A stretch of 64,000 nucleotides of DNA from Alentia gelatinosa (lineage: Eukaryota; Annelida; Polychaeta; Phyllodocida; Polynoidae): the NCBI GenBank assembly GCA_950022655.1, contig OX465581.1, positions 28,801,300 through 28,865,299 of the forward strand, read 5' to 3'. The notes below the pieces were generated by a model that made no database searches, was not told where the DNA came from, and saw only the letters and a list, made by a program, of their open reading frames with translations. This document shows positions 1 through 64,000 of this stretch, piece after piece. Numbering within the stretch: position 1 is the stretch's first letter; every line of letters starts with the position of its first letter. Position numbers and translations under genes: made by a program.

Positions 1-1320
1 CCTTAGGGAGCGGTTTCAAGACACGTAAAACGGTCGGTTGATAGTAGCCCGTGTCAGGCCGTCGTCTCCCTGTGGCCGGTCGATTGATAGGTCTAGGGGA
101 GTAAGGCTGTTCCCTCCCAGGTGCTAAACGCCTGTATTGTACATGATTTGCTTTTCAGGAATCGATGAAGGACCTCCTAGTTCTGGTTAAAGACTGCTAG
201 AATTTTGCCATGGATTTGATGTATTATGCTAATTGTTAGGGTTGCAAAAGGTCTGATATCAAGCCTATAGGTCATGATACACGTTTAATGCTGTTCGGCC
301 TCACAAAGGTGTGGTTTCGAAAGGATGCACTTTGCTGAAGATCTGCTTCATATTTTCTGCTAATAGAATAAGAGATGTTAACGACTTAAATTAGGAGGTG
401 AGAGTTGGTTGGGTTTGCTTGTGAGATCGTTATGTGTCGAGGTACCTTAATTAAAAAGGTTGCAGTTGTCTATGTTGATTATATCTATGTTGATTATATA
501 TATTACTTTCTCCGAGGGGAAACACCTTCGGGTGCGTGTGGTATACACTGTGGTATACACTGAAAGGGGATACTCCTTCGGCGATAGGGTGCCATACTAT
601 GGTTTTAAAATTATGATTGATAGGTTGTCAGTCGTCCTAACATGAAGGGTGTTCATTCACGAAAATTTGTGGTATATTATGTATGCTATCTCTGTCAGGT
701 ATGACTTAAGATAACACTGCTTGTCGTAGCTGTGGGGTACTTGGGGTTTGCGAGGGGGGTGCTACGGGCTGTGTCCTCAATACATTGAGGTATGGGAGTG
801 CTATACATGCTGTTGTGCAGATTTTGAGGGGTTGTCTGCCATGGAAAAAATGATATGGGAGGGGAGGGGAGGAGAGGGACGCGTTGATGCTGGTCCACGG
901 TCGATTGATAATGGACCAAGAGTTGATGGCTTCCTTTTCTCCAGTACCAACGTCCTACTTACAAGGGAGGGGGGTCAGTTGGGTTTTATACTCATGATCT
1001 GTGTGTTCTCCTACTGTTTGTGTATGGGAGTTGGGGGGGTACCGATTCCCGCTATACAACACAGGGGGTTAAACATCGTTCTCATTCCCTCCTTCTGAGG
1101 AGGAGTTCTACATTAATAATGTTGTTTGTGCTACATGTTTATGGCTATTGTATCCGTTTTTATGTTCTATTATGGTGTGTGTTCTTTTTTTATGGTATGG
1201 GATTCACTACAGTGGGAGGAAAGAGGGGTTCCTACGAGGGGGAGAGACTCTTCGGAATAAGGGGGAAGGAAAGGGGAATAAAGGAGACACAGTTCCCTTA
1301 TCGACTGAGTAGGTCCACGA
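1..1320 (+). other. G/T-rich leader upstream of the LINE ORF
   Basis: No convincing gene. The plus strand is G- and T-rich with long G runs, and the phrase GGTCGATTGATA or a close variant recurs near 33, 78, 612 and 898. I read it as 5' untranslated or inter-ORF sequence of the retrotransposon whose main ORF starts at 1321. The left boundary of the element and any ORF1 are not visible and may lie outside the window. The short ORFs here match nothing I recognise. Confidence 0.4.
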
Positions 1321-4300
1321 GTGATACTTCGAACGGTTATGAGTGGGGATAGAGGGCAAAAGAGAGGAAGAGGCAGGGAACTGAGGCTAGGATGCCTAAA
1401 TGTCAACGGGCTGGGGGACAAGGTTAAGAGGAAAGCCATGTTCTCACAATTAAGGACCAAAGCAGACATTTTTATTATGCAGGAAACCCACAGTGAGGGG
1501 GGTACCAACAGACTATGGGAAATGGAATGGGGGGGTACGATGATTTTCTCGAACGGAACTTCTCAGTCAGGGGGGGTGGCTATTGCTCTCCCCACGGACC
1601 CCGATGTGATCCTCCTGGAACAGGTGTCGGATGAGGGGGGGAGGGTAGTGGTTGCCCACCTACAGATAGACGAGGAAGATATAGTTGTGGCTAGTGTGTA
1701 TGCGCCCACTCAGGACAAGCCCCAGCAGCAGATGGAACTACTGACGAGTCTGAAGAATATTTTGTCCAAGTTTAATGAGTTTCCCATCCTTCTGGGGGGG
1801 GACTTCAACGTGGCCCTCATGCCAGAATTTGACCTTGGATGCCAAGGTAGGAAGAGACCCAGTAGATATAGACAGGAACTTGCTGATTTCTTGAATGTGT
1901 TTGACCTCACAGATATCTGGAGAGAAACCCACCCCAATCAAAAGAGATTTACCTTTCGGAGAGCAAGACAATGCTCTAGGATAGATTATTGGTTTATATC
2001 TGATGATTTTAAAAACAAAATTAGGTTTCCGGAGATTGTCTCTGCTCTCCATACTGATCACTCCTTACTTTTGGTACAGTTGGAAAGGCCTTCTCATCAC
2101 AGGGGCCCAGGGTACTGGAAATTTAATAATCTGATGCTAGGGGACAAAGAATACACAACCCAACTAGCAAGCCATATCCAACAGTGGAAGTCCCTGCACT
2201 CGGATTTGAGTCCCGACATAAAATGGGACTTCACCAAATATAGGATCAGGGACTTCACAATGGAGTACACAAGGGAGAAAAGGAAGAGGGAAAACAGGGA
2301 GAAAGAAGTAAACCTCAAAAGGATATCGGTCTTGGAGGAAAAAGATGCCCCTCTGGATGAGGATGAAAGAGAAGAACTTAGTAGCATTAAGAAAGACCTG
2401 GAACAGGCCGAGAGAAGGAAGGCTTTATATCTCATGTTCAAATCAAAGGCCAACTGGGCCTTACATGGAGAGAAACCATCTAAATATTTTCTTAACATTA
2501 TGAAACAGAAGTATAATAGTAAATTGATCTCGCAAATTAAGACAGAAGAGGGGAACATCACCTCCAATCCAGACCTTATCAACCGCAGAATATTCTCCTT
2601 TTATAAGAATCTCTATTCAGACAGGGAAGGGGGAGAGAATCTTTTCGACCATTTAGATGATCTGGTGGATAGGGGAGCTATTCCAACTATTTCTGATATG
2701 GACAGAAATGCAATAGACTTGCCCCTAGAGAGGGAGGAACTCCACAGGACTCTGAAAAAGCTCAATAGTAATAAATGCCCGGGTACGGATGGGCTCACGG
2801 TGGAATTTTATAGGTTTTTTTGGGAAGACATTGGGGACAGTGTTTTTCAATCTCTTAATTATGCAAAGGAAACGAAGTCTCTTAGTACTGAGCAGAAAAG
2901 AGGGGTTTTAACTCTCATTCCTAAGAAGAAGGCCTCTCGAGAGGACATTAGGAATTGGAGACCGATCACCATGCTTAACACCGATTACAAGATCTTAACT
3001 AAACTGCTGGCTGCTAGGATACAGGGCTGTTTGGACTCGGTAGTATACCAGGACCAAACGGGGTTTATGAAAGGGAGATACATTGGTACTAATATCAGAC
3101 TCCTGAGGGATAGCATTTCTTATATGAATAAAAAAAGAATAACAGGTTTTCTCTTGAGCTTAGATTTTGAGAAGGCCTTCGACTCTGTCCGCTGGGATGC
3201 TATAGATAATGCTTTAAGGTTGTATGGCTTCGGTCCTGATTTTTGTCAGTGGGTTCAGATCTTGTACACTGACCCCGAGGTTTGTGTTTCCAACAACGGC
3301 TTCCATACTCAATGGTTCAAGCCCGAGAGAGGCACTCGCCAGGGTTGCTGCCTCTCGCCATACTTATTTATCCTCACTCTAGAACTGTTAGCAATAGCGA
3401 TTAGGGAAAACCCCGGTATTGAAGGGATAAGGCTATCAGGAAAACGGATTAAGTTATCACTGTTCGCAGACGACATGTGTTGCATAGTTAGGGACATGGC
3501 ATCTATACAGAGGGTGGTGGACATTATCAGAATTTTTGGGAATTTGGCAGGCTTGAAGATAAATGAAGAGAAGTCAAAAATACTTCCTGTGGGTACTGGT
3601 CCGGAGGACAGCTTGGCTATCCCTCCGCTCCCGGTTGTTGCCAGAGTGGAAATTTTGGGTATTTTTTTTTGGAACGGAGTTTCACCTAAAGACGACTATA
3701 TGCTGAACTTCAAGAGCAAATTGGACAAATGTGAAGTTATAACCAACTCATGGTCTTTCAAGAATCTTTCACTGAAAGGTAAAGTAACAGTTGTGAATAG
3801 TTTGTTAATCCCTCAACTCTTGTACTGCTCTTCAGCTCTGTTTACCCCAGAGAGAGTTTTTGTGGAATTTCGTAAGATAGTGGCCTCTTTCCTTTGGAAA
3901 GGTGGTTCAAGTAAGGTCTCCTATAGAATGCTTAGGCAGCCAATAGAGCAAGGGGGACTGAAATTGTTAGATTTAAGAATAATGTACGAGGTTTCCAGGA
4001 TCAAATGGGTGTCTAGGTTATGCAAAGAGGACCATCTGCCATGGACCCTTTTTTTCAGGAGTTTCTCAGATGTAAAGACTTCTATATGGGAGTTCTTTCT
4101 TGAAAAGGTGGACTTTAGAGACCCTCCCGGCGTTCCAAAATTCTATAAACAAATAATTAAACAGTGGAGGGATTTATACAACGTACCACCAGGTAGTGAG
4201 AGAGAAAAGCAGAACGACCCTCTCTTAAATAACATGTTTATTCAATGGGACTGGGAAGTTGAGATTATGCTGTTCCGAAGCTGGAGACCCGCAGGTGTTG

Positions 4301-5124
4301 TTCAAGTTAGAGATCTAATACGTGAAAAAAAACTCATGACGAGAGGGGACATTGAGGAGACTTATAATGTAAGATGTGATGAGCGAACTTGGTCTAAAAT
4401 CCAGAAAAATATCCCATGGCTTGGTACGATGTCTTTTGAAAACTTTAAATCAGATTCCATGTGTCTCATGGTTAACGACAATGGAGGTGGTTCGTTCAAT
4501 GTTATGAATTGTATCAATAAAAAGTTTTACAACTTCTTACTGGGTAGGGTAGCGGTGGGATCTCCGGGTCTGGCTTTTTGGAAGGAAACGGCAAAGCACA
4601 AAAACATTTCGGATAAAGGCTGGGCAGAAATCTATAAGAGTGCCTACCAGGCCACACGGGAAACAAAGTTACAGTCTTTTTTTTTCAAGATTATTCATAA
4701 TGTAGTGCCCACTAATTCCTTCCTTTTTAAGATCAGGGTCTTATCTTCACCTGATTGCTCATTTTGTCATGACACTGACTCAATAATTCACTTCTTGGTG
4801 GAATGTCCTATGGTGGTGGTTTTTTGGAAGCAATTGAAAAATTGGCTGAAGGTGTGCGTAGATGTTGCACTAAACATTGATCCGATTGAACTGATAGTCG
4901 GGCTAGGGAATAAAGGCAACCAAGCTAATATGCTTCGTTTTATAAGTCTCCACGCAATGTTCTACATTTTCCGACAAAAATTGTTCTACAACAGCGAGTT
5001 TTCAGTACACAACTGGAGTAGGGAATTTCGAAATAGCCTCTGTGTAGAAAAATATGTATGCAACTTACTAGGTAAAAAGGAGCGGTTTCTTAAATGGAAC
5101 GATATACTGGAGTGCATGATGTAA
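1321..5124 (+). CDS. Tx1/L1-group non-LTR retrotransposon ORF2 (endonuclease-reverse transcriptase)
   Basis: Uninterrupted 1267-codon ORF2-type protein that nicks target DNA and reverse-transcribes its own RNA. An apurinic-type endonuclease occupies about residues 20-255: LNVNG (26-30), QETH with Glu55, GGDFN with Asp161/Asn163, IDYW (221-224), and the terminal TDH at 245-247. A Lys/Glu-rich linker follows (about 305-365). Reverse transcriptase motifs are WRPI (about 546), LDFEKAFD with Asp615, the GTRQGCCLSP block (671-680) and FADD (715-718). A C-terminal CCHC knuckle has C1146, C1149, H1157 and C1162. All catalytic residues I checked are present with no stop or frameshift, so the copy looks young. 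The ATG at 1339 is an equally good start. Endonuclease type and knuckle place it in the L1/Tx1 branch; exact clade not determined. Confidence 0.93.
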   Translation: MILRTVMSGDRGQKRGRGRELRLGCLNVNGLGDKVKRKAMFSQLRTKADIFIMQETHSEGGTNRLWEMEWGGTMIFSNGTSQSGGVAIALPTDPDVILLEQVSDEGGRVVVAHLQIDEEDIVVASVYAPTQDKPQQQMELLTSLKNILSKFNEFPILLGGDFNVALMPEFDLGCQGRKRPSRYRQELADFLNVFDLTDIWRETHPNQKRFTFRRARQCSRIDYWFISDDFKNKIRFPEIVSALHTDHSLLLVQLERPSHHRGPGYWKFNNLMLGDKEYTTQLASHIQQWKSLHSDLSPDIKWDFTKYRIRDFTMEYTREKRKRENREKEVNLKRISVLEEKDAPLDEDEREELSSIKKDLEQAERRKALYLMFKSKANWALHGEKPSKYFLNIMKQKYNSKLISQIKTEEGNITSNPDLINRRIFSFYKNLYSDREGGENLFDHLDDLVDRGAIPTISDMDRNAIDLPLEREELHRTLKKLNSNKCPGTDGLTVEFYRFFWEDIGDSVFQSLNYAKETKSLSTEQKRGVLTLIPKKKASREDIRNWRPITMLNTDYKILTKLLAARIQGCLDSVVYQDQTGFMKGRYIGTNIRLLRDSISYMNKKRITGFLLSLDFEKAFDSVRWDAIDNALRLYGFGPDFCQWVQILYTDPEVCVSNNGFHTQWFKPERGTRQGCCLSPYLFILTLELLAIAIRENPGIEGIRLSGKRIKLSLFADDMCCIVRDMASIQRVVDIIRIFGNLAGLKINEEKSKILPVGTGPEDSLAIPPLPVVARVEILGIFFWNGVSPKDDYMLNFKSKLDKCEVITNSWSFKNLSLKGKVTVVNSLLIPQLLYCSSALFTPERVFVEFRKIVASFLWKGGSSKVSYRMLRQPIEQGGLKLLDLRIMYEVSRIKWVSRLCKEDHLPWTLFFRSFSDVKTSIWEFFLEKVDFRDPPGVPKFYKQIIKQWRDLYNVPPGSEREKQNDPLLNNMFIQWDWEVEIMLFRSWRPAGVVQVRDLIREKKLMTRGDIEETYNVRCDERTWSKIQKNIPWLGTMSFENFKSDSMCLMVNDNGGGSFNVMNCINKKFYNFLLGRVAVGSPGLAFWKETAKHKNISDKGWAEIYKSAYQATRETKLQSFFFKIIHNVVPTNSFLFKIRVLSSPDCSFCHDTDSIIHFLVECPMVVVFWKQLKNWLKVCVDVALNIDPIELIVGLGNKGNQANMLRFISLHAMFYIFRQKLFYNSEFSVHNWSREFRNSLCVEKYVCNLLGKKERFLKWNDILECMM

Positions 5125-5855
5125 ACCAAAGAAACGATCCTGCAAGTGTCCAAGAAACAAACAGTTCTGTGTAGCACCATGTCGGGAGAACAGGGATTTT
5201 TTTAGGGGAGGGCTGGGGTAGGATAGTCCCATGTTCTTCCTCCTAGGTGATTACCCTTTTAACATACCTGAATTATAATAGTACGGTGCTATTTTGTTGT
5301 ATCCTGTCTATTTGTAAGCCAACCGTCCTTGTCTTTGTCTACCGCCGGCTACTCCTTATTTTAAATGTGTAACTGTGTGTTTTTATGTTCTCAGAAAAGG
5401 ATGAAAATGGAAAATAGAGCTTCCTCTACTTGTGGTTCAGGGCAGAAGTAAGGATTTTTTTGTTTTTTATATAGAAGTTGTCTGGTAAGCTTATGCGTAA
5501 ACAGAACTAAGGGGTAGGCAAGGGGGCCTCCTCTAGTTTTCCTCTTCTGGGCAGGAAAGGGAGGGAGAGTAGAACTTTCTGAATTTTGGCCCAGCTTCTG
5601 CCCTCACCTAGGATAAAGTGATATTGCATTGTATAGGTAAATGTAGTACTTAGTTTATATCAGGTACCTTCAGCATCTTGCATAATTTTTTCAAGCACTG
5701 TCAACGTTGGATTGATCACCTGTAGCCACTAGGATATACTATTGTACACGGATGCATAGCTCCTTTATAACTTACTGATGGATTGTACTGTATCGCAAAT
5801 CAATTCGGTTCAATAAATAGAGCAAAGCTCGTGATATAAAAAAAAAAAAAAAAAA
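5125..5855 (+). mobile_element. 3'UTR and poly(A) tail of the LINE
   Basis: About 710 bp of non-coding sequence follow the ORF2 stop. It ends with AATAAA at 5812-5817 and a run of 18 A at 5838-5855, about 20 bp after the signal. This is the expected 3' end of a retrotransposed polyadenylated LINE RNA. No target-site duplication can be tested because the 5' end is not identified. Confidence 0.85.
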
Positions 5856-6671
5856 GGCAGTTGAATTTCGTAAGAACAAAGAGCCAGAATATAGATCTGT
5901 CCCCCCAAGGGGCCTACCATACTGCTAGTTACCTAGTAACTGCTTCATGAACTAACAATGGCTCTGTCCCTTATAGCTTGTTGTGAGACATGGAATATGT
6001 ACCACCCATGTCTCCTTTGCCATCCAAACCAACTTCTTCATGCGAAAACTACATTTCAAAGCACCACAGTCTAGAAGTAGCACTTTGATGCTGAATGTTT
6101 TCCGTGAAAGAATCATTAAGATATCTGTCAGGATATATTGCTGTGTGGTATGATATTGAAGACCATTCACGGGTATGAAGCAGAAGTGCCAAATGAATAT
6201 TTGTAGCAGGTGCCTTCATGATACTGAAAATCTAATATTGCCCGTCAGTGATCACTGAACGAGGCAAATAACCTAATGTATTAATGATTGATCGTTGATT
6301 GTTCCTAGATAGCAATATCGGATTTAAATAACTGAGTATCCATATACACTCCACTTCAAGCAGTCTGAAACCGATTTCTAACAAAACACGCGTATTTCTT
6401 TTCAGATACTACCGGGGAAATACATATACAGTAGAACTCCGCGTAAGCAGACAAACATAATTCCTGTTCTAAGTCTTCGCTTTCACGCGGACCTTTCAAA
6501 GATTTCAGTAAATACTATTATTTTTCAGTAAATACTATTTTGAACTGATTGAAATCGTAATGGCGGAATCTCCTGATATAAATATAGCGGACCTCTCATA
6601 GATATCTACTGTGTAATTTCGACGTGAATCAAGGGACGTAGATACAGAAATGTTTATTCCTGTTCACTTAC
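5856..6671. other. Non-coding stretch, nothing recognised
   Basis: Lies between the LINE poly(A) tail and the candidate exon at 6672. AT-rich, with a short tandem duplication TTCAGTAAATACTAT near 6505-6540. No ORF with family resemblance on either strand. Confidence 0.5.
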
Positions 6672-6800
6672 GGGTCATCCATAGCCGGACAGGTCCTGCA
6701 GGTCTGACCAGGGTCAGGAGCAGGGCAAACACTCCCACCAGCGTGGCTGGGTCATGGGGGTGAACCCCGGAAGCCATGTTGACAAACATGGAATCGCTAT
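6672..6800 (-). CDS. Candidate first coding exon with signal peptide
   Basis: A 129-bp segment on the minus strand bounded by good splice signals: acceptor CTCTTTCAG before 6800 and donor GTAAGT after 6672. One frame is open throughout. It contains ATG at 6787-6789 and a second ATG at 6775-6777 with an ideal context (AACATGG). From the second ATG it reads 35 codons beginning MASGVHPHDP, then a hydrophobic stretch VGVFALLLTLV, then RPAGP, and leaves the exon in phase 1. A hydrophobic N-terminal segment ending at a phase-1 intron is common in secreted proteins and receptors. The rest of the gene would lie left of the window, beyond the LINE, with a 5'UTR exon to the right. I do not recognise the protein. 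It could also be an internal transmembrane exon or a chance ORF. Confidence 0.45.
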
Positions 6801-8438
6801 CTGAAAGAGATGAAAGACAAAGTGAATATTTGGCTAAGACTTACAGCTGAATAGAATACAGATGCTCGAATCTATAATGCAATACTGATTACCCATGACT
6901 GACCTGTTTCGATGGCTTCAATCCTTCACTAATACTGGTTACATAGCAGGCTGACTTTTTGTTTTTCTCTATTGGAGCATCTGTCAATCAATACATTTTT
7001 CCTTTTGTATGATCTAATACAAATTCAGGTCTGAACTAGCAAAACTTTTACATGGGGCACATGTACATCTAGAATTCATCATAACTTAATAATACCTGAA
7101 ATACGTTACCCATTTAACTAAATTCGGAAATATTGTTTGATTATGAATGTAAACCAGAACTCCCAAAAGGCAACTTATTAGTCAGGTCCTATATGATAGT
7201 GCCCAATTGAGATTGAGATATGCAGTTTGAAAACTAGACGTACTCACTAGACACAATTCTTCGTATCAGATATGGACATTGTCCCACGTACGACCTAATG
7301 GCTTCAGAGTGATATATTTCTGGTGCATAATAACAAGGTTGGGATGATATGAGGAGAAGAGGAGGATGTAATATTGTTTCTATGACGGGAGGAACATTCG
7401 AGATCAATACCGGGAATCCTAGAAAAAGGGAAGGCCGTGAATCGGAATGCTTCAAGTTGTGCAACTTCAAAGGGATATCTTATCTAGAACACGCTAGGCA
7501 ATCTGAAAGCAAAACTTTCTGATAAAGAACCCACAAAGCCACTGCCTCAAAGCGCCCAATCGTGCAGGTCACGCGACTACTCTCATGGCTGCGAGAGCCT
7601 GCGAGAGCTTACACGAGAATAGAATATTTCGCTACCACATCGCCTCGGCAGGTTTCTCCCAAACTCCCTGCACCATGTACACCCCTCCCCTGTACACGTT
7701 CTGCGGCAAACCATGGCGTCATTCCCCCAGTGACCTTTTGCTGATGGTGACTTTAGAGTACTGTGACCTCCATAGAAAGCGTCGGCGTGACCTCTGCAAC
7801 CTGCGGCTGCGTACGCAGAGGAGGAAAAGGCCTCCTACACCGGCGCACAAAGCGCGTCATTGTGGAGCATTGTGATGGCTGAAACCAGCGTCGATTGGCG
7901 CCCGCCCGAGCTGCTGGGCGTCGCCCCACGACGAAGTACGGGTAGGAGCATGGAGGTGGTGGGGGCAGAGTGTCACTGCTGAACCAGAGGATGCTTCCGT
8001 CCTGTTCAGGAGAGAAACAGCCCCCACACTGTGTGTAAACATGTAACTCCACTGCGCATGCCCCAGGCTGATTGCCGGCGGGTGGTGAGGTTTAACCAAA
8101 GACCGCCGTTTGTAAAGCACCGTGTTAACTGGCGGCCTCTCCATGTATCAAAAGTGCTCCCCTTTGGTGTCCGTCTGAAAGCGCTTGTTTTCAGATACAG
8201 AATCGGAAACCAACAACCTCCCCGATAGCGATATGAAGATATTTATACTAATGCCACTCGGATTATTCAACAGAAGAAGCCACCGGAGAACCTAACGGGA
8301 TGTGTGTAGACTTTCAATGAATGATCAAACACAACATTATACTTTAGACACATCCAGTGGGCAGCGTATGTGACATGCAAGCTGAACAGGGCACGAAAGG
8401 TCAGGGCTCATGGGAGCATCATTCCCAAGAGTGTTTGG

Positions 8439-8441
<3 letters not shown>
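6801..8441. other. Non-coding stretch with CpG-rich patch 7555-8225
   Basis: 6801-7550 is ordinary AT-rich sequence. From about 7555 to 8225 it becomes GC- and CpG-rich, then reverts. Several short ORFs overlap in the patch on both strands, but none has family features or consistent splice sites. Possible cis-regulatory sequence, by composition only. Confidence 0.35.

Positions 8442-8507
<66 letters not shown>
8442..8507. repeat. (TA)n microsatellite
   Basis: A perfect alternating TA run of about 66 bp. The tyrosine/isoleucine repeat ORFs it creates on both strands are artefacts. Confidence 0.98.
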
Positions 8508-8509
<2 letters not shown>

Positions 8510-8773
8510 CTTTGGGGGGAAGTTCCCGGGGACGTTCCATGAATCTTTTGTATACAGTTTGTATATCTACATGACATACACATATATAGGCAAGCATGCA
8601 AGATACAAAATAAAATAAGTAGCTCTAGACATATCATAGGAATTTACATGATATGGGAAACACATTTGAGACATGTTGACCCCCTGCAAATCTAGCAAGC
8701 AGCTTGAAGAACTTGATAGAGTTAATATCTCCAGTAGAGTAATCCACGCAGATCGCGATAGGGTCATTATTAT

Positions 8774-8807
8774 TATTATTATTTTTTTTTTTTAAAGCAG
8801 CTTTATT
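8774..8807 (-). repeat. Minus-strand poly(A) tail with AATAAA
   Basis: Read on the minus strand, AATAAA (8802-8807) is followed about 10 bp later by a run of 12 A and then (TAA)n. This is the 3' signature of a polyadenylated transcript or retroposed copy. The sequence upstream on that strand (about 8810-10200) has no recognisable coding capacity, so the parent element is unknown. Confidence 0.5.
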
Positions 8808-10329
8808 GTGCATAAAACATGTTACAATCTTAAGAAAAGTGCATCTATGGATATTCTAATCTATGATATCCATGAAAGAATGTCATGAAGAACTTAGACA
8901 ATATGCTAAACCCTATGTAACTCTGATATGCTGCTTGTTTTTGGGGCTACGTGAGCTTTTGGGTTTACAGTAATAGACAGAGCAGCCTTTTTGTCAATTA
9001 TCAAACATTTCAATCGTCATCAAGCATATCATCATATTGCAGTTAAGGGACTACAAAGATCTTCAATATGTGAAGTATTAAGGCCCAAGGACAGAGACAC
9101 TGTGATGCAAAAATATAGACACCATGCGAAGATAGAAATATACAGTACAGGACATTATTAGTCTAAACCGATCCTTGGTGGCAAATTAAAGTCCAGGAAG
9201 CGGGCTATATCGTTAAGGATTGATTGATGCACATTGATGACATAACTACCTTGAATTCTTTGGTAAAACGTGTATAATCTATATCTAGCCGCTCTGATAA
9301 TGTGCCGTATAATAACCACTTATAGAAGCATAGTGAAGCAGTGAATTATTTCATGAACAATTTGAGCTATGGACAACATCGGTTGAAATTTGATGTGCAT
9401 CGGCAAAGAAAGTGAGGATAATTTAATATATTGTTATTGAGCCCAGGAAAACGCACTCATATGCGTCACCTAGAGGTTAGAATGGACTTCCAGCTTGCTG
9501 AAGAAAAGCCAACTCGTCACTTTGAAGATAAAGGTTTCACTATGTCAATCCTGTCATAAATTGATGAATACTTAGTTATGGATACTCTAATCTGCTACTA
9601 GAAAAGGAAACTATTAGATGATAATAATGGCTAAATGTGGTATTTACATTTTCAGACAGGCCTAACTGTGCTGTAATCAGATTGTCAAATCTGATGGGAC
9701 AGACTTGACTAACCAGTTTCACTCTCATCCCCCATTCATAACACTCTGGGCTTGAAGCCACTCTATTTTACAGTCATGCCATAATAACCCCACACCCTTC
9801 CCTCCCACGGTGCACCCAACTACCTCTTCTGACCAGCTAGGCACACTCAACGGCTGGTTTGATCTGGCTCACTTCTCTGATACCACTCTAACTTCACAAT
9901 GCATTTACATTTCAAACCGTCAGACCTGATTGTGTAGCATTAGAACTTACATATATGATGGGCCAAACCATTATCTATGGCATTTAAAGTACCTGATGGA
10001 ACAGACTTAACAGCATTCAAACCATAGCTATTCCAGATTGAACAACCCATGGTGTCTACATTCTAAAAATGAAAGTGCTAAACTCATTTAAACAAAAAAC
10101 AACAAAACTTGGAGAAAAGTAAAAAAATATGTATGCGATAAACAGTTGGAGCAAAACTAAATTCCTGTACACATGCGATAGAGCAAAGGCTGAAAGTAGG
10201 AGTATGTACATGTGCCAAACAGCCATGTGTCCATTGATATATTGGACGTGTCAAAGAGATGCATTCACATTCAAAACAGTATTCCTGGCATTCAGCTGAC
10301 GCTGTACCATAACAGTGCCACCTTCACTG
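8808..10329. other. AT-rich stretch, no gene seen
   Basis: Possibly includes the body of the retroposed unit ending at 8774-8807 on the minus strand. I see no coding sequence, inverted repeat or tandem array in it. Confidence 0.35.
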
Positions 10330-10905
10330 ATTGAGTAAACCTTATTCACGGCACAGCTATGCGGGAAGCCACATGCCGATTTAATAGGCTTGAATGTCGC
10401 GAACCGGCAGCGGATGCCTCTGTGGTGAATGGATGTGAAATCGATTGGACATAAAAGTTTAGAGGCGGAGAGGCGTCGGGCGCACACACCTGGGGTGGTG
10501 TATGTCGATCACCCCAGCAGCCGTGACTGGCTCTGTCTGTGAGAGGGGCCCTGCCGCTGACGATCGCTGCTATAAAGGTCATGTTGAGCTGTTTAATGTC
10601 GCATCTGGAGCTGCTCAGCCCGGTACCAGCTCACGGGCTGGATTTTTGAAATTCCGGAATGTCCCTCAGTTCTGTGCAAGAAGGATTCACGAAAGCCGCC
10701 GTGAAGCCCCCGACGACGCTATTGTCGGAACTGTCAATGAATACCCCACGGGCAAATACATATAAACACGAGCAGGGGTGGCAGATCTACTGTTTCCAAT
10801 CATTGCCTCCTTCACGACTCCATCGCTTCTTGCAGCTAACCTTGATCTCTGTAAATAGAACAGATACTGAGGCCTATCTGGTTTTGGCTAATCCTACAAA
10901 AAGTT
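10330..10905. promoter_or_regulatory. CpG-rich patch, possible cis-regulatory element
   Basis: GC- and CpG-rich island in AT-rich surroundings. Contains the palindrome ATTCCGGAAT (10651-10660), which combines ETS-type CCGGAA and STAT-type TTC..GAA cores, and an AAGGTCA half-site near 10575. Overlapping short ORFs on both strands have no family resemblance. Regulatory function is inferred from composition and motifs only. Confidence 0.25.
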
Positions 10906-11732
10906 CCTAGGGTGTGTTCGCGAATCGGGGAACAGAGCCTGTCTGTGTTCATGTACATTACCCCTTTATCAACCGTCATCATTTGGTATTGCTAATCCAT
11001 TATCACTTAGTAATGGAAGTCCATGCCATAGTTACCTCAGAAGTTGCTCAGTCGTTACACCCGCCAACCCCTTTTTAACCAAGGTAGTCCTCCATAGCTG
11101 GGGCTATCACTCAAGCCACCCCAATGACCCCTTCCTCTCTCCCCTGACAGTAATGACCGGTAATCCTGACCACAAGATAGAGGACACCTCCGGCTGGCCA
11201 GCGGCTGTATTTCGGGGGTCCCCCAGTACCCATTCGTGTACGTGCACGTCCCCGGAAAAGGTCATGCATTATGCGCAGACGTGAGCGGGTGGTGAGGCAG
11301 ACATGGCATTGAGCAAAGGGATATGGTTTTTCAGCTTGGGGCATGATGTAAAAGGGTGGAGGTTGAATGAGGCAGAGGGGAATGGGTGGTAAAATGGAGT
11401 TGGGGTTTGGATGGGGATACCAATGACAGGGTAGGACGGCCATGCCTTTGTAATATATGTGTCTGGGGGTTAGTTGGGGATAATAGGGTGGAATGGCGGA
11501 TACGGTGCATGTATCTCTCCGTACCCTAAATATCAGCCCTTTTCTAATGCCTTTTTTTAAATTCCTGGAGGCTGCTCTTCATATGTGAATTAAAGCATAT
11601 ATGTCTTGGTACCAAATATCCCTATCGATAGAAATCAAAACCCAAAAGAGCTCATCATGTAAAATATTTTCTACCATTATGGGGTCCAGTATCCTGATAC
11701 CAAGCTGCACGAAAAAATATGCGCTTGGTATT
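10906..11732. other. Non-coding stretch, partly within palindromic element E
   Basis: No gene seen. The right part (about 11600-11730) has CTTGGTACCAA and later ATACCAAGCTGC and GCTTGGTATT, short inverted words just left of the hairpin at 11737. It may be the body of that element. The terminal TTTATCC...CCCC repeats of the other copies are not visible here. Confidence 0.35.
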
Positions 11733-11736
11733 TATA

Positions 11737-11882
11737 TAGAACGTCCTGACCATGCTGTACAATTCACAGAACGAGATGGTAATTTACGGTTTGTGCGGAC
11801 CGAGGCATTTATGCCGAGTTCCGTACAAACGGTAAATTATCATCGAGTTCTGTGACTTGTACAAGCATGGTTGGACGTTATA
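11737..11882. mobile_element. Palindromic family copy E: hairpin
   Basis: Long inverted repeat. The left arm (11737-11799) and right arm (11819-11882) are complementary over about 62 bp at roughly 85%. Shared stretches include ACCATGCT, CACAGAAC and TAATTTAC. The loop at 11800-11818 reads CCGAGGCATTTATGCCGAG, containing the GAGGC...GCCGAG core of copy A. Arm sequences do not resemble those of the other copies. DNA hairpin, not a gene. Confidence 0.75.
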
Positions 11883-12680
11883 TATTTACTATATATCCGA
11901 AATTTAAAAAAAATCTATTTCATTTGGTTTAACAACCAATTTTTTTATAAATGTGTATGGCAAGGTGGTCCGTATTTTAGTGTACGGACCAGCGGTCTGT
12001 ACAGTATTTTTACGTCAACGGTGCATATTTACAGTATATACGGCATGGGTATATAGTAGTGATCCTTATTTGTCTTGTCTGATTGCAATTGTAGCACGGG
12101 AAAATAGCCTTCAAATCTATGACTTGATGCACATGTTGTCATTTATTGGCACAAGTAGTTTTAATATGTTTCCATGAATCGTCAATCTTGCAGACTAATT
12201 TATTGAAGCATTAATGCTAAGTTACACCAACAACCCGGAAGTCCCGGCAACCACGGCAGCTCATTCCATACTCTTACTGTGGAAATTTTATGGTATTTAT
12301 ATAGCTTTTGCTCACTCGGTCTTGAATTGGGCCGGTGACTGAAGGCCCAACCAGGTGAGTTATATATAAAAGAAAATGGCTCTGACGTGGGCCGAAACAA
12401 GACTGTCAGAGTCACTTTTCACATAGTAGTAGCTAGTCGGGAAAGCTTTGTTTATTTTGTATCTATACGTAAATTGCCGCGACTGAACCACAGGCGGAAG
12501 GCGTGTATAAAGAAAGTCACGGGTAGGGAGATGAAAGGTGGAGGGAAATAGAAATGCATAGAGGCACAAACGTTGTAAATACAATGGGAAAAGGATAGCG
12601 GAGAGAAAGGCGCCCTGCAATAGCGGGACACAGACAGATTGCTGTGTAATGCGAATGTTTTGCACCAGGTTAATGACATA
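11883..12680. other. AT-rich stretch with short palindromes
   Basis: No gene seen. TCCGTATTTTAGTGTACGGA near 11969-11988 is a small palindrome that may belong to copy E. 12100-12680 holds only shadow ORFs. Confidence 0.35.
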
Positions 12681-12681
12681 A

Positions 12682-13033
12682 ATGAGTTCCCAATGTTAAA
12701 TCCATGGGAGAAAATACCAGGAGTAACATATGGAATGAGAAGGATGTGGCTTTATCCCACCCCAGGAATAAATGTCCATAGGCTTAACATTGGGAACTCG
12801 TTTTCCATGCCCCTACAAATATTGCAGTCCGTTCTCCATGGTCTATATCCTCTGTGTTGTCCATTCTTTTAGTGTGTACAGGGGTGAGATAAATACAGAA
12901 AGCAACTCGTTTTAGTCAAGGAAATCATTCTGCAACTCGTTTGAATGCTACATGATATTCACTCGGCTGTCGCTTTGTTCATATCACTCCACATCAAACT
13001 CGTGGAGAACGACGACTTTGACCAAAACATGTT
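12682..13033. mobile_element. Palindromic family copy D: body plus hairpin
   Basis: The body at 12751-12893 is bounded by TTTATCCCACCCC and its near inverse GGGGTGAGATAAA. Just inside the left end is CCATAGGCTTAACATTGGGA, the same end block (inverted) as in copies A and C. An inverted copy of the AACATTGGGAACTCG word lies outside at about 12684-12700. The hairpin follows at about 12903-13033: arms are ~70% complementary over ~58 bp, with a loop containing CTCGGCTGTCGCTTTG. The word AACTCGTTT occurs in the body, twice in the left arm, and inverted in the right arm. Confidence 0.7.
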
Positions 13034-16000
13034 GGTTTCTTCTTTAGTATTATGACGGATGCCCGTGCAATATACACATGTTGCTATAGACATGTATGTG
13101 ATACTTTATGTAATGTATGTTTTAGACGTCTTCATGATAAAGGATAAGATATCTAGTCACGAAGCAGTTATTTAGTACAAAGTCAACATGCCAAGGTCAA
13201 TAGTTTTGACAGTTAAAAGTAAGAAGATGGAAACTCCATATGGTAGCTCATGGTCCTACAGTTTCTTAAAACAGTTTTGCGAAATCCCCTCCAAAATAAC
13301 GTGTATACGCCCTCCAAAGAACAAAAAGGAAGTTGATCCTTCCTTGATAGAATGAAATTGAGAAAATTCATGCCTATAGCTTTCACAGTCATAGATTCCC
13401 CTATCCTCCTCCTTATTCTAGCCACCGTGTTGAACACTCCTGCACCCTTGTGTTTTCAGGCTTGTTCGGTGGGAGGCGTCGCAGTTTGCGGTGACAGCGT
13501 GAAGGGTGTGGGCGTCAGATTTGGGCAGACGACATTCCGGATGGAGCGGCTCGGCACTCCATAGATTATACCGACGCCCATCAAAAAGCGCGGGAAGCGG
13601 CAGGACGCGCCACCGAACCGGACCTAGTGTGTTTTACGCTGGTTGCCTGCCTGCTTGGGTATAATGATCCATGCCTGCCGGGGACAAGCGCGTCATCGAG
13701 GCCCACCCCGCAAGGCGGCGCCAAAACGGTTTCTTTCAGTGACGCTGCCCACGGGGGCAATTTAACTACATCGGAAGAAGCATCTCTCTCTGTCAGGAAA
13801 GCGGCGTAAAAACGCACGACTGTCGCAAGCCGTGAGGGGTAATTTCAAGTGGAATTTAGATTACTCAGTAGATATTGAGGTTTATACACGCATCCAGGTT
13901 TTTTTCCATCTTTTGCAACCGTCACTATGAATTCAACGAGGTAAAAAAACAACACCATACAAATTGAGACTGTGCGCAGATATTTCGCGTGATGGCAACG
14001 ATAAGTGACTCTGTTCTGCACAGCACACTGGAGGTTTCTTTTACACATTAAAAGTAAATGTACGGAGTTCTCACGGCTCCGTGGGAACTGCACTGTTTGA
14101 GTAGCTCTAAAATTACCCGGTAGTTCCTGGGTTTAATTGGAACGCCATATATATCATATCATATATATATGGAATTGGAACGCCATATATATCATATATA
14201 TATATACTTAGGTATTCTGCATAGAGACCATACATTAGCATGGGTAAAAATTAGTTTACGGAAACACATTCTTATTTTAAGAATGGTTAAATGAAAAGTT
14301 GCAATCCAGAGGCTAAGAAATACAGTCGAGCCTCATTAATTTACATATATCAATTGCTTGGAGCATAAAGAAAATAAGGTTAAGACAAATCTTGTATTTG
14401 CATGGGTTTTCACTCCGGATTTGAACGTAATTACTACCTCTGGAACAAAGCGGACACAGACTGGATATTAGAAAACGTTTAAGGCTCGACTGTAACCCCT
14501 TCTGAGGTAGCTGTGTGAACAGGTTACCGCGGCATTCTAATCATCTGGGCTCAAGGGAACAGCTAGCCTTGAACGGTTCTAACTCTGAGCTGCTCTGAGC
14601 ATCCTGGCTCTATTCGCTGCCAGCGCTTATTTAGTAGAAGACTGGGACTCCAGCCCGCGAAGACAGGCAGAACAAAGGAGCACGCGGGGCAGGGAGCATT
14701 GATTGGCCGCCTACCGTTCGGGGTGCGCCGCCGGCCAACTCCCTGCCACGCCTGGCGACGTGAGCTGCTCACCGAGCCGCCCCGTCCCGCTCGATCAATC
14801 AGTGCGGAGACACCTGCCGCCCAATCCCCGCACTAACCAAATGCTCTGCCGACCGAGCTGCCGCGTCAGGCAGAAACGGAACGTATTGTAACTTTCCATG
14901 TAGGTTACAGTCTTGGCTACAGGGAGATGGAGTAGGGGAAGGGAGAGATTGGTAATGGTGGCGCCTGGGGATTCTATACTGGCTCGATTCCTTCTACGCC
15001 GATTGGTCTGCGAGAGATTTGTAGCAAAAAGGGACAAGCCAGAAAACTACTCTTGGGAATATGCAGAACATTAAGAACGTAAACGATGTCTGGCTTTATA
15101 GATCTATAAGATATGAATATTAAAAGGTATATTCGTATTGATAATGCAGTCTGAACTTTGCTCGCTGCTGTTATAAATCCCGTTCTTGTAGTATGAATAC
15201 ATTGTAGTATTTAGGGGTGATTGTTGAATGCTGTATATTTTACCATGAATTGAAACGATCATGTCTAAAATAACCCTTTTTCAATATTTAGTATAATGTC
15301 ACCAGTTGTTAAAGGGTATAACAATTTGGAGTATGAGGTCAAATACTAGGGTTTTGAGGAATACAAAATTTCATATTGCAATATATATAGATGTATCTCA
15401 CTATTACTACAAATGTTCAGCGTGTAGATGCTAACCCGGGAATTTCAAGCAGTTTGATTAAAAAGTCACTAGCATTTAGCCATGTGCTTATTTCCAATGA
15501 AATTATGGCACTTTCAGTTTAGCTGTATACTAGGGCCAATCTTCGATGATTCGTAACCTCTAGCATTACCCAGCATTAATACCGTTTAAGAGCAATGGTG
15601 TGCACTTTAACGTCGAATGTGGATCCAATATTGAGCTTTTGATTTTTCACTTCAGTTTGCCTTCCAACTTCAGTGCATGCAATCCTAGTTCAAATAACAT
15701 GTCATGCCATTTTAAAGAGGAATAGATACTCACTTAATATTTATCTCAGTTAAAAATGTCAAACTATGTGTATGCGCGATGAAGACATGTGCAACATCTC
15801 AGGTTAATGTAGTTGTATCAGATAAACCATGTATATATCATGCGAATTTTTATCAACCTCTTAACGGTCATAGTCGTTCAGAGGGTTGTCCCTTGGTTTG
15901 AGTAGTTTCGAGATGTGATCCTGTGAAAAGGTTCCAACTCACTTTCACTGTTGACAGTACGACGTTAAATCGACATGACGAATGGCAGAACAGGTACACC

Positions 16001-16274
16001 GACTTCCTTTAACATATGGCGGTGCCACCCTAGTTAGCAAAGTCACTTTGACAGGCGTCTACCTTAGTTGTATAGCCAAGTAAATGTTCCGCACGGTTCC
16101 TCTGAGGTGATCTTCAATTAGTACGTATGAGAAGCTGCTACCCTCCTGCTACAACGCTTAACCGATATTTGGTGTCTTGGTTCGTGAATAACGTGAAGCT
16201 CAGATCCCTTTGGACAAGATGGTTAGGTGATCAATTCTTTGCACATAGGCGTAGACTATCGTAAAACTGGATGA
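13034..16274. other. Gene-poor stretch with two CpG-rich patches
   Basis: CpG-rich patches at about 13440-13830 and 14560-14890. The second contains a TTGATTGGCC CCAAT-type motif, AACAAAGG and an ACACCTG E-box. Between them, 14136-14197 holds a duplicated AATTGGAACGCCATATATAT unit. 14890-16270 is plain AT-rich sequence. No gene identified on either strand. Confidence 0.35.
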
Positions 16275-16395
16275 GTTTTAATCTTGGCCACTGTATGCCA
16301 CGACTGGAGTTTGGCATTGTGACTTCATGAGGCGAAGCCGAGTGAAGTCCAGGGCCAAAACTCCAGGAGTGGTATGCAGTGGCCAAGATTAAAAC
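16275..16395. mobile_element. Palindromic family copy A: hairpin
   Basis: Left arm 16275-16326 and right arm 16344-16395 are complementary over 52 bp with few mismatches. Both ends read GTTTTAATCTTGGCCACTG. The loop is ATGAGGCGAAGCCGAGT. The arms carry the TATGCCAC-type word also found in the adjacent body. No coding content. Confidence 0.8.
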
Positions 16396-16409
16396 GAATC
16401 AGGTTTTGA

Positions 16410-16563
16410 TTTTATCCTACCCCGTCTCCTCAATTTCAGAATATTACATGATAACAATTATGTATGCCACTAGTGGCATATAAAACTCCGTATGCCAGTC
16501 AACGGGGCATACAGAAACTCAATGTTAAGCCTATGGGATTTTATATTATGGGTAGGATAAAAA
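16410..16563. mobile_element. Palindromic family copy A: inverted-repeat body
   Basis: A 154-bp unit beginning TTTTATCCTACCCCG and ending with the near inverse GGGTAGGATAAAA. Inside are the palindrome TATGCCACTAGTGGCATA (about 16462-16479), further TATGCC/GGCATA words, and the end block CAATGTTAAGCCTATGG. It sits 14 bp right of the copy A hairpin, the same order as copy B. Confidence 0.75.
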
Positions 16564-19500
16564 CGTATCTCATATGTTTCAGCCGCTGGATATTCTTGTA
16601 TGTTCTGCCACCTAGTTTATCATGAAGTTCCTGATGATAAACAATGACGAAACTAGCGAAACAATGACCCCATTCTCAAAAAGTACAAGTCTCATTTTGA
16701 GGAATTCCGATAAGAGCATTGTTATTTTCACAATGGAAAGCGATATCTTTAATCAGTCGTGAACCCGGGCAGTTTAAAGCATTACTGTACTAATCATCCA
16801 TAGGAAATATCTAAAGTTCCATAATCTTTGACCTAATCTATATATCGGGAAACATCAATATCGTTAAATTCACTTTTGTATTTCTATCCCCTTCATCTCG
16901 GTTTCGTGCGTTTAACATAGGCTTGAGATATTTACAAAATGAGCTTAGCTCTATACTTCTTTTATGTTAGGGGTTGTACATATTTCGTTTTCTCAATTGA
17001 CTCATATCTATTTTTGTGAATAGGATTCTTTCCCCACAATCTTTGGGGTTTGAGAGATTTAGCAGAGGTAATCGTTGATATGGTACTATGGATCTACTTC
17101 CGGAAGCTGGGAAAGGTATTGTCTGATGTAGCCATTTCCCCAACTCCTTTTCAGCATCGAAGGACAAGGCACCTAGTGTTTGATTTTTGCCGCATCCAAC
17201 ATAACACGGTCTTTATAATAGAGGACTGTTGGCGATGAACCTCTATGTTAGTACAGCCAAGAGGGGTCAGTTGGCATGGATACCCTGGTTGACCTTGGGG
17301 TATGGTGGTATCCTGCCAAGATGACAAAGACATCACAAACCTTTCAGATTGCTGCTTGCCATGTTCAAATAATGGTCGAAATCAAAGTGGACATCACAAT
17401 GCCATTTGCGGTGCGCAATAGAGGGCACGTTACATCTCACAGCAGTTTCTGGTTACTATTCCATATATGATATTATTCCATAACATTGTACCCATTTTTA
17501 GCGGAGCTATGGTTGCACAGACCTCTTTAAGGTGTTAGTAAATGCTCTTGGGTAGTTATAGAACACCACGGAGATACGTTGAAAAGGGCATAACGCTGGG
17601 AGGGCCAGCTGGCTATGGACTCCCTTATATACATTGAGGGATCTGATAGCGGCACACCTTTCTACACAGCGGCTATAGGTAATGTGGTCTTGGCCCGCTA
17701 GGCGGCGCGCCTGCAGACGATGGGGAGCCAACGACTACAATTGGTGGCGTGTTATCACGTGACTACCGCCTGCTGACCCGTATGTACCTGACGAGGCAGA
17801 AACCTACTCCCCCGCCAATCAGCTGTCAGCGGCTTCAGTGCCTTTAGGTTGGGAGGGTGAGGTGGGAGGGTATGGTCTGTCCAGCGAACTCCCGCCCAGC
17901 TCCTCACTATTAGCCGTTTTACCTTTGGAGACTCAGCTTTAATCCCTGTACTCTCATTGCAATGCATTTGTCGCATTCTCTCTTTTTATGGACTATTTGT
18001 GTTATATATACGATCCTTGTGATAAAAACCAACGAATATCCCTCTCTCCAATCCCCTTAACTACAAAAGCATCAATTAGCTGTTTTAGAACTAATTTTGG
18101 TCATAGTCCCAATAAAATCACCATTCGCTCTTTCTTCGTTTGAGTTCGATTTTTTATGCCTCTACTTGTTCAAACCTAAAAACAAGAGAGTCAATTTCTA
18201 AGTGTTTTGATTTTCAGTTTAAATCAACCGTAATTTAACTATTTAACCTCTTAACGTTTGCAGAACACTCACTCACACGGATAAAACTAATCATCTTTAC
18301 TTGGCTCTTCAATGTAGATAATTCTGCAAAGGATTCAGGATACTACTCGTTCTCGTTCTCTTGACTCATGCGCCATGGTCTTCTGCTAGCACAACGAAGA
18401 GTATACTACTGTATTACCCACACGCTCATGGATAAAACCAGGCGGGAACGTTTGCGGCTAAACTATGATCCATTTTTTCTAATTTATAGAACGTAACACA
18501 TATAAACAATTTCCCAAAGGGTTGAATTGGCGTAATTGGGGTCGGTGCCTGTCTCATCAATACTCCTATGCACATAACACTTATGTTTCTCTATCCACTA
18601 TAGTATTCAGTAATCTCATGAATAATTCACAGGGGCAACACACATTATACCGTTCTGGGAAATATAAACACAAACTACAATGAGGGGCATTGGAAGATGG
18701 CGGGCCTATCTCTAGAAGAACCCAGATTTGCATACCAGAATACATACAGATAATACCCTCCATGATACCATATATCCACGGCAGAGTTGCAATGTTAATG
18801 GCTTGATAACAAACAGGATATTCCTATTACGTTTTGAGGCACGCAAATAAGTATTTATACTTTGGAATTGAAATAGGAACAGAAGCTTGGAGGTACACAA
18901 CCTAATATTTGGAAAGAATCAAATAGAAATAAAACAGACCAAGAAAAGGCCGTGCTAGAGTTCTAGGTCGGCACTGCAGTTCAGTTGGGACCAGTCCAGG
19001 CGCCATGGCGGCCGGCATGCTGTGTTAAGTGCACGCGACGTCTTGGATCTGTTCCAGAAAACTCCGTCTGACGGTAACCATTGGTTTGAGGGAAGCCCTG
19101 ACGCCAAGGCCACCCACTGACCGCACGGAGGGCGGGAAGAACGCGGCAACCAGCGGCGGTTACCCAAAGTCGTCCACCGGTCGTCGACAGCAACCCTACT
19201 TCGAACAGCTATTAGAAAGCTTCTTGATTTCAAATTACCGCTGGATCCCATGAATTAGATCAAATTGAATTCAACGTGCAAGGCCCTCAAGCGTTAAAGG
19301 TGACAATCACAGCGAAAGGGAAGAAAAATGATACAGGATTAGACGTTACCCACTCGTCTTCCTAGATCAGCTTGATCTTATGAACCCATCCCCACAAGGA
19401 CTTACACACATACATAAGGTATCGGATATACAGTGAAATCTGAATTCTAGGGAGTGGATGCATTTGGATGTTAAAGAGATATAAGGGAACAATTGTACCG

Positions 19501-20140
19501 CTTTTTATGGAGATTTGGAATATATGTTTATGATACGAATCGTCACTATTATAAGCAATACTGTAGATTTTTGCATTTAGCTATACGTGTAGTATAGCAT
19601 CGTATTGCAACTTTACACTAACTAATAAGCTACAGGGTGCGGAAAATATTTAGCTTGCTTGTTCATTTTAGTACGTAAGATAATAAACGTAACTATAGTG
19701 ATACCTTCATGAAGAAATAGAACATTTACCTCTCTGATGAATGAGCGTGGAATTATTAAAAAACAATTTAAAGGTTTGGGTTTTAACCAGGCAGTGGGAA
19801 ATTTGCTGTAATCCTCTTTGGCAACCATGGTTCTAGTCTGCTGGACACCCTTCTAAAACACTAAGACACTGGTCCTCTGCACATCATCAATGTCTCAATG
19901 GAAAGTGTCTATAACCTTAGTCTCTTTCACGACCGCTTGGGGCACTTGAGCCGTGAACACGCCGTCTGGTGAGTGGTGGCCGCACTACAGGCTATCTATA
20001 ACCTCTCCCTTAAGGCCCTTTTCCATTGGCCGACAAAAGCGGTGTAGATTTTTTTGTGGTCTCCTAATAGCCTATTTACATTTTCCGTCAGCAGTGCTGA
20101 GGGTCAGTCGGTGGTTCCTGACTGTATATATCGGTGATGA
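16564..20140. other. Gene-poor stretch
   Basis: No gene identified. Moderately GC-rich segments at about 17580-17930 and 18955-19250, otherwise AT-rich. Short ORFs are not in conserved families. Confidence 0.35.
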
Positions 20141-20168
20141 CCAATGGAAATAGGAGGAGCCTCGCCTC

Positions 20169-20900
20169 ATGTGTCATCTCACTCTGCTCCCTCACTCACC
20201 TCAACCCAGCTCTGGCCAAGCCGGCGCTTCACACATTGCCATGCGGCACACAGCTCCTGCTCCTTCAGCCTCCCATCCTCACCACAGGTCGCACCACATG
20301 TCTCGCACGTGTCTTCCTCACCACAGGTCGCACCACATGTCTCGCACGTGTCTTCACTTCTGCCCTGGTCGCCGGCCACAGCTCTCATGTGTCCCTCGCC
20401 TGAACTCCAGCGTCCGGCAGACCTCGCCCCCCATGCTGGGGTAGGACTGTCAGCTGCTCCCCCTTCATGTTCAATCGCCTCTCCACTGCCCGAGCCGCCT
20501 CTCCATGCAGACCTCTCCTGCTCCTCCAGCTTCACATCCTCACCACAGGCCACATTACATAACTCGCACATGTTTTCACCTCCACCCTGGCCCTGGCTGC
20601 AGGGCTCCCTTCACATGCTGGCCTACAAGTTCAGGCGGCAAACAAATCCAAGGCACAAGGAGCTCAGGACATTCTCAGGCTTTCGGGGGGGCCGCCGCCA
20701 CCCCTCGGGCTCTACACAGGTTCACACGAACCGGCAGCCCTCGCCCCCCCCCCACACACACACACTGGGGTAGAACCGTTTGTTCCCCTCATCCAGTCCA
20801 GTCACTGCTGGCATATGACATGTCGTCACACATCCCGCACATCCCGCAGCAGGTCCAGGTACGTCCTGTGTCTTCACACGGTGACCCATGGCCGCCCTGG
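20169..20900. repeat. GC-rich degenerate repeats with 39-bp units
   Basis: Two identical 39-bp units stand in tandem at 20278-20316 and 20317-20355. A diverged third unit lies at about 20533-20571. On the minus strand each unit encodes 13 residues with a C-x2-C-x3-C pattern (CETCGATCGE, CELCNVACGE), inside an open frame at 20179-20571. Longer echoes (CTGGGGTAGGAC near 20438, CTGGGGTAGAAC near 20764) suggest an older large tandem structure. I do not recognise a protein family. The plus-strand Pro/Ser/His-rich ORF across it looks like a composition artefact. Confidence 0.5.
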
Positions 20901-21464
20901 TCTCCAGCCTACCAGCCCGGGACCTGGGCCCACTCAACCTTCCTCCAACACCGGCATCATAGGCCGGCTCATGTCTTCCAGTTGGCCTCTTTCACGGCCC
21001 GGCTCTCCCCTTCACCATTAACTCTTCCTGGCTGCTGTTGACCCGCCTGGCCTACACGTTCGTGTTGGCTGCCCCTCCGTGGCTGCCGATGTGACGTCTT
21101 GACATCAGCCGCGCCCCCTGGCCACCACAGGCCTACCCGACCGGCATCCTTGGGCGACCCGGCCTTCGGGATATCCCCGCTGGCCTCCTGGTCTGGGCCC
21201 GGGCTCTGATCCGGGTTCGACCGGCTCAGCTAGAGCCTCAGCCAGCCCACTCGTCGCTCTACTACACACCACCCAGGGCTCACAGTGCCTACAGAGCTGG
21301 GCACTGCCCTTCCTCACCGAACTCAAATATTTCTACAAATCCTGAGCAATTGCCTTGGCAATTGCCGCAGGGATTTATGGAGATGACCTCTTCTCTCTCC
21401 AACACTCACCTCTCTCCTGTCACCTTGCTATGACCATCATCTACAGATTGCTCTACCTCTCTTG

Positions 21465-21610
21465 ACTCTGGGCACTGGCAATCTCAATAGCTTGTGACAT
21501 TTCTTTTATAATTCAATTATATTTTATATTGTAATTACTTAAATTTATCTCCTTGTTAAGTGTAATTCAATATATTTCTATTCATTACCGTGTTTCTTTG
21601 GTAGTCATTA
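21465..21610 (+). repeat. LTR-like dispersed repeat, partial copy 1
   Basis: 3' part of the repeat that follows at 21611. Shares GGCAATCTCAATAGCT with copy 3, and GACATTTCTTTTATA, AATTTATCTCCT and TAGTCATTA with copy 2. It abuts copy 2 directly at the TCATTA/GGGCTAACTGG junction. Confidence 0.65.
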
Positions 21611-21950
21611 GGGCTAACTGGAAGAGTGGGCTGTAATGCGGTAACAGGAGATGGTTGATATGGATGCTTATTCATGTGGTTCTGGTCATGTGGTTCCAGT
21701 CACGTGATCATCCTGCTCCGCATACTGTCCTTGCCCACTTCAACCTGGGATGCCAACGACAAAGGAACCACCCACTCACCCCACAAAACAACTCTTCACT
21801 CCCATTTCCTCAATTCCCCCTACCTCGTAGCTCATGACATTTCTTTTATATCTTAATTATATTTTGTATTGCAATTACTAAAATTTATCTCCTCGTTAAG
21901 TCTAGTTCAATAAATTTTTATCCATTATCATGCTTCTGTGTTAGTCATTA
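21611..21950 (+). repeat. LTR-like dispersed repeat, copy 2
   Basis: 340-bp unit from GGGCTAACTGGAAGAG to GTTAGTCATTA. Contains CACGTG-like words (TCACGTGATC near 21699) and an AATAAA-type signal near 21910, about 40 bp before the end. Copies at 21465-21610 and, inverted, 25130-25415 show it is a dispersed repeat. The late AATAAA and fixed ends fit an LTR or a short non-autonomous element. No clear TG...CA ends or target duplications. Confidence 0.65.
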
Positions 21951-24900
21951 GAAAAAAAGCTCTAGTCACTTTCCGGCAGTCACTGAAGCTGCTTACTTTT
22001 TCTCTTTAGATTAAATTCATTAATAAAGAAAATACTCATGAATCGCTGCCGGAAATCATCAATAGAGCATTATTTTGCTACTGTACTTCTATATCCCATG
22101 ATAACTTTAGGACCACAGACTTCCTATTGCAGATAACAAAGCTCTGAAAGGCAGACCATGCAAAGGATAAGATGCGATGTGTTTTGATACAGCTTCCTTC
22201 GAGTGGACTTCATATGAATACTCGCATTGTGATCCATGTTGTACCTGACAAAGTGACCTATTCAAACACTCGCCCATAGAGAAAGGCATTTCAGGCCTGA
22301 AAGGTACACGGGGGTCCACATAGTGTAAAGCAGCACTATACGTTACAGATACAAATCTACTTGATATGACAGCATCCACTCGGGCATTACAGTCGCCACA
22401 CTGGCGTAATAGACCACCCCCTCCCATCTCTAAGCGCACTGTGTATTAATATTTCAGCTGGAGGACTAAGGGATGGGGGATATTGAGAAACAATAATAGG
22501 CTCACAGGAACCCAGCCGGGCTTTGTCTACCAGCTGCTGCAGCTATAAACCAGGCATCTAGCAGAGGATTAATAGGAACAATACGTCTCTTTTTTTCCTT
22601 TCCAGAGGTAGTTACCAGTGTTTCCTAGGCAGTAGACATGCCTGAATGATCGCCTTTTCCTAACCATTTTGGTGGCGCACCATTCTGCCGATGGGTGTGG
22701 CTCGTAGCGATAACCTCTTGTTGCTAATGGGTGGCATTGATGCCCAGATCCCGACTAAGGCCTCGCTAATGGTAACGGCAATGATGAAACATTGCCTCTC
22801 AGACCATAAGAAAGACATCATATGGACGTCATTATACTCGGCTTTTATTTCTGTCCATTTGGACACAGCAATGGCAAACCAGAATACAGCTGTTCCTGTG
22901 TTTTTTCCTCATAATGGAGAACAAATTCCTAAACTGTCAGAGGGTAGCCCAGCAGTAAAATTTGCACTGTGCCAGCTCTGATGCTCAAATGGTACGCACC
23001 CAACTATATTTTGGCATAGCACTTGACCGAATTTCAGTAAACTGGGTTCGACATGTTAGGCAGAATAGGTATAGAACTCCCAGCTTTTCCCAACTAAAAA
23101 CATCTAAAAGACTAGGTGCTTACCACTTTATTGAATCAAATCCTGGATATGCACTTATATCTCTGTAACGAATATATAATTTAATTATGAGAAATGGTGT
23201 GTGAAGTCATGGGGAAGATAAATAAGGATATATAAGATAAATATGGCGAACAAAAAATGTGTTGGGGTGTAGGGACCCTATTGTATTGTGTCTCGAGAAG
23301 TGTGAGGGAAATTACACTGCACCCCTACCTGCTGCTCTATGACAGTGAAGAGGATAGGTGCAGACACAATTGGGGCAAAAATGGATTACATGTCACTCGG
23401 GCATGTGTGCCCCTCCATATCTCGGCCCTATTAGAACCACTGTGTCTTCCTTTGTGAATATATTGTCAATGCGCTGTCGGGTTGTATGTATGATGTATGT
23501 CGAGAACTCCCATAAGTAATAGGCTTCACCTACACCGGCTGCCATAGTATTGTTAACATCGTGGAAGGAAAACAATACCTATCAGTGTGTGCACCTGCAT
23601 GCATGAATCCTAATGGATTTGCAAGGCGTGTGAAGATTTAAGCTTGGTGCTTAACAGGATTGCATCGAGTGTCCTAACTGAACAAATAACAATGTATTCC
23701 GTGGTTTATTCCCATGAGAAATAAGAATAGATTAGTGCATTTATCTAGACAATAATGAATAGTCATGTGTACGGGAAATGCGTAGTAATATCCGAGCGAG
23801 GTCAGCTTTAACCTGTGTGCAATAGATTGAAGACAATTACCCTAGTTTCGGATCGCCCACATCCCTCAGTCAATACTCTTTATGGATTAACTCTTGCTGT
23901 TTATGTATGAACTTGTATTTCTGAATGCCAATCGGTTTATATTGTTAAAATGAAGGTTTACAATTCACCATATCCTGACATCTTGGGCAGAGTTCATACG
24001 TACGTTATTCATATTTAGTTCATTGCTAAAGGTCGCTGAAGGCAGAAAAAGATATACAGGACAAAATTCCCCTCTCCCTACCTAGTTTTTTGCCTCTAGG
24101 TATAAAGAAATATATTTTTGGGACTCAGAATGGATAATGTTTGCTGACATTTACCTACTTTATCATAATTCGTTTGGTGCATACAAGTTGGTGTTATGAT
24201 AATCAGATATTCGCAATTGCCCCAGGCAGTATCGTTTACTACTGGCAGAAAAGCGAAGAGTTATAAATTGTAAATCTGTAAGGCCATAGTAATAGAGACG
24301 CATATATACTGCCTCCCTGTCGGGTTATGTTGACGGTAAATGTTTCTCTATATGGTGATACAGGTAGACTAGTATAAGACCTTGAGCATGAGCGCAGTCA
24401 CCGCGAGGAAGCATTGGAGCAGATCAGAGGCCCGCAGGCAGATGAAGGATTGAGACGTCATTTATCATGTAAGAGAGACCTTGCAATTCTCTGAGGATTA
24501 TTGGAGAACTGATTATGGAGTACCGGGAACAGTGCCATCTTTGAAAAGCTTCGGTAAGAACCACCACTATGTAACGTTCGTATTTCCTGTCATGAAGATG
24601 TTTATGTCCCACACCACTAATGACACTCTCCCCGTTTATCAATTCTAAGAGTTGGGCGTAGATAGATAGACGGGAATAACCTGGCTTTAAATAAAATATC
24701 GCCCACAAATTCATCTGTGCAGTAAAACTGACCACGCCCTCCTGATTGTGTGGAGTAAACTCTAGTCCATGCCTGCGGTTTTATTTGGCGATCGATTCTA
24801 CGTAAATACTGCCTTGTTGTAACTGATGCCAGGTAGATGATGGTGATCTGCACGTGGCTTCGCTTGGTGTTTGCTGCTTGCCTAGCCCGACGCTGTTAAG

Positions 24901-25129
24901 GTTAGGGCCAGCCTCCTGCCACTTCAGATTTACCTGCTTCAACCACGCATGGTATAATCGCAACTGCCACTAACGACGCTCTAGGGAGATGGGGTTGTGG
25001 CGAAGGCCTCCTATCACTGCTCCGTGGGATCCGATCTAGGAGACCTATAAAGTTGTCATCTTACCAAACCAGTTCTAAGTCAGAGAGTAGATTTTTGTAA
25101 AACAGATCAAAATCCCTTAATACTTTATG
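21951..25129. other. Gene-poor stretch
   Basis: Mixed AT-rich sequence with no recognisable gene, no inverted repeats of note and no tandem arrays. ORFs of 60-110 codons on both strands match nothing I know and lack consistent splice context. Confidence 0.35.
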
Positions 25130-25415
25130 TAATGACTATCACAGAAGCACGGTAATGGATATACAATTTATTGAGTTATTAATAAGGAAATAATAAGAAT
25201 ATAAAATGTAATTAATAATGATATAAAAGGATTTGTCAAGAGCTATTGAGATTGCCCTCCGAATTAGGGGAAAGGAGGAAATAAGAGCAAAGAGTTGGTG
25301 GCTGAGTGGGGAGTTCACGTGACCGGGACCACGTGACCGGAACCACGTGAGTGAGAGTCCGTAGCAACCGTCTTCTGTTCACGCATTACCGCCAACTCTT
25401 CCAGTTAGCCCTAAT
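25130..25415 (-). repeat. LTR-like dispersed repeat, copy 3 (inverted)
   Basis: On the minus strand it reads CTAACTGGAAGAGTTGG ... AACTCAATAAATTG ... TAGTCATTA, collinear with 21611-21950. Its middle carries CACGTG three times (near 25317, 25330 and 25344) in GACC/GGAACC contexts. The 139-codon plus-strand ORF starting at 25351 overlaps this repeat and is probably not a gene. Confidence 0.65.
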
Positions 25416-26161
25416 GGTTGGTCAAGGTTCCAGCACCGACTCCCCGGAAAAATTGGTCTATCGTGTTCATGTTAAATACAAATTTATTCGATTCAACCTT
25501 CGCAAATCTTCGACTATGCCCTTGAGCATTGCGACTAACTTTGTGGCTTATGGCGAACTAGATGCTAAGGAATATAAGATGTCAGATAATATCCAGACAC
25601 ATATATTACGGCCGAACATTAATTCAAGGCAGGAGATGCCGTACCAGGTCGTCGTAGCCGGAAGGCCCGGCCAGAGTGGAGGATATCAACGGCCCCCAGA
25701 CCCAGCAGTGGTTCTCAGTAGTTCAGGGATTAGCTGCAAGCTCTACTTGACCCTTGAAGCCTGGGCTTAACTTCGGCACAGTACATCGAGCAGCTCTGAA
25801 ATGGATGCCTCTTAAAGTCGGTGACCGTGAGAAGTAGTGAGGTCTTTGCTGTTGAGGTGGCGCGGAGGGAGAGGCGTGGAGATTATTCCTGTTATAACCG
25901 TGAATCTAAATAAGTGATGCTGTGGTGGGGTAGGGATTTTAGTGTCGTCGACGGTGCGTTTCATATTAATTATTTTGGTAGGCATAAAAGAAAATTTGTG
26001 TTGATGAGATTGAACGAACCGTGCTATAGAAGGTGTTGGAGAATATTGTGAAGGTGAGTCGGTAAAGATGAGGTTGGTGTTGTTGAAGGTGAGGTCAGTG
26101 TCATTGAAGATGAAGTAGGTGTGGGCTTTCTGTCCAAAAGGCTGCAGCTAGCATCAATTTA

Positions 26162-26312
26162 GTAGAAACTGAACGGGAGCTAGACTTGTCAGTGTTTATG
26201 CCACAACGGGAAGGTCGTGTATTACTACGCGAAGCATTAGCTGAGCGTAGTGAGGAACAGACCTGACCAGAGTGGCATAGACACTGACAAGTCTAACTCG
26301 AGTTTGGTTTCG
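26162..26312. mobile_element. Palindromic family copy B: hairpin
   Basis: Left arm 26162-26230 and right arm 26245-26312 are complementary. The core TAGACTTGTCAGTGT is exact. The outer ends pair imperfectly. The loop is GAAGCATTAGCTGA flanked by the closing stem CTACGC/GCGTAG. The arms contain TATGCCAC, the word repeated in the body. Confidence 0.8.
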
Positions 26313-26313
26313 T

Positions 26314-26562
26314 ATTTATCCTACCCCGTTTCTATGCTTTTGGATTACTAAAAGACAAATATCGATTGAATGACCAACTTAAATCCAACCGGAACTTTTG
26401 AGGCCAACCGGAACTTTTTTTGGAGCAGCTGACAATCTGGTCACTGATTGGTCAATTTGTTTATGCCCCTAGAGGCATAAATCGCTATTTATGTCATGGC
26501 ATGCCGCATAAAATTTGCCTATGTTATGCCTATGGACCGTTTTTATTAGGGGTAGGATAAAA
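26314..26562. mobile_element. Palindromic family copy B: inverted-repeat body
   Basis: 249-bp unit bounded by ATTTATCCTACCCCG and GGGGTAGGATAAAA. Contains the palindrome TTATGCCCCTAGAGGCATAA (26461-26480), several other TATGCC words, a tandem CCAACCGGAACTTTT near 26387-26416, and the end block ATGTTATGCCTATGG. Same orientation and spacing to its hairpin as copy A. Confidence 0.75.
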
Positions 26563-29500
26563 TATGGTACCAGTGGGTGAGTTTCATATCAGCGAGACTG
26601 AGTTGGTTATGACAGGAGGTGTGTCTAGCGTCACGTCAGTGTGAATGAACTCGGCGTCGTTGCCAGTCAGTTTGCTATGAGGGTCGGGTTGGGGGAGTTG
26701 ATTTGGTACCACCGAGGCTGAGTTCAGCGTGAAAGGAGGTGAATCCGGTGTCATTGAGGCTTACTTTTGTGACGGTGATGGAGAGTTTGGGGAATTGGGC
26801 TGCAGCGAAGTGACATTGACTCTATAGAGGGCGGCCGATGGAGCATCAAAACCGACATAAGCCGAAGGACCCCTGAGGAGAGCGGCTTATGGCTCGGCCT
26901 GGAGGATCATCCGGCTTTTGATCCCGTTGGGCGCCTCCAGCTCGAGGACTCATCCATCTCGGATGCCCGGCTCTCATTCCATGCCCTTACAGACCACGTG
27001 CCCTTCTGACCATTCTCAAACTCCCACCACACATTGGTCACCGCCTTTATTTCCCCGCCCACTATCCGACTCCTGTCCCCTGCCTGGTCCCCAGATCACA
27101 TCCTCTTGTATCTGCCTAATTGAAAAAGGGACATATGGGAAAGTAGTATTGGCAATTTCCATTTATAAGGCTAAGAACTTGAAACTAGACTGCGAGGGAA
27201 TAGCACTCTAAGAGCATCTCTAAATCATAGGTTCGATTCTATACTCAGTGTTACAAATGTAATAATTGTTCAAAACCCAGACTATCTTTGCTTATCACAG
27301 TCAACCGAATCAATAACATAAGTTTGTTAGAAACGGCATAGAACAAGGCAGACAACAACCTTGATAAATTCAGTGTTCTCTTTCAGAGAAAATCGTGTTC
27401 CACAGAAGTAGCTAAAAGTACATACGTGCATATTTCAGGTCACACGAAGCTTAATAAAAAAAACCCTATGTAATAATAAAAGAAAGAACCAAGTAGCAAT
27501 AGCTTCCTGTTCGTCATTGAAATTAATTCCCTTTTATCCTATTACCATTCTTGCCACCAGTAGCCAGCCACATATAGCTAACGGCCCCATACCAATGGCT
27601 AATACTTATGGGACCCTGTCAGCCGTCCACTGCCTACCACCCTAGAGCTGTTAATATATATCCATTGCTCGATGTTCATATCCGATGCTGCCCAAGAACG
27701 CCGTTGATAACCACACATATTTCACTGTCCAGTTCCTGCTGCCCCATGGCCTATTGCCATCTGACTTTGGCCCATTCTACGTACGCTAGCCATATCTATT
27801 TGCCTAAAAATGTCTGACCATTGCCTTCTTTCGTATTATTGTTAACTGCCTTGAACCATCTGCCATCCATTGTTGCTATTTTTTTATGAGCTAACACTGC
27901 TGTATATATTCTCCCTTGCCAAACGGTCGTTATTACCCGTGCCCCCACTCTACCCTCCCACCACACATTGCCTATAGTGACTGCTATTGCCTACAGTGGT
28001 TGCTACTGGTGACAAGTCGACTGAACCCCCTCGCCTAATGGCTTTTCTAACTTAAAGCTGCCCCTCATAGCTCCAACTCTGTGTCACTCCTCTCTTCTGA
28101 TACTTCCTACCGCCCGCCTGTCTTTGTAGCCGCCTGGCGGCCACCATACAGCAACATTGCCCCCGGGACCCTACAGTACCATCTTCCGTGACCCACCTCA
28201 CTACCACGCATCTCCGATAAATGAGATCTCGTGAGAGAGGTCTTTGAAATGGGATCTCGAAGGTGAGGCACCAAAATATTGGAGTAGATGATAAAATCTG
28301 GTGGGTGCATTGTGAACCGAATCAGGGCCAATTCCTTAGCAAAGAGGATTTCTCAATATCGCCTAATTATCTCATGATATTAGATTACCTCTCCGTATAT
28401 TGGAGTTCTAGGTTCTGCGAGGAAAACCATTCAGAGGACATGCTGAGCACGTTCGGGGCAGAATTCTATGTGGTAATTGCAGGTATTCGCTACACAAAGC
28501 CAAGTGCCAAACTCTATATCCGTTCTGTCTGTGTCGACCAATGCAGTATGATTTAGCTTTGTATTATTACGGATAGGATACTTATATGTCCTTTGCTTGC
28601 ATGGGATACAATGTTATGGTAAAAGAAATTGTCCATGTCTCTGCTCTATTGATGCAACGATTTAAAAGCATTCAGTGGATATTCCACAGAAGGCCTCAAT
28701 TCTTCAAGTTGATTTGAAATTCAAGAATAGAACAATATATAAGGGTGTGTGCTACCATTTTTATGACAATGAAATACATATATCAAAAGAGTAGAGACAT
28801 CCTTTCACAACCCCAATGTGGCCAGAATCACATATTACACTAAACATGCATTAGTTTCCTCCAGGGTCTGGGTTTGCCTGTACACGGTCACACAGTTTGT
28901 GAGCAGCTCCGGGCAATTGAAACGCTCCCTCTCACTCAGTACCCCTCCTCCCCTCTACCCGGGCAGAGAAAGGGGAGCAGCTCCGGCTCCAATTGCAGAC
29001 CCTTTGTATGGATAAAGGCGGCGGCGTGAAAACCGGCGGTACACGCGGGCTGTGAATGATGGTCCCGACCTGCCGCGCTGTGTGAATGCAATTTACGCCG
29101 TCCTAATTGCGGGGAGCGGAGACACAGTTTCTGCCGCCCGTCCGCCGCAGTCGGAACTGTCGGGGAGTACATTGGTTCTGTACTGCACCTGCCGGTAGCG
29201 GTGCGTTTTCCCAGAGACGCCAGCAATTGGCCCGTCAAAGATGATTAAGATGCACGCGGGGAGGTGTGGAAGCACTGACCCGTTTATACCAGAGCCCGAC
29301 CGAGTGTATATGTCCCCTGAACGAAACGTAAGGCTCTTGTCACTGCTGTGTGACTACTGTAAGTAGACCCAGATCAATAGCTTATGTTTAGTGCATTTAT
29401 CCTAGGAATATGGTATTCCTCTCCAGTGCTTACAATAAGATGGCAGAATGAAGTTCGATGATCTCTTAATTTCTCTGTCTCGTTTCTTCTTTTGGTAAGC

Positions 29501-29880
29501 TTCATATTCCTGTTCCTCACAGAAGTGTGTAGATTGGAGACATTCACAGAGAAAAAATTATGTGGCTAGAGTGTATTATAAGCATGATAGCATCAGAATG
29601 TCTAATAGTTCTCTTATATCAATAACGGGAAAGAATTTCCAAATCTCCTACCTCTTGATAATTTTCTGTTGATAGTAAATGCTGGGGAAATGTTTAGAAA
29701 TGGATGCCAGAATATATTGTTGGGTACATTACCTCCAGCACCGTTTAGAGATTTTTGATGTCATTCCCTACTTCATAATACTTCATACCTAATCTACTAG
29801 ATAAATCTTGAATACTCTAAGATAATATATAAAACACGTATATCGTATGGGATATTTATGTGTATTGTTGCCATCATAGT
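26563..29880. other. Gene-poor stretch with CpG-rich patch 28860-29285
   Basis: No recognised gene. The patch at 28860-29285 is CpG-dense (GGCGGCGGCG, CCGTCCGCCGC). The 97-codon plus-strand ORF at 28263-28556 has normal-looking composition, but I see no family resemblance and no supporting splice or promoter signal. Confidence 0.35.
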
Positions 29881-29884
29881 CACA

Positions 29885-30307
29885 ATGTGTGGATTCAAAC
29901 CGTAGCAGACCAACAGCAGATCCAACACCTTAATAGAACCAAGTAGAGGCAGGTAGGGCAGCCCGCATGCAGGAAGGCACCAAAGGGCAAGGTAAAAAAC
30001 ACCAACAAGACGAGAGGAGACAGGACGTGTTAATCGAGACAAGAGCGCGGGCAAGACAAGAATGAAGCAGGGCAATAACGAGGAATCGAATTAAGTCGAC
30101 AGGAGAAGATTGGATTAAACCCCTGCTCAGTTAAAACTAAACAAGTCTCGGGTGGAACACGGTAGGACGCGAGCAAACGGAACTTAACTGGATTACAACA
30201 AAAAGAGGATAGAGACTCAGCCACATGGAATAGAAAGACAACAGAGGTACGTGCCTGGGTGGTGTTAGACCCAAATTAGCCAGCACTAGACGGAGGTCCT
30301 GACAGTA
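29885..30307 (-). repeat. Possible degenerate LTR
   Basis: On the minus strand it begins near TGTCAGGACCTCCGT (30293-30307). It is pyrimidine-rich with repeated TCTTGTCTTGCCC-like and CTCGTCTTG phrases, the style of Ty3/gypsy LTRs that begin TGTCAGG. No second copy, primer-binding site or internal ORF is visible, so this is a weak call. Confidence 0.25.
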
Positions 30308-32089
30308 CAGGAGATTATATAGCATCACATTAAGCAACGGAAAATCACACCGTGGTGTCTGGCATCAAAAAGTGTGTAGTGAAAAAGGATACGACAAGCT
30401 TGGCATGGGCGTAGGGCTGGAGAGACATCCTGCAACATCGTGGTTGTGTTACTTATATAAACAGGGTAGTATAGAGCCGCACTCACTCAACCGTCCTCCC
30501 TCTGATATCCACCCAAAGGATTACAACCATGTCCGCAATACAAAGGACTGAAGGAAATTGAATAAGATACGGTGTGATTCAGGACTATTAGAACTGAGAT
30601 GAAAGCTTTCAGCATGTTACCTTGACGGATACATCTAACGTTCCTATTCTCACTTGGTGTTCTTTAAAAAAAATTCTTTTTTGGTATTTCATTTTATTTC
30701 TGGAAACACAATGACAAGCCAATTTTTCTATGATACTGGCAATTGTATCAGCTTATGGAGCTGGCTGTAGAATTATTCATTGTTGATCAATATTAATGTG
30801 TCATTCCTTTATTCTCAAAGGCAGGCAAAAACGAGTTCATTCCTGACAGGTCTCGTTATCGAGGAGTAGTCGTAAAAAATATTCTTATTGAAATTCAATG
30901 TTATTTCAAAAAAATAATTGGAAACCTCAGTGCATGTTGTCCGGATCCTTTAACAAACATGACAAATCCCTCTCCTTGGGGACCAAGAAATGGTTGTTTC
31001 AGGTTGAAGACTGTTAAATCAAATACGGAATACACAAAACAAACCAAGAGTTTCCATTGAAATAGGAGAAATTAAGTGGTGACAGCGATTATCTCATAAT
31101 ACAGGTTCGGATAGAAGACGCAACAAAACACGTTTGAACCAAATGATACCTCTTCCACTTGTATGGCCTATGTGCATATCCTCAGAGGCATTTTCATATT
31201 AAATGCATTTACCTGAATTATTTCTACAGGGCTGAATTTTCCTTGGTTTGTAGGACAATTTATCATATACTATGTAAGTATACCTGTTCTTATCTCCTTA
31301 TTCACGATTTAAAGACATATCCAACAATTCACAATGGTACTGAAAAAAATCAGGTTTTCTTCAATTCTTTCAAAAAAACAAGATGGTAATTTTTAGTTTT
31401 TAAAACTTAAAAGTATAATATTTACTGCACTCTGTGAAAGTTTGAAGAAAACGACTTGGGGTTAACTATGTGAAATACATCATCCTAATATCAATCTCTA
31501 GGTCAAAAACTAGCACGGTAGCCCCCAATTTCTAAGTTAGATTTACGTTCTACAACGCTTTGAGATCATCATATTCAACTACCGGAAAAAGAGCATGGGT
31601 TTTATTCTTCAAGGCAAATTGTCCGATGTACCTTTACCCCATCTTTTATTTTTGATAATTCGTAAGAGCATTCGGGAAGAAATAAAGCTAAACGGGGATG
31701 AGGTGTCGAGAGTGGCTGCATCCCCGTGTCCGTTTCTCTTGTCAAAGGATTGCTGACGTCCTGGCAGTTTCATAGAACGTGTTGACCAATAAGGGAACAG
31801 GAGGCTGACATGTGACACTATCAGTTCATGTGACCACATTGTATCCAGACTCATCGCCAATATGTCACCAGCCTAGCATGGTAAATCATGGCATGAATGG
31901 CATATTGGGACGCAGTTATCCCGCGCTGCTTTTGTGATGCGACCCGTTGCAATGTGCCGGGTCGTGAGCTTTGCGATATGTTAGCGTTGACGCATCGTAA
32001 AGTGGGTGTAGGCCTTTAGTGAAAACAGTCGACTACCTATATAGGCCCCAACATAGAAGTGACTGTGCTAATGTGAGCTGCACATAAAG
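30308..32089. other. AT-rich stretch, no gene seen
   Basis: No coding sequence, inverted repeat or array recognised. Confidence 0.4.
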
Positions 32090-32770
32090 GATGCTGTCTG
32101 GGCCACAGCGGAGGGCCCGCCCGTTATGAATGCGGCCGCTGGTCGTTCCGGCACGGGCGGCCCATTTATCATTACCCATATTCACCGTCCAGATTTGCTT
32201 TCCCTGTCGGCAGTGACAGCGGTGGTGGCGGCGGCGACGCTGGCGACGCGCCTGCGGGCCCTGGGACCTCATCTCCACACCGCGCCACCGCCGCGCCCCT
32301 CGCGGATGATTATCGCAAGTTCCGATCACCAGGGGGAGCTCAGGAACCCGCGACACCGGAAATGACGGATGTTTGGGCGGGCGGGCGGCCGTCAATACAG
32401 GGCGCCACAGGGGAATCGATGGCTTCTAGGGGTGGGGGCAGTGTAACAAGATTTACTGAAGAAGCCAATTCATTGGGCGCGGCGGGCGCTGCCGTTAGAC
32501 CGCAGGAAACGTTCTCTAACGTAAATATGGCTCCCGTCCCTGTGGGCTGCCCACTTCCCGCGCTTCAGCCTATAGGTCTCCAAAGCTTTGGCCAGCTCTA
32601 TAAGAACCCTCCATCCCACACTATCCTTATCGTCGTCTCACCCAGACTTCAACCCCGCCCCTACTCTGACATACACTGTGCTGGCCTTAATCGCTTCTGT
32701 GCCTGCAGGAACCCTCAGCTCCCGGCAGGGGCGACCCTCATTTGAATGAAGCCCGTCGCAGAATCAGTGG
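32090..32770. promoter_or_regulatory. CpG-rich patch, possible cis-regulatory element
   Basis: One of the longest CpG-rich islands in the window (GCGGCGGCGACG, GGGCGGGCGGGCGG). Short overlapping ORFs on both strands are expected in such composition. No splice-consistent exon or known domain. Regulatory role inferred from composition only. Confidence 0.25.
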
Positions 32771-33439
32771 CTCTAGCGGGCGGGGGTGACGCTAGGTTCC
32801 TGATGTTATTGATACCTGAGCAGACTCTCATGAGCATCCCTTCTGTGTATATATAGTCGTGGTGGGCTAGGCATGGGGAGGATGGGATGGTACGTTGCTT
32901 TTTTGCAGTCTATCTATTTGCGCACATAACTTGCTGATATTATGTACACAGTCATACCTTCTGATCTTCCAGAGTCTCCGCCAAGGAGCCCAATGGAGAA
33001 ACGGGTCAAACTGTGATCTCACGAGTCCGCGCATGGTTTCGCGTGGCCGATGGCGAGTATTCACAAAGCCCGCCCTGGAGCAATCACCATCACGCCTGCG
33101 CGTCCTGCCGGAAGTGGATGTAGAATCGGCGTCTGCCACTCGTGTCGCTCTCAGCCCTCTTCTTGACTTCAAAGCAGCGCTCCCAGCGGTGAATTTAATC
33201 AGGTTAATAGCACACAATATTACTGACCGATCAAATTCTGCCGCCGCCAGAGTGACACAAAAATAGCATAAAATAATTCAGAAAAGAATTATGCATACAA
33301 GTACTATTTATGACTTAACATCTTTGTTCCGAGCCCTAAGCTGGATATTAAGCCTGTCACGATCAAAGATAAAAACCCCCCAGATGGTTTAGATATCTCC
33401 AACAGAGCAGTCTGGAAGTTAATGCTGGCTTCAAAGTGT
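32771..33439. other. Non-coding, moderately GC-rich at 33000-33250
   Basis: ORFs on both strands at 32867-33266 overlap completely and look like composition artefacts. Nothing else recognised. Confidence 0.3.
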
Positions 33440-33760
33440 ACTCCGTCGAATCGTGTTCCGCGAAGCTGGCGCAGGGCGCAGTTGGGCATATCGAGCCGGG
33501 GGCGGCAGCGGTGCAGAGCGGGGGTGCGGCCAGGCGGTCTGATGTGTTTTAATGTGGTTGGTATCGATGGACCGGGGCAGGATTAAAGCATTAGGGGCCG
33601 CCCCACCCCGCTGTATACCCGCTGATCCCTACCGATCCAGTCCGCCTAATGACCGGCATACCCACCGGCAGTACCGCACCTCTCCCCCCTCCCCGGGGTG
33701 GCGGAGGGGAGATCTACCTACCTGCCATCTATCCGCCCCTTTTTATATATATAGTGCCAC
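33440..33760. promoter_or_regulatory. CpG-rich patch with homeodomain-like motifs
   Basis: GC-rich island. Contains TGTGGTTGG (RUNX-like), GGATTAAAGCATTAG (GGATTA plus ATTAG homeodomain-type cores, about 33580-33594) and CTAATGACC (about 33646). The motif cluster fits a developmental enhancer but is only suggestive. Confidence 0.25.
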
Positions 33761-36700
33761 CCGCTGCCACCAGCTGCACCGTCATCGCCCTGACAGCCAT
33801 TATACTGCTATGGTGCTATACCAACGGCCACCGCTTCCATTATCTTCACTGCTTTGCTGTATATTGTCTCACATTTGTTAGAGCAGCCAGTGTTGCATTT
33901 GCTACTGCTAGTCGCAGGGTTATTCACCTATCGTGAAGAGTTTAGTCTTCCTAGGTAGAATATTCTCATAGGAATATTCTCATAGATAAATCATAGTGGT
34001 TTCCAGTAACATATGAACATTGGAAGTCACTTAACTATTCATAGATATCATACACGAAGGAAATTCCTTACGTGTACATGTAAATAATTCACGCTTCTGT
34101 ATTGACACACGCAGAAGTGGAAATTATCAACTTTGAGAAACTCGAAACGGCGGAGGCATGTGTTGTGACTCACATATACCCCCTGTCACCCCTTCAGTGC
34201 GGAGAGTTCTATGTGAAAAAATTTAGATGTGCGCAGGTAAGAAGGATCTTGAATAGAATGAAATTTATTTTACAAAAGCTAAATTAGGACCTCCTTTTAA
34301 TGTGTCTACATTCCTATCTGAGATATGTACTTTTCCGAAATTGAATAACCATGCCATAATCAGTTTGGCCAATGGAAAACAGATTATTTTTCATTGATAG
34401 GAACATACACAACTTATCACAACTGAAAATACAAAGTATAAGACAATGTGTGTTTTATCATCACGTATTCAACATTCTTAAACTTTGGCCAATCAATTCC
34501 ATTCATTTGTTCCTTTTGCGCACGCTATACTCAGTGAAGAAAGCGCAAACTCATTGCAGCCTGACAAAGGAGATAAAACGACTTTCGTCTCGAGACATAA
34601 ATCCGTATTGATGCTAATGCCATTGTCGAATAAGCATATGTACGGGGCAAGGGTTGATGTGTTTCTGTAGGTGGATACTGGGGGTGAGGTTGAGTCAATT
34701 CAATACTTTGAGAGGCTAAGTGTCACTGGAGCCAGGCCATGTAGATTTTGCAAGATATCAAGGGGTGTAAATTAGTGAATGGAGCAGATGAAAGAGTGAA
34801 TGTAAGGAGCTGTGAGAAGGAGAGGTAGGAGGAGGGTGGAGGCTGGAGATATGGTAGGCTCTGTCATCGATTAGTCGTCCAGGGTTCACCATTCCGCGGA
34901 GATGGCAGACGAGTAACGAGTCCAGCCGTCGATTGGCAGCCAAGACACCCCCATCGGCCGCTTCTCTGTGAGCTCCTCCTCCAGCTGGTCTGAGCTGCTC
35001 TTCTAGGGTGGTGGTTGGGGCTTAGTGTTCGCCTATCGGCAGGCCTGGAGAAAGAGGTGGGCAGTGAGCACCGTCTGGCGCGATCCCTCCTCCATTGACA
35101 GCCTGCCTTGGGTCTGAAAAGCCACCTATCCGCACGCTTACACCACCAGGGAGCGCTACCGGCCGCGCAGCCATCCAACCCCGCCAGGGATCCACTGAGA
35201 GCAGTGAGACAGGATCAGACCGATTTAGTCGGAGGGCTGGGGGTCCAGGAGGGATGGAGGCCAGTACGAGTAGGAGGAGGGGGTGGGATGCTCCTACTAG
35301 CTTCAGTCTCTATAGTCAATCCATTGCCTCCACCCCCACATCCCTCCCCTCCCCTCTTCACGACCAGTCTTCACATTCTCTACCTTCTCTGTAGTCCATC
35401 ACCACCAACCGCCACCCATCTTTATGGATGACCCCTCCCCCACACTCCTACCCCTCAAGCTCCTGCCACTGACCCTCTCCTTACCTCGCTACACCTTCGT
35501 GTCTGTAAATGAAGGCAAATGATAACCGCCAGAACGTTTAGTCGTTTAGGTTGTCATGGCAACTGCAGAGAATTTCAATGTAGCCGTACTGGGGGCCTAA
35601 CTCCGTAATTGGCGGGCGAGGCCCTTATAGCGTTAGGCACTGGGCTTATAGACCCAATTACTGCCTAGTCGTCCCTGTAGGTCTCCCTTCCACCCTCCTC
35701 TGACTCTGTCTGATCCTGTTTCTGTCTCTATCTCTATCGCAATATCCATCTGTTTCTGATCCTCTGTCTCACTCCTTTTCTCTACTTCGTACTGGTGTAA
35801 GGTTTGCTAAACTGACTTTAACTCCGCGCCTTCCCCATTCTCTGGTCTTAATTGAATTTCACCCCGCCTGGTCCTCCCTAGAGAAACTCTAGACCTAATC
35901 AATTGGAGGACTTCAACTCAGGCGTTAAAAACGACACACCGCCTTAAATCGGTTTGTTAACGTCATTATTCGTGTTGGACAAAAATCGTGGCGGAAACGT
36001 GTTTTTCCTTTGCGAGTTATCGGATTATTTGGTGATTTTCCTATTGACCGGTCGCGAATATTAAATTGTCCATGTTGTTTCCATTCACCTGATTTTATCC
36101 TTGTTAAGTTACGGTCGATTTTCTCAGCGAATCTCTGTTCCGTTGGGCTGCATTCCAACGTATTAAAATTTTTCGCTGAAGATCCTGGAAGCGATTCAAA
36201 GCTATTTCAAGAGCCAACTCAAGATACCCATACCATACAATGGTCTCATGAGATCGTGAACGTAATTTAAAGCCGTTCGATAAACCAACTCAGTCGGATA
36301 AATTTCCTCCATTGAGATGTCATTACCCGTTTTGAGTATAAGCATTTACTTCTGCCATCATGTAATCTTTTTCCAGATTTCATTAATTTCCGCATTCCAA
36401 TCTGATTCATTTTCTTATTTCAGCCGACACACATTTCATCTAGCACAGGACTAGCAAACTCGAAAAGTCTAATATTGGATTGAATGTTTTGCAGACGCGG
36501 TTCACATAAGCAAGGAATTCACCTGAGCTGATGAAATTGAAGGGAAAAAGCTAATAGCCTCAATATTGACTATGGGAACTCAGCAGACCAACAGAAGTAA
36601 AGCATAATGAAAAGCAGGGTAAAATTGAGTTTCTGGATAACGACAAACGGTGCAGAAAGCGAATAATAAGTACCATTCAGTGCATAGAGACAGAGAAGAC

Positions 36701-39089
36701 AGAATTATATCTTCTGTTATTACAGACTGATAATTGCCAAATTAAGAAAAGAAAGCAAGCGAAACCTACTAGTGTAGACCTATGCAAATTTCTTCCTATA
36801 ATATTTGATATGTAAGAGATCACTATGGATAAGATTCAAATATTATCGCCGATGCACGAGCACATGCTACGCTCATTTAAAAAGAAATATACAGGACATA
36901 TCTCTAGTTGATATGGATTGCGAAAATTAACGGAGTAATAAACAGAGCGACTATGTTGTGACAGCGTATCGTTGAATCTCGAGAGTAGAAGAATTCATGG
37001 GGGTTACATCGGATCCCACCGATGTGTACCTCACTCCGGGAATGTGTACACAGAGCTTTGCCCGATGTTCCCTCAGTAATGTGAAAGAATAAACACCGAA
37101 ATAACGCTGTCACTACGAATGCCCATTGCCTGCTGGAATTTGGCCTTCATGGCATGACGGCAAAAGTAATAGAGGTGACAGATGGCCAGATAAGGACTTG
37201 CGATAAACAGCGCACAAATCAGAGACGGTTAATATTCTCTTTAAGACCAAGTGGGACCCTTACAGGATCTTACCAACACCAACTCTCTCCCTATTGCTAG
37301 GAACTGGCACAAAGCTGGACCTTTCCTAATATTCAACACTCATTGCTACCAATAGAAAACATAGGTATCGCTCTTCATACACGAGAGCAGCTCGAAATGA
37401 GATGAGACAGATGGAGGATATCAATTCTTCTAACTTCTAATGGTACTAATATCGGACGCCCCATAAGCTATGGCTGTAACATCTTCTCCCCCCCCCTCCA
37501 ACATACACTCTGTCTCTTTCTGTCTGTGTCTCTCTGTCTCTCCCTGTTTGCCTGTCTTACTCTCTCTGACACACAAAGGATATGTGTGCATGACTGAATA
37601 CGCCCGACACTCGCTATGACAATACACTGGACAAGAGATACGTACATATGCTCAAGGTTTTTCGTGTCGATCCATGGGACACCGGCAGCATATGCAAATC
37701 TTTCTCATTGACAGATACTCACTATTACATTATTCTCAATAAGAATAATGACGTAGATGTATTGCGTAGATATATTCAGGAATACATCCTCATGCGAATA
37801 CACGATCCTAGCATGGATTCAGTAAAAAGGCTACGGAACTGCTTATCTTATCTGCGGACAAATTGGTTTACATTTATGTATGATTGTGACATGAAAATCA
37901 TTAGCAGTTTCTAAGTCAAAATCTATATGTTCATACGATCAGTTACCTCTGGTAGTAGTAGGGGGAATTACGTTGTATGTAAGTCTGAACCGAAGGCGTC
38001 ACAGCCATTGGCATCCTTTTGTACCAGCTATTGGCTTCGGTGCTTTTATAAGCCAAAGAATGGAGCCTCATTTAGATGGAAAAGATACCACACTTACATT
38101 TTCATGTATCTGCGAGGACAAGGAGAACAAACATTGCTATAGTTGCATCGTATGATTTATCATACGATGTCATGTTTTATCAGTGACGTCACGTGGGAAA
38201 AGAAAATGATGAGCGTCTGAAATACAAAGCTGATACATTCTGTTCCATCCCCTCTGCATACGATTAATAAAACAGTGCCTACCTCACAGGACCGTTGCCG
38301 GGGGTCATAGCGTTCTGGCTTGTCGTCAACGTGGACAATCACGGATCCTACGGCCGCGTTCCTCCGTATCCGTGGCCGGGTAGTCCGTGCGGGCTTGGGG
38401 GCATGCTCCTTCCGGTCCGTTGTGCGTTTACAGGCTCTCCACCAGGTGTCTCCAAACATGAAAGAACACGCCCCCTCCCTCCAAAAAAGAAAGTAAAGAA
38501 AATAAAAGAAAACGTGCTCCTCCTGCCTTGTGTCCTATCTAAAGGCCAATAGAGGGCGCAAAAGGTAGACAGGTTCTGTTAGGAGACGCTGCAGACGCGG
38601 AGGCAGGTGCCCGGCGTGACAACGAGGGGTGATGGTTGTGAGCGTGCGCACAGCGCGGGAGATCGTGATGATGTGAGTGGTAGTAGAGGTGCGGGAGGCG
38701 CTCCTAAGCTCCACCCCGCCTCCCTCGCTGCTCCTGCCGCAGCAAGCCAGTCCGCCCACCCGCCCCACAGACCGACTCGCAGACTGTCACAGCCAGCGCT
38801 CCACGGTGGAGAGTGGCCGGCAGTCACGTGCGGCGGGCAGGCAGCAACTAGCGGGGAAGAACCGGTCGAGCATTTTCTCCCCCGCAGCACGCTCGCTGCA
38901 CGTCTGTCCAACTGCGCGTGCCAGGCCATTGCCTGCTACACTGGTCTGTTGTACAATCTTCCCATGTCGTTTTCCAGATATGAACGCGTACCCCACAGAC
39001 GTTCACGGTGAGGTCCGCAAGGCCCTGCTCGCTCTGTTATATGGGCCGGTGGAGAAGGGAGGGTTGGGGAGGTTACTAGGGGGCAGTGT

Positions 39090-39147
<58 letters not shown>

Positions 39148-42049
39148 GGAGGGAGGGGGGAGGGGAACCAATTCCAAATGGGGTCCTCGGGTAGATTAGT
39201 CAGGCTCCAACACAGCATGCTGGCAGGCAGGTGGATGGTGACGAAAGGACGTGGACAACGACTCCTGGTGGAGCTTGGGAGTTGGGGACATTGTCCAATA
39301 TCTGGGGATGATTGAGCTGTTGGGGTGGACAAGGGGCTGACTCGGAGCAGGTCCTCACGTGTAACAGACCGATGGTGAGCCGACCCTGCGCTGATCCTGG
39401 CTCAGAGTTGCCCCCACCTGACGTGACCCTCGATGGCACATCTTACCCTTTACCCCATCCACGTCCACGGATCGACCGCTGGAGAACTGATGAGTAAAGA
39501 CATGTGTTTGTACGCTACAAGCAAGCAAGCCTCACCTATCTCAGATGCAGGAAGTTGGGGGAGATAATCCACCCCAGTAAGCACTACAGGCAGTATAGCA
39601 ACAACTACATGTTTTGTATTCCACCAATGCCTACCTTGACCCAATTTGTGATCATTTGTAATAACGATAGCAATCGGTTTGGTGCAGACAGCAAACTGTT
39701 AGAACTAGTCGCCACGGTAAAACAAGTATAATATATCAGGCTTGTATGTACTACGAAAAGAATCCAGGAAACGAATGATTATGCTGTTTGGGTTTTAGAT
39801 CAATATTTATATGAAAACTTACACCAAATTGCATTATCAAACACCATAGATTCCTTTGCTATTTTTTTAAATAGAACTGACTCTTCGTATTAGAGAGAAA
39901 GGGAAATAGTATGAGAGGAAGAGCTCTGATGGTACAGAGAGAATGGTACATATACCCTGAATTGTTGTTTATAATTCCTTCTTTTATAGTGATAACATAA
40001 CTAATTATCCCACGATAGGTAAAGGGAATGGAATTATACAAAATGTACGGTTTACAGCCTACATAATTCAAGATTGCCAATACGTATGATCTACCGAGAT
40101 TTCCAACCGAACAGTATTTAAGCAAGCATATATAGATCATGTTGGATAAAACATTGATTTATATTCCCATTTCCTTTGCAAGCCTTTGTTGTCACAAGGT
40201 GATTTACAGCATTCGCGGTCCCTGGACATCGCCATCGCATCAATACCCTTGATTCTAAAAATGAAACCTCTCTGAATTCGTCATTTCTTGATTTTCAGAT
40301 GAACGACTTTTTCAGATTAAAATTCCATTCTCTGCCATGAAATTGTTGAGGTCGGGAAAATGGTATTCAAGTAAAACTATAATCTGCACAACGCAGACCT
40401 TCATTTTTATTAGTGAGGGTTATTTTTAAAGATATTTATTCTATTTTAGCAAACCTTGTAACATAAAATCCAACACATATACAGCTGAGGTTATATCCCC
40501 TGCTACCTCTAAACCCCGCGGAGTCATCGATCAAACACGCAACGGGGTGTAACCTATCTCCTAAATGCCCTCAAGGCACTGGTTCAGCAGTATTTAACAT
40601 TGATTTAGGAATTGAGCTGGGCAGCGCTGTCCATAAATGTAATTTCTTTATGGGCCTTACCATATCAAGCATTGATTCAGGCACCGGCCTATGTACTCCC
40701 TGCTCAAGGCTAATTCGACCCACGTCTGACGGAAGCCATTTCACCCACTGTCGCCCGTGGCGCCCACTATACCACAGCGATCTAGGTCTCCATGCGTCTC
40801 TGCTTAAGAATTCCTCGTTCAGTTGTCTTTTTCAGGGAGTCTATTGCATTCATGAATCTAGGAGTGGGGTAGAGATCCGCCCTCTTAAGTCCCGGTCCCA
40901 ATCAAGGTGTATTCAGAGTTTTAGTTAAAGGAGGTCGATCAACGAGCTATTTGATTACCAGGATCCTAATTCAAGTAGCGCTCGTTTCAGCGGCTTCTCC
41001 ATTTTCAATGGCCGGCTGATGAAAGATCATATATACTCAGGGAACGAGAGGAGGTCTGGCAAGCCTAGCACTTCACCATGTCCACCTTTGTGTGAGTCAG
41101 AATAAGGACGGAGCACGTCACAAGGCCTGCGTGCTTTTCATGCACGCTCTCTCTCTCTGTGGCTCCACCTATTGGAAGCTTTACGCTGTAACCGTCAGAT
41201 AAAGCACCCGGACGGGGCTTCGCTGGGCGGCCGCTACATGGACGGCTTTGATGGAAGAAATAAAGAAAGGAGCAGCTGAAGCCCTCTCTCTGGAGCCGGG
41301 CAGAACAGCGCTTTGCTATTCCAGTGTGGGGGCGAAGGCACACTGGTTTCCCATTGTCGATCCTTTATAATCAGGTTCTGCTAATTGGCCCACAGGTGGA
41401 GATACAAAGTGTTCAATTAGCAGACAGATTGGACCGTAAGGATGTGGGCAAAAGGAAAGGGAGCAAGGTGGGATGTGACGCGTCATTAATTCGTTCCAGT
41501 TGTACAGAAAAGGAAACGGCAGCAATAGTTTCACATGCAGAATACAAAAGGACTGACACACCTCATCAGGAAAATCCATAACAAAGTATTTTGATAATGA
41601 GAAAGAAATGCCATTTGCAAAGAGGTTATGAACAAAAAGCACGGTTCAAATGGATACTTCCATCTTGCAAGTAACAGGTACTTACGCAATATTTTCAGAG
41701 TCTGATAGAGAGAGCTAACTCAACAAATTTTCAAACTGCCGAAATTCTGAAACTGCCGGGGTCATCGAACGGAAGCCTATTAGACATAATATCATGGAAC
41801 ATACTTCTCCCCCCTGACTTTTATCAAGTGCCATTTGCTAAAGGACAAGAAAAAAAATGAATTCAGAGAATAGGGAAGAAACACTCGTCTGGTTACAGAA
41901 GAGGTGTACCTCGCCTTGATGTCCAAACGGTGTTCTTTTGTTGATGGATGATTCATCATTAAACCATTTCCCCCATGTTAGTTCAATGTTATAACTCTTT
42001 AATCTAAGCAGGTCATATGACAATAACAGTTAATTAAAGGATAAAACAT
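33761..42049. other. Gene-poor stretch with CpG-rich patches and microsatellites
   Basis: CpG-rich patches at about 34860-35290 and 38280-39060, and a smaller one at 41100-41310. Between them is AT-rich sequence with CT-rich simple sequence near 37485-37570. The 88-codon ORF at 37648-37914 (plus) has ordinary composition but no recognised family. No splice-consistent exon set found. Confidence 0.3.
39092..39160. repeat. (GA)n microsatellite
   Basis: A perfect GA run of about 48 bp followed by an impure purine tract to about 39160. It produces an Arg/Glu repeat in one plus-strand frame, an artefact. Confidence 0.95.
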
Positions 42050-42500
42050 ATATAATTGTAAAGAAGCCCGTGGAGTTGGCTTAATATATAATCCTTATTA
42101 AAGATCTAAATTGTGAAAATATTTTTGAGCATTATATTAAAGAGAAAAATGTATCTTGCTCGGGAGATGATGCCAATGGGCATGGGAGGATAAAGCCCTA
42201 TAAAAAACGTCTAAAAATTGATGTGGGACGGGTGGATACAAACTTGATTGTGGATCTGCCGGACCGCTGGTGGTGCCCTCTCTCATGGGCGGCCGTCTCC
42301 TAAGTGGTTGATCCGGTAGGTGTCAGATGGCAACATAATTATAGCCAATTCCACAATAAGCCTCAATTATAAGGGAGGCAGTGGAGTTGGCTTATACAAT
42401 CTTCATTAAAGATTTGTAACATGAAAATGTTTTTGAATATTATATTAAAGAGAAAAATGTATCTCGCTCAGGAGCTAATGCCAATGGGGATAGGGGCACA
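42050..42500. repeat. Two ~130-bp direct repeats about 310 bp apart
   Basis: 42050-42188 and 42364-42497 share GTGGAGTTGGCTTA, TATTATATTAAAGAGAAAAA and a GCCAATGGG end, with scattered differences. Function and family unknown. Possibly a degenerate tandem unit or two copies of a small element. Confidence 0.6.
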
Positions 42501-43036
42501 AATGCCAAAAATCTAGGAGTACTGGTAAGGGATTGATGTCTTTTTCCGGCAAGGGTAAAGATGAGGGATACCAGATGATAAGAAGAATGCCGGGGCCTGG
42601 GGTTCGGCAGGATGACTTTAAAAAACAAACAAATTTTAAGGTTTTTATCTATACTGGAGGCGTCCATTAGGCATTGACATCTAGCCTATCTTCCATTGTC
42701 TCCAGTCTCGACAATTCATGCAAAAGCTGTGTCCATTCAATGGACATACAAAATGGCTGGACGTACTTATTCAGTATAAATCATGAACTAACTCACAAAT
42801 AAATAAAAAAATGCATGCCACAATGACAGTGGCCACCACTCCAGCAGGTCGACTCACCTTTATAACTTGTTAACTAACATTGCATAGCAAAAATGTTGTA
42901 TATCAAGATCCTTAGAAATTACCATCGATAATAAGTTACTATCCATGCATTACAATTACATTTGTGTACTGCCTTGGATTCGGCAAACCAAATTACATGA
43001 CCAATTCGGTAGTTTTACCATCTACAGCGATGAGAT

Positions 43037-43254
43037 TCAGTAGTTATCTCTCTTGGCTTTCAATGCCCTTTTCAGATAGTTCTTAAACCTTACGGTGCTA
43101 TTTAAATTTCTCTCCTTTGCAGGTAGTTCGTTCCCGTGTTTGCTGCATTTATATTCTACAGATAACTTGTATTTCTCTAGCCTTATCTGGTCTCTCACCT
43201 TCAAGACCGGCGCATCAAAACGCCTGGTAGGTCTGGCCTCCCTAGCCTGATAAT
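43037..43254 (-). pseudogene. CR1/jockey-like LINE, C-terminal coding fragment
   Basis: Minus-strand frame ending at a TGA at 43037-43039. It contains TRRFDAPVLKVRD and later NELPAKERNLNSTVRFKNYL, the pattern typical of the end of CR1/L2/jockey-type reverse transcriptases (R-R-x-x-A-P-L-x-K-V ... W/N-x-L-P ... S-x-x-x-F-K-x-x-L). Downstream on the minus strand is AT-rich 3' sequence with ATGTAATTGTAATGC, resembling LINE 3' ends. Probably the same LINE as 47267-48035, split by the element between, with internal sequence missing. Confidence 0.65.
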
Positions 43255-43688
43255 TATTTTGTTAGTAGCACTTCGTTAGTAGTTGGGTAAAAATCAATAG
43301 TCCCATGACCGTGACTTCCGAACCTCCATATCTCACCTTGGTTGTGTAGAGGGGACCATTTTGATAAAATTTAGCTGCTATGTCCCTCTGAGTAGGTGGG
43401 GAAAGACTCTGAAATAAAGTGTTTTTTAAAATTCACCCGAGGACGGCACTGAAAGCCAAAAACAGTCACCCACATAGATTTAGATGAGGTAGAGAGGCAA
43501 ATAAGGTGTCATTTCCCACTAAACCTAGCATGAGGAATTCAATAAAATGCATTTCAAATTAATGTGATATGTTCTACATCACAAAATTCAGTAAAAGCAG
43601 TATTATAACACTTCACAGAGTACTTATATAGCATTTTATCATATGACTACTTTTGTACGCATACAACCATAACATACATCAGTATCAC

Positions 43689-44566
43689 ATATGATCAATT
43701 CTCACAGATCGTGATCGATGCCCACGTACGGTGACCAAAAATTCAAACTAGTTATATCTTCATAAAAGAAGTGGAAATATATACCAGAAGACAATACCTT
43801 ACATGTGTAAAAGTTGGGAACACTAATCTTTATAGAAAATTAGTTTTTTAGCTGAAGGAATTTAACCTTATAACTCCTATGTCACCGTACGTGGGCATGA
43901 GGGTGTGATAAGGCCTTAGGGGACATATTGCTTGTTATTTATTAACAGAATTAGATTTTCATTTTTAGAAAATGAACCTCAAATCATATTTAGTAATTAC
44001 AAGTTGATTAATACTATTCAGAATATAATGCCCACGTACGGTGACCGACCCACGTACGGTGACATACCTAAAAATACTTATTCATTTCTTAGCATTAACT
44101 AGCCTGAGGTATTTGCAATTTGTAGGTTTGAAGGGTTCTCTAATACTCTATTTATCTGAAAAATATTGTTTAATCATATCAAAAATTCTGCCCATGTACG
44201 GTGACCACATAAAGTTCACCAACCATGCTAAATTGGCTGTGATATGCTTGATAGAGGGAATAAACTTTACACTACAGTTTCTATGCAACTTTTTATAGCT
44301 GAGAATTTACAAGAGGTCCCCAAAATCTGGTTATATAGGTTCCACCTATGGATTTTGGGCTAAAAATGCCTATTTTAGAGGTTTATAAATTTTCTTTCAA
44401 GATATAGGTACATGAAAGTGGGGTTCCCCTGACAGATTTTTCATTTCTACATACTCTAATATCGTTTCTGATATCATAAAACGATAAATAGATATGAAAA
44501 CGATCCTTTGAATTATTGGTCACCGTACGTGGCCCATCGATCACGATCTGGGAGAATTGACCATAT
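43689..44566. mobile_element. ~880-bp inverted-repeat element with six CCCACGTACGGTGACC copies
   Basis: Terminal inverted repeats 43689-43736 and 44518-44566 match over about 48 bp, including TCAATTCTC and AGATCGTGATCGATG. The word CCCACGTACGGTGACC or a close variant occurs at 43721, 44031, 44049 and 44191 on plus, and at 43881 and 44518 on minus. The element has no credible ORF. Repeated subterminal words of this sort usually bind a transposase, so this is likely a non-autonomous DNA transposon. Confidence 0.75.
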
Positions 44567-44712
44567 AGTTCTCATTAATTTGCACCATTTCAACAGTCAT
44601 CATTTGAAGATTCAGCCTCAGAGATTCATTGTCACGCCTCTCATCATTGTCTTGTGGTGCAGGCCATGGAAGCTGAAGTGATGTAGAGATGTAGGGATTT
44701 AGAGCAGAGTAA

Positions 44713-44915
44713 AGGCCTGATTCCATTGTGCTGATTTCACTCCCGATATGGTCCAGATGTACTCCAGTCTTAGTGCTGACGCCCGAATACCCTGTTCCAT
44801 TGCGCCGATGGCCTCCAGACAGACACCAGACAGAGGCCAGTTATGGTGCCAGGGCTGAAACTGGAGTACATCTGGACCACATCGGGAGTGAAATTGGCGC
44901 AATGGAATAGAGCCT
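44713..44915. mobile_element. Harbinger-like MITE with TAA duplication
   Basis: 203-bp foldback unit. The ends (AGGCCTGATTCCATTG and CAATGGAATAGAGCCT) are inverted, and complementarity extends about 57 bp to ACTGGAGTACATCTGGAC. TAA flanks both sides (44710-44712 and 44916-44918), the target preference of PIF/Harbinger elements. A third copy of the TTCCATTGCGCC word is in the centre. No coding capacity. Confidence 0.75.
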
Positions 44916-44952
44916 TAAATCAAACTGACATACACAGTCCATCTTGGAGCTA

Positions 44953-45303
44953 TCATCCATTACCAAAAGGTGAGGAATGGCTCCTGTGTACACAATGTAC
45001 TTGTAGATAGGCAACATAGTTCACCCTCTGCAGATAACAATCCAAAGTGTCCTTGTCGGGTGGAAGGTGCATGGTCTTTTTCTTCTTGTGTCCTTTCCTT
45101 TTCCTGGCTCTTGCTTCCCCCAAACTTGTACTTTTAGTGTCAAGATAGACAAACTTAGGAACAAACTTCTCAAGCTCACTAATAGTGTTTGGCATGGTAG
45201 GAAGGCGCTGCCCACAGTCTGAGAGTAACTTTTGAGCTTCCAAGGACTTTTTAACATTTTCAAACATTGATTTGACTGGAATGGGATGGATAAATATACC
45301 CAT
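44953..45303 (-). pseudogene. C-terminal-like piece of uncharacterised repeat-associated protein family
   Basis: Open 116-codon minus-strand frame: a Lys/Arg-rich stretch (RARKRKGHKKKK), then LPPDKDTLDCYLQRVNYVAY, then SPFGNG at the end. From memory this LPPT/D-x-D-x(2-3)-L-H/Y-x-L-R-A/V-x-Y ... SP-x-x-x-G-W pattern is the C-terminal part of a large uncharacterised protein family abundant in cnidarian, mollusc, echinoderm and amphioxus genomes. The usual Cys-rich tail is absent. It lies head-to-head with the N-terminal pieces on the plus strand, so the original gene is rearranged. Confidence 0.5.
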
Positions 45304-45314
45304 GTCTATGACAA

Positions 45315-46930
45315 GATTCCTTGGGAAAAGGGTGTCAACTAGGTTTTATATGCACTCTTGCTGCTATACTATTCTATCTAATCGTGAGAAACTTGCACAA
45401 GCTGAAACACACAGAGCAAAACCTAAAGCAGAGCAGAAAGAAGATACTGTTGAGGAAAGTCTTCTCCTGGTTAACCAGCACCTTAAAGGTCATGCTCAGA
45501 TATAGGCATCATTCTTAACAAGCCCATATGTGTTTGGTGCATGAAAGGAGAGCATAAGAAGGCCAGGCAAATGGAAAAATGCTATGTATCTTTACCAGAG
45601 CTGCATGGGGAAAGTTCAAAGTACATTCAATTCATATACAGAATCTGAAAATAAGAGAAAGATTCAATAATTTAATTTCATCTCTCATTGACCTCCAAGG
45701 TGCAGAAGTTTGGTACCCTAGGGGCTGTTGGCTAGAGTATATTGATCATACATCTGATCTCTCCAAGGAAACCAGATGCACATGCAAAATATAACCATTA
45801 CAGAGGCAAAGGCCATCTTTATTCACCATGTGGAACAGATTATCATGGGAGATCATGAAATTTGCACTTTACAGTCTTGGCCAATACTACAAGAGGATTT
45901 TCTCAAACTTTGGCCATGCATCTACAGCCAAATCCAACTTCATAAAGGAACTTCTCACAGAGGAATTTGGTGAAACTATTGCGTTCCATCCTTGTCCTCA
46001 AAGGAACATGAGTGAAGTGGTGTATAACACAATATCCGCTGGGTTTTATGTGGAAGTTGCTCTCTCCTCACTTGGTATTACAACTGACCAGCTTGACAAG
46101 AACTGTGCTATCAGGCTGAGGAAAGCAGTGCTGACCCCCATACATTTATGAATTTGTAGATGATAAAATCCTAAATGTTAGTCTACTGACCTTCCTTAAC
46201 TGAACAACATTCAGCAACTGTAACTAATCTGACAGCCATGCTGCATAATATTAGTAAAAGTAGAGAGACTGCTGACATTCTACATAGTAAGAAATTGGGA
46301 ATCAGCTTCAAAGATCTCCAGTTTTGGGCTATAACCAGTCCAATAAAGTCAATCAATTGCCCATTTGAGCTACCAGATGGTGAACCAGCTGCAGCGGTAG
46401 CGGACAATGATGATTTTGAGAATGTTACACTGACAGGTGCTGGACAGTCTCACTGTGCAAATGTCATGTTTGTGCAGGCTGGTGCCTTTAACACAGCTAA
46501 TGATATTGGCGGCCACAATATTTATCCAGCCGTCCAGGAGAGGTTTCCTCAAAGCTGAAGGAATTTGGAGGGGAAATGCATGCAACAGCCCCATACATGA
46601 CACAAAAGAAGGCTGAACCACATAGGATAAACACCCATGTGGATCCTAGAGACACAAAAGCCCAGCACATGCAAAGTGTCACACATGTATTGGCCAGTAA
46701 AAATGGGGATGGGACATGTCCAGCACCAGAAGAACAAACTGTTCCTGGATTTCCTGGTTGTCAAGCCAACAAGTTCATGCCAGATGAAATGAGCAAGGCA
46801 ATATATTACATGACATTTGCCAAGCTATCAATCAAAACTTTCTCATATAATGTCTTGTGCAAGCTCAAAAGGGCAATTGAAGAAAGAGGAATGCCATTGG
46901 GATTGGTAGTAAGTGATTATCCAGTCTAGT
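45315..46930 (+). pseudogene. Broken N-terminal and middle pieces of the same uncharacterised family
   Basis: Several plus-strand frames in order: a Lys-rich segment (45320-45510), a segment with FIKELLTEEFGE and FHPCPQRNMSEVVY (about 45830-46150), and one with VADNDDFENVTLTGAGQSHC at about 46394-46453. A continuation (46576-46930) follows after a frameshift near 46545. The D-N-x-D-x-x-x-x-T-L-T/S-G-x-G-x-x-H motif is the family hallmark as I remember it (usually W-D-N-x-D). Frameshifts and stops mean no intact protein. Lies between the 3.9-kb element's terminal repeats. Function unknown; the family is often found in repeats. Confidence 0.55.
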
Positions 46931-47266
46931 TCTTCTTTTAGATCATACCCTTTATGGGTACATTCCACATCTAAATGAGCTACATGTGCACAATATATAA
47001 AAGAAGGAAGTGGAAGAAGGTGTAATTGCAGATGGTTCAGTTGATCAGGCCTTGTGAGGCAAACACTTTGAATGCGGGGTTTATTGTCAATGACTTTTCT
47101 ATGAGGCACTCCTGCAAAGGGTGCTAGACAAGAGCATTAAGAATGCACCTCTTTTGACCGTTCTTGGCTGTCAGTGCCGTCCTCGGGTGAATTAAAAAAA
47201 ATGTGTTATTTCAGAGTCTTCCCCTGCCTACTCAGTGGGACATAGCAGCTAAATTTTATCAAAATG

Positions 47267-48035
47267 ACCTATTATTGACCTATTATTATTCCCGCAAAAC
47301 TTTACGACCTGATTCAGGTCTTCTTGAACTCGATTTGAGATTATCTGTAGGTCTTTGCCTGATGAAAAAATCACTGCGTCATCAGCATATAGTTGTAGGT
47401 GGCAGTTCAAAACTACTCTGTCAATACTGTTTATGTACACCAAAAAGTACAGGGGTCCAAGAATGGTCCCCTGGAGTACCCCGTGGGTGATTGGTTTAAG
47501 GTCTGATGTTGTGCTATTAGCTATGGTACACTGGAATCTGTTTGTCAGGTAATTTGAAATACAAGTTACTATGCTATTACAAATACCAATTTTGTTTATT
47601 TTATGGAGTAGAATGTTGTGGTTAACCATGTCAAATGCTTTGGAGAAATCAAGGAACGTGGGTAAGGTAAAATCACCTTCATCCATGCTATTGAGAATAT
47701 TGTCAGTTAGATCAGCCACAGAGGAGATAGTACAGTGCTTTGACCTGAACCCACCCTGCCGTTCGTTCAACAAGTTAAAGCCTTCAAAGAAGTTTATAAT
47801 CTTCTTGTGAACTACTTTCTCCATCAACTTCCCTGGAAGCGGTAGTAGCGAAACAGGCTTTAGGTTTCCTACCTCATTCTTAAAGTTACTTTTCTTAAGG
47901 GGAACGACTTAAGCCACTTTCCACACATCTGGGAAGAGTCCTGTTTCTAGGGAGGTTTGAAATGTGTGCTGCAATTGAAGTATTAGGACTTCAAAGCTAT
48001 CCTTGAGGACGGCGGACGATAGATACTCAATAGCA
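47267..48035 (-). pseudogene. CR1/jockey-like LINE reverse transcriptase fragment
   Basis: Minus-strand reading from about 48035: SSAVLKDSFEVL, LETGLFPDVWKVA, an in-frame TAA near 47900 where VVPLKK should follow, then PVSLLPLPGKLMEKVVHKKI. The open 192 codons at 47827-47249 continue with GGFRS, LDFSKAFD, GVLQGTILGPLYFLVYIN and LYADDAVIF. These are RT motifs of the CR1/jockey branch, different from the Tx1-like LINE at the left end. The reading stops at the junction with the terminal repeat of the 3.9-kb element, so it is 3'-truncated there. Inactive. Confidence 0.85.
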
Positions 48036-50163
48036 GATGACTACTTCTACTAACAATCAGAGCACACTGATATCTGATGGGACAGACTCCCTACTTGGCA
48101 CAAAGCCAGCAAACCTGTTTGACCAGTTATTCACCCTTCACTATCCATGCAGCAAACATAAAGGCCTTGTAAAATGGTCAGGTGCTCAGTATCCCAGTCC
48201 GACCATACCCCTTCTCTAAAGCCATAATGTTAGTGAATAGTTGTATTATTGAGGTGGTCTTTATGTACAAGTCTAATGTACTTTAGAAGTATCGCGCTCA
48301 TCCATTGTAAATGTAAATATCATTAGCACATAGTACTGTTAGTGTGCCAGTAAGCCAGGTACTAGAAGAAGGTAGAAGGCGCACAAAGCTATGTAAAATG
48401 TGTGCCCTGTGTGCAAAAAGGCACGTATATACGGGCTCTATGGTTAGATATAAGTATAAACCGCATATGATTGTAATAAATGGAGCGTTTGGCATCCAGT
48501 GATGGAATCCTGAGGGGTTTTCAGAGGACAGCTGATGCAATCTGTGTGGAACTGATGAATTGTCAGGACATCTCCACACGGAGGATAAGGCATTGTTAGT
48601 GGCATTGGCATGCAAATTGCAGGTCTGCTGACAACTATTAATGGACCTGACACAGTCTTGGTACACATGTGGTCTTAGTGGTACTGAGGTAGTATTAACC
48701 AACCGTTGATACATCAGAAACGTGAAGATACTCTAAAAGTGAGGAACACATGGAATGCAATCGGCTTCAGTATTGTTGTGCTTGCAACACAGAGTTTCTG
48801 ATAGCACAAGAAGTTCTGAAACGCCGACTTGGGTTACTCTCAGATCCTACCAGATGTGATTGCAACACGAACATGTGAACGTAACACCACTCACATGTAT
48901 TGGGAAAAATTCCTTCCCTGCCCCCAATGGTGCATACATCAGCAGTCGCTCGCGCTGTGTGCCTCGTAAATACGTCACTGAACACTGGCATATATATTAT
49001 CTTGATTACGACCTGGAAGTACTCATAATGTAGGAATATATACATGTATGTACTAATTAGGTTCTGATGAATAATGCTTCATTATATACATGTAGTTCAA
49101 TTGCTTTTGTTACTGGCATATTGATTTACCAATTGATATCGGGAAAAGAAAAACCTCAACTAGACCATAGGTCACTAGAACCCTGGATAGTTGATAGAGA
49201 AATCTTATCAAACTTGGTGAAATTAGCCTGTAACCAAAGGTACAGCTATTCCAAATAATTGTATTTCAAACATCACTACTAAAGTTAATGAGCTAGTCCC
49301 TGTATATGTAAGTTGTAAAAAGTTACATAAGCATCTATTTCCCAAACAGCTGATGATCACTGACCTTTTTCGGCTGCAGACAAAGCCCAAGTGAGAGTGC
49401 TGCCCACTAACGGCACCTAAGAGATTTACTCCTCCCTAATCACGTCTTATTTCCATCGACATAGAAAAACATGCCTCCTTTCAGACGGGAACCATGTGAA
49501 GAGGATTTCTCAGTCATAGTATTTTTTCAAATAGATGTACATGTATATATAACTGCACATATATATACATGGGAACCGCCTACCTTCGGACGATTAATTT
49601 GGTGTATGTATCCTCAAAAGTTTATACTGCATATTTTTATCTTAATGTATACTATACGGTTTGATTCTGACAATTATTTCAGCCCAAATCAACTCCATTT
49701 CTTCTGATTGATTTGAAACTTGTGTCTACCGTCAATGTTTAAATCTTTCGGATTAACTAATCTCAATATAGAATTATTTATGCTTGGCCCCTCAGAGGCT
49801 GGCCGCACGGGAACATCATTCAGGTAACAGCATCTCTGTTTAATGCTAGATATACATTGAGGATATGCTTATAATTGTTTCGGGGTGGAACTAAGGTCTG
49901 CGAGTTTTAAGCCTTACGAGGCATCCTGCATGCAGCAAAAATACCTTTTTCATCACGACTGCGTCTTTCATTATTTGCCTGATGAACATGTCCTTCCGGT
50001 ATTCTGCCTAATGACTTGCCAGCCTGGCAGCTTGGCAGCCTGCCCTTGGTGCCACACCACCTTTACATGCCTCATTCTTCTTCCTTAATTTGATATACAT
50101 AAACCTGAAACTGGGCAATATTTGAAAAATATATCTCACAAAGTTCTGTTTTGACATTTTGAA
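48036..50163. other. Non-coding stretch between LINE fragment and LRRC74 gene
   Basis: No recognised gene. A 138-codon minus-strand ORF at 48298-48714 shows no family features and is Thr/His/Leu-rich. The remainder is AT-rich, with no inverted repeats of note. Confidence 0.4.
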
Positions 50164-50289
50164 TTTATTCATAGACATAGTAAGTGTTCACAGACAATAA
50201 GTAGGTTCCCCTCAGTTGTTGTAGAGTTCAGGAATTATCATTGTTCTGCATAAGTAGACTCAAGATAAAACATTAATTAAACATTTATT
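50164..50289 (-). promoter_or_regulatory. Candidate polyadenylation signals of the LRRC74 gene
   Basis: AATAAA on the minus strand at 50284-50289 and 50164-50169, about 320 and 440 bp past the stop codon. Either would give an ordinary-length 3'UTR. Inferred from sequence only. Confidence 0.5.
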
Positions 50290-50606
50290 AAATGCAACTC
50301 CCAATCTTATTTAAGTAGCTGGTAAATTCCGATAGTCACTGTCTTAGACAACAAAGTGTTTAAGAAGCAGAGCGGAGTCCATATCAATTACAACACACCA
50401 GGTTACTGTCATTTCTATGGCAGAGCCTAAACCTTCATAAGGGTGAGCATAATCTCCTGTAGTGACCAAGACCTTGCTCCCCAGCCACCGACCAGCCTCA
50501 TTTGTCATAGATATGACTAGGAGGAGGTTTAAATCACATAAACGGAGTTGAATACACATGTACTATACAGTAGTTTGCAATCCGAAGGATATGTTCCTGA
50601 ATAATA

Positions 50607-50940
50607 TCATTCAACCGGTTGCTCCCTCTTTGTTAATTCTAGTTTAGCGATCTTTCCAGAGCCAGTGCTCGGCACTGGGGATTGTGGACTGGTAACTTCC
50701 ACATCAGGCTGCGATGTAGTATTTATGTTATTCGTTGACGTTTTAGCAGACGGCGTCTCGGTGACGTCACTGCCGATCACTTGACTCGTTAGCAATGGCT
50801 GACTTCCGTTAGCGACCAGGTTGTTGTCATTCAGGAAGGACTGGTTCCGAGAGTGCATGCTGGGGGTCTTTGGCACAAAGCCCATGTATCCTTTCTCTTG
50901 TGCCTGAATAGCAGAGTTCTCCATTTGTTTGAAGATATCC
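50607..50940 (-). CDS. LRRC74A: LRRC74-like terminal exon
   Basis: 334 bp ending in TGA at 50607-50609. Acceptor CCCCTGTAG. Finishes EF-hand 2 (GDIFKQMEN), then has a Ser/Thr/Asn/Pro-rich low-complexity tail ending KREQPVE. The tail has no recognisable domain. Confidence 0.88.
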
Positions 50941-53900
50941 CTACAGGGGAAATCACGATAAAAACCGTTACTCGAGCTTATAAACATGCAAAACATTTAT
51001 AAATATAGCTCTAAAGTATCATAAACACGAAAGAAATCGAGTAAAGAGTCTAGCTTCATTTTTCTTCCAGTAGTCATAAGTGTGTAATTTATTTTTGTCA
51101 TAAGGATAAGACTCTTACCCGTAGAAGACCTTTCCATCGCCTTTCGTATCTAATTTGATAATGAGATCGTCGACCTGGTCCCTGGTCAAAGGTGAAAATA
51201 TTTCCTACAAAAGGAAATAATATGATGCTCAATTATTTCATAGCAAGCGTAAAGGATTCCATACATGTTACTCTTATATGACGAAATAATTGAATACCTC
51301 TGACATTAACAACTCTATCTCATCTATGTAACATTCTGTATGGGATTATTCTATACTTTAGACTTACATAATAAACTGAAAAATACGTATTTGCTGTCCA
51401 TTACAAGAAACCATCTAACCTGTTAACATTTTACTGAACACGTACATCTTTCAATTATTTCATATCAGTATTGGGAATAATGGATCACCTATCACGTATC
51501 ATTTAGCAGCGATTCATTACACATCCAGATGTTCTTAAACCATATGTTTAACTTTAGTATACAAATCTGAAGGTCAGAAGCATTCCTGAATACACCATTG
51601 TGGCAATTCAGTTTATAGATTGAGGTCATCTACAAACTGTTCATCATAGTATGCATGTATAATCATCAGACTCACAGTCTCGTTCATTTTTCTGTGTTGA
51701 GTCACATGTTCTAAAGGTTCTACAAGAATAATTAGATTCTTAGTTTTCCGTTGTGTCAGCATAGTGGTGTAACCCACCTCCATAGCGGTTGTGAAGTCGT
51801 CTGCACTGACGCTGTAAGAATGATCCGCGTCGAACTTCCCGAGCACGTCCAGTACCCGGATGTCGTGTTGGAATATGTGCTCGCGGAGCACCAGCAGCGG
51901 GTCTCGCCGGAAGGGGTCGACGGCAGGCTTCCCAATGTCGTCTGGCGTGTTCCCCGAACGCAGCGTTGGGCCGTGTAGGAGACGCAGCTCACGTTTCTGC
52001 TCCATGGTCTCACACAACTTGAGCAGCTCACTCTCTATGGGGATGTCCTGTGGAAGCAAATGGAAGGAGGAGGAGGTATAGGGTGAGCAGCTCTTTGATC
52101 CAGTGAAACCTCTTCAGGTCTCCATCCTTTAATTGAGAAACTATACACATCAGTGTCGTCTTTCTCCAAACTAATGGCAAAATTATTTGCAAATGGCTTC
52201 ACAAGAGGTATAAAACAGAATTTGCTCGTTAAGTTTAACACTAAGTTGAGGTGAAAGGGTAGATTCTTAAGCTGCAGATACGAGAATAAGGACATATAAC
52301 GATCTGGAATGTTTAAGGGTGTAATAGAGGGTAACTCTTCTGGTGGCCTAAATTGCTTTATTTCTATCTTGGCAAAGAATGGGACTCCGTCAATAGCAGC
52401 CAATGCAATAGATAAGAACATTTATGGAATTTAAATTTCTTAAGGGAAATGTAAGACGTAGAGTAGAACATGGACGCAACTTTAACTTGGAACGGATGTG
52501 ATCCCTTTACGCTGGAATCTACTCTAATTGTACTAAGACTCTAAGGCCACGATGACGCGTGGGACAATTAGCAAAGCTAGAAAGAAGTAGAGAACATACA
52601 AAATTCCTCAAAATCTCTTGAGCATCTAATCTAAAGTGCTATGGATAGTTTATATTTAAATGATTCCAACAGAATCTCTTTAAATAATCTTAAGATTTCT
52701 GTGTGACTTACAGAGAGGTCAAGGCAGGTTAACTGGCTGTTTTCGTTGTCATTCAAGGCGTTAGCGATATCTATTGCTCCTTTTGTCGTTATTGGGTTGT
52801 TACCCATCTGGTCATCAACAAAATGGAAACCATCATGAGTCAATTAACAAATACGAATCACATTTTATCATATTCTATACAGAAACTACTGAGAGATCAG
52901 ATCTGTGAAATAATCTGTGCAATAGACTTTTATCAAAAGAAAGTAGAAGGAAAACCGTCTAACACCCCCTACGTCAATGTTTATGCTTATTCTTATGCCT
53001 TATGATCCATTTCGATTTTTTTTTATCAATCCTAGGCGACAGATATGTATGCGGCTCATATAACGTAGTGTACTTTTGAATTTACGGACTAAGGACGTAT
53101 CGTCCGATCCTGCACATTCTTTTAAATTTTCATTACAAACATAACTATCGATGATGCAAATCTATGACGCTTAAGTGAAGAATAAATGTGAAATACCTTT
53201 AAGGTAAGAAGATCCTCGTTCTTTCTCAATCCCTTAGCGATAGAAATGGACGCATGCGCATCTATTCGGTTTCCACTGATATCGATTTCTTGCAGCGTCT
53301 CATTGACCCCAATAGCGTCGCCGATCGCTGCGCCACCTTCCGGGCCAAGCCCGTTCCACGCCAGGTTGATCACCTTTAACCGGATGTTCTCCTGAAGCAT
53401 GAAACATAATGCAAAGTATACCGGATATTAGACACCATACATCAACCATTATCAATAGACATTTCGGCTATGACTAATGTACATAAACCTCACTAACAGT
53501 TCGCAAAATACTGTAATTGCTAAAGCATTTAAATGAAAAGCTTAATACTACCACATATGATATTTTATCTCACCCCGGTATTTTTCTCCATAAGCTTAAC
53601 ATCAGGAACCCGTACTCCATGGCCATGAAATTCGTGTACCCAATACTCAATGGCTAATTGGGTGATTCATTTTATCAATAAATCATGTTATACGGGGTGA
53701 GATAAAATCAGAAACCCAATCGGTGAAATAACTGGGTCCGCACTCCACCTCGTTTGACCACAGAGTAATTCACTCAGCTTTGCTTCGTGAATTACTCTGC
53801 AGTCAAACTCGGTGGAGTACAGACCAAGCTATTTTCATCTCGTGGGTTTACTTCTAAGAACTTGCAATCATATTATGATTAACCACGGTTAGCGATCTAG

Positions 53901-56900
53901 TCAACGCTAAATATTCTTAATTATTCATGCACGCATGGTTTAAGGCTGACCTCTTGGTGAACGATGATTAATTGTATAGAACCGTTTGTGCAAACTATTT
54001 GTACAAATATGACATGATCAATAGGGTTCATTCACTTCTTACTGACTGTGCACCCGTTTCTCGAGCTTAGTCCGTTAGCATTAATCACAGGAGCATGTGG
54101 CTGCATGCTTTCAGGTTAGACGCTATGGAACCAGGAGCAATAGCTACACTGAACAGTCCATTCATTGGACGTGTGTCGACGAGCAACCAATCTTTCCAGT
54201 CTCTCCATGTCTCCAGTCTTTCAATGCACGCCCTCTTCAATAATGCAGACATCCTTCATAACATGAACTTCATATGTTGGAACTACGTATGTATAACCTT
54301 TAACGGGCAAGTTTCATTAGATATGTACTAAGGAATATGTCCTTTAGCTGTCGTTTTTCGGGGTAGGGTGTGAAAGGTTTGGCATTATGCTTGAATGTCA
54401 GAATTAATTCATGTTAAAGGTGCAATTGCCCTGCTTTATATTGGCTATTCAAATTCAGAATGATCGAACCCCTGCACCTAGAGCATGAGTATTTTCCACA
54501 TTGCAAAGTACGACACAAACAGATTCTGAAACTACGGATGAATTCTAGATGCTATTGCCAGTGTTCGTGACAAATAACTGAACGTGCCAGATGACGAACA
54601 CGATGCGTGCATGTGAGATGATTACCTTGAGGCCCCGGGCAATGCAGACAGCACCTTTCCGTCGTATTTGATTCCAGCTGAGGTCAATCGTGTCTAATAT
54701 GTCGTTAGCACCTGTGACAAGACACGCAGAGCTTAATTAACAAGGCGTAAAAGCGGCTAGTCATCCGCGTAATTAGTCAACGAAGGTGTTACACTAATTG
54801 CAGCAAAGCAATTGATTCCTAGATTTCTCTACAATATCCCGACTGTTTTCTCATTTAGTGTATCAAATTATATCGTCGTATAGGTTTCTAATCCTCCGCT
54901 GAGTGTCAGCGTGTTGGACCAGCGTCATTCCGTCGGAACTTTTTTTTGAGAAGTGACTTTATAATGACTCTAAATGAGAAAACCTCTGTTTTCTCATTTA
55001 GGGTTTGATATCAGAGTTATTTGGGTTACATCTGACGCCACACCCAGGCAGATATTAAGAAACATGAAATCTAGAGAAGATAATATAATGGGATTTAAAC
55101 AGTAATTCATTTACCAATGGCAGGTCCAAGAACCTCTCCACTATCAGATCCGAAATGATTGTAACTGAGATTCAACTCCCGCAAAAATTTGTTTTGCTGA
55201 AATTCAAGTGGAACATTTAATTGATTAAAATATTTGACAGTGTAATAGAATAGAAAATATTTGACTATTCAGCGGAATATCTATAGCCATGTGAACTACC
55301 TCTTAGAATGCTGTTTAATGTACATTTCTTCTCAAAGTGCTTATTGTGATGTGTGTATTGAGAGTAAAATAGGGTGCTTCCTAGCAGGTCCTCACTCCGG
55401 ATAGTGCTTAAGGCCCAACTGTTTGCACTGCCACCCCCAACATCCCCTGTCTTCGTTTTGATTACCCTCCCCCCCACCCCGATAGGGTATATAAGGACGG
55501 ATATCCATTCAGAACTCACTTCGAATCCAGACACTGAGGTGTCAACATCTCCAGGCTGCTGAGCATTACCACCACTACAGTGAGGAGGCTGGAATACTAG
55601 GACACTAGGCTACATAGGCCTTTACTGAGGATTGGGCTTCTCCACAAGCTGTTATCACCCTAGCACTGGAGGAACAGAGATAGATGGCTGCTCCCACCAT
55701 GTGCCACTGCTTTGGATCATTTATATCCACAAGTCAAGGAGATATTGGACAATAACTGAAAGTGATAGACTGTGAGTACTCCTATAACCAAGATGACCTG
55801 TATCGTATGAACTCTACAGAAGTGAATGTGATTGAATGTTAATGTGAATTGTTCTTTGACTGTATATTTTGTTATAATATATTTTGAAAATACATGTCTG
55901 TCTATGGTTATCTGTCTTCTTCATTAAGTAGAGAAGATACTAAAAATTCTCTTTTCTTGTCACTGGGTCGGCTTGTCTATAAGATTGGGCGTTAGGTACT
56001 CTCCGTGACAATATAAAACTGGTTTCTTGGTCAGATCACATCATTCCGCTATACTCTTTTCACCTTTTAGAAGAAAATTAATAAAACCAGTTGTTAACTG
56101 GAGGTTGGTGGCAAGACAAAAGAAACAAAAGAGACCGAGTAACTAAGGACACCATCTCCTGTGACCCGCCCGGCTACGTGCATGCATCGGTCACGTGGCC
56201 CCATGCATATCAAAACGGCCTCCCCTACACTCGGCCACTCTCTCCCGGAACGCCGACAAACTCTGATCCACCCACCCCTCAAAAACTCTCTCTTCTATGA
56301 AATTATCCTACTCTGTAGGCCTACTTCGTAATTACTCCTAAATTCATATCGTTTACATTATATAATCAGCTGGATCGGGAAATAAAGACAAACCCTTCGA
56401 ATAATTGCTAAAGAAATCACAAGTCATACCCTGAACTTATTATAAAATGAGAGAATGGATTGTATAGATACCTAATCCCATTCAGATTATCTTATACCAA
56501 AGTCACATGTAATATGTTATGCAATGTATTATCATATTATATAAACTGCTTACTTATGAGTCACCTCTGGTGATAAATTATAGAAAACGTTATCTAGATG
56601 TAGCGGCTGATATGCCACGAATGGAAGACCATCCTTGTGGTGAATTTAGGTGCTAATAATAATAATAAAGAAAACTGAATGAATTTTATTCCATATAGTA
56701 AAAACTCTTCTGCGTTAATTATTCGTCCATATTTCGCTGGTATGCACAATGCCTACCTCTAGAGCTCCTGCAAGAAGCCCCGCATCCTTGTCAGTAAATC
56801 CATTATCTGAAAATCAGTAATATATGTTATCCTTTACGAAAACCATAAATATACTACAATACCCATTATAAATGACGAGTGAGTATTCGCTATTGGTATA

Positions 56901-59900
56901 TGAGCCCAGAAATATATTTATGGTTGCAGTTCTCTAAGATGACCATGTGTACCTCTCTCTAATGACAGATATGTTAAGCTGATACATGTCTCTTCACAAT
57001 TACATTACGAAGCTGCCACTTCTCAAGGTAAAGTATTCAACCATCTTCTGTAAAGATATTCATCCTGCGTAAGAAGCCTCTTTAAGCAGTTCTATTTCGA
57101 GAGTGCGTTAAGGCAGGTGTCGATTTTTCGTTTCGAGGAAGTAGGCAAAGGTGGAGGTTATGGCCATCAGGCTGTAATATTGTGTTTTGTTCATCCATAC
57201 CACATCTCAGCGCAAATAACGCTGTGGCTAATTTAGTGTATAACCATCAACCATCAAAATTTCATCAAAGTTTGCTTTTATATTGCACACAAAGAGGGGC
57301 ATGCATGTTATTGTCATCGTTTGCCGTTCAGTCCATGTTGATTTTCGTGCTTTTCACTACATGCAGGTAATAACATCTGTGGAGAAAGAAATGGTTCATA
57401 AAGTATGGTATGAAATAATCTTACTGGAGAGATCAAGTTTGCGTAATCCGGAGTTGACAGACAACATTTTAGCCACGTGCGTGATCCCAGCTGATCCAAT
57501 TTTGTTCTCCGCGAGAGACTGGAAAAGAAAATCAACAATACAGATAAGAGAGAATTGAGATATTGTGAGAATATTTTGAACCTTAGGAAAATAGTCATGC
57601 TGTCTTTCTTCTATTATTAGTACTCTCGAAGAGTCTTACAAACTCTAAGTCTGATGTATAAAAGGTCCTTAGATGTAAAAAAAATATAGACATGGCTGTG
57701 ATGGGAACTCGCAGTGACTGTAAGGTGAAATTCAAGAAGTACAAATTAAGATCCAATGGCTACTTAACCCTTTCCTTACCGGACCTGGTTGCAGGTGCAT
57801 GTCTTTAAATGCCACATGCCTGACACTGGACTACCTCTGTAGGGCAAGCCTATGTTACAATTGCTGAGAAAATGCATTATTTTCCATCGTATTTATAGTA
57901 GTCAGTCAATGTTTCCGTGGTGATAACTATAAAACTATTTATCAACTACCACTATGAAGCCATTTTACACAATCTCTGAAAAAATTATAAAGATCCATCT
58001 TGAATTAGCTGAGATAAATGATATTTTAACAAAAATGGAAAATTATCATTTGTGCTGGCTACGGGAGTGCCCTGAGGCATCATTTGCTCTAGTCACGGGA
58101 GTGCCTTGAGGCATCAATGGTAAGGAAAGGGTTAAAAAGTGTAGATTATAGAGGTATGGTGCTATGGGATGCATTATCAATTGCTGCCCAAAATTTGGAC
58201 AACAAATGGAGTTTCCAAAAGGCAGCGCTAAAGGAAATTGGGGTCTAATGAAGTTAGTTACCAACAAGGTTTTAATATTTCCATGAAACCCCCGAAACTG
58301 CGCAACGCATAGAACTTGGCTAATTTCCTGACCTCTGTTTCTTCCCCCTCCTTACTTTCCCACCCTTGAATTATATAATTACGTCATGTAATAACTAGTT
58401 TCCCCTACGTCAGACTCCTACACCACTAGCAGAAGACTTATTGTAACCAAAGACACCTTACTGTCAGTGCGAGGTCATTAACGTGTTATCTCAAAATCAC
58501 TCTCATTATCACTTTTCTTTGCCGATTTTGTTTCTGTATCTCATATGGACACCAGCCCTAGCATCATTTCTGAACTATTCATGGAAGAACTGTATAACTA
58601 CAGAATGAATAAAGATTTAAATTTTTTTTAAAAGTATTTGCTACAAAATGATGAAGTCGAGTTTATAGATATCACAATGGAGTTTATATTGAATTCTTTT
58701 ATAACTGAAGGTGAGGAATACTAAATCTAAATCTGTTACTAATATTAAATGCATCAAGATGCCGGTAGACATAGGCCTAGGTATAAGATAGAGGATGGCT
58801 CACCAGTTCTGTGATGTAGTCATTCTCCTGTAACATCCGACACATGAAGAAGGCACCCTCCGCCTCCATCCAGTTACCGGCTAGGTTTAGTCGTTCCAGG
58901 CTCATATTCTCCTAGGCCGAACGCACACAAATAGTTACAAATAGTAACTAATTCTTTGTATATAAAATACTACGGCTAAAGCAGCAAATGAATTAGATAG
59001 TCTATTGAGATGATTCCATTTATCAGTAGATAGAACAGGTGGTAAAAAATATATTGCATTAGCAGAACATTAATCTACAAAAACATTTCTGTCAATGAAT
59101 ACTCTCATATCAAGAGAGATAACATGATTGTAATCTTCAGATATGAGACGGCAAATTACCATGCTATACAACCATGTACAACGGTTCACACCATCCCAAT
59201 AATCGAAGTTTCATGTAAGATATTCCGATCCTCAGCTTCATGAGATACATGTGTGTGATGTAGCCTACCTTGAGCACCCTGGCAATGGCCTGGGTACCTT
59301 GAGGGCCTAGTCCATGGTACCGCATGACAATCTCTGGTTCGTCGAGATGACGCATGAAATACGACACGGGAACAACTCCGAGCTTCTCACATTGCCGCAG
59401 GTAGGCAGACCGTCCCCCGGCCTCTGACTCGTCCGAACCTGCGTCGTCCTCTGTGACACCATAACAATAAAAGGATGTGAGTGCCATTCAGGCGATTTTC
59501 TGAGAAATATGAAACCAAATGTAGTGCTTTATAGCGTGTAATTTATGTCTGGTAGCCAGAGGCGATTTAGATGTGGGCCAATTTGCCAACATGAATGCAA
59601 TCCCTTTTCCAGCAGAGACCCTCCACCACCACGGTCGTTTCAGTGTCGTGAATGATCTACTAGGGAAATCTCCCGACATTTTTATGACTTAGCTAACTAT
59701 CTCCGATGGCATGATTCCAGATGACTGAGGATTTATTTAAGGACAAACGAGGAGTATTTATTTCGTCTCAAGGTAATCTAATTTTAATGATCTAATTGAT
59801 CTGCGTGGTTACACTCGACAGTAAACAACTAAGGATACCTATATATTTCCAACTTTTATCTTGACGAGTTAGATATAAGTATATCTATCCATCCATCAAT

Positions 59901-59925
59901 CCATCCATCCATCCATCCATCCATC

Positions 59926-59987
<62 letters not shown>

Positions 59988-62900
59988 ATATATATATATA
60001 TATTTATATATATACATTGTATATGATGATTGTTACCATATCTTTTGACCATCATGTTCGAGCAGGATATGTGAAGCTGATGCCTGTTAATCTCAGAAGG
60101 AGGACTCGTTGATAGGCTCACCTCCTTTGGACGGTACCGGGGGCTCTAACTCCAGGTCCGTGTCCCATTCCTCCTCCTCTGTCTTCTTCGGTCGACGTCC
60201 AGGAGCAGCTCGTTTTTTACGTGAGCGCCCAAGTCTGATTTGAGTGACCCGACCAGGTGTGACACCAGTCTGTGTAGACTCCCCATCTTCATCCTGTTAC
60301 GGTCGACACAACGAAAATATGATCAATTTGATCAATTTGTAATAACAGAGAAAGCTTTCAAAATGTGACAAATATGCCCACTGGAGCCTATCGAATAATC
60401 AATATGAAAGCACAGGGAAATTTAATTTCCTAGGGTTTTAGTAATCACTACTTTATCTTAGACATATTACGGTGTCGAACAAACTGCTATAAATATACAG
60501 TTATTAACAGGTAGTGTAAATCTGCCTTAAATATTTGCGAGTTGTATATTAACATCTCCAAAATAGAATGGTACAGTACAATAGTAACGACCTAAGCTTA
60601 GGGGAAATAAGAAAGTACTATCTTGAACAAGGAACATGTATACGAAATCACATATATATTATCTATTGTATGATACGTAGGAATCTGTAGCAAACTGATT
60701 TTTACCTTCATCTCAGTAATGAGTACAGAGCTTGTGGCGTCCTCATCCTCCTCACTCGACATGGCATCACCATCATCACGCATTGTGCTCGCCGAGAGAC
60801 GAGACAACCGAGCCTAGAACACAGCGATAATTTCAGTAAATGTATTAGTTACAGGGACCCGGCATGTCAATTATATAGAGCGACGGCTGCAACACTTGCA
60901 TGAAATACTGGCACACATATCTTACAAGTACAAAGGAAGAGTAACATGTATCAAAAAAACTGCACGGCATATCAATTATACAGAGGTGCGGTTGCAACAC
61001 ATACATCAAATAACTACAGAGGCATATCGTTTATAGATAGCAACAACCACAGAATGCTAACAATTACAATACATCTGTCAAAGAAACTGTGTAGGGATGT
61101 TCGTTATTAAAGGCGAAATATATAGATAGCAACCATTAGCACTCATCAAGGTGTTAATTTGATGTGCCACATGCCTATGTTCATAGGAAAGCAATATTTT
61201 TATGGATTTTTGTTCCACTTTTGGCGGCCATTTTGAATTTTGCCTTATAACTCAGATTCCCCACACTTCCCTGAGGTTGGACCCAGATAGAATGAAAGAG
61301 CAGAAAACAATTGTCTTACAAACAATTCTCAAAAGTTGGTAGGCTCAAAATGATTATAGGGCTGATGAAATGACCCCCTACTAAGGGGATGGGTAGTGAT
61401 ACACATGCATTAACAAATGTATTACGAAGTCACTCTTGAGTGGTTTACAGAGCCGCCTGGCAACAAAACAATAGTTTGTTGAATTTATCCTCAATCTTCT
61501 CGAACAGATTAATTTAACTCATGAATGTGTACACATACTACAGGATCATACCATTTCGGACTATTTTTGTCATTCAACCAGAGACAATCGAACAAATAGA
61601 CTAGACATCTGATTAGTGAGTGCATTTCTTCGTTTACAGTATTTTACATTCCGTGTATACTTGATTTCAAATCTATATAGAATGGTTATGGTATCTGAAA
61701 ACTTTTAATAATGGCAATTAGTTTACTATAGTTAAAGACGAGAGAAAATACCATAAAGAAACCGTTGGTACGGTCTCCATCGAAACTTAGATGGAACATA
61801 ACCCTTAGATAAAATTCAAAGGCTGTCAGTAACGAACTTTTGATGACGATCCAGAGTATAGCAGTGTAGCAAAATTAGTCGGTTTGTATCAGACTATATT
61901 CAATAGCTGATCCACAAATCATGTACAATATTATGAGCGTAATATAGACAAAATGGGTAGCACCTTTCAGAAATGATAAAATATAAGGATAATTTTTGTA
62001 TACTTATGTAGGATAAGGGGTTACATAAGGCAGCTAGACAAAAACAACCTACGCAATGACAAACAGATTATTTTGATCATGCAGGGGAATCAGGCTTGGC
62101 ATAAGTCTGTCAGCATGTGTTTGTATCGTACATGAAAAGTCGTAACTTATATAATCTCTATCGTCACGCATTTGCAATAGAAAGCATCAATAATAGCTAT
62201 GGCGTTTTGCGATCATTGTGGGAAATATTAAGTACAGACTGGGCCAAGCAGATCAAACACATATTGGTTCAATTACGACATGGTCCTACGACGTTCTGTT
62301 TCTTTGATCTTTTCTCTACGAAGTACTTGTACCTTTTTGGGGCGGATTTGAAGATTTACAAAACCGCTCTAGTGACGAAGTTAAGTATCATAGGCTCTCA
62401 AAGTGCAACACCACAGACATCAATTCCGATGATCTAAAGTCAAAGTATTGAAAAGCACATAATGACTAACCGTATTCTACCAGAGAGAGACCCCCAATGC
62501 CACACAACCATAAACAAACAAAAATAACTAGTAGAAATAAACAATAAAGAAAATTGAAAATAGACCTAGTAGAATTGTAAGAGTTCGAATAGCAATGCAT
62601 GACGAGATTGGACACAGCTAAAGCACCAACTTGCACCCAGTCTGGCAAAGAGTCGGATACTAGCTTTTGATAGAGCAATAAATAACTGATCAATAGTTGG
62701 GCAGAGTAGCGGTCTGTTCGTGGCCAGCTTTTGGCAGTACCCACTACAATGGTACTTGTGAATGTGATGTTTTCCCACTGCCTTATCACTGCCAATCAGA
62801 GGATTAGTACCAAACGTCCTACTCTGGACTATTATTAATATAAAGAGAATACTATTCGCAGGTGCCAAACCGATTATTTGAAAGAAATCAGAATAAATAT

Positions 62901-64000
62901 GCCAATGCCGTTGAGTAAATTGGCATTACCGTCGCGTTGGTTATTCTCCGCGAGTATTGAAATTCATTACAAATGAAGTCAAATTATAACAAATCATTAC
63001 TAAGGTCGCCTTTTTTTTTTTTTTACAGAAAAACATGGCAACTGTCATATCATTTGAACACCTTTGATCATATCAATACCATTCACATTTTGTTAATCTT
63101 GATGATTATAAAATGAAGAAATGAGAGCTTTATTACCTACTATATCTAAAAAACTACGATTCTGGTAGTATCTGCTTGGACTTCTCCCCGCACATAAGGA
63201 CAGAGTGAACCAGACTTAGGCTTGAAGAGTGAGGGGCCACGAGAGTGAGAATCTCGTGGAGGAAAATATTAGAATCTGTTCTTCTTTTTTGTATATCTAT
63301 TGGCTGAAGTATCTTTTCTCTATGATTTATTTTGAGCCTTGCCAAAATCTATGTTTAGTAGTGTAGTTTTCTTATCTACTTTTCTTGTTCATATCTAAAA
63401 CAGTTATATTACAACTTCTATCTGCCTTATCAGTTGTCATATAAGAGGAATGTCGGTGTATCTAGAATAAATATAAGTATTGTATCTATCATCATAAAGT
63501 TCTTTCAAAAAGAGATATTTAACGTTATTTGTCTTTTCCTTTCCATGAACATCCTTTGGTAGGAATGGTATTGAGTTGTAGAGTATAAGGTAACGTTATC
63601 ACTCAAATAACTTTTTAAAACATGACCTAAACTGTTTCACCGGTATAAATGATGATGGATAAGCAACAATTGGTTAATCATCAATGTGTAAGCATCAGAA
63701 CTTGAGGGAGCACATAAAAAAAGTTTAACTTCAGTAAAGGTATTAGGTGACACATTATCAATTATTTAGTTGATATGCTAAGGCGAAAATTTGATTCTTT
63801 TGCCATAAAACAAAGGAACTTTTTTTTCACTCAAATGGGTCTAGAACAAAAAAAAAGAGAAAAAAACCCAGACTCTTCCAGGGCATTGAAAAGGAACGGT
63901 TCAGCGGAGGCACAGTTCCGGAATCCTCTTCATACAGGAAGTCGTACCATAAAGGAGATGGTGGTGATCCATTCATGTATAACTTACCTTACTGTGCTGG
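50607..64000 (-). CDS. LRRC74A: LRRC74A/B-like leucine-rich-repeat EF-hand protein (spliced, N-terminus outside window)
   Basis: Fourteen exons on the minus strand join in one frame into 624 codons; the 5' end lies beyond 64000. Order: Glu/Asp-rich and basic N-terminal region, YLRQC ... GVVPVSYF signature, about ten 28-residue ribonuclease-inhibitor-type LRRs (e.g. LERLNLAGN, LRKLDLSNN, LRELNLSYN, LDTIDLSWN, LKVINLAWN, LQEIDISGN), then two EF-hands (DADHSYSVSADD and DTKGDGKVFYGD), then a ~95-residue Ser/Thr/Asn-rich tail. GVVPVSYF, LGPQGT and the LRR order match vertebrate LRRC74A and LRRC74B. The C-terminal EF-hand part matches LRRC74A, so it is probably the pre-duplication orthologue. Molecular role in animals is poorly known; LRRs suggest protein binding and EF-hands suggest Ca2+ sensitivity. 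All introns are GT-AG. Confidence 0.92.
51119..51204 (-). CDS. LRRC74A: LRRC74-like exon, EF-hand 2
   Basis: 86 bp, phase 0 to 2. Acceptor TTTTGTAG, donor GTAAGA. Encodes EIFSPLTRDQVDDLIIKL and most of the second EF loop DTKGDGKVFYGD, which is completed in the next exon. Confidence 0.9.
51778..52047 (-). CDS. LRRC74A: LRRC74-like exon, post-LRR region and EF-hand 1
   Basis: 270 bp, 90 codons, phase 0 to 0. Acceptor CTTCCACAG, donor GTGGGT. Begins DIPIESELLKLCE, which closes the LRR domain. It carries a basic/Pro linker and then EF-hand 1 with loop DADHSYSVSADD. Acidic residues stand at loop positions 1, 3 and 12. Confidence 0.92.
52712..52807 (-). CDS. LRRC74A: LRRC74-like exon, LRR 9
   Basis: 96 bp, 32 codons, phase 0 to 0. 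Acceptor GATGACCAG (weak pyrimidine tract), donor GTAAGT. Encodes MGNNPITTKGAIDIANALN and ends LTCLDLS. Confidence 0.88.
53197..53391 (-). CDS. LRRC74A: LRRC74-like exon, LRRs 7 and 8
   Basis: 195 bp, 65 codons, phase 0 to 0. Acceptor TGCTTCAG, donor GTATTT. Contains LKVINLAWNGLGPEGG and LQEIDISGNRIDAHAS, ends LLTLK. Confidence 0.92.
53563..53851. mobile_element. Palindromic family copy C: body plus hairpin
   Basis: The body 53563-53707 is bounded by TTTTATCTCACCCCG and CGGGGTGAGATAAAA. It contains AGCTTAACAT near its left end. Hairpin 53711-53851: the arms include CTCCACCTCGTTTGACCACAG and its inverse with few mismatches, and CAGAGTAATTCAC/GTGAATTACTCTG closes the loop TCAGCTTTGCTTC. Opposite orientation to copies A and B. 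Lies in an LRRC74 intron. The word ACCCAAT/ATTGGGT occurs in both body and arms. Confidence 0.8.
54626..54711 (-). CDS. LRRC74A: LRRC74-like exon, LRR 6
   Basis: 86 bp, phase 1 to 0. Acceptor TGTCACAG, donor GTAATC. Encodes ANDILDTIDLSWNQIRRKG and ends CIARGLK. Confidence 0.9.
54842..55001. repeat. Small inverted and direct repeat CTGTTTTCTCATTTAG
   Basis: CTGTTTTCTCATTTAG occurs at about 54843-54858 and 54986-55001 in direct orientation, and inverted (CTAAATGAGAAAAC) at 54970-54983. The last two form a tight palindrome. Intronic. Possibly the end of a small foldback element. Confidence 0.55.
55115..55196 (-). CDS. LRRC74A: LRRC74-like exon, LRR 5
   Basis: 82 bp, phase 0 to 1. Acceptor AATTTCAG, donor GTAAAT. 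Encodes QNKFLRELNLSYNHFGSD and ends GPAI plus one base of Gly. Confidence 0.9.
55340..56115. repeat. Possible LTR-like stretch in an LRRC74 intron
   Basis: Contains a promoter-like GGGTATATAAGGACGG near 55486-55501, AT-rich sequence near 55860-55890, and later TTAATAAAACCAG followed by GGTTGGTGGCAAGAC (about 56103), which resembles a tRNA primer-binding site. No second copy or gag/pol in the window, so this is weak. Confidence 0.25.
56757..56806 (-). CDS. LRRC74A: LRRC74-like exon, LRR 4
   Basis: 50 bp, phase 1 to 0. Acceptor GATTTTCAG, donor GTAGGC. Encodes NGFTDKDAGLLAGALE, with the first Asn split across the intron. Confidence 0.88.
57425..57518 (-). CDS. LRRC74A: LRRC74-like exon, LRR 3
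   Basis: 94 bp, phase 0 to 1. Acceptor TTTTCCAG, donor GTAAGA. Encodes SLAENKIGSAGITHVAKML and ends GLRKLDLS plus one base. It is too short to stand out as an ORF. It restores the repeat that would otherwise be missing between 58804 and 56806. Confidence 0.9.
57768..58131. mobile_element. piggyBac-like MITE flanked by TTAA
   Basis: 364 bp with ends CCCTTTCCTTACC and GGTAAGGAAAGGG, flanked by TTAA at 57764-57767 and 58132-58135. TTAA duplication with CCC..GGG ends is diagnostic of piggyBac-type transposition. Inside near the right end is a tandem GGGAGTGCC(C/T)TGAGGCATCA. No ORF. Sits in the intron between LRR exons 2 and 3. Confidence 0.85.
58804..58911 (-). CDS. LRRC74A: LRRC74-like exon, LRR 2
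   Basis: 108 bp, 36 codons, phase 0 to 0. Acceptor GGCCTAG, donor GTGAGC. Starts ENMSLERLNLAGN and ends NDYITEL, in the middle of the next repeat. Confidence 0.9.
59269..59450 (-). CDS. LRRC74A: LRRC74-like exon, family signature and first LRR
   Basis: 182 bp, phase 1 to 0. Acceptor TGTCACAG, donor GTAGGC. Encodes YLRQCEKLGVVPVSYFMRHL and the first LRR (YHGLGPQGTQAIARVLK). GVVPVSYF is the most diagnostic LRRC74 segment. Confidence 0.9.
59885..60016. repeat. Compound microsatellite (ATCC)n-(CT)n-(TA)n
   Basis: ATCC repeats at about 59885-59925, CT repeats to about 59984, then TA repeats to about 60016. Intronic, about 105 bp from the exon at 60122. Read on the gene's strand, the block lies downstream of that exon and includes GA and GGAT repeats. 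Confidence 0.95.
60122..60293 (-). CDS. LRRC74A: LRRC74-like exon, basic and acidic linker
   Basis: 172 bp, phase 0 in and 1 out. Acceptor GTAACAG, donor GTGAGC. Encodes DEDGES, then SRKKRAAPGRRPKK (a possible nuclear localisation-type basic cluster), then EEEEWDTDLELEPP. Confidence 0.85.
60706..60813 (-). CDS. LRRC74A: LRRC74-like exon, acidic N-terminal region
   Basis: 108 bp, 36 codons, phase 0 to 0. Acceptor TTCTAG, donor GTAAAA. Encodes ARLSRLSAS then an acidic SSEEDEDATSS stretch. The intron on its upstream side is 3.2 kb and holds nothing I recognise. Confidence 0.75.
60814..63987 (-). other. LRRC74-like 3.2-kb intron, no other feature seen
   Basis: AT-rich. I looked for further exons on the minus strand and found none that fit the phase. 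The ORFs at 62117-62437 and 62466-62868 overlap on opposite strands and have no family features. T- and A-runs near 63011 and 63848 may be old retroposon tails. Confidence 0.5.
63988..64000 (-). CDS. LRRC74A: LRRC74-like, partial upstream exon
   Basis: The last 13 bases of an exon that starts beyond the window. It ends CAG CAC AGT AAG before an ideal donor GTAAGT, phase 0, which matches the phase-0 start of the exon at 60813. Weak by length, strong by donor and frame. Confidence 0.55.

Follow-up and report, generated by a model that had tools for sequence, protein, structure and literature searches.

Five sites within a 64,000-nucleotide stretch of Alentia gelatinosa DNA (hereafter the window) combine a long hairpin with a short body bounded by inverted repeats, and raise the question of how hairpin arms can be unlike between sites while remaining self-complementary. 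The original prediction, made from the letters of the window, offered two answers, namely selection on the foldback structure, or a copying process that uses one arm as template for the other.

Anatomy and abundance of the elements

Each of the five sites is a mobile element of the non-autonomous kind, and all have a common order of parts: a left end, a hairpin of about 130-150 nt, an inner repeat (TTATCCTACCCC or its equivalent), a body, and an inverted copy of the repeat at the right end. The features are as follows.

16257..16560, + strand: element A (family S1, 304 bp), with left end TATCGT, hairpin, TTATCCTACCCC, body and right end TGGGTAGGATAA
16263..16407, + strand: hairpin of A, from the fold and from the same columns in a 29-copy alignment
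16412..16423, + strand: inner repeat TTATCCTACCCC of A, from the repeat scan
16549..16560, + strand: right-end repeat of A, terminating ATAA, from the repeat scan
26159..26560, + strand: element B (family S4, 402 bp), with hairpin 26165-26311, inner repeat 26316-26327 and right end 26549-26560
53565..53857, - strand: element C (TTATCTCACCCC type), with right end 53565-53576, inner repeat 53694-53705 and hairpin about 53709-53849; left boundary placed from a relative in L068
12752..13046, - strand: element D (TTATCTCACCCC type, decayed), with right end 12752-12763, inner repeat 12881-12892, and left end TAAAGAAG preceded by ATAC
about 11732..12059, + strand: element E (complete, another repeat type), with hairpin 11733-11884, inner repeat TTTACTATATATCC 11885-11898 and right end GGGTATATAGTA 12047-12058; final base placed from other copies

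Termini of the TTATCCTACCCC or TTATCTCACCCC type are indeed present in A to D, as is the AATGTTAAGCCTATGG block in altered form. Element E had been taken for a solitary hairpin; it is a whole element, with a repeat pair of its own. The self-complementarity described for the hairpins holds for A, B, C and E, which fold as long DNA duplexes (energies -52.0, -45.7, -45.2 and -54.3, respectively); D is decayed (-21.5). Another strong palindrome in the window (44707-44921) is not of this type, and no GA/GA loops were counted in it. A scan of the window against Rfam returned no family at gathering scores.

As anticipated, further copies exist, and in their thousands: GGGGTAGGATAAAA occurs 17,525 times exactly in the 1.23-Gb genome, compared with 5 times for a reversed control. 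In the window, 8 matches with at most two mismatches were found where 0.57 were expected; seven of these are termini of A to D, and the match at 33574 is unrelated. The 64-kb window holds five hairpins of these families, and an unselected 40 kb sample contained five palindromes, four of which were assigned to these hairpin families by inspection and three of which had a counted GA/GA loop. Tandem arrays of right ends were observed at L006 and L044. No convincing long (autonomous) copy was found among the retrieved loci, and viral contigs gave no exact match to one body/end pattern. A hairpin of this kind was not found described in the literature searched, in which subscription journals are thinly covered.

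Hairpin and body occur jointly rather than independently. Of 62 copies, 60 were folded: on the upstream side of the body 55 had a DNA fold of -20 or lower, and on the downstream side 17. The repeat pairs found number 62, one of which (L007 1502-1996) is a loose match.

Arms, covariation and tandem G.A loops

The arms are unlike one another between families, not within them. Among 13 family representatives similar arms were seen only in S3 and S4, and within the family of A the arms of 29 copies align with a mean column identity of 92%. In this alignment, 12 pairs (54 cells) were altered on both sides, compared with 5-10 pairs and 5-14 cells in slid controls. In 500 shuffles the number of pairs was reached in 5 and the number of pair types in 13, and the cell count and covariation score in none.

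What had been described as a conserved core of the apical loop is in fact a tandem G.A internal loop (GA opposite GA) near the tip, with similar loops lower in the stem. The hairpin of A has three, i.e. outer TGAG/CGAA, middle CGAC/GGAG and apical TGAG/CGAG. On one strand, one to three such loops are present per fold in 12 of the 13 predicted family folds, the exception being S4, for which the count of 2x2 loops is zero. Families with more than one predicted loop have them spaced 24-31 nt apart along the stem. GA/GA accounts for 21 of the 24 2x2 loops in these folds; the others are CA/AA, GC/AA and AA/GC. When 92 sequences (265,543 bp), the majority of them picked for the S repeat, were scanned for palindromes, 64 loops were of the GA/GA plus TC/TC class (TC/TC being the same loop seen from the opposite strand) and 15 of the next class, CT/CA plus TG/AG, among the 15 commonest types listed. 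In a loop scan that excluded the window and counted overlapping loci twice, the GA/GA class made up 51 of 117 loops and the next class 18. The GA-carrying strand gives the more stable fold in 10 of the 13 families, but not in families C, I and K, nor in window copy D.

Selection on the foldback structure is supported by the 12 pairs altered on both sides in the A-family alignment, and by the presence of tandem G.A loops in families whose arms are unrelated. Rebuilding of one arm from the other is disfavoured, because copying would remove the G.A mismatches, yet all three loops persist: none is Watson-Crick at both positions in any of the 29 copies, and one of the two positions is Watson-Crick in 3 of the 87 loops. 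Selection might also act on the hairpin as RNA, for example as a Dicer-type precursor or a protein ligand. A loop spacing of 24-29 nt approaches small-RNA length, and tandem G.A pairs are stable in RNA as well; this reading is nevertheless very unlikely, given that the hairpin accompanies transposon ends and repeat pairing.

Insertion sites and target

Empty sites were sought for 60 of 62 pairs of left and right ends; at least four of the pairs look like false starts. For 18 of the 60 copies there is a paralogue that runs across the joined flanks, three of these being matches to the element itself. In the remaining 15, all of S families, the proposed check on boundaries gave an exact junction in 12, gapless within 6 nt and without target duplication, and a gap no more than 6 nt from the junction in three (L052, L061 and L003).

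These junctions bear directly on whether the elements are ordinary MITEs of a DDE transposon that have captured a palindrome. Taken alone, the body with its 12-bp inverted repeats is MITE-like. The inserting unit, however, includes the hairpin outside these repeats, the hairpin lies chiefly on one side of the body, and the combination that marks DDE MITEs, terminal inverted repeats at both ends with a target duplication, was not found, which leaves this explanation extremely improbable.

Among 77 copies that have both ends, 54 show RTAN ahead of the left junction, starting at position -4, against an expectation of 3.4; for left ends retrieved with eight patterns the figure is 85 of 124 (background 4.4%; some S3 and S4 copies are counted twice). 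The signal is weak in patterns D (3/7) and I (2/5). Consensus right ends of five repeat types terminate in RTAA, in search patterns that already contained most of these letters; in type E the terminal A was unconstrained by the pattern, and 15 of 16 have it. One analysis of the target RTAN|A (the bar marking the junction) used the 50 of 62 copies retained by an end filter, and one of right-end consensus and loop position used 25, 22 of 23, 5 and 2 copies. Seven distinct elements start precisely at the right end of another element, where about two would be expected since right ends make up 4.3% of RTAA sites in the retrieved DNA.

The purine at -4 differs between families, with 16 G to 13 A in S1 and 1 G to 17 A in S2 (p 0.0005, in a post hoc test). 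A single fixed specificity does not explain this difference, which points rather to the hairpin side. The inner repeat was considered as a guide selecting the target purine and set aside (5 G to 3 A in E, 21 G to 45 A in S families; p 0.12).

Exact joining at empty sites would also suit a tyrosine recombinase working on a folded strand, in the manner of the integron integrase on attC sites, which are recognised by their structure on one strand and have variable arms, and the TAN/TAA resemblance of the two junctions might form a short crossover core. Against this, in the paralogous empty sites the variable base ahead of the junction usually matches the left flank of the copy, and we regard such a recombinase as decidedly improbable. 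Integron attC sites are recombination sites of bacterial gene cassettes and not whole transposon ends.

A proposed mechanism and its nearest relatives

We propose that the elements transpose through a HUH-type mechanism, single-strand or rolling-circle, in which the hairpin is recognised by its shape, a reading whose chances we put at about even. Observed are the anatomy, the covariation, the recurrent G.A loops, the RTAN target, the RTAA ends and the mostly exact junctions; we infer a single-stranded intermediate, HUH chemistry, the strand transferred and shape recognition. Read on the GA strand, the target RTAN| is followed by a left end of 5-9 nt, the long hairpin, the inner repeat, the body, and a right end terminating RTAA|, this right end being the reverse complement of the inner repeat. 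In single-stranded form the hairpin would fold and the inner repeat would pair with the right end, bringing the left (RTAN|) and right (RTAA|) cut sites together at a two-helix junction. Cutting and joining would yield a circle with the junction RTAA|TATC and restore the site; once reopened, the circle could be inserted at another RTAN|A, and no target duplication would arise. The enzyme would read the tandem G.A pairs of the hairpin and not the sequence of the arms, so that the arms could drift while staying paired. In predicted folds of the left module plus right end, built as strings for three families, the cut sites are adjacent. RTAN by itself does not reveal which strand is transferred; viewed from the opposite strand, it is 3' to both cuts.

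A mechanistic parallel is IS608 of the IS200/IS605 family (PMC5934647), which has a subterminal hairpin on one strand, inserts 3' of a tetranucleotide that stays in the left flank, has a right end with its own cleavage site, and favours certain bases immediately after the site. The present elements work alike in these traits, including insertion without duplication 3' of a short target retained in the left flank. They differ in that IS200/IS605 elements are bacterial and have short hairpins at both ends, whereas here one long hairpin is combined with a 12-bp repeat able to pair with the right end. Their Y1 transposase family (PF01797) had no match in this genome in a search in which 5 of 14 controls were positive, which limits the comparison to a likeness in working. 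Replitrons are likewise eukaryotic HUH-type transposons; they occur in green algae and several plant groups, and have short direct terminal repeats and target duplications of 2-8 bp (PMC10741241), a duplication not found here.

Alternatively, the elements could derive from Helitron2/Helentron as HINEs whose 3' hairpin is oversized, and be moved by a RepHel protein. The inner and outer repeats would then be the asymmetric terminal inverted repeats, and the TTATCC (or TTAC) end the 5' end. A terminal repeat with its inverse just within a terminal hairpin, a T at the 5' end and the absence of target duplication are all features of Helitron2 (PMC3627910) and HINEs (PMC4067079). High copy number and non-autonomy are also shared, and the tandem arrays of right ends are reminiscent of HINE repeats. 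The terminal repeat of type E forms a local hairpin with 11 of its 12 positions paired, like the 5' repeats of Helitron2; this hairpin is missing in S1, S2 and C, where 2, 0 and 0 of the 12 positions pair. Moreover, the terminal hairpin of about 130-150 nt is many times longer than the 5-10 bp palindrome of mite HINEs (PMC4067079), and recurring tandem G.A loops do not figure in the passages on Helitron2 and HINEs consulted. The target on the relevant, opposite strand is T|NTAY, and not TT or TTTT followed by T or C. Helitron genes are also sparse: the genome gave one match to PF14214 and nine to PIF1 (PF05970) in about five places (C7 at 36.81 and 36.82 Mb, C1, C2 and C9), and ends of the present type were absent from the flanks, about 6-8 kb each, of the Helitron locus at C7 36.82 Mb, the one place covered by the end search. 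We consider a Helitron2 origin somewhat unlikely.

Returning to HUH-type transposition with recognition by shape, the elements may tentatively represent an unnamed group of animal transposons, a possibility that we would entertain without favouring it. Members of such a group would transpose in folded single-stranded form, their long hairpin being recognised by its shape, with spaced tandem G.A pairs, and not by sequence; pairing of inner repeat and right end would bring the two cut sites together, and polarity would be opposite to that of Helitrons.

The families provide a case of transposon DNA with covariation between paired arms. If the enzyme reads shape, the arms would be free to diversify, and one machinery could serve many families per genome. 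Such reading would also amount to a structural code, tandem G.A pairs at fixed intervals, for which other genomes could be screened and which oligonucleotides could put to the test.

Copy number and plan of the elements

The five palindromic sites of the original prediction (A to E in the window, on contig C3 of a genome of 1.23 Gb in 101 contigs) proved to be real, and GGGGTAGGATAAAA is abundant genome-wide, with 8,795 + 8,730 occurrences, compared with 2 + 3 for the reversed control. The anatomy was read from 30 loci and 40 stretches as pairs of TTATCCTACCCC ... GGGGTAGGATAA, one mismatch being allowed in each. The 62 pairs obtained were grouped by the sequence to their left into families S1 (25 pairs, the family of element A), S2 (23), S3 (5) and S4 (2, the family of element B), with 7 singles. 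On the strand with the hairpin at the left, the order is left end (TATC, TATG, TTAG and so on), hairpin, inner repeat, body and right end. On the hairpin side 55 of 60 copies fold at -20 or below, versus 17 of 60 on the opposite side. Element E is organised in this way too, its repeat pair being TTTACTATATAYCC / GGGTATATAGTAA; the repeat type of C and D is GGGGTGAGATAA, and GGTGG(A/G)TAATAA and GGTATATAATAA are additional repeat types. Two fetched loci hold tandem right ends, which are perhaps products of missed termination.

Tandem right ends and other features
L006 24-300, minus strand: tandem E-type right ends, unit of about 42 bp
L044 27-560, minus strand: tandem right ends of GGTGGGTAATAA type, unit of about 58 bp
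Window 1321-5124, plus strand: LINE-type retrotransposon ORF, 1267 aa, without internal stops; endonuclease, reverse transcriptase and zf-RVT domains
Window 47249-47827, minus strand: second reverse transcriptase fragment
Window 8440-8509: long (AT)n run

Hairpins with tandem G.A loops

Upon folding, the S1 and S3 consensus hairpins are long duplexes, interrupted mainly by 2x2 loops with G-A opposite G-A. In 13 folded family representatives (S1-S4 as consensus, the remainder as single copies), GA/GA accounts for 21 of the 24 2x2 loops, the other three being CA/AA, GC/AA and AA/GC.

GA/GA loops in the predicted folds of the 13 representatives
Three: S3, C
Two: S1 (three in another S1 consensus fold), S5, E, F, G
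One: S2, H, I, J, K
None: S4

Similarity of the 5' arms among these representatives was found between S3 and S4 only (blastn, E < 0.05). Neighbouring G.A loops are spaced, by subtraction, 24-29 nt toward the tip and 29-31 nt farther out. Sheared tandem G.A pairs are favoured where GA stands in a 5'-pyrimidine-GA-purine context; GCGAAGC, the sequence of the S1 tip, forms a very stable DNA mini-hairpin.

GA/GA + TC/TC was also the commonest tandem mismatch (64, the next being CT/CA + TG/AG with 15) in a palindrome scan of 92 sequences, which gave 64 palindromes, and made up 51 of 117 in a 2x2-loop scan of loci (next CA/CA + TG/TG, 18; overlapping loci counted twice), the loci in both scans being mostly picked for the S repeat. 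Sixteen unselected 2.5-kb stretches contained five palindromes, four of which belong to these families by inspection, three with a counted GA/GA loop; the fifth (L104) lies outside them. Also outside the family is a long imperfect palindrome at window 44707-44921 (77-nt arms, 81%), without GA/GA loops.

Among 29 copies of S1, 12 pairs had changed at both sides (54 cells), versus 5-10 pairs and 5-14 cells with a slid 3' partner; these counts are inflated by kinship of the copies, and the structure was taken from the consensus. For covariation score, paired cells and double-change cells, no shuffle out of 500 came up to the observed value; five did so for the number of pairs and 13 for the number of pair types. 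GA/GA is kept in 25 copies at the outer loop, 23 at the middle and 25 at the apical one, and departures are mostly single G-to-A changes; read by eye, no loop in the 29 copies was Watson-Crick at both positions, and 3 of 87 were so at one. The GA columns are 95.4% identical, versus 91.9% in paired columns. The earlier suggestion that one arm is rebuilt by copying the other is therefore disfavoured, since copying would remove the G.A mismatches that persist in S1.

Target sites and element ends

When the joined flanks of 60 copies were compared with all fetched sequence, 18 matched across the junction, three of them (L040, L067, L045) being an element matching itself. Twelve of the remaining 15 join without a gap within 6 nt (two in L031, one each in L033, L036, L037, L038, L042, L058, L060, L063, L007 and L020) and three have a gap near the junction (L052, L061, L003), the weak matches being L042 and L003, and L036 and L020 within tandem repeats. 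Of 77 copies in which both ends are known, 54 have RTAN as their left flank (3.4 expected), namely S1 23/34, S2 18/27 and S3-S5 13/16; with eight left-end patterns the count is 85 of 124 (E 8/11, D 3/7, I 2/5). Right ends of five repeat types finish in RTAA, most of those letters being included in the search patterns; the final A of the E right end, free in its pattern, was found in 15 of 16. Only for the S families do empty sites demonstrate the stop at RTAA. Seven distinct elements start exactly after the RTAA of another (L005, L040 twice, L051, L067, L074, L082), L051 looking like a head-to-tail pair; as right ends form 4.3% of RTAA sites in the fetched, enriched DNA, about two such starts are expected, and the seven give weak support.

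A second, weaker RTAN lies at +7 in right flanks, one helical turn beyond the first (10/34 in S1 and 13/77 in all copies, the latter against 3.4 expected; p 3e-5 for the single offset, with many offsets tested). At target base -4 among TA sites, S1 has 16 G:13 A and S2 1 G:17 A (p 0.0005, post hoc), a difference which, despite their common repeat, suggests that the hairpin side influences target choice.

Possible mechanism and related transposons

The left module, a short spacer and the right end were folded as built strings, with the body omitted. In folded S1, E and C a repeat duplex follows directly after the hairpin; the left cut site falls at the hairpin's 5' foot or close to it, and the right one at the end of the duplex. 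Such a fold would place both cut sites beside the hairpin/repeat-duplex junction, and the asymmetric repeats, the hairpin between them and the common cut-site motif would follow from it. As the bases that HUH nucleases recognise generally lie 5' of the cut, we favour the G.A-bearing strand as the one that would be transferred. The logic is similar to that of bacterial IS608, which, in excerpts of PMC5934647, inserts 3' of a TTAC kept in the left flank and has a separate right-end site, one-strand hairpins and a next-base preference.

The plan also resembles that of Helitron2 and Helentrons, as far as excerpts of PMC3627910, PMC4067079, PMC5148889 and PMC7492417 describe it, but these differ in hairpin size and target. 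In the E family and at window 12013-12058 the terminal repeat folds into a local hairpin, where Helitron2 has its 5' hairpin; folding found none there in S1, S2 or C. Because of this hairpin in E, we raised derivation from Helitron2/Helentrons, though still rather unlikely, and lowered HUH-type single-strand or rolling-circle transposition, with the hairpin recognised by shape, to about an even chance; the proposal of an unnamed group was lowered as well and is likewise rather unlikely.

Profile searches, in which only the best candidates were scored and introns ignored, so that absence is not proven, showed Helitron genes to be few, with one genome match to PF14214 and nine to PIF1, spread over about five places (of which the contig C1 group is perhaps a host gene), and gave none to PF01797. 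The PF14214 match is a degraded Helitron on contig C7 at about 36.82 Mb (L071 with L092 and L093), which retains parts of Rep and helicase and has none of these element ends within about 6-8 kb to either side.

We tentatively propose an unnamed animal transposon group that would move as folded single strands, be read by the shape of a long hairpin and have a polarity opposite to that of Helitrons. The finding, a structure-defined hairpin common to many transposon families, is more general than first described; the elements are probably of a rolling-circle-like kind with a new recognition element.
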